64,000 nucleotides of DNA from Apostichopus japonicus (lineage: Eukaryota; Echinodermata; Holothuroidea; Aspidochirotida; Stichopodidae): assembly GCF_037975245.1 (NCBI RefSeq), contig NC_092569.1, positions 20,639,001-20,703,000 on the forward strand. The letters run 5' to 3'. The position numbers and the translations under genes are program-made. The notes under the pieces were generated by a model. The model was not told where the DNA came from, searched no databases, and saw nothing but the letters and a program-made list of their open reading frames with translations. The first letter of the stretch is position 1; each line of letters opens with the position of its first letter. Shown here piece by piece: positions 1 to 64,000 of the stretch.

Positions 1-116
1 ACTTCGGTATCTGCGTAGCGACACGAGGGTTTTCAAAGTAACTTAGAACACTGATAAGCTTGACAAGGAATGATCCAGAAAAAATGTTAGTTTCTACTAA
101 ACATTGAGAAAAGAAG

Positions 117-198
117 ATGAGTGCAATTCAGTTTTCGTGTATCTTTCATTGCTTCCTTATTGGTATTTGCATTTATTCTTCGATGGCGGGAAGTGTTG
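117..198 (+). CDS. Gene A exon 1: signal peptide
   Basis: ATG at 117 opens 27 codons plus one nt with a hydrophobic core (FHCFLIGICIY) and small residues after it, followed by a consensus donor gtaagt. I prefer this ATG to the GTG at 121 in another frame because only this frame joins in phase 1 to exon 2. The length, 82 nt, equals that of the gene B signal exon. Confidence 0.65.
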
Positions 199-3100
199 GT
201 AAGTAGAGTAACGGAAAGTAGATCTAACATTTCATCTCATTACTTAGACGTTGTGAATTTAAAGAAAAAGCATGAATCAGCAAACTCGGATCAGTTATTA
301 TACTTGTAGCAAATATTTGTTATGCAACTGCATCGATGGTGATCTTTAAACTAATGGTTCTTATGATTTCAGCATTTTTCAAGTGCACAAAACGACACTC
401 AATTAAAGATGCCGTTATGCCTTGTGGTGGTAACTGTAGCAATCAAATGGAGCTAATACCGAGAACCGGTAAGTAACAGTTGCTATTAAGGTAATCTAAG
501 AAGTTATAAATATAGAAAAGTAATACATGTATCAAAGTAAAATCTGATTTTTCTTTCACTGCAAAAAGAACAGTGATTTCATTTAAAGCTTTATTTACAT
601 ATTATATTCAAGCGTATATGTCATATGCATAATAGTAATTTGAATGAACTGTTTGGTGAATATATAGAGAACCCCGAAATAACTGAATCTTAGTTAAACG
701 CTTTGCTAATTCATGTTAAATTATAGTGATGATATATTTACAACCATCCTCTATAAATAAAACTATATTTGGCATTCAACCCTCTGAATACTGGCCCAAA
801 GGGAAAGGAAGAAAAATCACCAAGACATCAAATAAATCTGTTTTAGAAGGAAATGTATATATGCATATTTTCCACTTATTTTTTTTTATGACAGCAGATG
901 TTCAGTTATCTGTTTCTTTACCCAGACTCACTGATATAGAAGATAGAATACTAGATAGACGACTAGAAATTACTCACCAGTATTGTTGCGGGACGAACTT
1001 TTCTACAGCATGTTCATATAAAATATTGTAGTAGATGGAGGTCGGAGCAAATTAACTTTACTCTTCTTTTCTTTCGTTAATGAAAATTACTGAAATGTTC
1101 CAAGTGTTCACAATTATTTATATTCAAGTTAGGAAGAAATAATTTAACACTCGATTACAGATTCGACATCATCCAAGTCGACTTTTCAGTCCTCAACAAA
1201 ATCAATAACCACAACAGGTTGGAAGTTAGTTTTATAATACGCTGTGCAAATCATATATATCAAAAGCGGTGCTCTGTTATCAGAGCTATGTATTTCGGGC
1301 ATTTGTTGATGTTCTGCAGAATAGTTTCTATTGACTCTTCAATTTGACCAATGTTGAGTATTTTACAGCAATCTTAGTAATACATCATATCCAAGCTATC
1401 CAAGCTGATATATTCATCAGCTTCATTGGTAGAGTTTCCATTCAAAGAATGAAAGGGAAAAAAACATCAAATTTATTCTGAAAATATCCGATTTACTGTA
1501 AGCATGTAGCTAGACGACAGAAAATAAATTTAGAATCAGTCTTTATTCACGAGTAACTGGCTATATTAAGTTTTTTCCTTTTTGTTCAACTATTCGAAGA
1601 CCATTTTCTTAGTACTATGATTATTGTTAGATTGACCTATGCATTTGTATATAGGCCTTTAGCTTTGGTATCATGCTTCTGGAAAAATATCCTTTACCAT
1701 ACCAAGCTGTTTTAGTAGTTTTATAACATCAGCATAGTCTCTTCTCGCTTATTGTTTTAAACTTTTATTTTACCAAACTTTTGTTTTATATAATTTCTTC
1801 AACCGACTGTGGAAAAAGCTACTCAGAGGGGTTTGAACGGAAGGAATGTATACGTCCGTTTCCCCATCAGGACTCTCGAGTTACATCCTAACATTATAAA
1901 ATCATTCTTAAGGTTTACTCTCAATATTTTCTTGGTAAATAAATTCACCATTTATTTTAACGAAATGCTCTTTTCATATTCTTGACTGTTAGGACGAATG
2001 TCGACGGATAATTTCCTGCAATCCACGAGTTCACCGGTAACCACATCAATAACTACAGAAGGTATAGATATAAAACTCACTTTTTATATATTATTGTGTA
2101 AACAAACTTTATTTACTTCCGTTTAGTGTTGTAATATATTTTAACGCATGGTAATAAGTCAAACGAAATGCCCGCTATAAGTTCTCGTTGCAGGGTTGTA
2201 TATCAGGAGTATTGTATGGGAATACTAAATGTAAGTAATATATTTAGTTCAATTCTTCTAGGCAGAGTCACAGACATAAACTTGAGTTAATCTTTACGTC
2301 CTACATGAAATGTGTGAAGAATAATATGGACAACATTATTTGCTTTCATATATCGTTATGTTAACAAATGGTAATGAGTCAAACGAAATGCTCGAAATAA
2401 TTGTATTTGTTTTTAGGTGGCATATCATTATTGCATGTATCGAACACTGATTTTAACAAATTTATTAATTGTAATGACTATATTATTTTACAACTACAAT
2501 TGATGAATCCAAAAAACAAGTATAATACACCATATCACTCATAACATATACCGTGGGGAAAATATCGACACAACGTAAAGTAAGAACGCAACAAGCTGAT
2601 AAGTATTAAGAATATGTACTTTGCTATCGAAATATTCTTTCGAAAATTTCTCGGCAAACATCAGAGAACCCGTTTTTAAAAGAAAAATGTCATCTTGACT
2701 GTTCACTTCCCTTCAGAGTGATGTATTTCTCTGTGAGATAAAACCTTACTATTCATTGTGGGAATAATGAAAAATAACAGTTACGCATATTTTGAAAATC
2801 CCGCTTATCAAAATTATGAATGCATTCCTTGGATATCTAGCAAAGCAGGCGGTGGACATTAAATGTGCATGGTAGACTTACGTGGACATACGTCTCTCAG
2901 TCTAGTGAAGCTTCACAAGACTATGCGCATGTATTGAGATGGTAAATCGCATGAAATGTGAATCCCGGTTATTTCATTGCCTGGTCCGGATAGACTTTTG
3001 GGGGATACCTCGTATTTTATATTGAAATATTATGGTTGTTACCGATGGACTATATATATTGTAGGTAAAACCATCCAGGCAGTTGAATAAGTTTGAATAA

Positions 3101-5196
3101 AGTATCCCGCAGATGGAGAGTAAGTTTTAACCGATGACCGAGCTTATGTGAGGGCATGAGTGAAATAATATAGTTTATACTGATCTACTGTGTAGATGAG
3201 AAATTAAATTCAATGTCTATATGGTAAACACTCAAGAAAGGAAATGTTCACAGTTGGCTGGGATCGAAATTCACCGCGCCATTCAAGAGATACAATTCAA
3301 TTGGATGACAATGCCCCTAGATCAAGTTGTTTTATACTAAAGTCGGATCCGATTAGCATTAAAAGATATGGTGATTGTATTATCATATAGTATCACCTAA
3401 ACCTTTGGTGGCATTGTTATTTTATTTGTATATATGTTTTTTATGTAACTGAATATGGAAGTCCTTGTGATTCCATTTGCATATTTGTATATATGTAGTG
3501 TATGTATATGAAAGTGGAAGTCCTTGCAATTATAGTTGCATATTTGTATATATGTAGTGTATGTAAATGAAAGTGGAAGTCCTTGCTAATCTATTTGAGT
3601 AATTTGTATATATGTATTTTATACTAAATAAAAACGGAAGTCCTTGTTTTTCTATTTGTATATATGTATTGTGTGTAATTGAAAGCGGAAGTCCTTGCTA
3701 ATCTATTTGAGTAATTTGTATATATGTATTGTATGTAAATGAAAGTGGAAGCCTCTGTTTATCTTCTATCATTATTTCGTGTCTAAATGCGATTGCATAA
3801 TACAACTTATATGAAGAAGATTATGTTTTAGTCGAGTTTCTATAACTCGTACCTCATATAAATGATTATAGATGTTTCTGTTTGACAATTAACATGATAG
3901 TTTATTCTTCAATCAAATATGTTTGTTTTTAGAAGACAGTCAAAACAATGGTATGTTTGATGAGACTTCTCCAGAGGTTTCTTCTATGATGTCAAACACA
4001 GGTAGGTTACTCTTAAATTAAGTAAGATTGTTTTAAACTCAACTAAAGTCTATAATAAAGAGTTGTGCATTTATACTTCACAATTGGAAAGTTTGTAATA
4101 TATTTGTGTGTGAGTAAACACTTAAGTATACATTTCTTCCGAATGTTCGGGACAGGTATCTACTACGTAACGAAAAAAAAAATCAACTATCTGTTAAATG
4201 TATTTTCCTTCTAAAATATCGTACTGGAATTTAAAATGGTGTTAAGATGTAATTAATCTTCGAGAAATGATGCATAAAATCAATTCAGTCACGTATTAAT
4301 TACTTAAACAAAAAAAAAGGTTGTTTAAATTGATAGTATCATGCGACGCTTTGGTCACTTACATTGGAACATTGTCGTAATTTATTAACAGATGTAGTTT
4401 TGATAAACGTGTAAGGCTGTTGCAGTAATGCCGAGACAGTTTCTCAGTATATTATAACTCACTCATTCTTCTTTAAAAAAAAAAGAAGGAAATTTGTAGT
4501 TTCATCATAGAGCAATAACAAATTAACATGTTCATTGATTTCGACAATGTTTGCAGGAGTGTAGGAAATGCAATAGATTTGGCTACATTTACGTGTCAGC
4601 GTTTCACGGCGGTGCTGACAGTGACAAGTCAGTTATAAAACGTCTTTAAATCTTTGCATTATTATTAACGTAGATCAGAATACTATTATTCTGAATTTAA
4701 AACAAGATGGCAGAATCCAAATATTGACATTTTCTTAATATACAACATATGCAATGTGGTAATGGAATGAGATGAAAAGCAGAAAACTCTCATTTAAATA
4801 CATAACAAAACAAAATCAAAAATCTCTTTTAAGATGAACAAAAACTCAAACTTTTAATTTGAACGATTTGCAACATGTATTTGACCAACCGAATTGCCGC
4901 TTTGCAAACAAAAAACCTGAGTATTTGTTGTCTACAAGAGATAATACAACACGTCAATGGTGTGTATGAGAGGCACCTTCAATACATTGCTCCGTTGGGT
5001 ATCCGTATATAAGTCACTCTAATTTAATGGATTTTGTAGCAAAATCACTTAGTTCAGCCACAACAATTTTTTTCAGTAGTATTTTGATTAGCTTAACAGA
5101 AGAATCACAACTAATGTATACAATTTTGGACACCTAGATTTAGTCCTACAACATTTATGGACAAATGTAAGCTAGCCAAGCCCATACGAATGGACC

Positions 5197-5271
<75 letters not shown>

Positions 5272-8200
5272 ATCGGATAGAAGACTAAAACTTACCAGCA
5301 TTGTTGCGGGACGAACTACTCTACATAATTTTTATATAAAATATTGTAGTAGATGGATGTCGCAGCAAATTAACTTTTACTCCTTTTTTCTTTCGTTAAT
5401 GAAAATTACTGAAATGTTCCAAGTGTTCACAATTATTTATATTCAAGTAAGGAAGAAATAATTTTACACTTGATTACAGATTCGACATCATCCAAGTCGA
5501 CTTTTCAGTCCTCAACAAAATCAATAACCACAACAGGTTGGAAGTTAGTTTTATAATACGCTGTGCAAATCATATATATCAAAAGCGGTGCTCTGTTATC
5601 AGAGCTATGTATTTCGGGCATTTGTTGATGTTCTGCAGAATAGTTTCTATTGACTCTTCAATTTGATCAATGTTGAGTATTTTACAGCAATCTTAGTAAT
5701 ACATCATATCCAAGCTATTCTCAGTAGGATACAGCCGGTACTTTTATATAGCGTAAATAAATGAACAACTCACCATTTTTAAGCATATATTCTTGTTAAT
5801 CTTGTAACGTGAGGATATTGCTTAATAGTGCATCCGTTAGAAAAGATAATATTCATCAGCTATATTGGTAGAGTTTCCATTCAAAGAATGAAAGGGAAAA
5901 ATCAAATTCATTCTGAAAATATCCGATTTACTGTTATCATGTAGCTAGACGACAGACATTACATTTAGAATCAGTCTTTATTCACGAGTTACTGGCTATA
6001 TTAAGATTTTTTCTTTTTGTTCAACTATTCGAAGACCATTTTCCTAGTACTATGATTATTGTTAGATTGACCTATGTATTTGTATATAGGCCGTTAGCTT
6101 TGGTATCATATTTCTGGATAAAGATCATTTAATAAACCAAACTGTTTTAGTAGTTTTATAATATCGGCATTGTCTCTTCTCGCGCATTGTATTAAACTGT
6201 GAGTTTACCAAACTTTTGTTTTATATAATTTATTAAACCGACTGTGAAAAAAGCTAGTCAGAGGGGTTTAATCGGAAGGAATCTATACGTCCGTCTCCCC
6301 ATCAGGCCTCTCGAGTTACATCCTAACATTATAAAATCACACTTTACCATTTACTCTTAATATTCTCTTAATAAATAAATTCACCGTTTATTTTAACATA
6401 ATGCTCTTCTTTTATTCTTGACTGTTAGGACGAATGTCGACTGACAATTTTCTGCAATCCACGATTTCACCGGTAACCACAGCAATAACGACAGAAGGTA
6501 TTGCCAAAGCTGTACACATCTTACATTTCCTACATGTTTAACAATTAATCGACATAAACATTTTTTTGATTTCAGACTATTGTATAATTTCAGTATTGAA
6601 TGTTCTGCTTCGTTCTCCTCTGTTATGTATAACTCAAATTTATCAACTTTGCATAAGATACGTTTATAGAGCTATGAAAAAAATGTCTTGTACAATAAAG
6701 CACATACAATAGAAAAGTAAGTTTAATTGATAAGCATAAATGGACTGAATGTTGGTGAATATTTCCTTAAATTCAGAACTGCAGAAATTAACTCTATTGT
6801 CGCTAGTATATGGTTCCATTTTTGTAAGTTATAAGAAGTATCGTCGTGATAAATCTCGAGTTGGATATGCTGTTTGGTTGACGGAAGGGCCAAATTCTGT
6901 GTTTTACCTGAAGCTCATTTCTTATCCTCCTGTTTAAACTCAGGAGGTGAGACTTAAATCCATTTTCACCGTTACTACTAGTATACGGGTACCACATCGC
7001 ACTACCATTATATGTGAATGATCGAAGAAGTTGACACCGAAGGGAAACTTGCCTTAACATCCTGATGAAATATAACATATTCCATTTTCAGCGGCGACCA
7101 CTACGCCACCATGCCCTTTGAATCAAGTCCTTGCTGACTGTGTATGCCAGGGTACATGTGACGACCCTCATGGGTGGTTTGGCTGCCATATAAACTGTAC
7201 TGGAGGAAGAACATGCGTATGTCCTGCCGGCTTTTTATTATTCGGACAGAATTGCATACCGGAGAGTGCTTGTGGGTGTTATCACGAAACGAGAGGAGTC
7301 ATACCGGTATTCTTAAACTGTTATTAGTCTAGTCATCATGTGTGTTCCTTAACAATCGTATCCGCCAAAACCAGTCTGCTCTATCCCAACAAAGTATCAG
7401 TTGTAGAGTTTTACAAAACACAGATAAAAGGAAAGTTTCTCCACTGCCAATGTCACATATTTGAATTTCATTGACGGAGACAGTGGACATGTCTTTATAG
7501 TAGGTGATAATAAACAAATGACGTCACCTTTGCTATTTCTTTGTAATTGTCATGCAACTAGTAGCTTTTACTGTTCTGGTAAATGTACTGAACAGATTTA
7601 ATATTCCATAGTGATCAAGCTACGAATCTTATTAATTCACGAAGTAATCACTCTACAATGGACGACACAAAATACCTGTTGATCTTATGATAATTCATTC
7701 TCTCCTTCTGTTCTTAGATCATGAAGTTGAAATAAAAACATAAAAAAAAGAGATTTAATCAAGCAATATTATTAAAAAGTCATGGTGAGACCCTTTTCAT
7801 TCAATAATAAATCCAGCATATCATAAATTAAGCATATTGCTCCCCAGAGCAAATCAAACGTGAAGCCAAGAACTTTCCAAGTAATACTCCGTCCACGCCC
7901 GGCCTGACTTAATCGAACACCTGCTCATATGTCTGGATGGACTAAATAAAGGTCATATGAAAAACAATTCCTTAAAGTTGTCATTTTTTTCCTTGAGAAC
8001 AGACTAGAACACTATTCCAGAGATGTAATCTACGTAATATCATCAGGGTGGCAACACTACATTCATATTTATTCACTTTTTCTCTGTATTAAGAATGGCG
8101 GATCGTACGTGACCATGGACTGCACGGAAACATGCTCATGTGAGAATGACGTTCTTGTATGCATAAACTATACATGCAGTGAACATGCGACGTGCCAAAA

Positions 8201-9788
8201 CCATAATGGCAATATGTCGTGCGATTGCAACGTGAACTATATGGGAAATGGGACAGTATGTAAACGTGTACAGGATTGCCAAGATCTTTACGAAAATGGC
8301 GTAATCAGTGAAGGTTTTCACTTGATATACCCGCTTACATGGTCAGGGGAACCTTTTGAAGCTTACTGCAAAGACGGATGGACTGTAAGAGGACTTTCTT
8401 TTGAGTTTATGTCCATGATAGTTGTCGTTTTATGTACGAGAAATAAGATGTACCATACTACACATTGTACTTCTATACCCCGCCCCTGAAATTTACTACG
8501 CGGGACTACGTAACCTACCTACTTCAACGTTAAAGAACAGAGTGTTGAAGAACAAGTTTTATTTTGTGCTTTTGTTCTAAACATAATATCAACGGACTGC
8601 TACTATATATTTCGAAGGCAGAAAATGCTTTGACAATATGGCTGGGCTGCAAATATCCACTTGAAGGGGAGAGTGTCTTTTCCTGTTAATATATAGACCA
8701 TTCATATAATCCATACACTGTCAAAACATCACAGAGGTACTTGTCTTGACTAATCTGGCTTCAAGTGGACCGTGAATACTTCCTTAATGAGCCTCAACTA
8801 ACTAGCATACTGATATAAACCTATTTTTGTTTTGCTGTTATTGTTTAGTTTTTTCAGCTCCGCGTCGATAACAAGGGTTTTTACGATAACTGGGATGGTT
8901 ACAGATCTGGCTTATATAGACGCGGAACTAATTCACATTGGATTGGAAACGACCGATTAGCCAACATAACTGCTCAACGGAACTACAAAATGAGAATGGA
9001 ATTTAAAAAACGGAGTAATAACATTACCCACTATCTTCAGTATGATCTCTTTCGAATTGGTTCAGAAGTCAACAACTATGCACTAGAAGAGCTCGGCAGT
9101 TATACAGGCAGCTTGGGTGAGTAAAACATTTTTATCGTAGCCTATAATTCAATGCACAGAATATGCCATGAACGAAATTTGTAAGCCTACATGACAAAGT
9201 GTGGAACCTGGTTTGTTGTGGTTACTGATCGACTGGGACTTTCGATATTTAAGGAGCTTTAGCATCATTTAATAAAAAAAACGTCAATTTTATCAAAATT
9301 TCTCAAAATCTTCATCGTCATCATTGTCGCCATCGTTATCATCGTCATCTTCGTTTTCGTCTCCGTGTTCTATTGACATTTTCATCTTCATTGTCATTCC
9401 CATCATCATAATAGACGATGATGAGAGTTATTTTAGTTTCGATTTTTCTTGAGAAAAAAAAGTAAATTTAGAAGAAAGATGGGTTTTTTTGCTGGTTACG
9501 TTTTCCTTCTCATTGTACACAGAATATGACTACATGGGATATCATCGCGGTAGTGAGTTTTCAACACATGACTCTGACAACGATAACGATACATCACGAA
9601 ATTGCGCGAATCATCATCTCGGTGGCTGGTGGTACAATGGGTATAATGATGAATTGACATGTACTACAGCGAATTTCAATGGAAATTTTGGCTATGGCTG
9701 GGATCATGGAGTGTGCATTTACGACAGGGAACGAATGATTTCTGACTGCGATATTGATACAACTGAAATGAAAATCAAACCTGTCTGA
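117..9788 (+). CDS. Gene A: secreted Ser/Thr-stalk-TIL-EGF-fibrinogen-related lectin-like protein (11-exon model)
   Basis: Exons 117-198, 373-468, 1161-1217, 1993-2061, 3933-4001, 5480-5536, 6429-6497, 7092-7306, 8094-8384, 8858-9116 and 9523-9788 join to 1530 nt, an uninterrupted frame of 509 aa plus stop. All borders are GT/AG and every internal phase agrees: phase 1 up to the TIL exon, phase 0 around the EGF exon, phase 1 before the last exon. Domain order is signal peptide (about 1-27), a small CxnPCxxxC segment (28-59), a Ser/Thr-rich stalk (about 60-166), a TIL-type domain (about 172-238), a VWC-like/EGF-like segment (239-295), and a FReD to the C-terminus ending TEMKIKPV. FReD proteins bind acetylated or other carbohydrate ligands in animal innate immunity; that role here is inferred. 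Several N-glycosylation sequons occur in the EGF and FReD parts. Gene B is its duplicate and gene C lies tail to tail with it. Inclusion of each stalk exon is a prediction, since they are phase-symmetric and could be skipped. Confidence 0.8.
373..468 (+). CDS. Gene A exon 2: short cysteine segment (FKCT...PCxxxC)
   Basis: Acceptor ttatgatttcag and donor gtaagt bound 96 nt, phase 1 to phase 1. The peptide carries FKCT, then PCGGNC, three cysteines. A related exon (FKCT...PCPGVC) exists in pseudogene G at 57760-57836, so this is a recurrent family module rather than chance. I recognise no named domain; it is faintly like the start of a VWC-type motif. Confidence 0.6.
1161..1217 (+). CDS. Gene A exon 3: Ser/Thr-rich stalk, 57-nt class
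   Basis: A 57-nt phase 1-1 exon encodes 19 residues dominated by Ser and Thr (DSTSSKSTF...SITTT), a likely O-glycosylated stalk. It is nearly identical to 5480-5536 and to gene B 30763-30819. Confidence 0.6.
1993..2061 (+). CDS. Gene A exon 4: Ser/Thr-rich stalk, 69-nt class
   Basis: A 69-nt phase 1-1 exon encodes GRMSTDNFLQSTSSPVTTSI and a short Thr/Glu end. It is nearly identical to 6429-6497 and to gene B 31738-31806. The acceptor follows ctgttag and the donor is gtatag. Confidence 0.6.
3421..3757. repeat. About 60-bp minisatellite, about six copies, in gene A intron 4
   Basis: Units of about 60 bp containing tttgtatatatgta and ggaagtccttg recur from 3421 to 3757. The equivalent intron of gene B keeps only about two units (28972-29085), so copy number differs between the paralogues. 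Confidence 0.85.
3933..4001 (+). CDS. Gene A exon 5: acidic/Ser stalk exon
   Basis: A 69-nt phase 1-1 exon (EDSQNNGMFDETSPEVSSMM...) with acceptor gtttttag and donor gtaggt. Gene B 29262-29330 is the duplicate with a few replacements. It is the only stalk exon not repeated inside gene A. Confidence 0.65.
5198..5268. repeat. (AT)n microsatellite, about 70 bp
   Basis: An almost pure TA run in a gene A intron. The duplicated site in gene B (about 30598) has no TA run, so the expansion arose after the duplication or was lost from the other copy. Confidence 0.95.
5480..5536 (+). CDS. Gene A exon 6: second copy of the 57-nt stalk exon
   Basis: 57 nt, phase 1-1, near-identical to exon 3. The flanking introns (about 5280-6500) also match about 955-2061, showing that a genomic block carrying two exons was duplicated. 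Confidence 0.6.
6429..6497 (+). CDS. Gene A exon 7: second copy of the 69-nt stalk exon
   Basis: 69 nt, phase 1-1, near-identical to exon 4 (GRMSTDNFLQSTISPVTTAI). It directly precedes the TIL exon, as its counterpart does in gene B. Confidence 0.6.
7092..7306 (+). CDS. Gene A exon 8: TIL-type cysteine-rich domain
   Basis: 215 nt, entering in phase 1 and leaving in phase 0. After ATTTPP come eleven cysteines in the order C..C.C...C....C...C...CVCPAGF...C...CGC. The first ten match the spacing order of trypsin-inhibitor-like (TIL) domains, including the CxCPxGF signature; the eleventh (CGCY) is additional. Such domains are usually protease inhibitors or structural modules of secreted mucin-like proteins; no inhibitory loop can be assigned here. 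The donor follows GVIP. Confidence 0.85.
8094..8384 (+). CDS. Gene A exon 9: VWC-like/EGF-like module and start of FReD
   Basis: 291 nt, phase 0-0. The first part (GGSYVTMDCTETCSCENDVL) resembles the short VWC-like segment that follows TIL domains in zonadhesin-like proteins. An EGF-like stretch CSEHATC...CDCNVNYMGNGTVC follows. The FReD then begins at about VQDCQDLYENG and reaches FEAYCKDGWT at the donor. Sequons NYT, NMS and NGT are present. Gene B 33352-33642 has the same length. Confidence 0.9.
8858..9116 (+). CDS. Gene A exon 10: FReD middle part
   Basis: 259 nt, phase 0 to 1, starting right after ttttcag. It encodes the WDGYRSGL...HWIGNDRLANIT...RMEF...YDLFRIGSE...SYTGSL region, corresponding to the WLGNEKIH and LRID-type core of FReDs. 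The usual FWLGNE is replaced by HWIGND. Two NIT sequons occur. Confidence 0.9.
9305..9425. repeat. Imperfect ATC/GTC-rich simple repeat in the last intron of gene A
   Basis: Runs of catcgtcatcattgtc-type triplets lie shortly before the last exon. The duplicate in gene B spans about 34570-34682. No coding sense is apparent. Confidence 0.8.
9523..9788 (+). CDS. Gene A exon 11: FReD C-terminal part
   Basis: Encodes YDYMGYHRGSEFSTHDSDND...NCANHHLGGWWYNG, the Ca2+-loop and pocket region, then a W-D-x-G-V-C...C segment and TEMKIKPV followed by TGA at 9786. The DSDND run fits the FReD calcium site. Five to six extra residues lie between WWYNG and the next Cys compared with genes D and F, and the usual GI.W...KG..YS tail is replaced by a two-cysteine segment. 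Possible polyadenylation signals AATAAA lie at 9966, 10145 and 10252. Confidence 0.9.
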
Positions 9789-12700
9789 ATATACGTCCAT
9801 CAATACGTGTGATATGTTGATTGAGGCAATTCTTCGTTGCAAAAGGTGACAAATAGGTCACGAAACATTAAAACCAACCAGCATTAAAAGTCCCTGCCCG
9901 AATCTATAAATCAGTTATTAAGCAAAATACTTTTTCAGGACTTTGCAAGTCAAAATGAATGTAGTAATAAATGTGACAAAAACATGATATTATATATCTG
10001 CTCTCAACAATACACATCGTGCTGAATAATTATCTATTATTATCATCATCGTCTAGGTGTTCATGTCTGTATAAGTTATCTGTGACACTAAATATCCATT
10101 ATGTATACACTACTCAACGTCGAGTCAGTTAGTCCATGGGCAACAATAAAAACGAACGGAACAGTTCAACCAGAGGGATTTACTAAGGATGTCATACATG
10201 GAGTACATGCTGAGCGTTAATATAGAATCACGCCATACGTCATTAATACATAATAAAGTTCTTCAGTATGGAATAGTGTAGTATCAGCATGCTAGAGGTT
10301 TATTCCAACCTACTATCACGTTCAAGTACTCTCTATTCTCTGTTCAAACTGGTATAATGGCTCAACTTTGTTGATTGCAATGTCAAATGATTGGTTGATT
10401 AACACATTAGTAATAATAACATTCATAATTAACCGTGGTTAAGAATGGTTACTTAGTCAATGGATGGCTAAATCATGAACACACACTTGCAATATTCATT
10501 TCAAGTTTGGTGTTGTAGAAAGAAAAAAAAATAGCGATATAGTTTTCTAAAAACGCATCGCTTCTGCACAATTTAGTGTAGACTAAAAACTGATCCAATT
10601 AAGGAAAGATGACATCACGGATAATATTCCCCATCTTAATTTGTCCATACAATATCACGTACATGATTATTAACACAACCTTGCCTTGACACCGTATCAA
10701 AGGGCTAATGTATAGTGTATAGAAATGGCTTAAAATGTGTCTTACTTACTTCTGAAAACTTCTAAACATTTCTTCTGACAAAGTTCCCTGACCCCTTACA
10801 CGGGAGTCGGCTTGAACGACCCTATAGCGCTCAATACACACTCTTTTATAACATCCTTGAATTGCCTCTTGATATATAGACATTTATTGCTTAGCATTTG
10901 ATATGTTGTATATTTTACTTAAGGAAACGTTGTGGTCTTTAATTGTTTTAGTGGTTAAAGGTAAATGACGAAAACATGGTGAATACCTGAAATTAGAGAG
11001 TGTTGGAACTTCCACATGTCTCAAAGATTTATCTAGATTAAATAACACTGGTCTATGTATGGTATAATTATAAGTGACGGTTTTCATACGTTGATACCGC
11101 TATCTTGTGTTTTGTAATTGTAGCCTAGTAATAATGTAGCCTTCGGAATAAAAAAATCAAACACAATATGACTATGTTGATTATGCCAGTTTTACATATT
11201 CACGTATTTCAAAGAAAGTTAAACATATCGGTTAAGCCTTCATTGTGTGTATCTACCGAGAGTGTGAGAGAGTAACTTGTTTTTGGAACAACGTAGGGTT
11301 CACTTCTCCACGGTAGGTTCTAAGTACGTTAAGAGTGAAGTAGTTAATATGTTAAGCAAATATAATACATATAAAAAAATGTTATTGGAATTTCTAAGAC
11401 AAATTTATTCTCTGCATGTATGAACACTACGATTACACATTTAAATTATACTTTTGAGATGATTCTGATATTGTAAATATTAACCTCTTTTCTCATATGT
11501 GTAACGACCGTAACCATTTCATGATGTTGTGGTTCCTTGGTATTGAATATTTACAAAACTGTTTCACGTAAAATGTAACTGCGGAAATGAATATTGACTC
11601 TCGAATTGATGCGTCTATGCGAAATAATATATGTATTGAAGTATCTTGCAAACTTTCCCTATTGTTTGGATGTTCTTTTTGTACAATTTGGTCATTTTAA
11701 GTCTTTCGTCTAAGCAACTACCTGTACGAAACATTGTCAAAATATTTATATTACAAAAGCGGTCAAACTATTACCGGAAAAATATCATAGTTTGCTAAAT
11801 AATCAGGATAGATGGGAGCCATGGTAGAGCATGAGACACATGTTCCTTCAGGTTTGTTGAAACGAAAATCATGTAGCCTCATTCGATAAATAAATTAATT
11901 ACATTTTTGGTAATGAATACTGTCCTTGTAGTATTTCAAACGTAAAGAACTTTAAGAAGAAATCAATGTTGTAATTTGCGGTATAGAATATAAGAGCGTC
12001 CATGTTATGAGAACGTGTTGAGATAATTTTGCAGTTTGCTTCTTCAAATCTGCAATTGAATGTGAGACGCCCCCCCCCCCCCCCCCGCTGCACGATTGAA
12101 CCCTGTACCAACGAATAATTCAATGACATTGATCGTTACAAGTACCATCTGAGTCAAGTCAAGTTTTTGTTATTCGTTAACTATTATGAATGAATAAAAT
12201 ATTAAACATGTTACTGTAGATTTCGAGCGGCCTTCTTCATCATAAATAGTCCAGTCCACTCTAAAAAAAAGTCATTCTTAGAATAAAATAAACACAAGAA
12301 TTATTTGTACTGGTTCCTCCTCTTCTGTAGACTTACTCTCTTTCAAATTGTCGATCAGCAGATCAGGTCAAGTAATTAGACGAAACAGTTTAACATTGTT
12401 ATCCCAACCAAACCCGTTCGATCCACCCACACCCTACGCCCCTCCCCCTCCCACACCAAACCAACACCCCCACCCCAACGCCTCCTTCTTAACATCAAAC
12501 ACAGTATGATCAGGCGTTGATACCCTCAGATGATGAAACAATTTGCAGTATCTCCGAGTGTATACGTTATGAGAATGCAAATAACAAACCGGCAAACTAT
12601 TCCTACAGATGTACAGAGCATTTATCAATGAGATTGATACATATTTGCATTATATAGAAGTACCATTTGACCTCGCACACTTTCTTCTCAGTCATCAAGT

Positions 12701-13844
12701 TAACCACATCTGTTGATAGGTTTTGAAATATCCATAATACCTGTGACGATTCTACCACCCCCAGATAGGTGTCAATAAAACAATGGAGTAGCCCACAAAT
12801 AAATTACTGGTGACAGACCATCACCTTTTTCTATAAGGCTTTTCCTTCTGTATACTAGTAGATATATTATTTGGTAACAGGCAGTGCGGACAAACGTGCA
12901 TGTGCCTACGTTTCCTACATTCTTGACTATATTACCCGAATTTCCAGCGTTGAAATTTATAAATTAACTTCTTTGCACCATCGGACAACGTATAATCATT
13001 ATCATTGTTAATTTTGTTCTAAGCAATCGAATATTTTGTTAATTCGTTAAATATTTAATCGTCAAAGGTATTCGACGGTATTCGAAAAGATGTTTTTGAA
13101 AAGGTTCTTAAAATATATTGAATGTAATAATGATATAAAATATAGAAATATTATGATCAAAAAGCAGAAAACAACGGTACATGATAAACATTTATGACTA
13201 ATCATGTCATCCTGTGACATCTAGTTTGGACATTTATTGAATTTAAATCAAATGGACTTGATGAATGGAAAAAAGTGTGTCACTGACTAAGTTTTAGAAA
13301 CATCTCGAACACTAGTGATATCGTAATAGGAATACAAATAAAATGAACCAAGTGTCCACATCATTCTAGTTGCTAAAATAGGGTATTTGGTATTTGGTAT
13401 GTACGGGGTAAAACAGTTTTTAGCACACGCAAAGTTAACAAAATAATGTTTTTACGCTTTCTCAATATGCATGGGAATAACGAAATTGGCATTGATCTTC
13501 TAAATAAATCCTCGCCTTTCCATTGTTAACTGACTTAATTCATTTTACGTTGGCTAAGGCTACATGTTTGTTCCAAGTTGATTCTTTGGTTTTGAGTGAG
13601 TTGACCGGTATAGTGAACAGTCATTAGCATAGTATAGGAATCTTCAATGGATGGTTTAAGCACTTGATTACCAATTAGTGTCCGTAATCGGGAATTACCC
13701 TAGTAAACATGTGTGTGTGTGTGTGTGTTTAGCATTGATTAATAAATGTCGATAATCTAATCAGTACAAGATCAAATGAAAAAACACTATATGTTTTGAT
13801 CAAATTTACCAACGTTCTCAAACTGGCTTACTCCTAAATTCCCA
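9789..13844. other. Intergenic spacer between convergent genes A and C
   Basis: No coding exon recognised. It holds the 3' flanks of A (several AATAAA signals) and C, a C-run of about 19 at 12068-12086 and a short (GT)n at about 13711-13728. The whole spacer is duplicated at 35052-39956. Position 12564-12568 (acgtt) is the empty site for the insertion seen at 37667-38774. Confidence 0.7.
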
Positions 13845-14090
13845 TTACAGTAACGGTCTAAGTTTCATTTGCGTGGTCTTCATGTCACATTCGTGTTGTG
13901 CCTGGCTTCTATCTCCTAGGCAAATTTCAGTATCCCAGCCACCGGTATATATACCGTTCAGACTCGATGCATAACAGTTACGGTGCCACCACGCACCTGC
14001 ATGTCGAACGGCACAGTTGTTTCCGTGTTCTCTATCCTGTGTTGTAAACGGTTGTCCATTGTGGAAATCCAGGTAATCGTATGTTTTTTC
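13845..14090 (-). pseudogene. Gene C last exon: FReD C-terminal part
   Basis: Read on the minus strand: YDYLDFHNGQPFTTQDREHG, NNCAVRHAGAWWHRNCYASS, then GGWDTEICL and a second Cys, ending MKLRPLL and TAA at 13845-13847. It fits a FReD end; the Ca2+ loop is four residues shorter than in D. Confidence 0.75.
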
Positions 14091-14311
14091 CTAAAAGCAA
14101 ATCAAGAGGAAATGTACAAAAACAAAAATCCGACTTACATAATTTTATATTTCAAAGTCGTGTCTACAGTTTTGATAGCATAGAAGAAAATACGTAGAGA
14201 ATGCATGGAATAAAATAAAACAAATCGATGCCAAATGTAGGACTATTCGGAAATGTGAAAAAACATAAATATAGGCTGCTTTGAAATTAGACATAAAGGA
14301 AAGTGCTTTAC

Positions 14312-14570
14312 CGAAGCTCCCCGAGTAGTCTCCAAGATCCTCTAGCACGTAGTTGTCTGATTCAGGGCTAATGGGAAAAGAGTTCCATTGAAGATATATA
14401 TTTGCATCTAAGGGACTGAACAGTAAGTCGATCCTCAGCTCGTGTGTTCGCTGTTTTGATATGTAGTGAACCATTTCGTTTCCAAGCCAGAATTCACCTT
14501 CCAAACTTCCAAAGCCGTCTTTATAGTCTATCCAATCACGCCGGAAGTCAACGGATCCGTTAAAACGATG
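14312..14570 (-). pseudogene. Gene C FReD middle exon
   Basis: 259 nt, open throughout: GSVDFRRDWIDYKDGFGSLE then GEFWLGNEMVHYIS and NYVLEDLGDYSGSF. It keeps the canonical FWLGNE core. The acceptor is gttctttcag and the donor gtaaag. Confidence 0.8.
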
Positions 14571-15595
14571 CTGAAAGAACTACATTAATATAATCCTACT
14601 TTGTTGGTTTGGAGCCTTTTAATAACCAGTAACATATTTGCAGTGATAAGAAGCAGTTAGTTGGTAGTTTTCCTCCATACAAATATATAATCATGGCCGA
14701 GTTAAGTCTTCAATAAGAAGGAATTGAATAGTTCATAAAGTTATTTAAGTATATTTCTGCAGGCAGTGAGCATTTCTAGGAATAAAATGCAATGAAATAA
14801 GCTGTTTTGTTTTTGTAAACCAGGAAAATGTTGCTTCAACAATCTGTTTAAGGCAGCGACATGTTAGACCCCAACCATAAGGACTATTTGAACTGAAAAT
14901 CAAATGAAATACAGCTACTTAAATTATCGCCATATATTATACTTTAACACCCACCAACTCATACACACCCCTCTTATTACAATCATATTATTGAACACGT
15001 TTTGATCAAGAAAGCTTATAAAGAGGACACAAACACCAATCGTTATCTTTGACTCATTATACGAAGATCATTGTGAAGAACACCTCCCCCAAACTGCTAA
15101 GATAACTCTGTTTCGTTAAATATCTTAGTTTACAAGTCGTGTCTGGTGTAGCTTTCATTACTTTTGTACTAGTGCTGTCGTAGCATCACTGCGATCCGTA
15201 ACTTCTACCTAAAACCTTTGTTATTTTTTTTCTCATATTTTCAAATAGAATGCCAACCTTCATTGACTCTGATGCCATCATTAGGTCATGTCCAGAATTT
15301 CAATATTTCAGATTCGTCGTTCAGATGCAGCTTATTTTCCATTAAATATATTTACCTTTAAGTAAATACAGACATCAACAGTTGAAGGACTTGTGGCTTG
15401 ATGTTGTCGTATTTAGACTTGACGATGTGTTCAACTTAATGTGTGAAGCACAGCAAACTCTGTTGTATCTCCCAAGTGCAATAAGAGTTTCATTACCTGT
15501 GTTAGATAAGTTGTTTTTGACACTAATCTCAATAACAAATACCAATATTGGTGGTTGGGTTTATGTCTTCTTAAGCGAAACTCACTATCCAACCA

Positions 15596-15857
15596 TCCTG
15601 GCAGTAGACATCGAATGGATTGCTTGGTCAAGTAAGAGGTTAAATTTTCGTCAGTGGTCGTAAACATCTTGGCAGTCTCGCACATGCGCACACGTCACAC
15701 CGTCTCCACAGAAGGTTTCATTGCAAGAACAATAGTGGTCGTCATCTTTTTGCACACAGGTTGCATCAACACTACAGGAGTACGAGCTGCACGTTAGGAC
15801 GTTATTATTACAAGAACAAGTTTCTGTACAGCCTGCATTTACCTTTGATGTACCATC
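15596..15857 (-). pseudogene. Gene C EGF-like exon with premature stop
   Basis: Minus strand from 15857: NAGCTETCSCNNNVLTC, CSVDATC, CSCNETFCGDGVTC, VRDCQDVYDH, then TGA at 15651-15653. The remainder up to the donor at 15596 is frame-shifted but still recognisable (the CQDGWI-coding bases). It is 262 nt against 291 in D. Confidence 0.8.
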
Positions 15858-16013
15858 CTGACATGTATAAGTGTATATACACGCATGAATCATTAGTTGG
15901 TTCATTACTAAACCACTATATTTATATATTATTATGTCGGTCAAATCGCAGTGACCTAGTACGACTCAGCAGAGAGACATTGTGGATGCAACGCCTTCGC
16001 ACCATTCAATCTC

Positions 16014-16240
16014 ATGGGCCCAAAATTTAGGAAGGACATGACTAACCTTTCTTCTTCTCCCCCCCCCCCCTATCTCCCATTGTTCTCCCTCTGTTACCAT
16101 TCTCCTCTTAACTCTCTTGCACTTTTTTCTCTACACTTTCCTATTTTTGTCCTTCTGCAGTTTATTCACTATCCTCTTCACTTAATTTTATATTTGTCTC
16201 TCTACAGTTTATCTCCTACCTCTCCTCTTCCCCCTGTTGG
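16014..16240. repeat. Pyrimidine-rich tract shared with the D locus
   Basis: C/T-rich on the plus strand with a run of C at about 16059. The same tract lies at about 42170-42395, and similarity between the two loci ends near here, marking the far end of the segmental duplication. Confidence 0.7.
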
Positions 16241-16480
16241 TGTCCTAACCACTCGACCACAGTATTCTACTGGTGTGTGAATGCGTATAAATTGGCCTTT
16301 AATAACTGTCATTTTGGGCGTATTACGCAAGTGTAATGATTGTACAGAGTGCACCCTGGTGCTTTGAATCTGACAAAAAAGATTCAAAGCACCAGGGGTG
16401 CACTCTGTGGTCGAGTGGTACGGACTTCAGTTCGTGACACAAGATCCGGGGTTCGATTCCTACCTTCGTCTGATGAGTCC
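16240..16480. mobile_element. tRNA-derived SINE-like fragment with a strong hairpin
   Basis: A near-perfect inverted repeat (arms 16344-16370 and 16381-16408, loop about 10 nt, one bulged C) runs into a tRNA-like head: A-box-like tggtcgagtgg at 16408-16418 and B-box ggttcgattcc at 16450-16460. A second A-box-like piece on the minus strand at about 16241-16260 (cctaaccactcgaccaca) indicates an inverted neighbour copy. There is no complete cloverleaf, so I call it a SINE remnant, not a tRNA gene. Confidence 0.6.
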
Positions 16481-16559
16481 CAAAAGGAGGAAACCGGTCG
16501 TTTTTTTTTTTACCGCTACAATTTTTAATTGTAACGTTAGCCCTACTATGCACTGTATA

Positions 16560-19500
16560 AGCTAGGGGCTAACTGCTAAAGCATACCCGTATGCTTCATT
16601 GCGTTGGTGCATTCAACCCAATAACAGTTTCAGCTAAGATCATGTGTAGTATCTGTTCCCTCTCGATGCAAGTGGACTGGGGTTGAGATCGGATCAGTCG
16701 TTCGGTAGTTTAGTTTTCGTTCCCAGGTTCTTTCCTTCGTGACTTTTTTCTTAAAAAGTACCGTTAACATGTTAACGTCTAACCAGCAAGTCAGCAACTT
16801 CAGGTAAGGTCCATGAGATTAGTCATTAAAATTGGTGATATTGTTAAAACCATAACTGAGCCTGTTCAGGCAACGTTGTTGCATACAGCTTTACGTTATT
16901 TGTTCATTCCCATATTCCAATACTATAGACTAGCTTCTAGCCTAAAACTTACTAGGCCTACTTTCGGCTATAGCCTAGGGCCATATGCCAAGGCCTAACA
17001 CTATTTTAGCATTGTGTCTAGGGTAAACTGGTCTGTAGTTAGAGCTACAAATTAAAACCAACTCCCCAAGAAATTAGATTTCACAAGTAGGTCAGCTTAA
17101 CTTCTTAGCCTACTGTACATGTATCATATATGGCGTTAGATTTTCCTGGACAATAATGTTACATCTTCCCTAGCTAGATGCCTAGATTATTAGATACTGA
17201 AGTCACCATGCAAATGTAACTTACAAGTAGCCTGTATTGAGTAAGACATGCTTTAATGACAAAAACTTTTCAAAAGTTCCTGGAAATCTTTACTCTCCAA
17301 ATTGTTCTCAGACATTCTAAACACCGCTGTACTTTAAGATGTCTGAATATCCCAGTAAGGGTATCAATAAAAACAGTTAAAGGATATAATATCTGAAAAT
17401 CTAGCATAAAATTTGGGCCAATAAAGAATACCTTTAATCTAAGTCTCTAGATGCATTGTGTTTCTTTTGTGTCTTATTCATAACTTGCCAAAATTTGTAC
17501 AAAATAACAATGCACTGCTTCCCAAAGAGTTATGGAGTCAATACAGTTCCATAATGTAACTGTTACAAAAACAGAGTGCAACTAATTAAAAGGTTGTCCT
17601 CCAAAACTCTACGTAGCACAAACATTTGATAAGCCTTCCATCCCATCCCCAGCATATAAGCCATTGTGGTGAGTCTTTTAGATCCATAAGTAATGCCAAG
17701 TTGACTTATGTTGCAATATCCAGTGTTAAAGATGTGAGCTCTGTATTGGCCCCAAATATGTTGGAGAGACGTGTATATATCAAATAAAAATTGAAATAAT
17801 GCACATCTACGCTCTGACCATTTTGTATTTATTTGATTGGCACTGTTTATATTTTCTCAGACCAATTTGACGATCAATGTTCTCAGTATGAATGACAACA
17901 ACCCACTATTCAAGGGAATAACACCGCACGATGTAGCTGCCATGCAGTGAAACGTCAATGTTGGAACGGTAGCAATCATAGCGAGAGCACTGATGCCGTT
18001 TGGAACAGATCGATGTGGTGACCTACTGCATCATCGACAGCAAAATGGAAGATATTTTCTGAATTAACCCAAAGTAACTTTCCTTTTCTGTAGGTTTGGC
18101 ATCGAATAACGTTGATACCATGGGACTCTATCATCTCAAATACGAGTAACATCTGTAGTAATGTATTAAAAATGCATGGAATGAAGAAAGAAACAACCAG
18201 AAGGGATTGAAACTTTGTGTATGACCTTGTGAATGTGGTGGTATATTTTCCTTTATCTCCATAGTATTTAACTACACTAGAGCTATATCCACTCACTGGT
18301 TTTCACTCTCAAAGGTTTGATTGATCAATGCAGGACACCAAATTGCTAAATTCTGAAGAGAATTTTTGATTCCCACCAGCTTAGAGCCATCTATAAATTT
18401 ACATATTTAAATTTTGAGATATTGACAATTTGTTAAACTTTAATGACTTGCAACTATAAATAGTGCTCGTTATGGTATAAGGGAGTTCTATCAGCTTCAA
18501 TGAATACACGACTGCATAAATAAAATGTTATACACAAGGCAAGATGAATCAAGAATTACTGGGCCCAAAATGAGATGGGTAAACGAATTGGAATTGTGAC
18601 AGTGAACATAGTATATATATGAAAAGTTGTGAGATGATTAAAACAGTGGCTGATTAACAGTAGATTTAGTTTTGTAAAGCAGCCCATTGTTTCTTCATTT
18701 GTAGAGTGTGAGGTCGTTTTATGGCCGTGGTAGGTCTATTCTGTAAGCACAAACTTTCCAAGCTATAGCGTGCTATAATTGGGACCAAATCAGCATATTT
18801 TTAAGAGAAAGCCTTTCTTTTTGTACCAACAGATGGATTGATCCACAGGCTGATACAGCAAAGGATATGCTCTACATATAAATGCCAGACGTTTTAATCG
18901 CAAAGTAGATTCACACGTCTTGTGTATATCCTCTGTGACACAGCACATATTTTCAATGGAGTTAGGAAGTTGCTGGGAATAGTTGTTGGATTGGTACAGT
19001 ATTACAGTATGTGCTTCACATAAATGCAGAGCGGTAACAGAAAGCAACTAGTACCAGGATATGTTAAACAGTTACACCATAGAAAAGAAGGACGAAATTA
19101 CTATAAGCTTCAAGCAGACAGAACCAAGAGAATGCAGACCAGTCTTCATGGGAAGTATCCTATAAATATAACTGTATACATGGTCTCATTCTTTTGCAAT
19201 GTACTTCTTACAATGTTTTAGTTCGGTCACATTGTGGCACCACATGTTTTTGTAAGTATTAGGAAACATTTGCAGCTGTTTGTCAAGAACATGGAACTTG
19301 TTATACAAATGAAGTCGTCCTTATGCAAAACTGGCCAAAGTGTTGAGGTTACTGGATATCTTGCTGCCCTACCTTTAACTGTTCTTAAATGCATTTCTCA
19401 TGTTTCAAGATGCTTTAAATTTTTATTACAAGCGAGAACAGAAATCCATAGTACAGTAATTTTCAACAACCACCACAAAGATACTTGTGCAGGACTGGGG

Positions 19501-20700
19501 ACATTTGTTAAGCATATTACTACTATAAAATCTTTCAAACTTATATACCTCAAAATCTCCAGGGGAATGCTGCATTGTTTCTGAACCGCAGTTGCACAAA
19601 TCTACAAGTATGTTTCAGGGGCTATGCTATGGGAAAAGTTTACGATATTAGGCCTGACTTAATTACTGCAAGTTTGGGGTCTTTTATTACACCAAGAACC
19701 AGTTTACTTTTTAAACATAATTAAATTATTTTCCTCAAAAAAAGGGGAGTGAATACAGCAAAGGCACATGCAACTAGCACCAATATCATGGAAACCTTCT
19801 AGTGCAGCCCAATGAAACATACTGTAAAGCTACCAAATTTGCAATTATAGGTCTGAAATTGTGCAATCCAGGGGTATTGTTTATAATTTTGTCCCTCCAA
19901 GCATGGAAACTGGAAACTTATGACATTGAGGTAATTTGCATTGGTTACGGTATTAAATCCAGCCTATGCTGGTAAGATAAATACTTGAGGTATAAGATGT
20001 TTCTTATGTATGAGAGAGTTCAGTAAATTTTGGTTATGAAGTAGTGCATGTATCCTGGCTTATGTGAAATAAATCTTGTGGGAAATATAAACAGGGATTG
20101 AAGATGCAATAATTTGCTTGAATATGATTGTTCATTTTTTATTGCGTCTCGTCTTTTAATATCATGCTAAGCTCCATATCTGTATGTGTTTAGTAAAAAG
20201 CCACATTTCTGGGGAAAAGTTTAATAAAACAAACCATCAAAAATTTGAGATGAAATTTAAGCAATCATATTCACTGTCCATATCTCTGTTTATGTTTTTG
20301 GTCAGCTATACACCATACTGTACATTAGGGTAATTCCAGAAGGGGACACTTTCTGTTGCATTCCTGATCATCTCCAAATGTCTCCTTTAAAAAGAAAAAT
20401 TGTTGCTCCTGCACATGCTTTTATACTTACTAAAATTATGTTCTGGTGCAATTCATGTAATATTCACTGTTAGTTTCAGTTTAAAAATGCCAGTATACCA
20501 TTAGTTCCTGAACCATATTATGTTTGCATTAAAAGTCTGGCTTGGAATGTATAGTATTTGTCAAAAACATTAAAGGGGCGGAGGCTGCTTATCACCATTC
20601 CCTGAACAGGCTATACCCAATATGTTAACTGTACTGTTTCCATATCAAAACGTCTGGGGAACTTGCCGCACTGCTGACAATGTTCAAATATTTCCATGGT
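16560..20700. other. Unassigned spacer, probably old repeats
   Basis: No FReD, TIL or other recognisable coding exon on either strand. Short open frames of 60-116 codons show no motif or splice context. Words such as taggcct recur (16950-17000 and elsewhere), as in dispersed repeats. I see nothing else to name. Confidence 0.5.
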
Positions 20701-23089
20701 TCTAACAGGGATGTTAGAGATGGACATACAACATTTGAGCTTTCTTTAAAGTTTGGCTCGTGCTGACATTGATACCGTTTTTGTTCCAATACTAATACCT
20801 AAATAGCACTTAAAACGAATTATGATACCAGACGGTACATGTACGTTGTCTGCTAGATTTACAAGAAAATGCACTGTAATACGGTTATCAGTCGTCAGAA
20901 CGTATATGCAAATTACAAATTTAGACGCGAGGTGCCACACTAATCTCATACAGTCTGTTTCTAATGTCATAACAGGAGTGACTTTCCATATGTTATTGAT
21001 ATGAAATTGCATAAATTATTGGAATCTTCAATGAAAACTATGTATTGGTAGTCTTGTTTGTGTGGAGATTGGGTTGTGTAAGTGTTACACAAAAATGAAG
21101 ATTTGCTTTCGTTATTCTTGTGGAAGGCCGCTTTCACTTTGATATCTGATAAACCCGTGGTACATGGTGCCGAAGCACAAATCTTCAAAGTACTGTCCAA
21201 CTTCCAATTGTTTTAAGCTACTATGTGTCTGTAAAATCAGGTTCGTTCCAGCAACACCGGGTCTAGACTTTTAATGCATTTTTGGGTAGTTTAATGCATC
21301 ACAAACATTATATCAAAAGTTCTCCAAAAAATTTCCTGCAGTATTTTTGTAACGCACCCTTGAAATTGGGTATGTTATGTAGACATTACGTGCTACGATG
21401 CTATGTATTAGGAACACATGTGCTAACTTTAGATTTGGTACAGTGGTGCATACATACCACTCTTTTCTTATATGTTTAATTACGACTGATATATTTTTTT
21501 TGTATAATAGTTGGGTCAGGGTTACAAGAATGGTGGAAGAGGATTCTGGTCTAAGGGTCAGTGAGGGTTGTTTTCAGGCATTACAAGTTGTGCCCTCCCC
21601 CCACTCCATTTTCGCCAAAATGGTAAAAAATCACATTTTCAACTTTGAAATATGAAATACAATTTTTGCACATTATAACTTAAAGGTTTTAATTATAAAA
21701 ATGTACCACTTTTAATAAACTCAGATATAATACTTTGTTATAAATCAAATATTTTTAGATTTTCCCCCTATGTTATGAATGCATTTCGTCTGTGCATGTA
21801 TGCGTAAATATACACCTATAATGAAAAGTTCCTCTCCATAATTGTTACACTCCCCATCCAAACTGTTTTACACATGTGACCCCCTCCCCCTTTACTTTAC
21901 ATGTAGCTAAATCCCTTGTTACAGTGAGATGTGCCAATGCCCCAAGACCAGTGAGTTATTTCCTTTGTATAAATCAATATATAAGTTGGCACACTAAGAC
22001 ATCATGGCATATCGTAGATGTGAAATAAAGTTAGTCGGTATATATCCGTTACCTTAGTACTCTTTCTACAGTCTTCTGCAAAACTAGGTACTTTCTCCTT
22101 GTTACGGAAACGACATGTTTATAATTCGTATTCCTGCAAAAAGTGTTTCCAAGGGAGTTAACGTATAAAAGAAAAGATCGACAAGGTTTCGAATGATATT
22201 TTGAAAAATAATAGTTCTATATTCTACAAATAATATGAATAATAAAGGTGAATGGTACAAATAAGTGAATAACGAAGACAGTTAACTTAAGCCCCAGATA
22301 GAAAGAAATATTGTATCTATTAAGACTGGGTCGATACACTCAATGGTGTAGTAGAGCTGGGCCTTTGCGATGATTCAAGATACAGGTTCTTCATCAAAAG
22401 GCGCGGCGAGGAATTAATAAGTGATTAAAAGTTCATCCAAGGACAGTTGTACTAGTTATAACAGGATCCACTTCAATTCACTGCATGGAAGTCAGATATG
22501 GTATGGAAAAGGGAAAGTCCATTCCGTAGTAGAGGTAAAGATAATTAGATGAAATAAAAGTCACTAAAGACTTGAATATCCTTCAGTCAAAACTTGAACA
22601 GATGCACAAAACGTGTTAACAATATGAATAAAACAGGTAACGAAATGTTACGGCAAAACAATAAAGAACCGTGATATTGGAACAGGGTCAGGGGCGATGG
22701 TTCCCCAACAACAGTATATAAACCTCTGACTGGTTTCAGGACGCGGTATTTGCGTCATCGTCATCAGTAAATGTAGTTGTGTATATGCAAGAGGTAAAGC
22801 ATGCCCATAACACCCTCCTCCCCCCTCCCCTCTCAGCAAAAAAAGTGTGATTTGAAGAAAATGTGGATATTTATCATAAGGTGTCTGGTAGGTAGGGTAA
22901 TCTACGTAAAACTACTAATAGCTAAAATGAATATATGAATAAGATCATGTTTTCTGGTTCCTTTAAACTCTGGGGAACAACATAATGACAACATGACTTT
23001 GAAAAAGTTAACCCTCTTTACAAACTTCAAACTTGATTAAAATTTCAGACTAAGATATCAAGATTTAACACCATCACAGTTCATCCTCC

Positions 23090-23472
23090 AAATCATCTTC
23101 CCCTGCATCAACAATCTCAACATCTTCTTGGAAGTTGCTGCAATTTCTATATTTACATAGGTCTGTACACGTTAGTTGTGCATTCATTCAGGAACATCTT
23201 CCTTTAAGACATTTGCCGACTCTACAGCTACTGCTGACACACTGAAGCAAAACATCTGGGTCAGGTGGCTTCATCATCCAAGTGATTATAAGGTCATCAT
23301 TTTCAAGTTTCCATCCATGTCCCTCTGGTGAGAGTGCATCAATCCTTTGCTGCAATTCCCTACTGTGAATAGCAGCCTGGTTGGTGCAGCGCTTAACATG
23401 CTGGATAAGAGCATATTTTGTTGGTGGTAAACTCTGCTCTGAGGAGGAGATGAACAGAACACCTTGTACCAT
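23090..23472 (-). pseudogene. C-terminal relict of a transposon-associated Cys-rich protein
   Basis: Minus strand: LPPTKYALIQHVKRCTNQAA, a region with HGWKLENDDLIITW and PPDPDVLLQCVSSSC, then GKCLKGRCS, a stop (TGA), and in the same frame LTCTDLCKYRNCSN and an acidic tail to a stop near 23078. The order LPPT...QHxxR...W...C.C..GKC...CSC...LxCTDLCxC is one I recognise from repeat-encoded proteins frequent in marine invertebrate genomes; the exact superfamily is not certain. The in-frame stop replaces the expected Cys of GRCSC. Confidence 0.6.
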
Positions 23473-24465
23473 GAAATTGGATATTTTTGAGTCTCACATT
23501 TTATGATGGAGTACCAATATAATTACACTTCAGCTAGAAATATGTTGCAAATTACTTAAAGAATTTCAATGGAAAGATTAACCTGATATTGCATCTCAAA
23601 GCGTTTAGAGAATTTTTTAATTTTCCTTGGGGAGGACCCCCATATTTCAAAAGTCCTAGATCCACCCCTGAACACTCAATGAACCACACATTGAAGAGAG
23701 TACTTTACCTTTCAAGATCTGTATGTCTTCCTTGTCAAGAATTGTATCTAGTTTCTTCAACATAGAGAGTGGTACCTCACTTCAATGGCAACACGGTCTT
23801 TTTCTCTAATATTCATAAAATCTGGGCTCATCTTTTTTCCGCTCTGCTGCTTGTCGAAGCAATACTTTAATAAAATGGAATAAAAAAAGCAAATTGTTTT
23901 GCATTTTCTCTTGATCAAAATGTAAGTTTGAACAAATAAGAACTAAGACAATTTTATTTATATACCATGTGATCTGCTCGTCTTCTATGGACAAACAAAG
24001 ACACATTCAAATTTTGCAAACTAGTGTCATGCAAAAAAGAATTAAAACAGGGCTTTTTTTGACAGTAAAGTACATTATCTCTTAATGTTATGGTTTAAAT
24101 TATACAATGGTAGATTATATCTGTTACTAATAATAAAGGAAACAGATACTTGTTCATTTTGGTAAAGCTAGACAGGCTGACCATAAGACCTTGCAAACCT
24201 AACCTTATTGCACCTTTGTTACACTTATTTTTCTAACTAATATAATATCTCTATCATTCAAATAAAGGGCCACAGTAAGAAAACTATGAAGCCTGTATTT
24301 AAAACTTAGGCTAGTGCCCCAGATGGAGAATTTGAAACAAATTTCCGTTCCTACCACCTTATAACAAAACAAATCAGATGATCATGCCACTAATTATATT
24401 ATGTTCAGGTCCAACACTGTGCCCTTTGACTTGGATTCTATCCCTCGAGAGCTACTGATCTTGCA

Positions 24466-25064
24466 TTATGCAACTTCTCTTAACACTTCAACTATGCCAC
24501 AGAAGTACAAGTAGAGTCGTGTAGTATGCTTAGGCTTACCTCCATCGAAAGTCTCTGCCTGCTGCAGCTTGTCCTGCACCCGTTTGCAACGCCGAGTAAT
24601 GTATTGTTTCTTTTCCCACATATAATAAATTGAACAGGCAGTACACCAGAGCTTCTGCTTGGTTTCCTCGATCTTTTCTGTCAATTCTTCGTTTAAAATC
24701 ATATGGGGTCTCCTCTGGAACTGTTCGTTTTCTTGCAGCAATGTGCTTGCTATCAATGAACCGCCTGTAACACTTATCGTGGAACCCCATCATACTATGC
24801 TGTTGAACACACGCTTGATCGTAGTAGGCCATGGAGTAATCAGTAGTACGGCGATATCACTGTCTCCGCCGCTGAGAGCCAATCTTTAGCGCAGGAAGTA
24901 ACTTTAGTCCATCGTTTATTCGTCAGTGCCTTGACTGCTTCAAATTTTACAGATTCAATGTGCACTGACTCAGCACTGTAGATTTCCGTGTGTCGGAGAC
25001 TGACTAGTGCCCGTGGGAGCCGCCATGTTTGTTGTTTTCTACAAAGATTGCACACAGAACTCAT
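24466..25064 (-). pseudogene. N-terminal relict of the same transposon-associated protein
   Basis: Minus strand, in at least two frames: SSVCNLCRKQQ near 25050, GFHDKCYRRFIDSKHIAARK at about 24770, and further down LWCTACSIYYMWEKKQ with a KLQQAETFDGGKP segment. The CxxC, HxxCY and CxxC pattern resembles zinc-binding starts of repeat-encoded proteins. Frameshifts separate the pieces. Confidence 0.5.
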
Positions 25065-25800
25065 GGCTCATTGGACAATTCATATCACATGGTACAGATA
25101 TCTCACTGGCGCACAACTTTTGAACGTAAAACGGCAGGTTTCTTAACATACGCAATAAAAAATATTGTTCGATCTTTCGAGCGGAATTGCAAAAAAACTG
25201 CAGGAAAGTACATGGAGAACTTTTGGATCATTAATCTTAGTTAATTTATGTATTCAATGCTGTAGAGAAATTTTAGACCCGCAGTTGCTGGAACGAAACA
25301 AGCGAATTTCGACCTTCAGCTGATGGCCTATTTGAAGTAGGATAGTATTACACAGTATTTTAATTCTCCATCGATCGGCTTAAAGTCCTAGCGATTGTTG
25401 TTGTATATCCATCTCTAGATAACAAATTCGTGGTTCTACAAGGTTTTGTTATTAAATTAGCTGAAACTCTACACCAGCCTTGCAAGATTAAAAGAAATTG
25501 CTACTTACATAGCTGGTATGATGCAAGTTCAACCAGTGCCAAAAATGGTTTGGAACTATTCAAATTTCCAATTTTGGCCATGAGGTGCAACATTAATCTC
25601 ACATCAGACAACAGGGATGGGGTTAAGCAAATCTCTAAAACCTGTATGTCTATGTTGCCCTAACCTAGGTTAACATCCTACCCATATTATTTAGGGAGTA
25701 TAACGTTTGATGTTAGCACAGGTCAAAGTTGGCAACTCTTATGAAGAAGAAAAAAGTATAGCGCTGTATAATTTAATATATTCCCCATGGTGCTTGCACG

Positions 25801-25915
25801 AACCTGGATTTGTTGCGATCACACATATCCTTAGTTCTTACTGTAATCCTTGTTGCACACGCTACTGGTTTATAGCACGATCCAGTTTTTATTGTGGTAC
25901 AAATATTTAAGATTA
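25801..25915. repeat. Copy 1 of a direct repeat flanking the gene B 5' region
   Basis: About 115 bp with ctggatttgt, acttactgtaatcc, tttatagca and ttgtggtacaaa, repeated in the same orientation at about 27813-27930, inside intron 1 of gene B. No coding sense seen. Confidence 0.65.
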
Positions 25916-26213
25916 ATAATATTTACTGTTGTCTCTTTGTGTATGGGGTGAAAACAATCATCTTTGTCCTCGTTACACTTGTATTTACCAGAGAAGTGAT
26001 CCTCTTTTTGACGAGGCTTCACAAAAAAAACGAAAAATGCTTACATCGATAATTAATGTAACAATTGACTGTTTGGCTGCATGTGCTGTCGACACACTTT
26101 ATTTTACAAATCCCCATTAATTAAAAAAAAAAACATTATTAACAAAATGCATAGACCTAAGTGTGATGTATTAGTGTCAAAACATTGAATATATCTAGAT
26201 CCTCTATACTTTT

Positions 26214-26445
26214 TATAGTACAAATTAGCACTTTCATGGTAAGTTTTACTATACAAATTAGCACTTTCGTTGCATATTTATAGTACAAATTAGCACTTTC
26301 ATGGCAAGTTTTATGATACAAATTAGCACTTTCATGGCATATTAATAGACTAGTAAAAATTAGCACTTTCATGGCATATTTTATAGTACAAGTTAGCACT
26401 TTCATGGCAAGTTTAATAGTAAAAATTAGCAATTTTAAGGCAATT
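26214..26445. repeat. Minisatellite of about 37 bp, about six to seven copies
   Basis: Units containing acaaattagcactttcatgg recur from 26221 onward with small changes. The repetitive open frame across them on the minus strand is a by-product. Confidence 0.9.
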
Positions 26446-27267
26446 TTAATTTGCATCTGTCTTACATTTAAGTATATTATACAGCCAGAGTTGTTTTCAC
26501 TTTGGTTAATGGCGGCTTGTTAGCTATGATTGCACTTCCATAGAGGATGAGTTATAAATTGAAACCAATTGTGTATTTACTGCAAAGTGCCCTTTAAATG
26601 ACACTCATATTACTTTAGTAATAAATTAAAAGAATGAACGTGAAATTGACCAGTAAGCTTGCCTCAGAAGTCAACAAACAACTAGTTAATATTTAGCCAA
26701 CCATGAATTGAATAGCGGAATATTTGATTATGTAGATCAAACTTAAAATAATCAATAGCTACACATCTAATCGACAAAAGTATGATTAGAATGAACCAAT
26801 ATCTAAAATAATTTCCATATTATAAAATATTACTTTACAATATCAACTTAAAACTTGCCCTGGATATCTGATTGTTTATTAAGAATTAGTACAGGTCTTT
26901 TATCTTCTTGTTATATCGCGTTTTAAGCTACCTGGTGATGTATGTGGTGTAAGCCTTGTTCGCCGCAAACTCATTAAATCTTGTTTTCGTAACACAATTT
27001 CTTCATTAAACCAGATCACATTCGATCAATGTTCATGAATGAAAAAAACAAGAAACTAATGTTGAAGTACGTATGGGCCTAAACTGACATATAACCGAAT
27101 TTGTTTACTAGTGTTCTAGTTTGATAGAGGTACGGATAACCTTTGTAGCAGTGCACTAGATTATTTACTGCCATAATGAAAATTGCAAACACGCAAACCT
27201 CTTTCTGTATTACTTATAGCATAGCGACTTTCCTTCTATAAGAAAGCATTGCCAGAAATTCACGGAC

Positions 27268-27349
27268 ATGGCAAACTTTCCCAATCGGAATCTTGCAATA
27301 ACTGCTGTCTTACTTTATGCTAATATCATCCACATTTCGCTTGCTATGG
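27268..27349 (+). CDS. Gene B exon 1: signal peptide
   Basis: ATG at 27268, 27 codons plus one nt, hydrophobic core LAITAVLLYANIIHISLA, then donor gtaggt. It has the same length (82 nt) and phase as gene A exon 1 with no clear sequence similarity. Confidence 0.65.
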
Positions 27350-30300
27350 GTAGGTTTGATTATTTTTATTTTCTTTTATATATTTGGTTTATAATGTAAA
27401 ATGCGTATCAACTAAGATGTTCCATTAACTTAAAGCTAACTTGTCTGCTCATATTACTTGTACTTATTTACTATGATTTTTAAGTTTTTCTTTCTCAAAC
27501 AACTTTCTGATGAAAGTTGTAAGACATAAGTACACTTGCAGATAAATACACTCAATTGAATATTGCGTTGCTTGTTATCTGGAATTACATCTCGCCCAAT
27601 ATGTTGCTGCCAGCGAGCACGGGCTACTGGCCTAACCACAGTGATAATGACAGCTAATATATCTGATATAAAATTATTCTAGACCAACCTTACGATGTAC
27701 TGTTGTGATTGAAATGTAACGAGCTTCTCTGACAACTGATTCACACAGAGATTAAAGTAATTACTTTAAATTTTCAAGTTTTTTACCATTTTTTTTTTTA
27801 CCAAAATGCATCAAACTGGATTTGTCGGGATTAAACATATCCATAGTACTTACTGTAATCCTAATAGCACATGCTACCGATTTATAGCACCATCCGGTTT
27901 TCACTGTGGTACAAAATTTGGAGATTTATAGTAGATACTGTGTTCTCTGTATCTATGGGTGTCTCTGGGGTATTAGGCAGTTTTGGTGATGAGAGGTGAT
28001 AAAGATTAGTGTATAGATAGTCGTTGTTTTCATTTTTTTTATTCTCTTATTTCGTGCCTTTGTTCTTTAAAACAAACAGGCATATGCGAGTTCGAGAACT
28101 ACATGAAAGGTCTCTCCCATCGGAATCCCCAATTAAGTGGTAACTTTATTTTATTTTGTACACATTCTTAGCTGCTATTTATTCAAATTGGTTTAGCTGG
28201 GTTTTTGGTATGAGACTTATCTGTTATCCGTTATTTTTCTTGATAAATACGTTATGAAGCAAAAACAACAAAATTGTCAAATGTAACTTGTGTATAAGAA
28301 ATCATTGTGATAGACAACTCAGACAACAATCTAACGAAAATCCTCTTCCGTGTGAGAGATACTGTTGTTCAAAAGTTACAATAGGATATTGTCATTTTTT
28401 CATTTGTGATGTCATTGCTCTTCTAATTTTCCTTTTTTTCAAGGTGTCAATGTAAAGTGTGACATCACATCTTGACAATGAAACCAATTACCTCGTGAAC
28501 TCTTATTAATAACTTCAATGTTTTAAATTCCATATTTTTTCATAACCTATCCATATTACATGGATAAAAATGTTAATAAACTACCAGTAAAGAAAGGATA
28601 TAGTTTGACAGTTCAAACCATAGGTAGATGATACATATCTATAGACTTGTCCCAGTCGTGTTTGTAAAAGAAACATTTAAACTCTGATAGCTCCCAAGCG
28701 AGATGCGAGCTAGTTGGAAAAGTTGTTTCTCATTAATATTTCTGTCAGTATAAATGATGATTGTTGTATTTTCTTCTCTTTGTGTTATGAAAAATATGTA
28801 AACAAGAATAATACAATTATATAAATGTTTTAATCTAAGTAATAACACAAACTCTTAACTATTTGAATAATAACAGCGGCTATCTGTACCCGTTCCACAT
28901 CAGAGAACCCGTTTTCCAAAAAAAAAAATTCAACTTGACTTTTCACTTCCCTTCAAAGTGATGTATTTCTAAGTCCTTGTTAATCTATTTGAGTAATTTG
29001 TATACATGTTTTGTATACTAAATGAAAACGGAAGTCCTTGCAATTCTATTTGAGTAAATTTTATGTAAATGAAATTGGAGTCTTTGTTTATCCTCTATCA
29101 CTATTTCGTGTCTAAACGCGATTGCATAATACAACATGTATTACGAAGATGATTTTTGAGTCAAATTTCTATAACTCGTACCTTATATAAATGGTTATAT
29201 ATGTTTTTGTTTGAAAATTAACATTATAGTTTATTCTTCAATCAAATATGTTTGTTTTTAGAAGACGGTCAAAACAACGGTATGTTTGATGATACTTCTC
29301 CAGAGGTTTCTTCTATGATGTCAAACATAGGTAGGTTCCTCTTTAATTAAATTAAGTAAGAGTGTTTTAAACTCAACTAAAGTCTATTATAAAGATTTGT
29401 GCGTTTATACTTTACAAAAGGAAAGTTTGTAATATCTTTTTGTGTGAGTAAAAACTTAAGTATACATATCTTCCGAATGTTCTGGACAGGTATCTGCTAC
29501 GTAACGAACAAAAAATCAACTATCTGTTAAATTTATTCTCCTTCTAATATATTGTACTGGAATTTGCAGGTATAGTAATTTCTAATAAAAAATGGTGCTA
29601 AGCTGTAATTAATCTAAGAGAAATGAGAAATGATAATCAATTCAGTCACATATTAATTACATAAAGAAAAAAATGTGTTTAAATTGATAGTATCATCTGA
29701 CGCTTTGGTCACTTACATTGGAACATTGACGTAATTTATTAACAGATGTTAGTTGTGATAAACGTGAAATGCAGTTGCAGTAGTGCTGAGACAGTTTCTC
29801 AATAAATTATATAAAAAAAGGAAATTTGTAGTTTCATCATAGAGCAATAACAAATTAACATTTTGATTGATTTTGACAATGTTTATGATGACTACCGTGC
29901 TTATGATGACGACCGTGTTTAAACTTGTCTACATCATACAAGTATTGATTGATTTGATTATTGCAGGAGTGTATGAAATGCAATAGATTTGGTTACATTT
30001 ACGTGTCAGCGTTTCAGGGCGGTGCTGGCAGTGACAAGTCAGCTATGAAACGTATATAACACTATGCATTATTCTTAATGTCGATCAGAATCCTATTATT
30101 CTGAATTTAAAACAAGATGGCAGAAGCCAAATATTGACATTTTCTTAATTCACAACAAAATGGAATGCTATGAAAGCAGAAAACTCTCATTTGAATACAT
30201 TACAAAACAAAATCAAAAATTTATTTTAAGATGAACAAAAAGTCAAACATTTAATGTGACCGATTTGCAACATATATTTCACAAACCGAAATGCCGCTTT

Positions 30301-33300
30301 GCAAACAAACAATCTCATTATTTGTTGTCTACAAGAGATAATACAAAGTGTCAATAGTGTGTATGAGAGGCAATTATAAAGCGTTGTTCCGTTTGGGTAT
30401 CCGTATATAAGTCACTCTAATTTAATAGATTTTGTAGCAAAATCACTTAGTTCAGATACACAACAATTTTTCAGTAGTATTTTGGTGAGCTTAACAGAAG
30501 AATCAGAACGAATGTATACAATTTTGGACACCTAGATTTAGTCCTACAACATTTATGGACAAATATAAGCTAGCCAAGCCCATACGAATGGACCTATAAA
30601 GGAATCGGATAGAAAACTAAAAATTACTCACCAGCATTGCTGCGGGACGAGCTATTCTACATTATGTTCATATAAAACATTGTAGTAGATGGAGGTCGGA
30701 GCAAATGAACTTTTCCTTTCGTTACTGAAAATTACTATTGATAATTTTACACTCGATTACAGATTCGACATCACCCAAGTCGACTTTACAGTCCTCAACG
30801 AAATCAATAACCACAACAGGTTGGTATTTAGTTTTATAATACGCTGTGCAAATCACATAAATCAAAAGCGGTGATGTGTTATCAGAGCTATGTATTTTTG
30901 GGATTTTATGTTGTTCTGTTCCTGACAATCGTTACAGAACAGTTTGTTTTGACTCTTCAATTTGAGCATTGTTTAGTATTTTAAAGCAATCTGAGTAATA
31001 CATTGATCCAAGCTATTCCTATAATAGGATACAGACGTTACTTTATATAGCGTAAATAAATTAACATTTTACAATTTGTATAGCATATATTTGTGTTAAT
31101 TTTGTAACATGCTGATACTACTTGAAAGTGCATCCGTTAGAAATGCTATATTTATCAGCTTCATTGGTAGAGTTTCTATTCAAAGAATGAAAGGAAAAAG
31201 TTCAAATTCATTCTGAAATATCCGATTTACTGTTAGCATGTAGCTAGACGACAGACATTACATTTAGAATCAGTCTTTATTCACAAGTTACTGGCTTTAC
31301 TAAGAATTTTCCTTTTTGTTAAACTATTCGAAGACCATTTTCTTAGTACTATGATTATAGTTAGATTGACCTATGTATTGGTATATAGGGCTTTAGCTTT
31401 GGTATCATGTTTCTGGAAAAAGGTCATTTAATATACCAAACTGTTTTTATTAGTTTTATAATATCGGCATTGTCTCTTCTCGCCATTGTATTAAACTGTT
31501 ATTTTACCAAACTCTTGTTTTATATAAATTCTTTAACCGACTGTGGAAAATTCTAGTCAGAGGGATTTAATCGGAAGGAATGTATACGTCCGTTTCCGCA
31601 TCAGGACTCTCAAGTTACATCCTAACAATATAAAATCATACCTTACCATTTACTCTTAAAGCCTTTTAATATTTTCTTGGTAAATAAATTCACCGTTTAT
31701 TTTAACATAATGCTCTCTTTATATTCTTGACTGTTAGGACGAATGTCGACAGCCAATTTTCTGCATTCCACGAGTTCACCGGTAACCACAGCAATACCGA
31801 CAGAAGGTATGGCCAAAGCTGCACACATCTTACATTTCCTACATGGATAAAAATTAATCGACATACAAATTTATTTCATTTCACACTATTGTATATTTCT
31901 GTATTCATTGTTCTGCTTCGTTCTCCTCAGTTATGTATGACTAAAATTAATCAACTTTGCATAACATACGTTTACAGAGCTATACAAAAATGTCTTGTAC
32001 AATAGAGCACATACAATAGAAAAGTTAGTTTAATTGATAAGCATAAATGGACTGAATTTTGGTGAATATTACCTTACATTCAGAACTGCAGAAATTAATT
32101 CTATTGTCGTTAGTATATGGCACCACTTTTTTTGAGTAATAAGAAGTATCGTCGTGATAAATCTCTAGTTGGATATGATGTGCGGTTGACGGAAGGGCCA
32201 AATTCTGTGTTTTATTTTCAGCTCATTTCTTATCCTCCTGTATAAACTCAGGAGGTGAGACTTAAATCCATTTTCACCGTTACTACTAGTATACGTGTAC
32301 AACATAACACTACCACAATATGTGAATGATCGAAGCAGTTGACACCAAAGGGAAACTTGCCTTAACATCCTGATGACATATGACATATGACATATTCCAT
32401 TTTCAGTGGCGACCACTACGCCACCATGCCCTTTGAATCAAGTCTTTGCTGACTGTGTATGCCAAGGTACATGTGAAGACCCTCATGGGTGGTTTGGCTG
32501 CCATATAAACTGTACTGGAGGAAGAACATGCGTTTGTCCAGCTGGCTTTTTACTACTCGGACAGAATTGCATACCGGAGAGTGCTTGTGGGTGTTATCAC
32601 GACACGGGTGGAGTTATACCGGTATTCTTAAACTGTTATTAGTATATTTTTCATGTGCGTACCTTAACAATCGTATCCGCCAAAACCAGTCTGCTCTATC
32701 CCAACAAAGTATCAGTTGTAGAGTTTTACAAAACACAGATAAAAGGAAAGTTTCTTCAGTTGCCAATGTCACATATTTGAAATTCATTGACGGCTACAGT
32801 GGACGACACAAAATACCTGTTGATCTTATGATGATTCATTTTCTGCTTCTGTTCTTAGATCTTGAAGTTGAATTAAAAAACATAAAAAGTAGGTTTAGTC
32901 AAGCGATATTATTAATGGCTGTTTATGTGCAATAAAAACAAACCATAGTGAGACCCTTCTTATTCAATAATCAATCCAAGTTTGACGAAAGTGTGTGCAA
33001 GGGAGACTATGCGATGACGGGATCATTTTAGCGTACTGTTTTGTGGAACACACCTCCAATAAAAAAAATAAAAAAACTATAACAAGCATATTGCTCCCCA
33101 GAGCCAATCAAAAGTGAAGCGAAGAAATTTCCAAGTAGTACTCCGTCCACGCCCGGCCTGACTTAATCGAACACCTGTGCCCTCAAATATGTATGGACGG
33201 ACTAAATAAAGGTCATATGAATACAATTCCTTAAAGTTGTATTTTTTTCCTTGAGAACAGACTAGAACACTATTCCAGAGATGTAATATACGTAATATCA

Positions 33301-35051
33301 TCAGAGTGGCAACACTATATTCATATTTATTCACTTTTTCTCTGTATTAAGAATGGCGGATCGTACGTGACCATGGACTGCACGGAAACATGCTCATGTG
33401 AGAATGACGTTCTTGTGTGCATAAACTATACATGCAGTGAACATGCGACGTGCCAGAACCACGATGGCAATATGTCGTGCGATTGCAACGTGAACTATAT
33501 GGGAAACGGGACAGTATGTAAACGTGTACAGGATTGCCAAGATCTTTACGACAATGGCGTAATCAGTGAAGGTTTTCACTTGATATATCCGCTTACATGG
33601 CCAGGGGAACCCTTTGAAGCTTATTGCAAAGACGGATGGACTGTAAGAAGTCTTTCTTTTGAGTTTATGTCCATGATAGTTGTCGTTTTATGTACGAGAA
33701 ATAACATGTACCATACTACACATTGTACTTCTATACTCCGCTCCTGAAATTTACTACGCAGGACTACGTAACCTACCTACTTCAACGTTAAAGAACAGAG
33801 TGTTGAAGAACAAGTATTATTTTCTGATTTTGTGCTAAACATAATATAAACGAAGTGAAACTATATATTTCAAAGGAGCAGAAAAAACGTTGATAATATG
33901 GCTGGGCTGCAAATATCCACTTAGAAATGTGAGGGGATAGTGTCTTTTTCTGTTAATATATAGACCATTCATATATTCCATAAAAAACATCACAGAAGTA
34001 CTTTTCTTGACTAATCTGGCTTCAAGTGGACCGTGAATATTTCCTTAATGAGCCTCAACTAACTAGCATACTGATATAAACCTATTTTTGTTTTGCTGTT
34101 ATTGTTTAGTTCTTTCAGCTCCGCGTCGATAACAAGGGTTTTTACGATAACTGGGATCGTTACAGATCTGGCTTATTTAGACGCGGAACTAATTCACATT
34201 GGCTTGGAAACGACCGATTAGCCAACTTAACTGCTCAACGGAACTACACAATGAGAATGGAATTTAAAAAACGGAGTAATAACATTACCCACTATCTTCA
34301 GTATGATCTCTTTCGAATTGGTTCAGAAGTCAACAACTATGCACTAGAAGAGCTCGGCAGTTATACAGGCAGCTTGGGTGGGTAAAACATTTTTATCGTA
34401 GCCTATAATGCAATGCACAGTTTATGCCATGAACGATATTTGTAAACCTATATGATACAGTGTGGAACCTGGTTTATTGTGGTAACTGATCGACTGGCAC
34501 TTTCGATTTTTAAGGAGCATTAGCATCATTTATAAAAAAACGTAAATTTTCTCAAAATTTCTCAAAATCTTCATCGTCATCATTGTCCCCATCGTTATCA
34601 TCGTCATCTTCGTTTTCGTCTTCGTGTTCAATTGACATTTTCATCGTCATTGTCATCCCCATCGTCACAGTAGACGATGATGAGAGTTATTTTAGTTCCG
34701 ATTTTTCTTGAGAAAAAAAGTAAATTTAGAAGAAAGATGTTTTTTTTTTTGCTGGTTTCCTTTTCCTTCTCATTGTACACAGAATATGACTACATGGGAT
34801 ATCATCGTGGTAGTGAGTTTTCAACATATGACTCTGACAACGATAACAATACATCACGAGATTGCGTGGGTGATCATCATCTCGGTGGCTGGTGGTACAA
34901 TGGGTATAATGATGATTTAACATGTACTACAGCGAATTTCAATGGAAATTATGGCTATGGCTGGGATCATGGAGTGTGCATTTACGACAGGGAACGAAGG
35001 ATTTCTGACTGCGATATTGCTACAACTGAAATGAAAATCAAACCTCTCTAA
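27268..35051 (+). CDS. Gene B: secreted Ser/Thr-stalk-TIL-EGF-fibrinogen-related lectin-like protein (9-exon model)
   Basis: Exons 27268-27349, 28080-28139, 29262-29330, 30763-30819, 31738-31806, 32407-32621, 33352-33642, 34119-34377 and 34783-35051 join to 1371 nt, an open frame of 456 aa plus stop with all phases agreeing. Signal peptide 1-27, unique segment 28-47, Ser/Thr stalk about 48-112, TIL about 113-184, VWC/EGF-like about 185-240, FReD to the end. From exon 3 onward it is the duplicate of gene A, lacking one 57+69 stalk pair. Exons 1 and 2 do not resemble those of A although the signal exon has the same length and phase. Gene D lies tail to tail downstream. A secreted recognition or agglutinin role is inferred from the domains only. 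Confidence 0.8.
28080..28139 (+). CDS. Gene B exon 2: short unique exon
   Basis: 60 nt, phase 1-1, acceptor aacaaacag after a T-rich tract, donor gtaact. It encodes GICEFENYMKGLSHRNPQLS with one Cys. It lacks the FKCT...PCxxxC pattern of gene A exon 2. Supported by phase and splice signals only. Confidence 0.45.
29262..29330 (+). CDS. Gene B exon 3: acidic/Ser stalk exon
   Basis: 69 nt, phase 1-1, duplicate of gene A exon 5 (EDGQNNGMFDDTSPEVSSMM). Confidence 0.65.
30763..30819 (+). CDS. Gene B exon 4: 57-nt Ser/Thr stalk exon
   Basis: 57 nt, phase 1-1 (DSTSPKSTLQSSTKSITTT), duplicate of gene A exons 3 and 6. Confidence 0.6.
31738..31806 (+). CDS. Gene B exon 5: 69-nt Ser/Thr stalk exon
   Basis: 69 nt, phase 1-1 (GRMSTANFLHSTSSPVTTAI), duplicate of gene A exons 4 and 7. 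Confidence 0.6.
32407..32621 (+). CDS. Gene B exon 6: TIL-type domain
   Basis: 215 nt with the same eleven cysteines as gene A (CPLNQVFADCVCQGTC...CVCPAGFLLLGQNC...CGCYHDTGGVIP). It enters in phase 1 and leaves in phase 0. Confidence 0.85.
33352..33642 (+). CDS. Gene B exon 7: VWC-like/EGF-like module and start of FReD
   Basis: 291 nt, phase 0-0, very close to gene A exon 9 (for example QNHDGNMSC for QNHNGNMSC; DNGVISEGF for ENGVISEGF). It ends FEAYCKDGWT. Confidence 0.9.
34119..34377 (+). CDS. Gene B exon 8: FReD middle part
   Basis: 259 nt, phase 0 to 1: WDRYRSGLFRRGTNSHWLGN, DRLANLTAQRNYTMRMEF, YDLFRIGSEVNNYALEELGS. HWLGND is closer to the canonical FWLGNE than HWIGND in gene A. Confidence 0.9.
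34783..35051 (+). CDS. Gene B exon 9: FReD C-terminal part
   Basis: Starts after tacacag and ends KIKPL with TAA at 35049. It carries DSDNDNNTSRDC (Ca2+ loop), HHLGGWWYNGYNDDLTC with the same insertion as gene A, and GWDHGVCIYDRERRISDC. One codon longer than gene A in the loop. Confidence 0.9.
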
Positions 35052-37666
35052 ATTATACGTCCATCAATACGTGTGATTTGTTGATTGAGGCAATTTTTCG
35101 TTGCAAAATGTGACAAATAGGTCTCATTAAAACCAACCAGCATTAAAAGTCACTGCCCGAATCTATGAGTCAGTTATTAAGCAAAATACTTTTTCAGGAC
35201 TTTGCAAGTCAAATTAAATGTAGTAATAAATGTGACAAAAACATGATATTATATATCTGCTCTCAACAATACACATCGTGCTTAATACTTCTTTATTATT
35301 ATAATCATCATCTTGGTCTTCATGTCTGTATAAGTTATCTTTGACACTAAATATCCATTATGTTTACACTACTCAACGTCGAGTCAGCTAGTCTATGGGC
35401 AAGAATAAACACGAACGGAACAGTTTAACCAGAGGGATTTAATAAGGATGTCATACATGGTATTAATATCACCTAACGGTTTATGCAGTGTAATGGATAA
35501 AAGAGTACATGCTGAGCGTTAATATATAATCACGCCATACGTCATCAATAAATAATAAAGTTCTTCAGTATGGTATAGTGTAGTATCAGCATGCCAGAGA
35601 TTTATTACAACTTACTATCACCTTCAAGTGTTCTTTATTCTCTGTTCAAACTGGTATAATGGCTCAACTTTGTTGCTTGCAATGTCAACTGATTGGTTGA
35701 TTAACACATTAGTAATAATAACATTCATAGTTAACCGTTTAGAATGGTTACTTAGTCAATGGATGGCTAAATCATGAGCACACACTTGCAATATTCATTT
35801 CAAGTTTGGTGTTGTAGAAAGAAAAAAAACACATCTTAATTTGTCCATACAATATCACGTACATGATTAATAACACTAACCTTGCCTTGACACCGTATCA
35901 AAGGGCTAATATTTAGTCTATAGAAATGGCTCAAAATGTGTCTAACTTTCTTCTGAAAACTTCTAAACATTTCTTCTGACGAAGTTCCCTGACCCCTTAC
36001 ACGGGAGTCGGCTTAAACGACCTTATAGCGCGCAATACCTACTTTTTTTAAATAATATTCTTGAATTTCCTCTTGATATATAGACATTTATTGCACAGCA
36101 TTTGATATCATGTATATTATTACTTAAGACAACGTTGTGGTCTTTAATTGTTTTATTGGTTAAAGGTAAATGACGAAAACATGGTGAATACCTGTAATTA
36201 GAGAGTGTTGGAACTTCCACATGTTTCAAAGATTTATCTAGATTTAATAACACTGGTCAAGGTATGGTATAATTATTAGTGACGGTTTTCATACTTTGAT
36301 ACTGCTATCTTTTAGGCTTCACTTCTCCACGGTAGGTTGAAGGTACTTCAAGATTGAAGTAGTTTATATGTTAAGCAAATATAATACATAGAATGATATG
36401 TTATTGGAATTTCTAAAATAACTTTATTCTCTGCATGTATGAACACTGCGATTACATATGTATATTGAACTTTTCAGATGATTCTGATATTGTAAATATT
36501 AACCCCTTTTCTCATATGTGTAACTATCGTTACCATTCCGTGGTGTTGTGGTTCCTTGGTATTGAATATTTACAAAACGGTTTTACGCAAAATGTAACTG
36601 CGGAAATGAATATTGACTATCGAATTGAGTCTTTGCGAAATAATATATATTTTGAAGAATCTTGCAAACTTTCCCTATTGTTTGGATATTCTTTTTGTAC
36701 AATTTGGTCACTTTAAGTCTTGTGTCTAAGCAACTACCTGTACGAAACATTGTCAAAATATTTATATTTACAAAAGCAGTCAAACTATTACCGGAAATAG
36801 AGCAAAGCTTGTTAAATAATCAGGATAGATTGGAGTCATGGTGGAGCATGAGACACATGTTCTTTCAGTTTTGTTGAAACGAAAATGAAGTAGCCTCATT
36901 CCATAAATAAATTAATTACATTTTTGGTAATGAAAAATATCCTTGTAGTATTTGAAACGTAAAGAACTTTAGAAAGAAATTAAGAAAATATAACATTAAT
37001 TAAAGGGTGCCGTTTTGTGGGGGAAAAAAATCAATATTGGAATTTGCGATATAGAATATAAAAGCGTCCATGTTATGAGAACGTTTTGAGATAATTTTGC
37101 TGTTTGCTTCTCCAAATCTGCAATTGAATGTGTGACGCCCCCCGCCCCCCCCCCCCGCTGCCCGATTGAACCGTGTAACAACGAATCTATCAATGACATT
37201 GATCGGTACACGTATCATCTGGGTCAAGTCTATTTTCCTGGTTATTCGTTCATAATTATGAACGAAAATAAAGTATTAAACCTGTTACTGTAAATTTCGT
37301 CCGACATATTCCTCATCATAAATAGTCCAGTCCACTCTAAGAAAAGTCATTCTTAAAAAAAAAATAAACACAAGAACTATTTGTACTGGTTCTTTCTCTT
37401 CTTTTAGACTTACTCTGTTTCAAATTGTCGATTAGGAGATCGGATCAAGTAATTAGACGAAACAGATTAACATTCTTCTCCTAACCCATTCCATTCAACC
37501 CACCCACCCACAACCAAGGCCCCCTCCCACACCCAACCAACACCCCACCCCAACAAAAACCTACACCCAACGCTCCCCTCCTCACATCCAACACAGAATG
37601 ATCAGGCGTTGATACCCTCAGATGATGGAACAATTAGCATTTGCAGTATCTCCGAGTTTATACGTT
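35052..37666. other. Intergenic spacer downstream of gene B (duplicate of the A-C spacer)
   Basis: Follows 9789-12568 base by base with indels, including loss of about 200 bp near 36310 and about 100 bp near 35828 relative to copy 1. It holds a C-rich run at 37138-37157. No exon seen. Confidence 0.7.
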
Positions 37667-38774
37667 CTTACGAGGGCCCATTGTAGCCTAACGCTAGTTA
37701 CTGATAGTGAGGAACCCAATGTTATAATATAGAAAGTATTTGAAATGGCCTACGTGACAAATCAATATTTGAAAAATTAGGTCGGGTTACCGTGCCAGAA
37801 TGTTATTTATGTAATGAGCAATACACGATTGTTCTGGTATATTCCTTATGATGGCACGCTGGTCTCGTTTCCCGTCGGTTTACGTGAAATCCCGTTGTAC
37901 GCTGTGCACGTATCTTCGTGGATTCTCTGGAATGTTCGCGAGACATGCAAGGGACTTCCGGGAACGGAACACTGGGTCCAATTGTTACTCAGGTGTATCA
38001 AGAAAGATCTAGATGATTCTTGACATGGCGAATCGTATAAAAACCCGCCCCAGATCGGAAAGTTTCTCAGTTTCTGAACAAATACAAGCGACCACACATA
38101 TTATACCATTCTACTATCGTCAGTGCTCAATTGCCAGTAGTTTCTGAGGGATTGAGATATAGATACCAAAATTGATTCTACACTTCCATTCAGAAGTTTG
38201 AAGAGGACTTTTCTGTAAAACTACAGTTTTCCAGTCTTTATTTCGGAGAAGGTGAAGAATTTTTGTCTCCGTTGAGGAAGTTCATTACGCCAGGAGTTGG
38301 TAGCTATAAAGCTGATTTTGGACTGACTCTGGTAATATTTAGTTGGCGAGAAGTTCGACTTGTGCTTCACTCGATTGTGGCTGGAAGTCCGTCTTCTATT
38401 TTGGAGTACGCCGGAAAGAAGGTGACTGTTGTTTCTGGGATCGCGAGAGACTTCGTCGAGGACCAGTGAATTTCGCAGTACAACGGACCGAGAATCGTCG
38501 TCATCAAGGTCGCGGCCGCTGAGGGATATCGCCGTTGGAAGAGACCAGCGTGTTTTAAAGTGTATCCTATCTTGTAAAGTTTGTGAGTAATTTTCTATAT
38601 ATATTTGTAATTACCACTTGTTGTTGTTGGTTCAAACTCCATTGTTCAATATAGTTTACGTTCTCATTCAAATTCTCTAGACTCGTCAATTTGTCTGTGT
38701 TCCTCCCAGAAACGAACCAGGATGGTGTCTCGTTAAAAATTAATTATCGAGACCTCTCGCATTCCAACGTAACA
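37667..38774. mobile_element. Solo-LTR-like insertion, 1108 bp, with target duplication acgtt
   Basis: Flanked by acgtt at 37662-37666 and 38775-38779. The paralogous site at 12564-12568 has a single acgtt and no insert. The ends read cttacgaggg... and ...aacgtaaca, i.e. a short inverted pair close to TGTTACG/CGTAACA with a damaged 5' tip. A TATA-like tataaaaa lies at 38036-38043. No protein domain was found, so a solo LTR is the best reading; a non-autonomous DNA element is possible. Confidence 0.7.
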
Positions 38775-38779
38775 ACGTT

Positions 38780-39956
38780 ATGAGAATGCAAATAGCAAAC
38801 CGGCAAACTATTCCTATAGATATACAGAGCATTTATCAATGAGATTGATACATATTGCATTATATAGAAGTAACATATGACCTCGCACACTTTCTTCTCA
38901 GTTAGCATGTTAACCACATATGTTGATAGATTTTGAAATATCAATAATACTTGTGACGTTTCTACCACCCTCAGATAGGTGTCAATAAAACAATGGATTT
39001 GCTCACAAATAAATTACTGGTGACAGACCATCACCTTTTTCTATAAGGCTTTTCCTTCTGTATACTAGTAGATATATTATTTGGTAACAGGCAGTGCGGA
39101 AAACGTGCATGTGCCTACGTTTTCTAAATTCTTTACTATATTACCCGAATTTCCAGCGTGAAATTTGTAAATAAACTTCTTTGCACCATCGGACAACGTA
39201 TAATCATTATCATTGTTAATTTTGTTCTACGCAATTGAATATTTCGTTAATTCGTTAAATAGTTAATCGTCAAAAGTGTTCATATTAAGAGATATTGCCT
39301 TTCTTTAAGCTAGTTGCTATCAGGTACAAGAAAATGTCGAGTTTCTCCCCAATAGTAGAATTTCAATAAGAATGATGACGATATAAAATGTTTGTCATAG
39401 ACAGTATATTTGTCATTTAAGAAAAGATGTTTTTGAAAACGTTCTTAAAAATATTGAATGTAATAATGAAATAAAATATAGAAATATTACTAGCAAAAAG
39501 CAGAAAACAACGGTACATGATAAATATTTATGACTAAACATGTCATCCTGTGTCATTTAGTTTGGATATTTATTGATTTTTAATCAAATGAACTTGATAA
39601 ATAGAAAAATGTGTGTCAGTGACTAAGTTTTAAAAACATCTCAAACACTAGTGATATCGTAATAAGAAGCCAAATTCAACACATGAAAATAAAAATAAAA
39701 TGAACCAAGGGTCAACATCGTTCTAGTTTCTAAATTAGGGTATTTTGTATATGATATGTACCGGGTTAAACAGTTTTAACCACAAGGAATTTAACGAAGT
39801 AATGTTTTTAAGCTTTCTCAATATGCATGGGAATAACGAATTTGGCATTGATCTTCTAAATAAATCTTCGCCTTTCTATTGTTTCTGTCCTTTTACGTTT
39901 GCTAATGCTACATGTTTGTTCCAAGTTGATTCTTTGGTTTTGAGTGAAATTACCGG
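38780..39956. other. Spacer between the LTR-like insertion and gene D
   Basis: Matches 12569-13620 of copy 1. It contains about 120 bp (about 39280-39420) absent from copy 1, and lacks the roughly 300 bp that carries the normal 3' end in gene C. No exon seen. Confidence 0.65.
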
Positions 39957-40153
39957 TTAAGTGAACAGTCTGAGGCAAATTCCAGTATCCCAGCCACCGT
40001 TATCTATACCGTTCAGACTCGATGCATAACAGTTACGGTGCCACCACGCACCTGCATGTCGAACGGCACAGTTGTTGCCGGAAATGTCGTTATCTCTATC
40101 CTGTGTTGTAAACGATTGTCCATTGTGGAAATCCAGGTAATCGTATGCTTTTT
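39957..40153 (-). CDS. Gene D last exon, truncated FReD end
   Basis: Minus strand: YDYLDFHNGQSFTTQDRDND, the Ca2+ loop with ISGNNC, GAWWHRNCYASSLNG, GGWDTGICLRLFT and stop. The second Cys of the family's C-terminal pair and the MKxRP end are absent. The stop codon comes from what is flanking DNA in gene C. Confidence 0.7.
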
Positions 40154-42939
40154 CTAAAAGCAAATGAAGAGGAAAAGTACAAAACAAAAATCCAGCCTAT
40201 ATAATTATAAATTTCAAAGTCATGTCTACATTTTGGAGAGCATAGTAGAAAATACGTATAGCGTGCATGGAATAAAAAAAAAACAATGATTTGAGGCCAA
40301 ATTCAGGACTATTCCGAAATGTGATTGAAAAAGTTAAATATAGGCTGCTTTGATAATAGACAGAAAGGAAAGTGCTTTACCGAAGCTCCCCGAGTAGTCT
40401 CCAAGTTCCTCTAGCACGTAGTTGCCTGATTCCGGGCCAATACGGAAAGAGTTCCATTGAAGATATATTTTTGCATCTAAGGGACTGAACAGTAAGTCGA
40501 TCCTCAGCTCGTATGTTCTCTGTTTGGATATGTAGTGAACCATTTCGTTTCCAAGCCAGAATTCACCTTCCGAACTTCCAAAGCCGTCTTTATAGTCTAT
40601 CCAATCACGCTGGAAGTCAACGGATCCGTTGAATCGATACTGAAAGTACTACATTAATATAATCCTTTATAAATTACACCAGTTTAATACAATCGCGTCC
40701 TTAATATGTTGGTATGGAGCCTTTTAATAACCAGTGACATATTTGTGATAAGATGCAGTTAGTTGGTAATTTTCTTTTATACAAATATATAACCATGGCC
40801 GAATTAAATCTTCAATAAGAATGAATTCAATACTTGATAAAGTTATTTCAGTATATTTCTGCAGGCAGTGAGCATTTCTAGGAATAAATGCAATGGAATA
40901 GCTACCATTTTGTTTTCTTGTTAACCAGGAAAATGTTGCTTTTAAAATCTGTATAAGGCAGCGACATGTTAGACCCCAACCATAGGGACTATCTTTCTGA
41001 AATTTAAATGATATAAAGCTGGATTTCTGAACGAAAATATATTTTAAAATAACAACAACTTTAATTATCGCCACATATTATACATTAACACTCAACAACT
41101 CATACACACCCCTCTTATTACAATCATATTATTGAACACGTTTGGGTCGAGAGAGCTTTAAGGGGACACAAACACCACTCGTGATTTTTGACTCATTTAA
41201 AACGGATATCATTGTGAAGAACACCTCCCCAAAACAGCTAAAATAACTTTGGTTCCGTTTTGTGAAATATCTTAGTTTAAAAGTCGTGTCTGTTATAACT
41301 TTCATTACTTTTGTACTCGTGTTGTTATAGCATCACTGCGATCCGTAACATTCTACTTATACCCTTCGTTATCTTTTCATATTTTCAATAGAATGCCAAC
41401 CTTCCTTAACTCTGATGCCATCATTAGGTCATGTCCGGAATTTCAATATTTCAGATTCGTAGTTCATTTCCTTTTTAAATTATATACCTTTAGGTAAATC
41501 AAGATATCAACAGTTGAAGGACTTGTGGCTTGATGATGCCGTATTTAGATTTGGTTAAGTGTTTATCCTTATGTGTGAGGCACAGTAAATTCTGTTGTAT
41601 CTCCCAAGTGCAATAAGATTGCCGTAGCTGTGTTAGGGAAGTTGTTGTTTTTTTTACACTAATCTCTGTAACAAATACCAATATTGGTGGTTTGGTTTAT
41701 TTCTCCTTAAGCAAAACTCACCATCCATCCATCCTGGCAGTAGACATCGAATGGATTGCTTGGCCAAGTAAGCGGGTACAATTTGTTAACGCCTTCGTCA
41801 GTAGAAACATGGTCGTAAATATCTTGGCAGTCTCGCACATGCGCACACGTCACACCGTCTCCCCAAAAGGCTTCATTGCAAGAACAATGGTGGTCGTCAT
41901 CTTTGTGCACACAGGTTGCATCAACACTAGAGGAGTATGAGCTGCACGTCAGGACGTTATTATTACAAGAACAAGTTTCAGTACAGCCTGCATTTACCTT
42001 CTTTGTACCACCCTGAAATATACAAGTGTATATACACGCATTAATCGTTAGTTGGTTCATAACTAAACCACTATTTTAATAAATTATTGTCGGTCAAACC
42101 GCAATGACTTAGTACCACTCAGAAGAGAGACACTGTGGATGCAACGCCTTCGCACCATTCAACCTCATGGGCTCAACATTCAGGAAGGACATAACTAACC
42201 TTTCTTCTCCCCCCCCCCCCGGTATCCCCTTGTTCTACCTCTGTCACCCCTCTTTACCTTGCTCTCTTGCACTTCTTTTCTCCACAATTTCCTATCTTTG
42301 TCCTTCTGCAGTTTTTTCACTACCCTCTTCACTTAATTTTTATTTGTCTCTCTACAGTTGATCTCCTACCTCTCCTCTTCCCCATGTTGGTTTATTTCTT
42401 CTCTCCACCCCCTTTCAACTAATCCTTTTATACCACTCTATTTTGTGTTCACCCTGCTCATTAACATATCTGTAATCTGTGCTTGTTGTAGTTTGTCTCT
42501 GTTACTATTACTTGTCGGAGAAGATCCTGCTAGGATCGAAACGTCAGGCCCACTTACTTTTAGACATTCTCTTAAACATGATTTTTAGTTTATAACAGTT
42601 TGCTAACAGTTTTTACTTATTATTTAGAATTGATTGTACTGTAAAAAAAATCATAATATTAGCTTATTAGATTATTAATGGAGTAACATGCAAAACTGTT
42701 ATAGTTTAGTTTCATTAATTTGATTCGTAAATAACGATTAGCTGAAAATGCCCATGTATCATTGTATACTTGTTAAGGGTAACGAAGGTAGATATGCATT
42801 ACAGTGCATTCAGCTTAAACATCTCTGATTAAAATCATTTACACCCATATAGAAAACCCTAGACTTAGGTTTACCTGGTGTCAGGTAAACCTATACCCGA
42901 GGTAACACTAAGCTCCAGCTATAACGCGCTGAAACACCA

Positions 42940-42990
<51 letters not shown>

Positions 42991-43242
42991 TGGGTGTGTA
43001 TGTGGACCATCTTACCGGAATGACATTGTAAGTGTTATGGTAGCATCCATGGTAGCATCCACACTGGTTTGGATTCACACAATCACCACCTTTCATCAAA
43101 TATCCACTAGGACAAATGCAGGCGTCTTGCCCGGAACAATTATTGTAGCAGCCAAACAAGCCATCGGGATCTTCACAAGTGAACTCACAGGTACAAGTCA
43201 TCCACTGCATATTAGTGGGACAGGATTCCGGAGTACTCATCA
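39957..43242 (-). CDS. Gene D: TIL-EGF-FReD gene, convergent with gene B, C-terminally truncated
   Basis: Minus-strand exons 43016-43242 (TIL), 41722-42012 (VWC/EGF-like, 291 nt), 40381-40639 (FReD middle, 259 nt) and 39957-40153 (FReD end) give one open frame with agreeing phases. Oddities: a 12-bp in-frame duplication gives GCYHGCYH in the TIL domain. One EGF-region Cys seen in gene C (SYSCSVDATC) is Ser here (SYSSSVDATC). A deletion of about 300 bp relative to gene C removes the last 20 or so codons, so the frame ends ICLRLFT with TAA at 39957. The signal peptide and stalk exons are not clearly identified; a weak phase 1-1 candidate lies at 43400-43471. It may be a truncated functional gene or a pseudogene. 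Confidence 0.6.
40381..40639 (-). CDS. Gene D FReD middle exon
   Basis: 259 nt, open: GSVDFQRDWIDYKDGFGSSE, GEFWLGNEMVHYISKQRTYE, NYVLEELGDYSGSF. Acceptor tactttcag, donor gtaaag. Canonical FReD core. Confidence 0.85.
41722..42012 (-). CDS. Gene D VWC-like/EGF-like exon and start of FReD
   Basis: 291 nt, phase 0-0: GGTKKVNAGCTETCSCNNNV, then CSCNEAFWGDGVTC, VRDCQDIYDHVSTDEG, and NPFDVYCQDGWM before donor gtgagt. Unlike gene C it has no stop. One Cys of the EGF-like part is replaced by Ser. Confidence 0.85.
42470..42580. repeat. Dispersed repeat, inverted relative to 44085-44215
   Basis: Contains gatcctgctaggatc (near-palindrome, 42523-42537) followed by gaaacgtcaggcc. The same block occurs in inverted orientation at 44085-44215, on the other side of the D TIL exon. 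Confidence 0.75.
42942..42987. repeat. (TA)n microsatellite
   Basis: A pure TA run just inside the intron that follows the D TIL exon. It creates a spurious IYIYIY reading frame. Confidence 0.95.
43016..43242 (-). CDS. Gene D TIL-type exon
   Basis: 227 nt, i.e. the family's 215 plus a 12-bp duplication. Minus strand after ttccttgcag: MSTPESCPTNMQWMTCTCEF, CYNNCSGQDACICPSGYLMK, CVNPNQCGCYHGCYHNTYNV and IP at the donor. The CxCPxGY signature is clear. An upstream in-frame ATG at 43285 would give a hydrophobic start, but those bases are the polypyrimidine tract of the acceptor. Confidence 0.8.
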
Positions 43243-43249
43243 CTGCAAG

Positions 43250-44985
43250 GAAAAACAAAACAAAGTTTAGACTCCCTGTTGCCAATATACTGATGATACA
43301 TTTGATTCAGTGAACGATCTCTTCTTTGTGGTATGCAAGAGACGGAATAAACGTAAATATATCAACAGGATACGGAAATTGTATTATTTGACAACTTACA
43401 ACACAACGTAGTATCCCTATTCTTGTTCATCAGATGAAAAACTGTTTCTGTGATGAATTCACCGTTAGAAACTGTTTGTTTTTGTCTTCTGAATGATATT
43501 GATTTGCTGATAAATATTCATGTCTCTTTACTATTTTGCTTAAAGTTTCTCCATTTTGGGATAATGATTATCTTGAAATGCACATTTAAAATCGTTAGCA
43601 ATTAGTTGCTCACAACGTTGCTGGGTTTGGAAGATATGGATGTATTGATGACTTTTTTGTGCGAAATACTATTGCAAAAATAAAGCCAAAGAACAGAAAG
43701 TAACGAAACAAAAGCAAAAGCAAAATGCTGTGTTCCGGTAAGTAATGGAGGTCGATTATTCGTTATGGATTTTAATAGTGATGAACTCTAAATGAAATTG
43801 GAATAGAAAATAGTGTCAATGAGAAACAAGAACATATTGACTTCGACAAAATTAAAACACTGCTATTGTTAACAATGAAAGCAAATTCCTGAACGAAGAA
43901 ACAGGAGTATAAGCAAAGATCACTCTATTCACAGAGATAATCAAGTACAGAGTGGGAAATTATGTCTAGTTTACCAACCGTAAAAGGATAGCTAACAAAG
44001 ACTTTTAAGTTTTGGGAAAAAAAAGAAGAAAATAGGTACAGAGCCAAACAAACAATACGTTTAACGGTAACCTTCGCTTGTTTATTGATGTGTAAAAGTA
44101 AGTTGGCCTGACGTTTCGATCCTAGCAGGATCTTCTTCAGAGGCTTAATGACAAGTAACAGTAACAGGAGGGACAAAAACACGCACAGAATACAGACAGG
44201 TTAATGAGCACGATGAACACAATGAGATAGATGATAGGTGAATTTTATTTTGTTTATTGACGTGTGACAACTTCATGGCCACACAAACATTAATTAAACC
44301 ACACGATAACTATATAAACGTTTATATTCAACACAGGTCTTTGACAATTTGAGCTATACAAACAATATGTTCACTGTTATAGCAGCCTTTTATTGCAAGG
44401 CGAGAGCAACTCGATCACTTCCTTTTAAACTAATATTCCCACCGCCAAGTTTTAAATTGATTGTTATGACAATTTGAGAAATTGTATGTATGCCTATCTC
44501 AGATTGGGAATTTCTTGAACAGAGTGAAGTCCGAAAGCAGCAACTCTGAAGTCTTATCATTTATATCATCTTCAAAGAGATGAACTACAAAATGCAGGTA
44601 ATGGAAGAAATTCGAAATACTTGTGTCTCGTTAGGACCACTTTTTGCATAGTTTTTTCTTCAGTAACAACAATGCATAGGGATTACGCATTTGAACTTGT
44701 ACTAATATTAATCATGATGTTTTCATTTTCAATTTGTGTTGCATGCCGATTATTATGCTGCATTCTTTTTTTCCGACTTTGTTTGTATCAATGCAGGCTA
44801 ATCTAGAACAATTTGATAGGTATCGATGTACATGTTTAACATATCCATTACAAGAATATAGATATAAGAGCTTTCTAGTCTTGATCATCAAACTGCGAAT
44901 CGATAAAAAATAAACAAGTACCGTTAAGGGTTAGGAATTACTATCATTCTCTGTTATAACACTACACGTCTTTGTTTATTTTCTT
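43250..44985. other. Spacer between divergent genes D and E
   Basis: Should hold the 5' ends of D (minus) and E (plus). Candidates only: a minus-strand phase 1-1 stretch at 43400-43471 and a plus-strand hydrophobic reading frame from ATG 44672 (FELVLILIMMFSFSI) with a weak donor near 44736. An inverted copy of the 42470 repeat sits at 44085-44215. Nothing else recognised. Confidence 0.5.
44085..44215. repeat. Inverted partner of the 42470-42580 repeat
   Basis: Contains ggcctgacgtttcgatccta and gcaggatcttcttcagagg; the complement of 42470-42580 with about 20 extra bp. Confidence 0.75.
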
Positions 44986-44991
44986 CAACAG

Positions 44992-45048
44992 ATGCAACGT
45001 CTAGTACACCTACTGTTAAAACTCATGAGACGACTGATCGTCCTACAG
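44992..45048 (+). pseudogene. Pseudogene E stalk exon, 57-nt class
   Basis: 57 nt, phase 1-1, DATSSTPTVKTHETTDRPT, acceptor cttcaacag, donor gtaaat. Still open. Confidence 0.6.
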
Positions 45049-45319
45049 GTAAATATTGTACAGATATATTATTAATTGATGTTTAAGTAACGTTACCTGA
45101 GTTAACGGGAGGTGTATAGGTATTTGCAGAGCAAGACTAAACACGAGTGAATCGCACTTTAGAAACATAACGAAACAAAAATTATACCATTATCGTGAGA
45201 TTTAGTATCTCATTTCACAAACTCCATTCTGTGCTAAAACATTCAAGAACGATCGAAATATGTTTATTTACTGAACATTTTTACACTTCTAAAATCATGA
45301 ATTGAATATTTATCTAACA

Positions 45320-46315
45320 TATCAGAGGCAAACATAACCACAGTGGGCAATTACAAGACAACAGACTGATCACCGAAATTAGCACACACAAACATTATTT
45401 GCAAATCTTCTCAAATTGATACGTACAAATAGTATAATACAATACTGAGTGACTTCTGAACTCATTTTCTCAACTTGACTGGACGTAAGTGAGATTCTTA
45501 GGCCAAACGACCGGTGCACATTCGTTTATACGATTAAAAGAGAATGTACAATTCTTAATGTTGTTTTGACATTTAAGATTCATGTATTTTTACTTCACCT
45601 GTCAGACATATCGTCAAAATCCAACCACAGTGCAGGACAATTGCCAAACATGTGGTCATGAAACAGGTAAATATACGCCATTATTTATAACTTGCATTCC
45701 TCTTTTCAGTTCCACCCAACGTTTACGCAATCCGACTAACATGTTAGATAGGTGAATTTCATAAGGAACATTACTCAATTCGACGTATATAAATATAAGA
45801 AAGCATATGACGGATAAATATCCCTTGATACAAATAAATTAAATTTTTCGTTCTTCATGTTGATTTATTCTTCAAAATTCATGTAATATTAACTGTGTTT
45901 TCTTTGAAATGATCAGACGTCAAATCCAACCATTCTTGACAATAATTCATAACGTCAGCTGTATTTAGTAGGAGAAATGATGGTGATTATCCATCCATAC
46001 AATTCCTTAAAATTGTCAAGCTTTTCACATTTCATGTGGTGTATTATTGTCTTTTATATACATACACATTGTCTACACATTATTGTCTTTTATATACATA
46101 TACATTGTATTATTGTCTTGTATATACATAGTCAAATCCAACCACAGAGAACATTAACGAAATAAGCGATCATACTGTTGGTTAATATCAGAACAATAAC
46201 TAATATACCTTCGTTAAGAGATTGATATTCAAGTTTGATGTATTTGTAAGCATTTTTCTTCACCTTTCAGACAAACCGTCAAATTCAACCACAGTGCAGG
46301 ATAATTACCAAACAG
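45320..46315 (+). repeat. Tandem decayed stalk-exon copies in pseudogene E
   Basis: The word tcaaatccaaccaca (with changes) recurs near 45330, 45613, 45918, 46132 and 46280, most preceded by cag. The copy 46271-46315 is open in phase 1 (DKPSNSTTVQDNYQT). The copy 45606-45666 has an extra base and hits a stop. Confidence 0.6.
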
Positions 46316-47366
46316 GTGATCATACAACATGTTAATATACGCCAGTATTTATTACTTGCTTTCCTCTTTTCAGTTCTGACCAAAGTTTACGCAATCCGAC
46401 TAACATGTAAGATAGGTGACTTTTATAAGGAGCATTACTCAATTCGACGTATATACGTGTAAGGAAGCAAACGATGGGTGAATATCACTTCATACAAATA
46501 ATGAACAATAACTAATATTCCTTTATTTCATTTCTAACAATGATTCGTACAGTCCAAATAGGTTTATTACCATATTAAATGACCGGCTCATCTCGAATTA
46601 AATTAAGTCAATGTAAAGGAGAATCACAAATGAAAATTAAAATGAATCAGCGATTACAAAAATAAGTTCTGGTAAGCATTTTGAATAGATTTCACTGTAT
46701 TGCGTCGGCAGAAAGATGTATGACAGTTATTAGAAAATCTGACAGAATACACATCATGTAAATGACATACAAATGTAAATCGATAGAGAGATGAATCTGA
46801 TCCAAACTAACATTGTAATATATCTTAACGCGGAATCAAAGATTCTTTAAAATGTAGTTCTCTGTTAAGTACTGACAAGTTAGAACTATAAGTCTGAGGA
46901 TAGCATTGTATCTTATAATGCAATCACGGACTTATTGTTGGTTTCTTCTATCACAAAATAAAAATAAATGGATTTTTAATGCTTTTATCTTATTTTATAT
47001 ATTGTTACAGATGTCAATCCAAGTACAGTAAAAACTACTTACAAATCAACCGACCATTCAACAGTTAAACAAGTAAGAATAACGTTACTAACGAACGGAA
47101 TGTTTAGTTTAAATTTTAGTTGTGATAAGAATATTTTCTGCATTTCATTTCACTTCATTTTATGATATTATTTTTATTCTGTTGTAAATATTTTTCTTCT
47201 TTTTATCTTATAGTTACAAAATTACGTCCAAGCACTGCTGAAATTTTTAAAACAAATGATAGAATTATTGATGAATAATTACCGTCAAGCAGTAATATAT
47301 GCACAAACTAAATTGTCTCATAAAAGATTAACGACATTAAAATTAGCCAAAATAACGGAAGTTAGA

Positions 47367-50300
47367 CCATGGAGCTATAAACAGAAGGAGAAAACCCACT
47401 CTCTAATGTCCGTAAAACAATCAATCATCGCCTTAACCACCCCGCTGAGTTTCGCGACTAATATCAGTAGCGATCATGTTACATCGGGCAGTGCGAAGCG
47501 ACCGCGAGAGCTCCTTTGATCTTGCATCATTGTAACCGCCGCAAATGGAGAAAACGACTGGCTGTGTAAAAATAAAGCTTATGAATATGCATGTCCTAAA
47601 GTTCAAAGTGCGTCAAGTGCATGTTTAGTTCTGTTTTCTAGCTCCATGGTGACAGCTTCGAGATTAAAATCTGATTAAGTCCAACGCTAAAAGATATATC
47701 TTTGGTCTAAAAGAAACCCGATATCTTTGCACGAAACATGCACTGAGTTAGCCTTGTTTTTCAAGATTCAGATTTTATTGACTTCGACCGAAAAACTGCC
47801 CTGTTTTTCGCGGATTTTCTCGCTTTCCGGACATCTCCGGATAGAAAACCATCGTGTTATGTGCTTAGGACAACCTATTGTTCACAGTGTACAACGACAG
47901 GATAGTGTACGGGTATGTACGAAAATGCTATTCGACTTAGAATTTGCTATGTATTTTCACTCTGACTGCCGAAATTACAGGTTGCACAAAATGGCGTCTG
48001 TTATAACTTGCACAATGACACGGATGCAGTCCAAGAGTAATTGTTTTTAAAGTGATTCTAATAATGATGCTTAAAATAAATGACCATTAGCCCATTTCAT
48101 GAGGGTTAAGATTGTAGTCCACTTGCCATAGGCTAGGCCTAATTTATAATAAGTGTCACTGTTAGGGTCGAGAGCCTTGGCCTATAATATAAATAATACT
48201 AGTCCCTTGCTTGGCCAATCTCAAGTGTGAATGAAAAAACTTATTGTAAGACATGTTGTGAACACTTAACTGAGATTCAAGGGCTACATTAAGCCTTTAC
48301 ATTGTCAGTAACCCTGGGTCAGTATCCAACAAAAGAAGAATCTCTGTTTAATTGCTTGATTTATATTTATTCGATTGGCCTAATATTTTTGTGGTTCATG
48401 CCCTGGGCTAGATTGGGCCTAGCGGATTAAGTTACATAACATAGACCATGTGTAGGCCGGTGTAGTTGCTGCTGTGGCAATGTGACCCACACACCAGTAA
48501 ATAAAAAATACAAGTCCATGCAGGCTCTAAGCCCAAGGCCATTGAAAATATGGATAATTTTCTAAATAGTTATGTGCATGCCCCTGTCCTGACTATATTG
48601 GCTCCTTGAAAATATTCATAAAGTAGGAGTTTAGGTAGATTCCATTGCAAACCAGATGCATTGGATTGAACTGCAATTGTGCAATAAAATATCAACCTAC
48701 TGTATTTATGTCTCTTACGGTACTACAAAGAACTGACTGCACTGGGCCACAGTGTTACATCACTGCATTGATTGAATTAAATTAGAAGGTATTGTCCACA
48801 ATAGGAAGTTCGGCTTACACAGGTCGAAAAAAGAAAAGAAATAAAGGAAAGAAATAGTATAAGTATCAAGTACCATTGATGCTCAAAAGAAAGATTTCCT
48901 TCTGTTTTATTCAATAAGTTTATTGACCCATTTGGGAAAACAACATTGATTTTATGTGGGAAGTAAAAGTAGGCCTACATGTAAATTAAAACATAATGCT
49001 AATTTGCTTACACTTTGGCCATTTCTTTTTCTCAAGGTATGACTAGTGCCCATCGGGAATGCTTAAGAACATTGTGCTGATTATGTGGCAGCTCAAAGAC
49101 GATCCAAAGTGAAAAGGCACCAAACACTAAACAGAGATACCATGCTTGGATATTGGGCACAATGTTTTGTCCTTGATGGTTGCAAGTTCCAAGGCAATCA
49201 GTTCATTACGTAGTTACTGCCGCAAAAGGCCAAGAGAGGAGGAAGCAGATCGCAGTTAAACCAACTTTTTCACTTTATGTATGGAACAATTTTTCAAGTA
49301 ACAGAATTTTTTTTTTTCGTGGAACTGGTAAATTGTAATAATGAGTTAATGTTCTATAGATTTTTCAAAATCTTTTGCATAAATGTTTTCTTTGATTAAT
49401 ACAGTACCAGGGACATAGCCAGGTTTCTGGTATGGGGTGGGGGGCAAAGTCAAACTTCTGTCCTCATTTTCAGGCACTAAGCGGTGGAACAACAACCTGG
49501 GGAGGGTATAAGGGACATCCTCCTCCCCTGAAAAATGTTGTTTAAAAAAGGGCTTAAGATGCAAAGGGGTTGTTATCGTTTCCATTCTTTGAACTGAATT
49601 TGTGTACTAAGAGGAGTACATTTAAATATTTTTTGCTCCCTATGATTTGTCACCGTCGCCACTCACGTCCCCAAAAAATTCTGTGGGGGGGGGAGGAACT
49701 CGCCCCACACTGTCTACGTCACTGTACAGTACTGTAAATGAACTCAAACTGAATTGATTGTTCTGTATAGCACTACAGTAGATTTATTTCACAGTATTTT
49801 AATGTTTTATTTGTACCTTTGTTGTACTAGTACTTAAAGTGGGGATTTCTGTTAGAAGAACATTATCATTTGTCCATGCGCTCTAGATTATTTTTTGGTG
49901 GAACTAGTACAGTATATTTAAATAACAATGTGGTGATTTGATCTTGTATAGTTTTCATGATGTTATCTTGTGAAGTAGTTTTATTTTCCTGTTTAGTACA
50001 ATATATACAGTAAAGGAACTCCAACTTGCTGTTCTGTTTTTTGCCAGCTCTCATAAATGAGGGGAAAGGTGCCCTTATAATCATATGCATAACATTGAAT
50101 AGTCAAGTTGTCAACCAGAGTGTAGTGGTCAAGCGACTTGAACGGATGCCATCCTGGCTGTTACTATTGGTTACATTGTGCCCATTGGGGATTAAAATCA
50201 CATTTTGTGCTCGAATTATGTCCATATAAGTAAACTCATGTAGCTAAATATATTTTAATTTTGCTGGCACAAGGCCTAGGAAGATAGTGGGGTGGGAGGG

Positions 50301-52150
50301 GGGTTAGTGGGTGTCTGAAGGAGGGTGGGTCAAGAGAAGGAGCCAGTTTGATGGTATTGATGGTGAGTTTATGGAGCTCCAAATGCCAAAGGTAGTATGA
50401 GGGTTTTACTTTTGAGAGATAGGGAGTTCGGCATCTGCAAAAGTTGTTGTGGGAAGGATTCTAAATGCTGGTGAGGATATTGGGGGTGTAGAGAAGATTA
50501 AGCTTTGCCAACAGAAAGAAAGCGATGAAATCTTCCATGCTGAGCTAAAGTGCTTCTTTCAAGAGGGTGTAAATATTGCTAAGGTGAGTTTTGTGGTTGT
50601 CACTGTGGCGATGCTGCCATAGTCCAATTTAGAGCGGATGGTGTCCTACCTACCAGACCTACAGTAGGTGGTGTTGAAGAGAAAGCATGTGTCACCTTTG
50701 ACCTTCATCAATAAAATTTACAAGGAAACAAATCACAACAAAGTTTAAAATTTTAATTTGTACAAAACCGACAATATTCTAGTTCCACTATATTTCTCTG
50801 AACTAAAGTAAACTTGTTATAAGCTTGAAAGATGAGGTTTGCCATGGAAAGAACAAACGAACTATGTAAGTATACAACATAATTATCATAAAATCAACAT
50901 ATATAGATACCAATCATGTTACTCTCAGTTTCACTTGCCAATTCTTTTCTGAATAGTTTCTCTCCTTTCTTGCTACAAGAAGTCTTCCTTTTTTGTAACT
51001 TATCTCCATTTACATTCTAACAAAAGCATTTACTCTTAATTTTACCCAATAAACAACAAACGTATGAAATTTGAAGCAACTGCCCACTTAAGTCCTCGTT
51101 TAACAATTCTTTAACAAGATTTGCCCACCGATTCTGAACTGGCTTGTGTTGCAGAAGTTTTTGCAGAAGATGGTCTTTCATATTTTTATTTCTCAAAATA
51201 AGCAAGGTCTTCATGTTTAAAATTTGCTTTGTCTGAAATTCCAGTCTTGAAAAGCATGAAAATATTATCATTAACTAAGAGTAATCCACCTCTATTTTGT
51301 TTTTCCACCCAGGCTTTTCTGTAATCTAAAAAACTGTGACCTTCACCTGCAACAGACATACAGTTTAAGTACTGTAAAAATATTAAAGCATTCTGAGTAC
51401 TCCTAACTTTCATGTAACGTTTTTTAAGGGCAAATGGCACATAACCTGCTAATTATCTTAGAATTTGTTCCTCATGTTTTTCAACAATTAATGTATCTTC
51501 CAAATTTATGTCGTCTGGAACATCCATCCTCTCAAACTCTTCAATCATCAGCTTCACCATAAATTCAACTATATCCTGTAGCATGAACATTTCTAATGTC
51601 CTCGGCGGAGGCAAAGTTTTTTGGCAGCCATGTTTCGTGTTAAATTAATTTTGTTAATTTTATAACACTAGGTTCCCAATGCAATAACAAACAGCACAAA
51701 CGTTATTTGCCTAATGAACGAAGAAAAGTTTTATCGGAAAATACTTGACTAAAAGTACCTATTTCGCCATTACTTGTTCATATATTGCGATGAAATATAT
51801 GCTGAGATAAACAATTAATTATTAAGTACGAATCTTCGAATGATTCGGTGAGAAATGAAAGATATATTCCGATCGAAATTCTTACAGGTATGCGTAACGT
51901 AACATATATGAGTACTGTGTATACTATTTCAATTACATATACGTTAGGATCGGAGTGTCTGTTGTTAATAACTTGTTATGTTGTGAGGGACGCTATATAC
52001 GAAATGACCTTTGTACCGGGATTACGTAATAGCTGATGATGGCTTTACCCGTGTTTGTGCCCTGAGGCATGTTTACTTATGGCGATCAAATTTTGTCGGT
52101 TACAATGATACTTCAAAGTGGGTTTTCTCCTTCTGTTTATAGCTCCATGG
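47367..52150. mobile_element. 4.8-kb DNA-transposon-like element with 34-bp inverted ends and target duplication ttaga
   Basis: The left end 47367-47400 (ccatggagctataaacagaa then ggagaaaacccact) is repeated exactly inverted at 52117-52150. Both outer flanks carry ttaga (47362-47366 and 52151-52155), a 5-bp target duplication. Inside, on the minus strand, is a relict protein (51017-51600). The interior otherwise holds simple and repeat-like sequence with no intact gene. It sits in an intron of pseudogene E. The superfamily was not determined. Confidence 0.8.
51017..51600 (-). pseudogene. Relict ORF inside the 4.8-kb element
   Basis: Minus strand: a stretch beginning MFMLQDIVEFMVKLMIEEFE, stop, then LAGYVPFALKKRYMKV, GHSFLDYRKAWVEKQNRGGL, LLVNDNIFMLFKTGI, and after a frameshift a Leu-rich tail. 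AGYVPFxLKKR and the NRGGLxLVND segment are familiar from C-terminal parts of repeat-encoded proteins in marine invertebrates. No catalytic residues can be assigned. Confidence 0.45.
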
Positions 52151-52688
52151 TTAGACAAGCCAGGTTATTTTGCTATAGATGACTTTCTTTCCATTTTGAC
52201 AATCAGAGGGAAATGGACTTCCCCCTTTTATTTCATAGACTTTATCTTGCAATAGAGACAATCCTCATCAAATAATAAGAAGATTGAGATATTATTGAGA
52301 ACATCTAATCTAAAACTATCATTTCGATCGCTACAAAGCAGTTATAAGGATGTGTCATGTGACAATGAAACTCCACCATCATATGAACACGATAAGGTGT
52401 TTTTTTTTTAAATTTTTAGTACCAACAGTCGAGAAAACTTCGTGTAAGGAACTGGAACAATTATAGATCCATTTAAGATTTTGCAACCAGCCTCTTTTAA
52501 AGCATGTATTTTGTTTTGATTATTTGAAAAAAAGATCGCATATGAACAGCTTTCTCTTAATACCTTTTTTTTTGTGTTCTTTATACTTATATCAAGTATT
52601 TATCACAGTTCATAGACTTTGACAGCAGTAGGTTTTGCACCTTTCTGGCGTTCTACGTACTTTATGATTATGTTAACATTTCTAACAG

Positions 52689-52745
52689 ATTCAACGTCAA
52701 ATCCAACAACTATAGAAACTGGTAGAACAACTGAACAGACTACAG
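52689..52745 (+). pseudogene. Pseudogene E stalk exon next to the TIL exon
   Basis: 57 nt, phase 1-1: DSTSNPTTIETGRTTEQTT. Acceptor tttctaacag, donor gtaaag. It matches the 57-nt class of genes A and B in length and composition. Confidence 0.65.
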
Positions 52746-53250
52746 GTAAAGGTTATTTAGTGTATAAGCTTACCCTTTTCAATACAATATCAAAATCGCA
52801 AATCATGTATGCTACCCTACCCCACCCTACTCACCCCTTCCATAGTTATTATCATCTAATATACTGATGCTTTCGAAAAAGAACAGGATTATTGTCATAA
52901 CAGCACATAATTGAACATGTTGCGTGATGCGTATATGTAGATGAAACGCTTTGAACATGAATGCTTCCAGGAAACACAGGCGCGTAGCCACCGGTGGGGG
53001 GGGGGCGAAGGGGGCGGCCAATTGTATCTTTAAATATGTTGTTTCATAAAAACTGAGGTAAAGCTGAAAAATATTTCCCACATTAAAAGTCTTGCGGACG
53101 ACGATTTCTACAATAATAATGGTTTACTTACGATGCATATTTGACAATCAATACTGCACCAGTCACAGCTGTTACATTATTCCTGCACGCTGTCGATCCC
53201 AAGAATCAGGATGAGAAATGTATTTTTTTTCTTATTTTGTTACTATCCAG

Positions 53251-53465
53251 TTCCGAAAACTCCAATTTCGAGTCCATTAAATACTGAATGGTCAAACTGC
53301 AATTGCCAGACAACCTGTGATGATCCTACCGAAGTATACGGTTGCTACAGCAGCTGTGGCTCTGGAGAGACACGTCTTTGTCCAGGTGGTTTCTTTTTAA
53401 GTGGGGAAGACTGTGTAACTGATAGCCAATGTGGATGTTATCATGCCATAGCTGGAGTGATTCCT
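53251..53465 (+). pseudogene. Pseudogene E TIL exon lacking two cysteines
   Basis: 215 nt as in A and B, open, phase 1 to 0. The first Cys (CPLN in A) is Ser (SPLN) and the seventh (RTCVC) is Arg (ETRLC). The remainder, NCNCQTTCDD...CYSSC...LCPGGFFLSGEDC...CGCYH, is intact. Confidence 0.8.
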
Positions 53466-53971
53466 GTAAGTCTTACATGCTCTTTTAGACAATGAAACTT
53501 GATATTTTATTAATTAGGTGCTCTGCTACAATAAACAAATTAATTACTTGAAACAATACAGTGTATTTTGTTTTTTAGAAGGAATGACGCTCTCCAAATC
53601 CATGTACACGAACGTTTTGTCACACGAGGCAGGTACATGTATGCGACTGAATACGCAATTATTGGCAATGCTGATTAGAAAGAAATAAATTATCGATCGA
53701 TATATAACATTAGTGGGCAATTTTAATTAAGATTGTAAAGAAAGGAGACTTCCCATATCGTAGTAACATTTTGAAATTTAAATTTAATTTATATGTAATA
53801 TATGTATTTTAGATCCTCCTGCAAGTAAGAACTCGCAAGAAAAAAAAAGCCTCATTGGCTTATCAAAGCCGCAGGCTGACCGAAGTCAGTCTCTTTGATT
53901 CATATTTAACGTCCATGATTATGAATTGTCAATTGTCAATAACTCTGTAACTGGACGACATAAATTAATCT

Positions 53972-54038
53972 TGGAGTGACTCGAACTCGGGACCTTATGA
54001 TTGGAAGGCACCGGCGTTAACCACTGAGCTAAAACTCC
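53972..54038 (-). mobile_element. tRNA-like SINE head in an intron of pseudogene E
   Basis: Minus strand: starts ggagttttagctcagtgg (A-box-like) and has gagttcgagtc (B-box, 53978-53988), with 5-bp end pairing ggagt/actcc. The D-stem and anticodon arm do not pair well, so a functional tRNA is unlikely. Confidence 0.55.
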
Positions 54039-54099
54039 TAGTAGGCTTATTTTAACACTATATCAATTCGTTTTTTTTTTTGGGGGTTGTTGTTGATAG

Positions 54100-54390
54100 A
54101 ATGGAGAGTCGTACCTTGACACAACATGTTCGAATATTTGTTCATGTGAAGATAACGTGTTAGTTGCAATGGCTACTTTTGTAGTGCTACTGCAACGTGT
54201 CGAACTGAAGGCAATGAAAGCAAACGAATGTGTAATGATGGCTTTATGGGAGATGGTGCAACGTGTGAGCGGGTGAAGACTTTTTTGGGATGTTTACAAC
54301 AATGTTTCAACTGACGAGAGCCTTCAACATATCTATCCCTCTGCATGGCCACTGTCTTCTTTTGAAGTATATTGTAAAGACGGCTGGACG
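54100..54390 (+). pseudogene. Pseudogene E EGF/FReD exon with balanced frameshifts
   Basis: 291 nt, exactly the family length, but one base is missing after NVLV and one is gained before WDVYNN, leaving a TGA in the shifted stretch. Both ends still read as family members (SCEDNVLV; FEVYCKDGWT). Confidence 0.8.
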
Positions 54391-55733
54391 GTAAATTTTG
54401 TGAAGTATATAACGATGATATACATATTTAACCAAAAGATGTCTGGAAGGTATCTGGCAATATTGAGCACACATTTTTGCTTTAATACAAAATTCATGAT
54501 TCCATATAAAACTCTCAGACCCAATTATTAAAAAGTTCAATCATGTATAAATCAGTTGCTCTCCTTACTTTTTGTGCTAAATAAATATTACTGAACACCA
54601 ATAAATGCCTCATTAACATTCGGAACAGAAAAAAAAAAACATGCTGATTCCGTGGGGTTTTTTCCGTTTATATAAAAACATTTTTAAATGTTGTAAAATA
54701 TACAATTTTGCAACTAAGTACCGTTAATCATAGAACATGTTTTGTATAAAGGGTGAGTGGAGTCCTCCTCACCATTGGACCTCAAGAACAACATCTTCCG
54801 GAGGATTGTCAAAATCTTCAAGTCAAAAGCCAATAAGTTTGAATACCAGGGATTCAAATCAATAAGGTTGATTTCGAGTGAGAACTCTGAGCACATACCT
54901 GTTTTAATTTTAATTACATCAAATCTACACCGACGTTTCATGAGTGTCTAACACAAACCAGTTGAATGACACACAGATATATGTCTTGTTATGCTTTTGT
55001 TTTCATATTTTACTTGAAAACTTATACAAAAGAGTATGGAAGGCTCCATTGACTTTAATAGTCACTAGGATAGCTACAAACACGGTTTTGGTAATCTGAA
55101 CGGAGAATTCTGGCTTGGAAACGAAAAGATACACACCATTACTACAAAACAGAATTACAAAATTAAAATAGATTTTACAATTACTGCAGTGTGATTTATT
55201 TCGGATCAGCACACAGGCTGACAACTATAAACTCATAGACCTTGGTGACCAAACTGAAAGCTTTGGTAAGTACCGTTTATTCTCCTTGAAGAATACATGT
55301 TTTGTTTTTTAAATAACTCGGTTCCAAATTTTTACGTTAAGTAATACGATGTTTTTATACCTGTCCCCCACCACACATCTCCGTCTACACCAAATAGAAT
55401 GAATCAATTGTATTAAGTTTCTCAATATTTGAAAGTGAGTTTACCTTAATACTTAAATTTTAATTTCCCGTACGGTCACTGGTCGCAATTTTAAAGCTGT
55501 TTTCTTTACTTTTTAAGTAGAAGAAAGAACCGTTGACCAGTTATTCAATGTTCTGATGTAAACCATAGTGTACAAGCAATTTTTTGACCACTAGTGTTGT
55601 CTTTCAAATATTCATTGTATTTCAAGGCATATCTTTGTATATACCATTCATTTTTATATGTTTTGGATACTGTTGACTTCTAAACCCTCGAATGATACTA
55701 AAAACTATCTCCTTCTTCCATAGATGATTTCAA

Positions 55734-55940
55734 TGTTATGGACTATCATCGTGACAAAACCCTTACCACCTACGATAGGGACATTAATGCGTCATCTTCT
55801 AACTGTGCGGTGAGACACACGAGTGCACAACGCCTGCTACAGCAGCAACTTTAACGGTGATGGATCAAACTTATCCGTTTTCAAAGAGAACGTTTTCGTC
55901 AATTTACAAAGTTACACTGTTGGTACATGGTAATAATGTA
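55734..55940 (+). pseudogene. Pseudogene E last FReD exon
   Basis: After tcttccatag: DDFNVMDYHRDKTLTTYDRD, then INASSSNCAVRHTSA, then a deletion across the WWY motif shifts the frame to TAA. In the other frame NACYSSNFNGDGS is still legible. Confidence 0.75.
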
Positions 55941-56214
55941 TTGTTGGAAGTATCAATATGTTCCCAAAAGGAAACTGCTAGAGGTTGACAAAGGCATCAT
56001 GTGATATCTGTGCAAATCTTCTGTTAATGGAGAGGAACTTCAGGATGAAAGATATTAAGATTAAACTAAAACTTTACACAATGACACATGAAATCAAATG
56101 TACCGAAAACACTGAATTTCTAACAATAGTAACCAAATAAATAGAAAATTGCTATCTTTATTGTTATACATGTGAATAGTATATGAACGCAGTTTGCTGA
56201 ATGTCAATACTTGC

Positions 56215-56500
56215 CATTCAACCATCTTTGCATTAAACAAAGAAAGGTCCATGTGGCCATAGTGGATGATCTATGGAATAAATGCCTTCCTCGGTTGAGC
56301 CACTGTGATAAATATCTCCACAGTCCAGGATGCTCTGACATGTGGTGCCATTTCCCCAGTAGTTTTTGTTGCACACGCAAGATTAGTTTTGACCATGGTT
56401 CTGACAGGTTGCCTTCTGACTACAGAAGTATTCTTCACGGCTGAGTACGTCATTTTCACATGTGCAATACAATGTGCAGTTGTTGTTCACATGCGATGAT
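56215..56500 (-). pseudogene. Pseudogene G EGF-like exon
   Basis: Minus strand: NNCTLYCTCENDVLS, EEYFCSQKATCQNHGQN, stop, SCVCNKNYWGNGTTC, LDCGDIYHSGSTEEGIY, then HPLWPHGPFFV, stop, CKDG and a TGA in place of Trp. Clearly the family's EGF/FReD-start exon. Confidence 0.8.
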
Positions 56501-56966
56501 CTGTTCTGTTTAAGAAAGTTGTTAGTGAATAAAACAAATGAGACAAAACAATTTAATTTTATGCTGATATAAGATTTTCTTTAAGTATATAGCATAACCA
56601 AACAATATTTTATAAAATAATATATATACACTGTCGGTACTTCATGGTTAAAAAAAGTTAAATTTATTTAACTCTTAATAACGTTGATGTCATATGTTAC
56701 CATCCTCTGGTATGCTTAGAGAAATTTATCATTAGAAGTACCGAATTAAACAAAGATAGAAGTGCAAATTTGATTCCTCTCATAGTCATAGAATACTTCA
56801 ATGCTTGTTTTCATCGTTATTTTTCGCACACTTATTTTCACATCTACTATGACACTTTTCAAATGAAAATATTTAATAGACGTGAAACTAGTTGAGGGTA
56901 CCGGGATGACTTCTACATTGGGATGGTAGCATCCACACTCATTCGAATGAACGCATGTTCCGTCTC

Positions 56967-57087
<121 letters not shown>

Positions 57088-57759
57088 GTGGTTCATCTGT
57101 AGACAGAATTATTTGACCAGTATATATATCAGGCTGTTCTGGCAATTACTTACGAGAATGTGTATCCCTTTGGGATAGAATACACGTCTAAGGTAACCAT
57201 AAAACTTACAGCCTGTTTCAATAAATCAATCATTGATATTAGAGCGTGTATTTATGGCTTATTACCTTAAATAATTGCTAAACAATCGACCTGTAGGTTG
57301 GCAGGTTAAAACATAAATGAAAGCAGTTTTAAACTGTTGCAGAATTGCACCATGCCCAGGTTCGAAAAGAAAGGTAATGTCACTGCAAGCACATGCATTA
57401 ACCTGGCAGTAAATTAGTAGTTGTACTGCATGTTTCCATAACACACTTAAATTAAAATGTTTCAGCACGTTAACCGAAATGTCTTGGTTACGATCCAATG
57501 GCAAAGAGCGAAGGAGTTATATAATGACAAATATGATGCTTTCTATGGTAAATATGAAAATAAGTAGATATTCAGTCAACATTACCGTATACAATAATTC
57601 AATCAACGTCATTACCGATGAAAGATAAGTACAGATATTGGTCAGCTTTCAATTTTCCTTTCCCCTTTGCATACCCTTGTCCACAATATCGTTTTAATTT
57701 GATCTTCGACGTTAACTTAGTATTGATACTACGATAATCGTTCAATATGAAATACTTAC

Positions 57760-57836
57760 CTAAATTTGCTCGCCACAGACACCAGGACAAGGCGTGCCAT
57801 TGTCATAGTGTATTTGATTTGTACATTTAAAAACAC
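57760..57836 (-). pseudogene. Pseudogene G short Cys exon (FKCT...PCPGVC)
   Basis: Minus strand after cgatttcag: GVFKCTNQIHYDNGTPCPGV, then CGEQI and TAG at the donor gtaagt. Same pattern as gene A exon 2. Confidence 0.6.
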
Positions 57837-57839
57837 CTG

Positions 57840-60395
57840 AAATCGAAACATAGTCCATTTTTATGTAATGTTAATACTTGTGTATTATACATTTTATTTC
57901 GAACTGCTTAATAAATATTTATAAACCTTAGAAATCTGTAGGCTATATGTTTAGCTTAAATAAAATTGATACAATATGCCGATTATTTACTTTACCAAAC
58001 TTCTTACTATCGAAGTATTGATGCAAAGGTTCAGTAAAAGTAAAGATGCCATGGCATACGTCAATCAATTCAGCATCATTTTATTCGATATTCTTGTTTT
58101 TCGTTTCATTAAAAATCCTCAATGGAAAGTTGGAGAAGAATGAAATCGTTACTTTGCGTGTAAATATAACAGGGCAAAAAATGTTTACGCATGTCATCAT
58201 CAGTTTTAAAGTAGCTACGTTTCAAACATCTTGGCAAAATTATTTCTTCGGGAGACGTTGCCATTGATACATTAACAATATGATAACGTTATTGACGTCT
58301 TTTTGAAATACAAAGACTGTTTTAAGTGAGCTACATTAACATACTTAAAAGAGAAATATATCTTAGACATTACTGCTTGGAGAAGACTTTTCTGCAGCCT
58401 AAATGGTTACTCAGTCAGCAGAAGCAGTAAGATCACAACATATACCGATCGCCTATTAAACTGAACAACAACATATTTTCTGTTTAGTCTCAGTGGAAAA
58501 TCGACAATTTTCACTTACGAGAGAAGAAACTTATATTGTTCACAACGGTGTCGAATCAATATCACAAAATATTGCAAGTTTATTGTGATATAATCTTGTT
58601 TTTACTTCAATATTTAAATGATCATGATCGAGATTTACTGGGTAATTAATTATCAGATATTGGCCCGCAAAGAATTAAGTTAAAAAGTATACCTCAATGA
58701 GGATATGAAATGAGCTTTTGGCTTTGACACATCATCAATAAGCATATAACTAGGCGTAAGAACAGGTGCAGTGGGACAAGAACGTGTCTTCTGCCCGCCT
58801 GTCAATTTTCTAATTTAGGATACACTGCACGGCATCTGCTGATTAATTGTTAGTTCTACATTAACCCATTGTCTACAAACTGCTTGAAATTCGAAAAAGT
58901 GGTATGAATTCCAAGAACCAAAAGAGGAAAATGCTAATAATGTCCAATCGGGGCAACCGTAGTGTTTAGTCATTCTATATTTCTGAATCAACACAAACTG
59001 AATGCCCCCCTCACACCTAAATCACTTCCACATATCATTACGAGTTTATTACGAGATTATTATCATTTTATTATTATTACGAGTCATGAATTACTCATTG
59101 AGATTTGTTCAATGATGTTTTGTTTAGTTGGTCACTGGTAACTTAATCTGCAGAAAGGACGACTGCTTCAATTTAGTTTTTCCTTCTTCTTTAAATATAG
59201 CTACTTGCATGGATAACTACAGCATCTCGTATATTAGTATGTACTTTAGCCACACAATAATGCATAATCTAAGTTTCAATAAGCGTTATCTTGTAGTGAG
59301 GAAACAATTGTCAACACGTTTCATTGGCGTTCATCGAAATGTCAAATCAAACTGTTGAAGAGAGAATTGTAGGAACGCCATTTGTGTGGGTTTTCACTGT
59401 CAACTGTCGTTTTCATGCTATATTTCTCAAATATCTTATTCAAGAATTTCTTTAGTATTTTTTTTCTTCATTACCAGTGTCGTTTATGTACTAGTTGTTG
59501 CTAGGCGACTGCAAATTCAATACTTAATAACTCTGTCTTCCCCAACTTTCCTTAATTTATGTATGTGGATCGACCGCATTTGTTGCCACAAACCTACACA
59601 GAAAGCATGTATTGACCTTCTGAAAAATACGTCTATATGTTCTACTACAAAGTTGATTGCTACCTGTCAATCGTCGAGTCGGAGGGGATGATTGCGACAG
59701 TTATACCGACAAACCGATCGGCAGTCGAAGGTACCTTCGTCGAAGGTCGAAGGAAAACTGCCGGTTCGACACAGTCGAAGATACCTTCGCAGGCTATCTT
59801 TCGACAAAAAAAAAAGTCTCGGTTGTTTCTCCGTCTGTTATTCTTTCCAACTTTGACTACGAACATATTATTACCCACTTAAATGAAACTTATAATATTT
59901 TTTTTTCATGTAAGATTATTCCACAGATGCTACATCGCCGGATTTGAGTGTTATTTATGCCTTCTTACATAACCTGCCTGTTATCTCTCTTCAAATTGTT
60001 TAGGAGGAAGGGGTGGTGAGAAATTACACTTCGTCATTGCTTTTCAACTTCAACAATCGTTTTTAAGCTGCAACACTCGTTATTCAACGTTCGTGACTTA
60101 AAATACGCGTATTTCATGTGATAAAACATAATTTTCCCCGCTGTGAAGTAAATTGTTATGATTCAGGGTTATACCATGATACCATTTACCATACTTGAGA
60201 CCATTTATATACTTTTACTAGAGAAAATACAAGTACTACTCATATAAAGGATAATTCGAAAAACATTTATTGTTGAGATTGCAATGCATTGAACTGATAG
60301 TCAGTTTGATTAAAAAATGGCAAGAGCCATTTCTGATCAAAGCGTAAGGTACAAGCTTACAATGTTTTCCCACCCTCTCCCTCTAACCCTTTTTT
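57840..60395. other. Unassigned spacer upstream of pseudogene G
   Basis: No exon recognised on either strand and no signal peptide exon for G found. 59690-59815 is richer in GC and palindromic: cgaaggtaccttcg at about 59727 is a perfect 14-bp palindrome, with related gaagataccttcg pieces after it. That suggests a small element end. Confidence 0.5.
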
Positions 60396-60399
60396 GTAT

Positions 60400-60850
60400 A
60401 AAAGCATCCTCCGGCTTACCAAACTTTCTCAAAGAGCAGGGGCCACTACTCCCCTTCATTACCTTACTTATACTCCTTCTTCTCCCCTAGTACCTAAACG
60501 CAGTATGCCACCTACCTGTTTGCCTTTTCGTCCACGAATAATGTAGAACAGAAACATGACCTTTACTTGGATGACAATCGACAATATGGCACCAGACTGT
60601 AATTTTTTTTACATGTCTTCCTTTCAGAACTTCTAATAGTAAAGCAATACAAGCGTGCCACCAGTCAGTCAAAATTTATTACCCTCTTTGAACCTAAGAC
60701 CAATGGGGTTACTTATACCAATCGTGCTTTTTCAGTTTCTGTCCCAAATTGTGGAATTCCCTCCCAAACCATTTAAAATGTATATTTAATAAATCACTTT
60801 TCGAATCGAAACTAAAAACCTACCTCTATGCTAAACATTTTTCAATTTGA
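60400..60850 (+). mobile_element. 3' end of a non-LTR retrotransposon (LINE) reverse-transcriptase ORF
   Basis: Plus strand: a piece near 60430 with KLSQRAG, then TNGVTYTNRAFSVSVPN and, after a one-base shift, WNSLPNHLKCIFNKSLFESK, LKTYLYAKHFSI and TGA at 60848. The RAFSVxxPxxWNSLP...FKxxLKTYL ending is the standard terminus of CR1/Jockey-type ORF2 proteins. The upstream part is too decayed to follow. Confidence 0.7.
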
Positions 60851-63087
60851 TTTGTAACTATATTTCATTGTTGCTTTATTATTTTTGCTTTTCTTTCTAT
60901 TCATTTTTATATGTATGGCGCTTTTGACAACTATTTTGCTTATAACTAGCGCATCATAAATCTTAGTTATTATTATGTTCCAACTCGTAAGTTGCGGTCT
61001 TCTGGTAAACGGCGAAGACCTTGAAACTACTTTTATTGACGTTTGCAGGGTCGACATAAATCACAGCTGTTTAAAATTTAAAGATTATTTAGTTTTAAAT
61101 TAAATTTCCTTGTGATATGCAAATCTAGAGATAGATTGTGTATTTGAAAACTTTATGTTACTATAACAAATCAAATAGTGTGAAGTTCATTAACTGCAAA
61201 AGGAATCGATGTAGTTACAGACTAAGAACGGTTGTTATTTGTTAGAAAATTACATATTTTTAATCATTTAAAAGCAAAACAAACTTTTAAAACGTTTAGT
61301 TTATGTGAAGACTTAACATTTGGAGAGAAAAGTTATGGTGTGAAACTGCTATACATATATTCTGAATATTGTAGCTATTAGTTCAATATATGTTACCCAG
61401 TTATGTCAGAATGAAGGTAAGAAAACTAAATGCTGGAAATTACATTAAACAAACTGTAAAAGACCTATGATACATATGTCTCTAACAGGGTTCTAACCAG
61501 TGACTAAGATTACTTCTCTTTCGTATCAAATATTAGTAGCGTTTGATATCTGGTCATGTATATGTTCGAATCATGCTTTAGTCAAAATGTATTTATCTTT
61601 TCACTTAAGAACATCATAAGTGGTCAAATGATATTGTATAATACATTATATCTTTGTAAACTTTCAAAAGCGTTCCCTTGCGTAGGTTTTAAGAAATTTT
61701 CAAGACGAAAGCAAGAAATATAAACGTTGACGAAACAGTTTCCATCGCTGACGATTTATTGCGTTACGAAAGCAACGTGGGCGATTTCTTATTTAGTAAT
61801 TTTAAATCAGTGAACTTGAACAAAGCATTTACTGTCTCAGTTGAGAAAGGTCAAACCTTCCTTCCCTATGGTAACATCTTTGTAACTTTGCTAGATATGA
61901 GACAGTTGTTAAATCAATGCCTTTTATTTGCAAGTTCATGCGAATAGTTGTTTTTGTCAATAAAAATATATTATGAAAGGTGCCTCAGATATTAACTCAT
62001 TCTAATTAGCATTTTGAAATGGGGTCTTATATGATAGGAAATGATAACAAGTAAAAGTAAAGTCTTTATTATCACACAGGACACTTTTCGCGATCGATTA
62101 TACTGTTGCCTGCTGGTAAATATCATTTAAAATTTCTAAAACTGTCATGAGATCGTTGATTGATGTTGAATGACAATGAATGTATGCAAAAAGATCAATA
62201 TAAATGAGAGCACATTCATGTTTTTTTCCTAGAGCTAGAAAAGAACAATCGATAAAGCATATTGTTCTATAAGCTTGGAAAATCAAGACGGCTGACAGCC
62301 TTCCTAGTCATATGAGTCTCTTCTAACGTATTTATGGCGGATTGCTTGACAGTATCTCCCATAAAATCTATCTTAATGTTAGTGTGCATTGATGATAAAA
62401 TAAGCTATGACAAACACATTACAAAGTTCATGGCTAACGTAGTAAATGGTAAACAATGTATATTATATATGTATATTGTATAGATAGATTTTTTTCTCCC
62501 CAATCTTCAAATATATATATTAGTATGTTTTGTCATTTCCTTCTTTTCTAGAGCTAGCTCATTTCCTTAATGATTATAAAACATATATACAAACTAAAAA
62601 ATATAACATGTATCTATGGTAGATGTTGAAGTCAAAATTAACTAAATTTAATATAATTTCTTACATCTGACTACTGACTCTTTTGCAACGCAATCGATAA
62701 TTAAAATTCAATATTTACCTTCTCTTTATCCTTATCTTGTGATAGGAGGGTGTAGAAGCCTTGTCAACTACAATTTTGAATTATAATAATTATAATCTGC
62801 TGGTTTGGCAAAATTAAAGACGCAACCCACATTGTCACGATGAGGTGTTGTATAAACGAACCTTGAGTGATAAGCTTTTATTTACAATTCTTTATAAGCT
62901 TAGCTTGTAGTGCTTTCATTATATAACCTGATGATGCATGTTCTTTAAGGAAAATTGTCACGATCCTCTCCAATCCTCTTTCTGGCTTCTAGCGATTACT
63001 ATTAGACATACATTGAGCAATATTTGTAAGGTCCATGGCGTAACGACTTCAAGGCAGATATGGTCGTTAACCTCTGTTAGTACAGCC
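60851..63087. other. Unassigned spacer downstream (3') of gene F
   Basis: AT-rich, no exon recognised. The minus-strand polyadenylation signal for F may be among ttatt words near 62877. A TATA-rich stretch lies near 62460-62520. Confidence 0.5.
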
Positions 63088-63338
63088 TCATAAGGGCTTA
63101 ATTTTCATATGCACTGCTACAACAGAACAGTTGTATTCGAGAGTATTTCTTTGAAACAAACATATTCCAGTATCCCAAGGGCCACCGTAGATTCCATTCA
63201 ACATAATAGCATGACAACCATTGAACCACCAGCCGCCGGGATGGAATTCACTAATAGCACAATTTTGAATAACTAAGTCATTGTCCTGATCGTAGGTAGT
63301 AAATTTCATATCCCGATGGTAATCCATGTAGTCATAAT
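63088..63338 (-). CDS. Gene F last exon: FReD C-terminal part
   Basis: 251 nt: DYDYMDYHRDMKFTTYDQDN, DLVIQNC, FHPGGWWFNGCHAIMLNG, GICLFQRNTLEYNC, VHMKIKPL. All expected FReD landmarks, with the family's extra Cys pair. Confidence 0.85.
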
Positions 63339-64000
63339 CTGTTTGATATAAAAAGAGAGTTTTTATACTAAGCTTCTTTAAAAATTCATAGGAAGACTTT
63401 TTACAAACTTATCCATTTCTTTTTACAGTTATTGTTACAGGCTAACTGAAAAAAAAACACAGATATGTCATATACTTTTCGGATGCAGTCTAAATGCTTC
63501 CTGTAGCCTAGACAAGCATGAAACCTCAATTTAGCATTGTGTACCTTTCAATTTTAGTTGAAGTATCCCAAGAACTTCGTTAGCATTTGCATATTAGTAA
63601 TTCCCCTTCGCACTCTTTCAAGTGTTTTAAGAGGTCTTGACAAATATGCTATGGCATTAAGAACAAACAACTATACATTTTACATTCAGTCAACAAAACC
63701 ATACCAAATTGAACTTGTCAGAGGCAGGTGATATTCGCGGAAAAATACGTACCAAAGCTCCCTGTGTAACTTCCAAGCGTTATCTCGTATTTTGTTGCCT
63801 CGGAGCTAATTCTAAAAAGATTGTAATGAAGATATTCACTGGCATCATTGGTGGTGTTGAACCAAATTTCAATTCTGAGTTGATGATCTCTCTCAGCTGA
63901 TATGACATGTATTTTCTCATTTCCAAGCCAGAAACTAGAATTGAGATCGCCAAATCCATCTCTGTAGGTTATCCAATCATTGAAAAATGACACAGAAGCA
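63088..64000 (-). CDS. Gene F: FReD gene, minus strand, cut by the right edge
   Basis: Two exons visible: 63753 to the edge (FReD middle: NDWITYRDGFGDLNSSFWLG, NEKIHVISAERDHQLRIEIW, YNLFRISSEATKYEITLGSY, TGSF) and 63088-63338 (FReD end). They join in phase 1 (donor gtacgt, acceptor tcaaacag) and stay open to TGA at 63088-63090. Ca2+ loop TTYDQDND, pocket GGWWFNGCHAIMLNG, then GGPWDTGICL, a second Cys and MKIKPL. The upstream TIL and EGF exons should lie beyond the window. This is the only minus-strand member that looks intact. Confidence 0.8.
63753..64000 (-). CDS. Gene F FReD middle exon, incomplete
   Basis: Open across all 248 visible nt and reaches the window edge about 11 nt short of the family's 259-nt length. 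Carries SFWLGNEKIH, the canonical core. Confidence 0.85.

Follow-up and report, generated by a model that had tools for sequence, protein, structure and literature searches.

TIL-TILa-EGF-FReD genes in Apostichopus japonicus: a FREP variant with a mucin-type neck

Background

Snail FREPs have a FReD head that is diversified among paralogs and preceded by IgSF domains. TIL domains are known as stand-alone serine protease inhibitors lacking TILa, such as BSTI and C/E-1, and TIL also occurs in the D assemblies of FCGBP, gel-forming mucins and VWF, where it is followed by the E module (TILa) in the order VWD-C8-TIL-E. In a ctenophore, TIL is described in combination with a C-type lectin domain (PMC11797021). 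The FREPs of the sea cucumber A. japonicus have been reported to be expanded more than any other gene family of the species and have been linked to regeneration, with expanded tandem genes clustered mainly on LG02 and 21 in tandem on Scaffold75 (PMC5638244). The description given there treats them as FReD genes, with no stalk, TIL, TILa or neck-head contrast, and words starting with TIL or EGF are absent from the main text of that paper.

The genes described here, from a 64,000-nucleotide stretch of A. japonicus DNA (the window), share with those FREPs the expanded tandem FReD genes and are a variant of the known FREP kind. The two complete models, A1 and A2, have a C-terminal Fibrinogen_C domain, the FReD cysteines and the D-x-D motif. 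Like snail FREPs the family has a diversified FReD head, but on a TIL-TILa-EGF stem instead of IgSF. The FReD with its Ca2+ motif is also common to ficolins, tachylectin-5A and FIBCD1, from which A1 and A2 differ by the absence of a collagen region, a changed acetyl pocket and an extra C-x10-C, while the FN3 of tenascin (EGF, FN3 and FReD) is absent. TIL followed by TILa is shared with the D assemblies, although VWD and C8 are missing and the C-terminus is made of EGF and FReD. With BSTI and C/E-1 the cluster shares the ten-Cys TIL pattern, but the profile match is weak. A literature search found no named family with this exact order, just as the earlier note knew of none, and in that search TILa, TIL and fibrinogen were not found together.

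Gene structure and domain order

Both models lie on the forward strand and are open throughout (A1, 117-9788, 480 aa; A2, 27268-35051, 439 aa), with the order signal peptide, Ser/Thr-rich stalk, TIL, TILa, EGF and FReD (Table 1). In the joined A1 model Pfam places TIL at 142-195, TILa at 196-249, EGF_3 at 231-262 and Fibrinogen_C at 266-479, A2 having the identical order and each domain match exceeding its curated cut-off; PF00147 ends the protein with 1.8e-33 in A1 (266-479 of 480) and 1.3e-32 in A2. GT/AG borders are present at 9/9 introns of A1 and 7/7 of A2, and the splice phases agree (1 at every stalk junction, then 0, 0, 1). Two complete models of this kind with agreeing phases had been proposed in the earlier note, and the Pfam matches and intron borders bear them out. 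The lengths given there (509 and 456 aa) are not recovered, the 5' exons being the uncertain part of these predicted models. Its "VWC/EGF-like module" stands as regards EGF, while VWC had to be rejected, the second module being TILa (PF12714), which overlaps EGF.

TILa, EGF and the start of the FReD are carried by a single exon, open in A1, A2, B2 and C, so that this join needs no RNA proof, and a separation of TIL and FReD exons into different genes is largely ruled out. The architecture is real, and it is beyond chance because coding sequence diverges less than noncoding between A1 and A2 (4.4% against 9.3% of aligned bases) and because the join recurs genome-wide. The Pfam scan gave no VWD, C8, collagen or FN3 in either model, and in the rest of the window none of eight long ORFs matched a Pfam family. 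Both mature models contain 26 cysteines, an even number, and thus give no hint of a spare cysteine for disulfide-linked multimers.

A scan of the window for Ser/Thr exons gave 9 matches on the forward strand and 1 on the reverse, while two controls with the sequence reversed gave 4 and 3. Against such controls the scan is weak, and the stalk therefore rests on the recurrence of the stalk exon: genome-wide, all 13 copies lie upstream of A-type genes and 12 of the 15 A-type genes have one, while none was found in the up to ~4 kb read for four more distant genes (L034-L037). A signal-exon scan found the exon of A1, missed that of A2, whose donor is weaker, and found none for gene C; the signal exon of A1 used as query had no match at A2 exon 1.

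Table 1 Exons of A1 and A2 and extent of the other copies in the window
Feature	Position	Strand	Basis or remark
A1 exon 1, signal peptide, 27 codons + 1 nt, phase 1 donor	117-198	+	hydrophobic ORF, GTAAGT donor; predicted
A1 stalk exon, 72% Ser/Thr, phase 1-1	1161-1217	+	Ser/Thr scan; among the 13 stalk-exon copies
A1 stalk exon, 50% Ser/Thr, phase 1-1	1993-2061	+	Ser/Thr scan
A1 probable stalk exon, phase 1-1, least certain	3933-4001	+	splice sites kept in A2 (29262-29330); missed by Ser/Thr scan
A1 stalk exon, second copy of 1161-1217	5480-5536	+	Ser/Thr scan, recurrence
A1 stalk exon, second copy of 1993-2061	6429-6497	+	Ser/Thr scan
A1 TIL exon, phase 1 in, 0 out, weak donor	7092-7306	+	PF01826
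A1 TILa, EGF and first FReD segment, phase 0-0	8094-8384	+	PF12714, PF12947, PF00147
A1 FReD middle exon, phase 0-1	8849-9116	+	Pfam on joined model
A1 FReD last exon with stop	9523-9788	+	Pfam on joined model
A2 exon 1, probable signal peptide, equal in length to that of A1	27268-27349	+	predicted; missed by signal-exon scan
A2 probable stalk exon	29262-29330	+	splice sites common to A1 3933-4001
A2 stalk exon	30763-30819	+	Ser/Thr scan, recurrence
A2 stalk exon	31738-31806	+	Ser/Thr scan
A2 TIL exon	32407-32621	+	Pfam on joined model
A2 TILa-EGF-FReD-start exon	33352-33642	+	Pfam on joined model
A2 FReD middle exon	34110-34377	+	Pfam on joined model
A2 FReD last exon with stop	34783-35051	+	Pfam on joined model
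B1, TILa-EGF, FReD middle and last exons	13848-15863	-	broken in FReD start; no TIL exon found
B2, TIL 43240-43016, TILa-EGF-FReD start 42009-41725, FReD middle 40648-40379	39972-43240	-	last FReD exon shortened at 39972
A3, TIL, TILa-EGF and FReD pieces	53259-55858	+	broken
B3, TIL tail and TILa-EGF-FReD start	56215-56961	-	broken; no later FReD exon found
C, FReD last and middle exons	63091-64000	-	TIL and TILa-EGF exons beyond window end (L009 2158-1949, 1420-1133)

Copies in the window and in the genome

The gene cluster announced by the earlier note amounts to seven copies in the window, of which A1 and A2 are fully open, C is open where seen, B2 is shortened in its last FReD exon and B1, A3 and B3 are broken. 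B1 lies on the opposite strand inside the 117-35051 span that the note had covered. The window also contains a duplicated block of ~13 kb, with copies ~25 kb apart.

Among 150 scored TIL exons in the genome, 100 are followed on their own strand by a TILa-EGF-FReD exon at a distance of up to 1.5 kb, and 103 at up to 6 kb; the controls within 6 kb gave 2 on the opposite strand and 1 on the wrong side. As many as 140 of 150 scored TILa-EGF-FReD exons are located on one chromosome-sized contig (C9). These ~100 neck-head exon pairs, nearly always on one piece, suggest a large repertoire of proteins for recognition or adhesion in which the neck stays constant and the head varies, a scale that had escaped the earlier note. 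Besides the 15 A-type genes, 38 genes make up a 45-55% type.

The neck

Among solved structures the best match of TIL-TILa is FCGBP. With the TIL profile it reaches 2.6e-15, VWF and mucins follow at about 1e-6, and the inhibitors BSTI (0.031) and C/E-1 (0.95) come behind even LDL-receptor EGF domains (5e-5), so in this comparison the TIL of A1 and A2 is not closer to inhibitor TILs than to those of D assemblies. The loop between the fifth and sixth TIL cysteines, where the reactive site of TIL inhibitors lies, varies among copies (HIN, HIK, YNN, FKS, IRN, NRD, EDT, TTS).

The FReD head

A1, A2 and C have retained the FReD cysteines and the Ca2+ positions. These three and B2 carry the Ca2+ motif D-x-D, which is D-R-E in the broken copy B1. 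In FIBCD1 the acetyl pocket is described as including Tyr405, His415, Tyr431 and Ala432 (PMC3908420). At these positions A1 has His, Thr, Trp and Asp, as read from the alignment; Trp-Asp replaces the pocket Tyr-Ala in A, B and C, with the His kept in C. An intact canonical pocket was thus rejected, by a test that is not strict, since in the same alignment two of the Tyr positions are Phe in ficolin-2. With the pocket positions changed, an N-acetyl group bound in the canonical manner is probably not the ligand.

For comparison we used nine pieces of FReD last exons located in other parts of the genome (L001, L002, L003, L004, L006, L016, L017, L020 and L021), of which L004 is incomplete and L002 and L003, as well as L006 and L016, are alike. 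The pocket changes are not exclusive to the cluster: Cys-His is found only in L002, L003 and L021, the pocket is kept as SYADG or SYANG in 4/9 and at the His in 3/9, and L001 has Trp-Asp as in the cluster. The added Cys pair C-x10-C near the C-terminus of the cluster FReDs is absent from all nine and, as judged against these sequences, is specific to the cluster.

Divergence of neck and head

Between A1 and A2, dN/dS is 0.15 in the neck, below neutral (p 0.0005), and 0.59 in the FReD, not distinguishable from neutral (p 0.29), the contrast between both being borderline (p 0.03 or 0.11, depending on rounding). Identity to A1, averaged over 14 other A-type genes, is 94.6% for the TILa-EGF-FReD-start exon against 84.3% for the last FReD exon (Wilcoxon p 0.002; counting near-duplicates once, n=10, p 0.006). 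The last FReD exon is open in all 15 A-type genes, and the five heads at 71-73% may represent a single subtype that has diverged. Selection acting on the head is unproven, and a steady neck with a varied last exon could also stem from gene conversion evening out the 5' exons.

Proposed role and alternatives

Since the heads differ more than the necks across many copies, the most likely function of the cluster is to provide a range of secreted, modular, lectin-like recognition or adhesion proteins for the body fluid or mucus, a reading to which we give a probability of about 55%. The signal peptide would export the protein; the stalk, built from small phase 1-1 exons and probably O-glycosylated, may retain it in mucus or hold it at a distance from a surface; the disulfide-rich neck of the mucin/VWF D-assembly kind would link stalk and head; and the FReD would bind a ligand with the help of Ca2+, in a putative immune or adhesive role. 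Duplication and loss would have produced the many copies, with heads diverging more than necks. The recognition-type head on a Ser/Thr-rich stalk seen by the earlier note is supported. We advance more hesitantly, as a rather unlikely extension, a germline set of secreted lectins, numbering about 100 or more and located almost entirely on a single sea cucumber chromosome, in which the mucin-derived neck is constant while the head diversifies and its acetyl pocket has been remodelled to accept new ligands. Such a set would be the echinoderm equivalent of the snail FREPs, built on a different stem.

The steady neck and varied head could also be a side effect of gene conversion and loosened constraint in an array that turns over fast, diversity itself not being selected for, and this we consider quite possible if short of probable: the A1-A2 FReD not distinguishable from neutral, the broken B1, A3 and B3, the duplicated block and equal-scoring pairs located at 35.0 and 35.6 Mb speak for it, but the open last exons of the A-type genes and the cysteines and Ca2+ positions kept in A1, A2 and C speak against it. 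Unlikely, in our view, is a structural protein of matrix, mucus or adhesive, in which the FReD would hold matrix glycans, mucin-like partners would pack against TIL-TILa and the number of copies would be a matter of dosage. The D-assembly module and the strong constraint on the neck would fit, as would the VWD-C8-TIL reported in flatworm adhesive proteins (PMC6410801) and the rise of A. japonicus FREPs described in visceral regeneration (PMC5638244); against this, paralog heads diverge more than necks, and C9 has no VWD match among the matches listed (150 of 357 candidates scored).

Protease inhibition by TIL, with the FReD placing the protein on a surface, is disfavoured by the profiles and still more doubtful. 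The ten-Cys pattern and the variable loop agree with it, but TILa comes after TIL, the profile is far nearer to D assemblies, and the loop of A1 and A2 continues into an N-C-T sequon; the possible inhibitor of the earlier note is accordingly the weaker reading. That exons of neighbouring genes were mis-joined, conceivable for models predicted from DNA, is highly improbable given the shared TILa-EGF-FReD exon, the TIL exon just upstream on the same strand in 100/150 and the agreeing phases.

The mucin-type neck in a defined order gives part of the A. japonicus FREP family a structure and a likely site of action (body fluid or mucus), with the TIL-TILa pair used here as a neck without VWD. A first look at the genome gave 2733 FReD candidates, TIL-linked or otherwise.

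Gene copies and joining of the TIL and FReD exons

The DNA of the window is of the intron-bearing, animal kind, and stop-to-stop translation together with tblastn searches using exon pieces located seven copies of the TIL-like, TILa/EGF-like and FReD exons. Two genes on the + strand, A1 and A2, are open throughout, with GT and AG at all introns of the models and intron phases of 1 along the Ser/Thr-rich stalk (between signal peptide and TIL) and then 0, 0 and 1. The Pfam search proposed in the earlier note gave the order TIL, TILa, EGF_3 and Fibrinogen_C in both models, all above the cut-off. The model lengths of that note (509 and 456 aa) could not be reproduced, the 5' exons being the uncertain part of our models.

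Exons of the two open genes (window positions)
Gene	Strand	Exons	Model
A1	+	117-198, 1161-1217, 1993-2061, 3933-4001, 5480-5536, 6429-6497, 7092-7306, 8094-8384, 8849-9116, 9523-9788	480 aa
A2	+	27268-27349, 29262-29330, 30763-30819, 31738-31806, 32407-32621, 33352-33642, 34110-34377, 34783-35051	439 aa

A duplicated block of ~13 kb (window 3654-16241 and 28996-42391) holds a convergent pair, A on the + strand and B on the - strand, and decay took different routes in its two B copies, B1 and B2. In the TIL exon of B2 (window 43016-43240) the four residues GCYH are repeated in tandem at the TIL-TILa border, giving one more Cys. Self-comparison also revealed short direct repeats at window 3423-3764, 26212-26448 and 45566-46501. 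Beyond gene C, at the right end of the window, the adjoining DNA (L009, 8320-8457, - strand) contains a further TIL-like exon with an altered Cys pattern.

A single exon carries TILa, EGF and the start of the FReD in A1 (8094-8384), and the same is found in A2, B2 and gene C; therefore the separation of TIL and FReD exons into different genes, named in the earlier note as evidence against the architecture, could touch the TIL exon only. From 558 first-look candidates for the TIL exon and 1222 for the TILa-EGF-FReD exon, 150 each were scored and then paired; 132 and 140 of them, respectively, are on the contig of the window (C9). A TILa-EGF-FReD exon was found downstream on the same strand within 1.5 kb of 100 of the 150 TIL exons and within 6 kb of 103 (median distance 399 b), with controls within 6 kb of 2 on the opposite strand and 1 on the wrong side. 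The 47 TIL exons with no paired exon may have a partner outside both sets of 150. Conversely, a listed TIL was upstream of 13/15 TILa exons with at least 90% identity to A1, 33/38 with 45-55% and 56/97 with 38-44%. These counts are of exon pairs, and whole genes were read in A1, A2, C, L034, L036, L037, L038 and L039 (the L numbers are loci outside the window). Both the shared exon and the pairing of 100/150 go against separate genes, and the join of neck (TIL-TILa-EGF) and head (FReD) in the window genes is sound.

The stalk

Ser and Thr make up 49% of the 114 residues between signal and TIL in A1 and 40% of 72 in A2 (12% in the rest), figures that take in the probable exon 3933-4001 of A1 and its A2 counterpart. 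The initial scan for stalk exons (9 matches on the + strand, 1 on the - strand) is weak evidence by itself because two reversed controls also yielded 4 and 3. Genome-wide, the stalk exon has 13 copies, all 13 upstream of an A-type gene (A1 and its close paralogs, 15 genes), covering 12 of the 15; ten of these 12 also have the TIL, TILa and last exons among the matches listed. Ser/Thr-rich phase 1-1 exons are also present upstream in gene C and in a relative, L039 (C9:13.88 Mb), and none were seen in the few kb examined at each of four more distant loci. In A1 an internal duplication (954-2065 / 5276-6501) has doubled the stalk exon pair, and stalk length therefore varies between paralogs.

Affinities of the neck

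The best match of the TIL-TILa-EGF stretch among solved structures was FCGBP (6.1e-13). A profile of eight TIL sequences matched FCGBP (2.6e-15), then VWF, MUC5AC and MUC5B (7e-7 to 1e-5). Weaker matches were LDL-receptor EGF domains (~5e-5), MUC2 (0.014) and two inhibitors, BSTI (0.031) and C/E-1 (0.95). Each mature model, A1 and A2, has 26 cysteines. D assemblies are described as having the module order VWD-C8-TIL-E, with E conferring flexibility (PMC10880436), whereas the Pfam scan found neither VWD nor C8 in the A1 or A2 model, and no VWD was on C9 among the matches listed (150 scored of 357 candidates).

On contig C1 (17.14-17.28 Mb and 21.45-21.49 Mb) three places have five, five and four VWD matches on the + strand; each set is followed, ~15-21 kb further downstream on that strand, by a FReD match lying in an open frame of 294 aa. 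A protein with several VWD domains and a FReD at its end is a possible product, and these places are a candidate source of the TIL-TILa to FReD join. At L035 (C9:32163501-32168500, positions 539-4829) the TILa-EGF exon is repeated six times in tandem with ~794 b spacing, only the last being joined to a FReD start; repeated necks and alternative exons are the candidate readings.

Expansion and clustering of A. japonicus FREPs have already been published (PMC5638244), and FREPs are present in holothurian coelomic fluid (PMC12119288). Among the open-licence papers that our searches listed, we found no report of the TIL-TILa-EGF-FReD order, and annotations elsewhere may already show it.

The FReD head

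The FReD matches the heads of angiopoietin, tenascin and ficolin. The Ca2+ motif D-x-D is kept in A1, A2, B2 and C, and reads D-R-E in the broken B1. In FIBCD1, Tyr405, His415, Tyr431 and Trp443 hold the acetyl methyl and Ala432 is the pocket base (PMC3908420). By our placing of these positions, the residues of A1 at 405, 415, 431 and 432 are His, Thr, Trp and Asp; the alignment also reads the pocket His (415) as kept in C, Tyr-Ala changed to Trp-Asp plus a shorter loop in all A, B and C heads, and six additional residues ahead of the pocket Cys in A heads. These changes are not unique. Among nine FReD last-exon pieces from other parts of the genome, SYADG or SYANG is found in four (L002, L003, L020, L021), Cys-His in three (L002, L003, L021) and the Trp-Asp of the cluster in one (L001), and ficolin-2 has Phe in place of two pocket Tyr residues. 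What sets the cluster FReDs apart from the others compared is an additional Cys pair, C-x10-C, ahead of the final M-K in A1, A2, B1 and C, found in 0/9 of those pieces, one of them incomplete.

The genome's best PF00147 match (3.6e-62), at L001 and L012 (C22:3278301-3278942), is a FReD almost whole in one open frame, different from the three exons of the cluster FReDs, and also has the pocket Trp-Asp.

Divergence of neck and head

Between A1 and A2 (406 codons) dN/dS was 0.40 overall, 0.15 in TIL-TILa-EGF and 0.59 in the FReD. By exon it was 0.23 for TIL, 0.09 for TILa-EGF-FReD start, 1.29 for the middle FReD exon (1 synonymous, 5 nonsynonymous changes), 0.78 for the last and 0.69 to 1.51 for the stalk exons, these with very few changes. 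The neck is below neutral (p 0.0005), the FReD did not differ from neutral (p 0.29), and the contrast between them has p 0.03 or 0.11 depending on rounding. Mean identity to A1 in the 14 other A-type genes was 94.6% for the TILa-EGF-FReD-start exon and 84.3% for the last FReD exon (Wilcoxon p 0.002; counting near-duplicates once, 0.006); the TIL exon averaged 90.7% (12 genes).

The architecture most likely fits a putative recognition or adhesion protein set in coelomic fluid or mucus. Such a protein would be secreted, with a glycosylated stalk, a disulfide-rich neck and a Ca2+-dependent head of altered specificity, and its many paralogs would keep the neck steady and vary the head. Gene conversion with relaxed constraint may instead lie behind this pattern and is the foremost of three live rivals, followed by a matrix role and then by protease inhibition.

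The last FReD exon is open in 15/15 A-type genes; a stop is present in one of the 13 A-type TIL exons listed, and two A-type genes are without TIL among the matches listed. In five A-type genes the last exon has 71-73% identity to A1 and the TILa exon 93-95%; in one of them, L038 on contig C5, the last exon lies at a distance of 5.6 kb and one TILa Cys has been lost.
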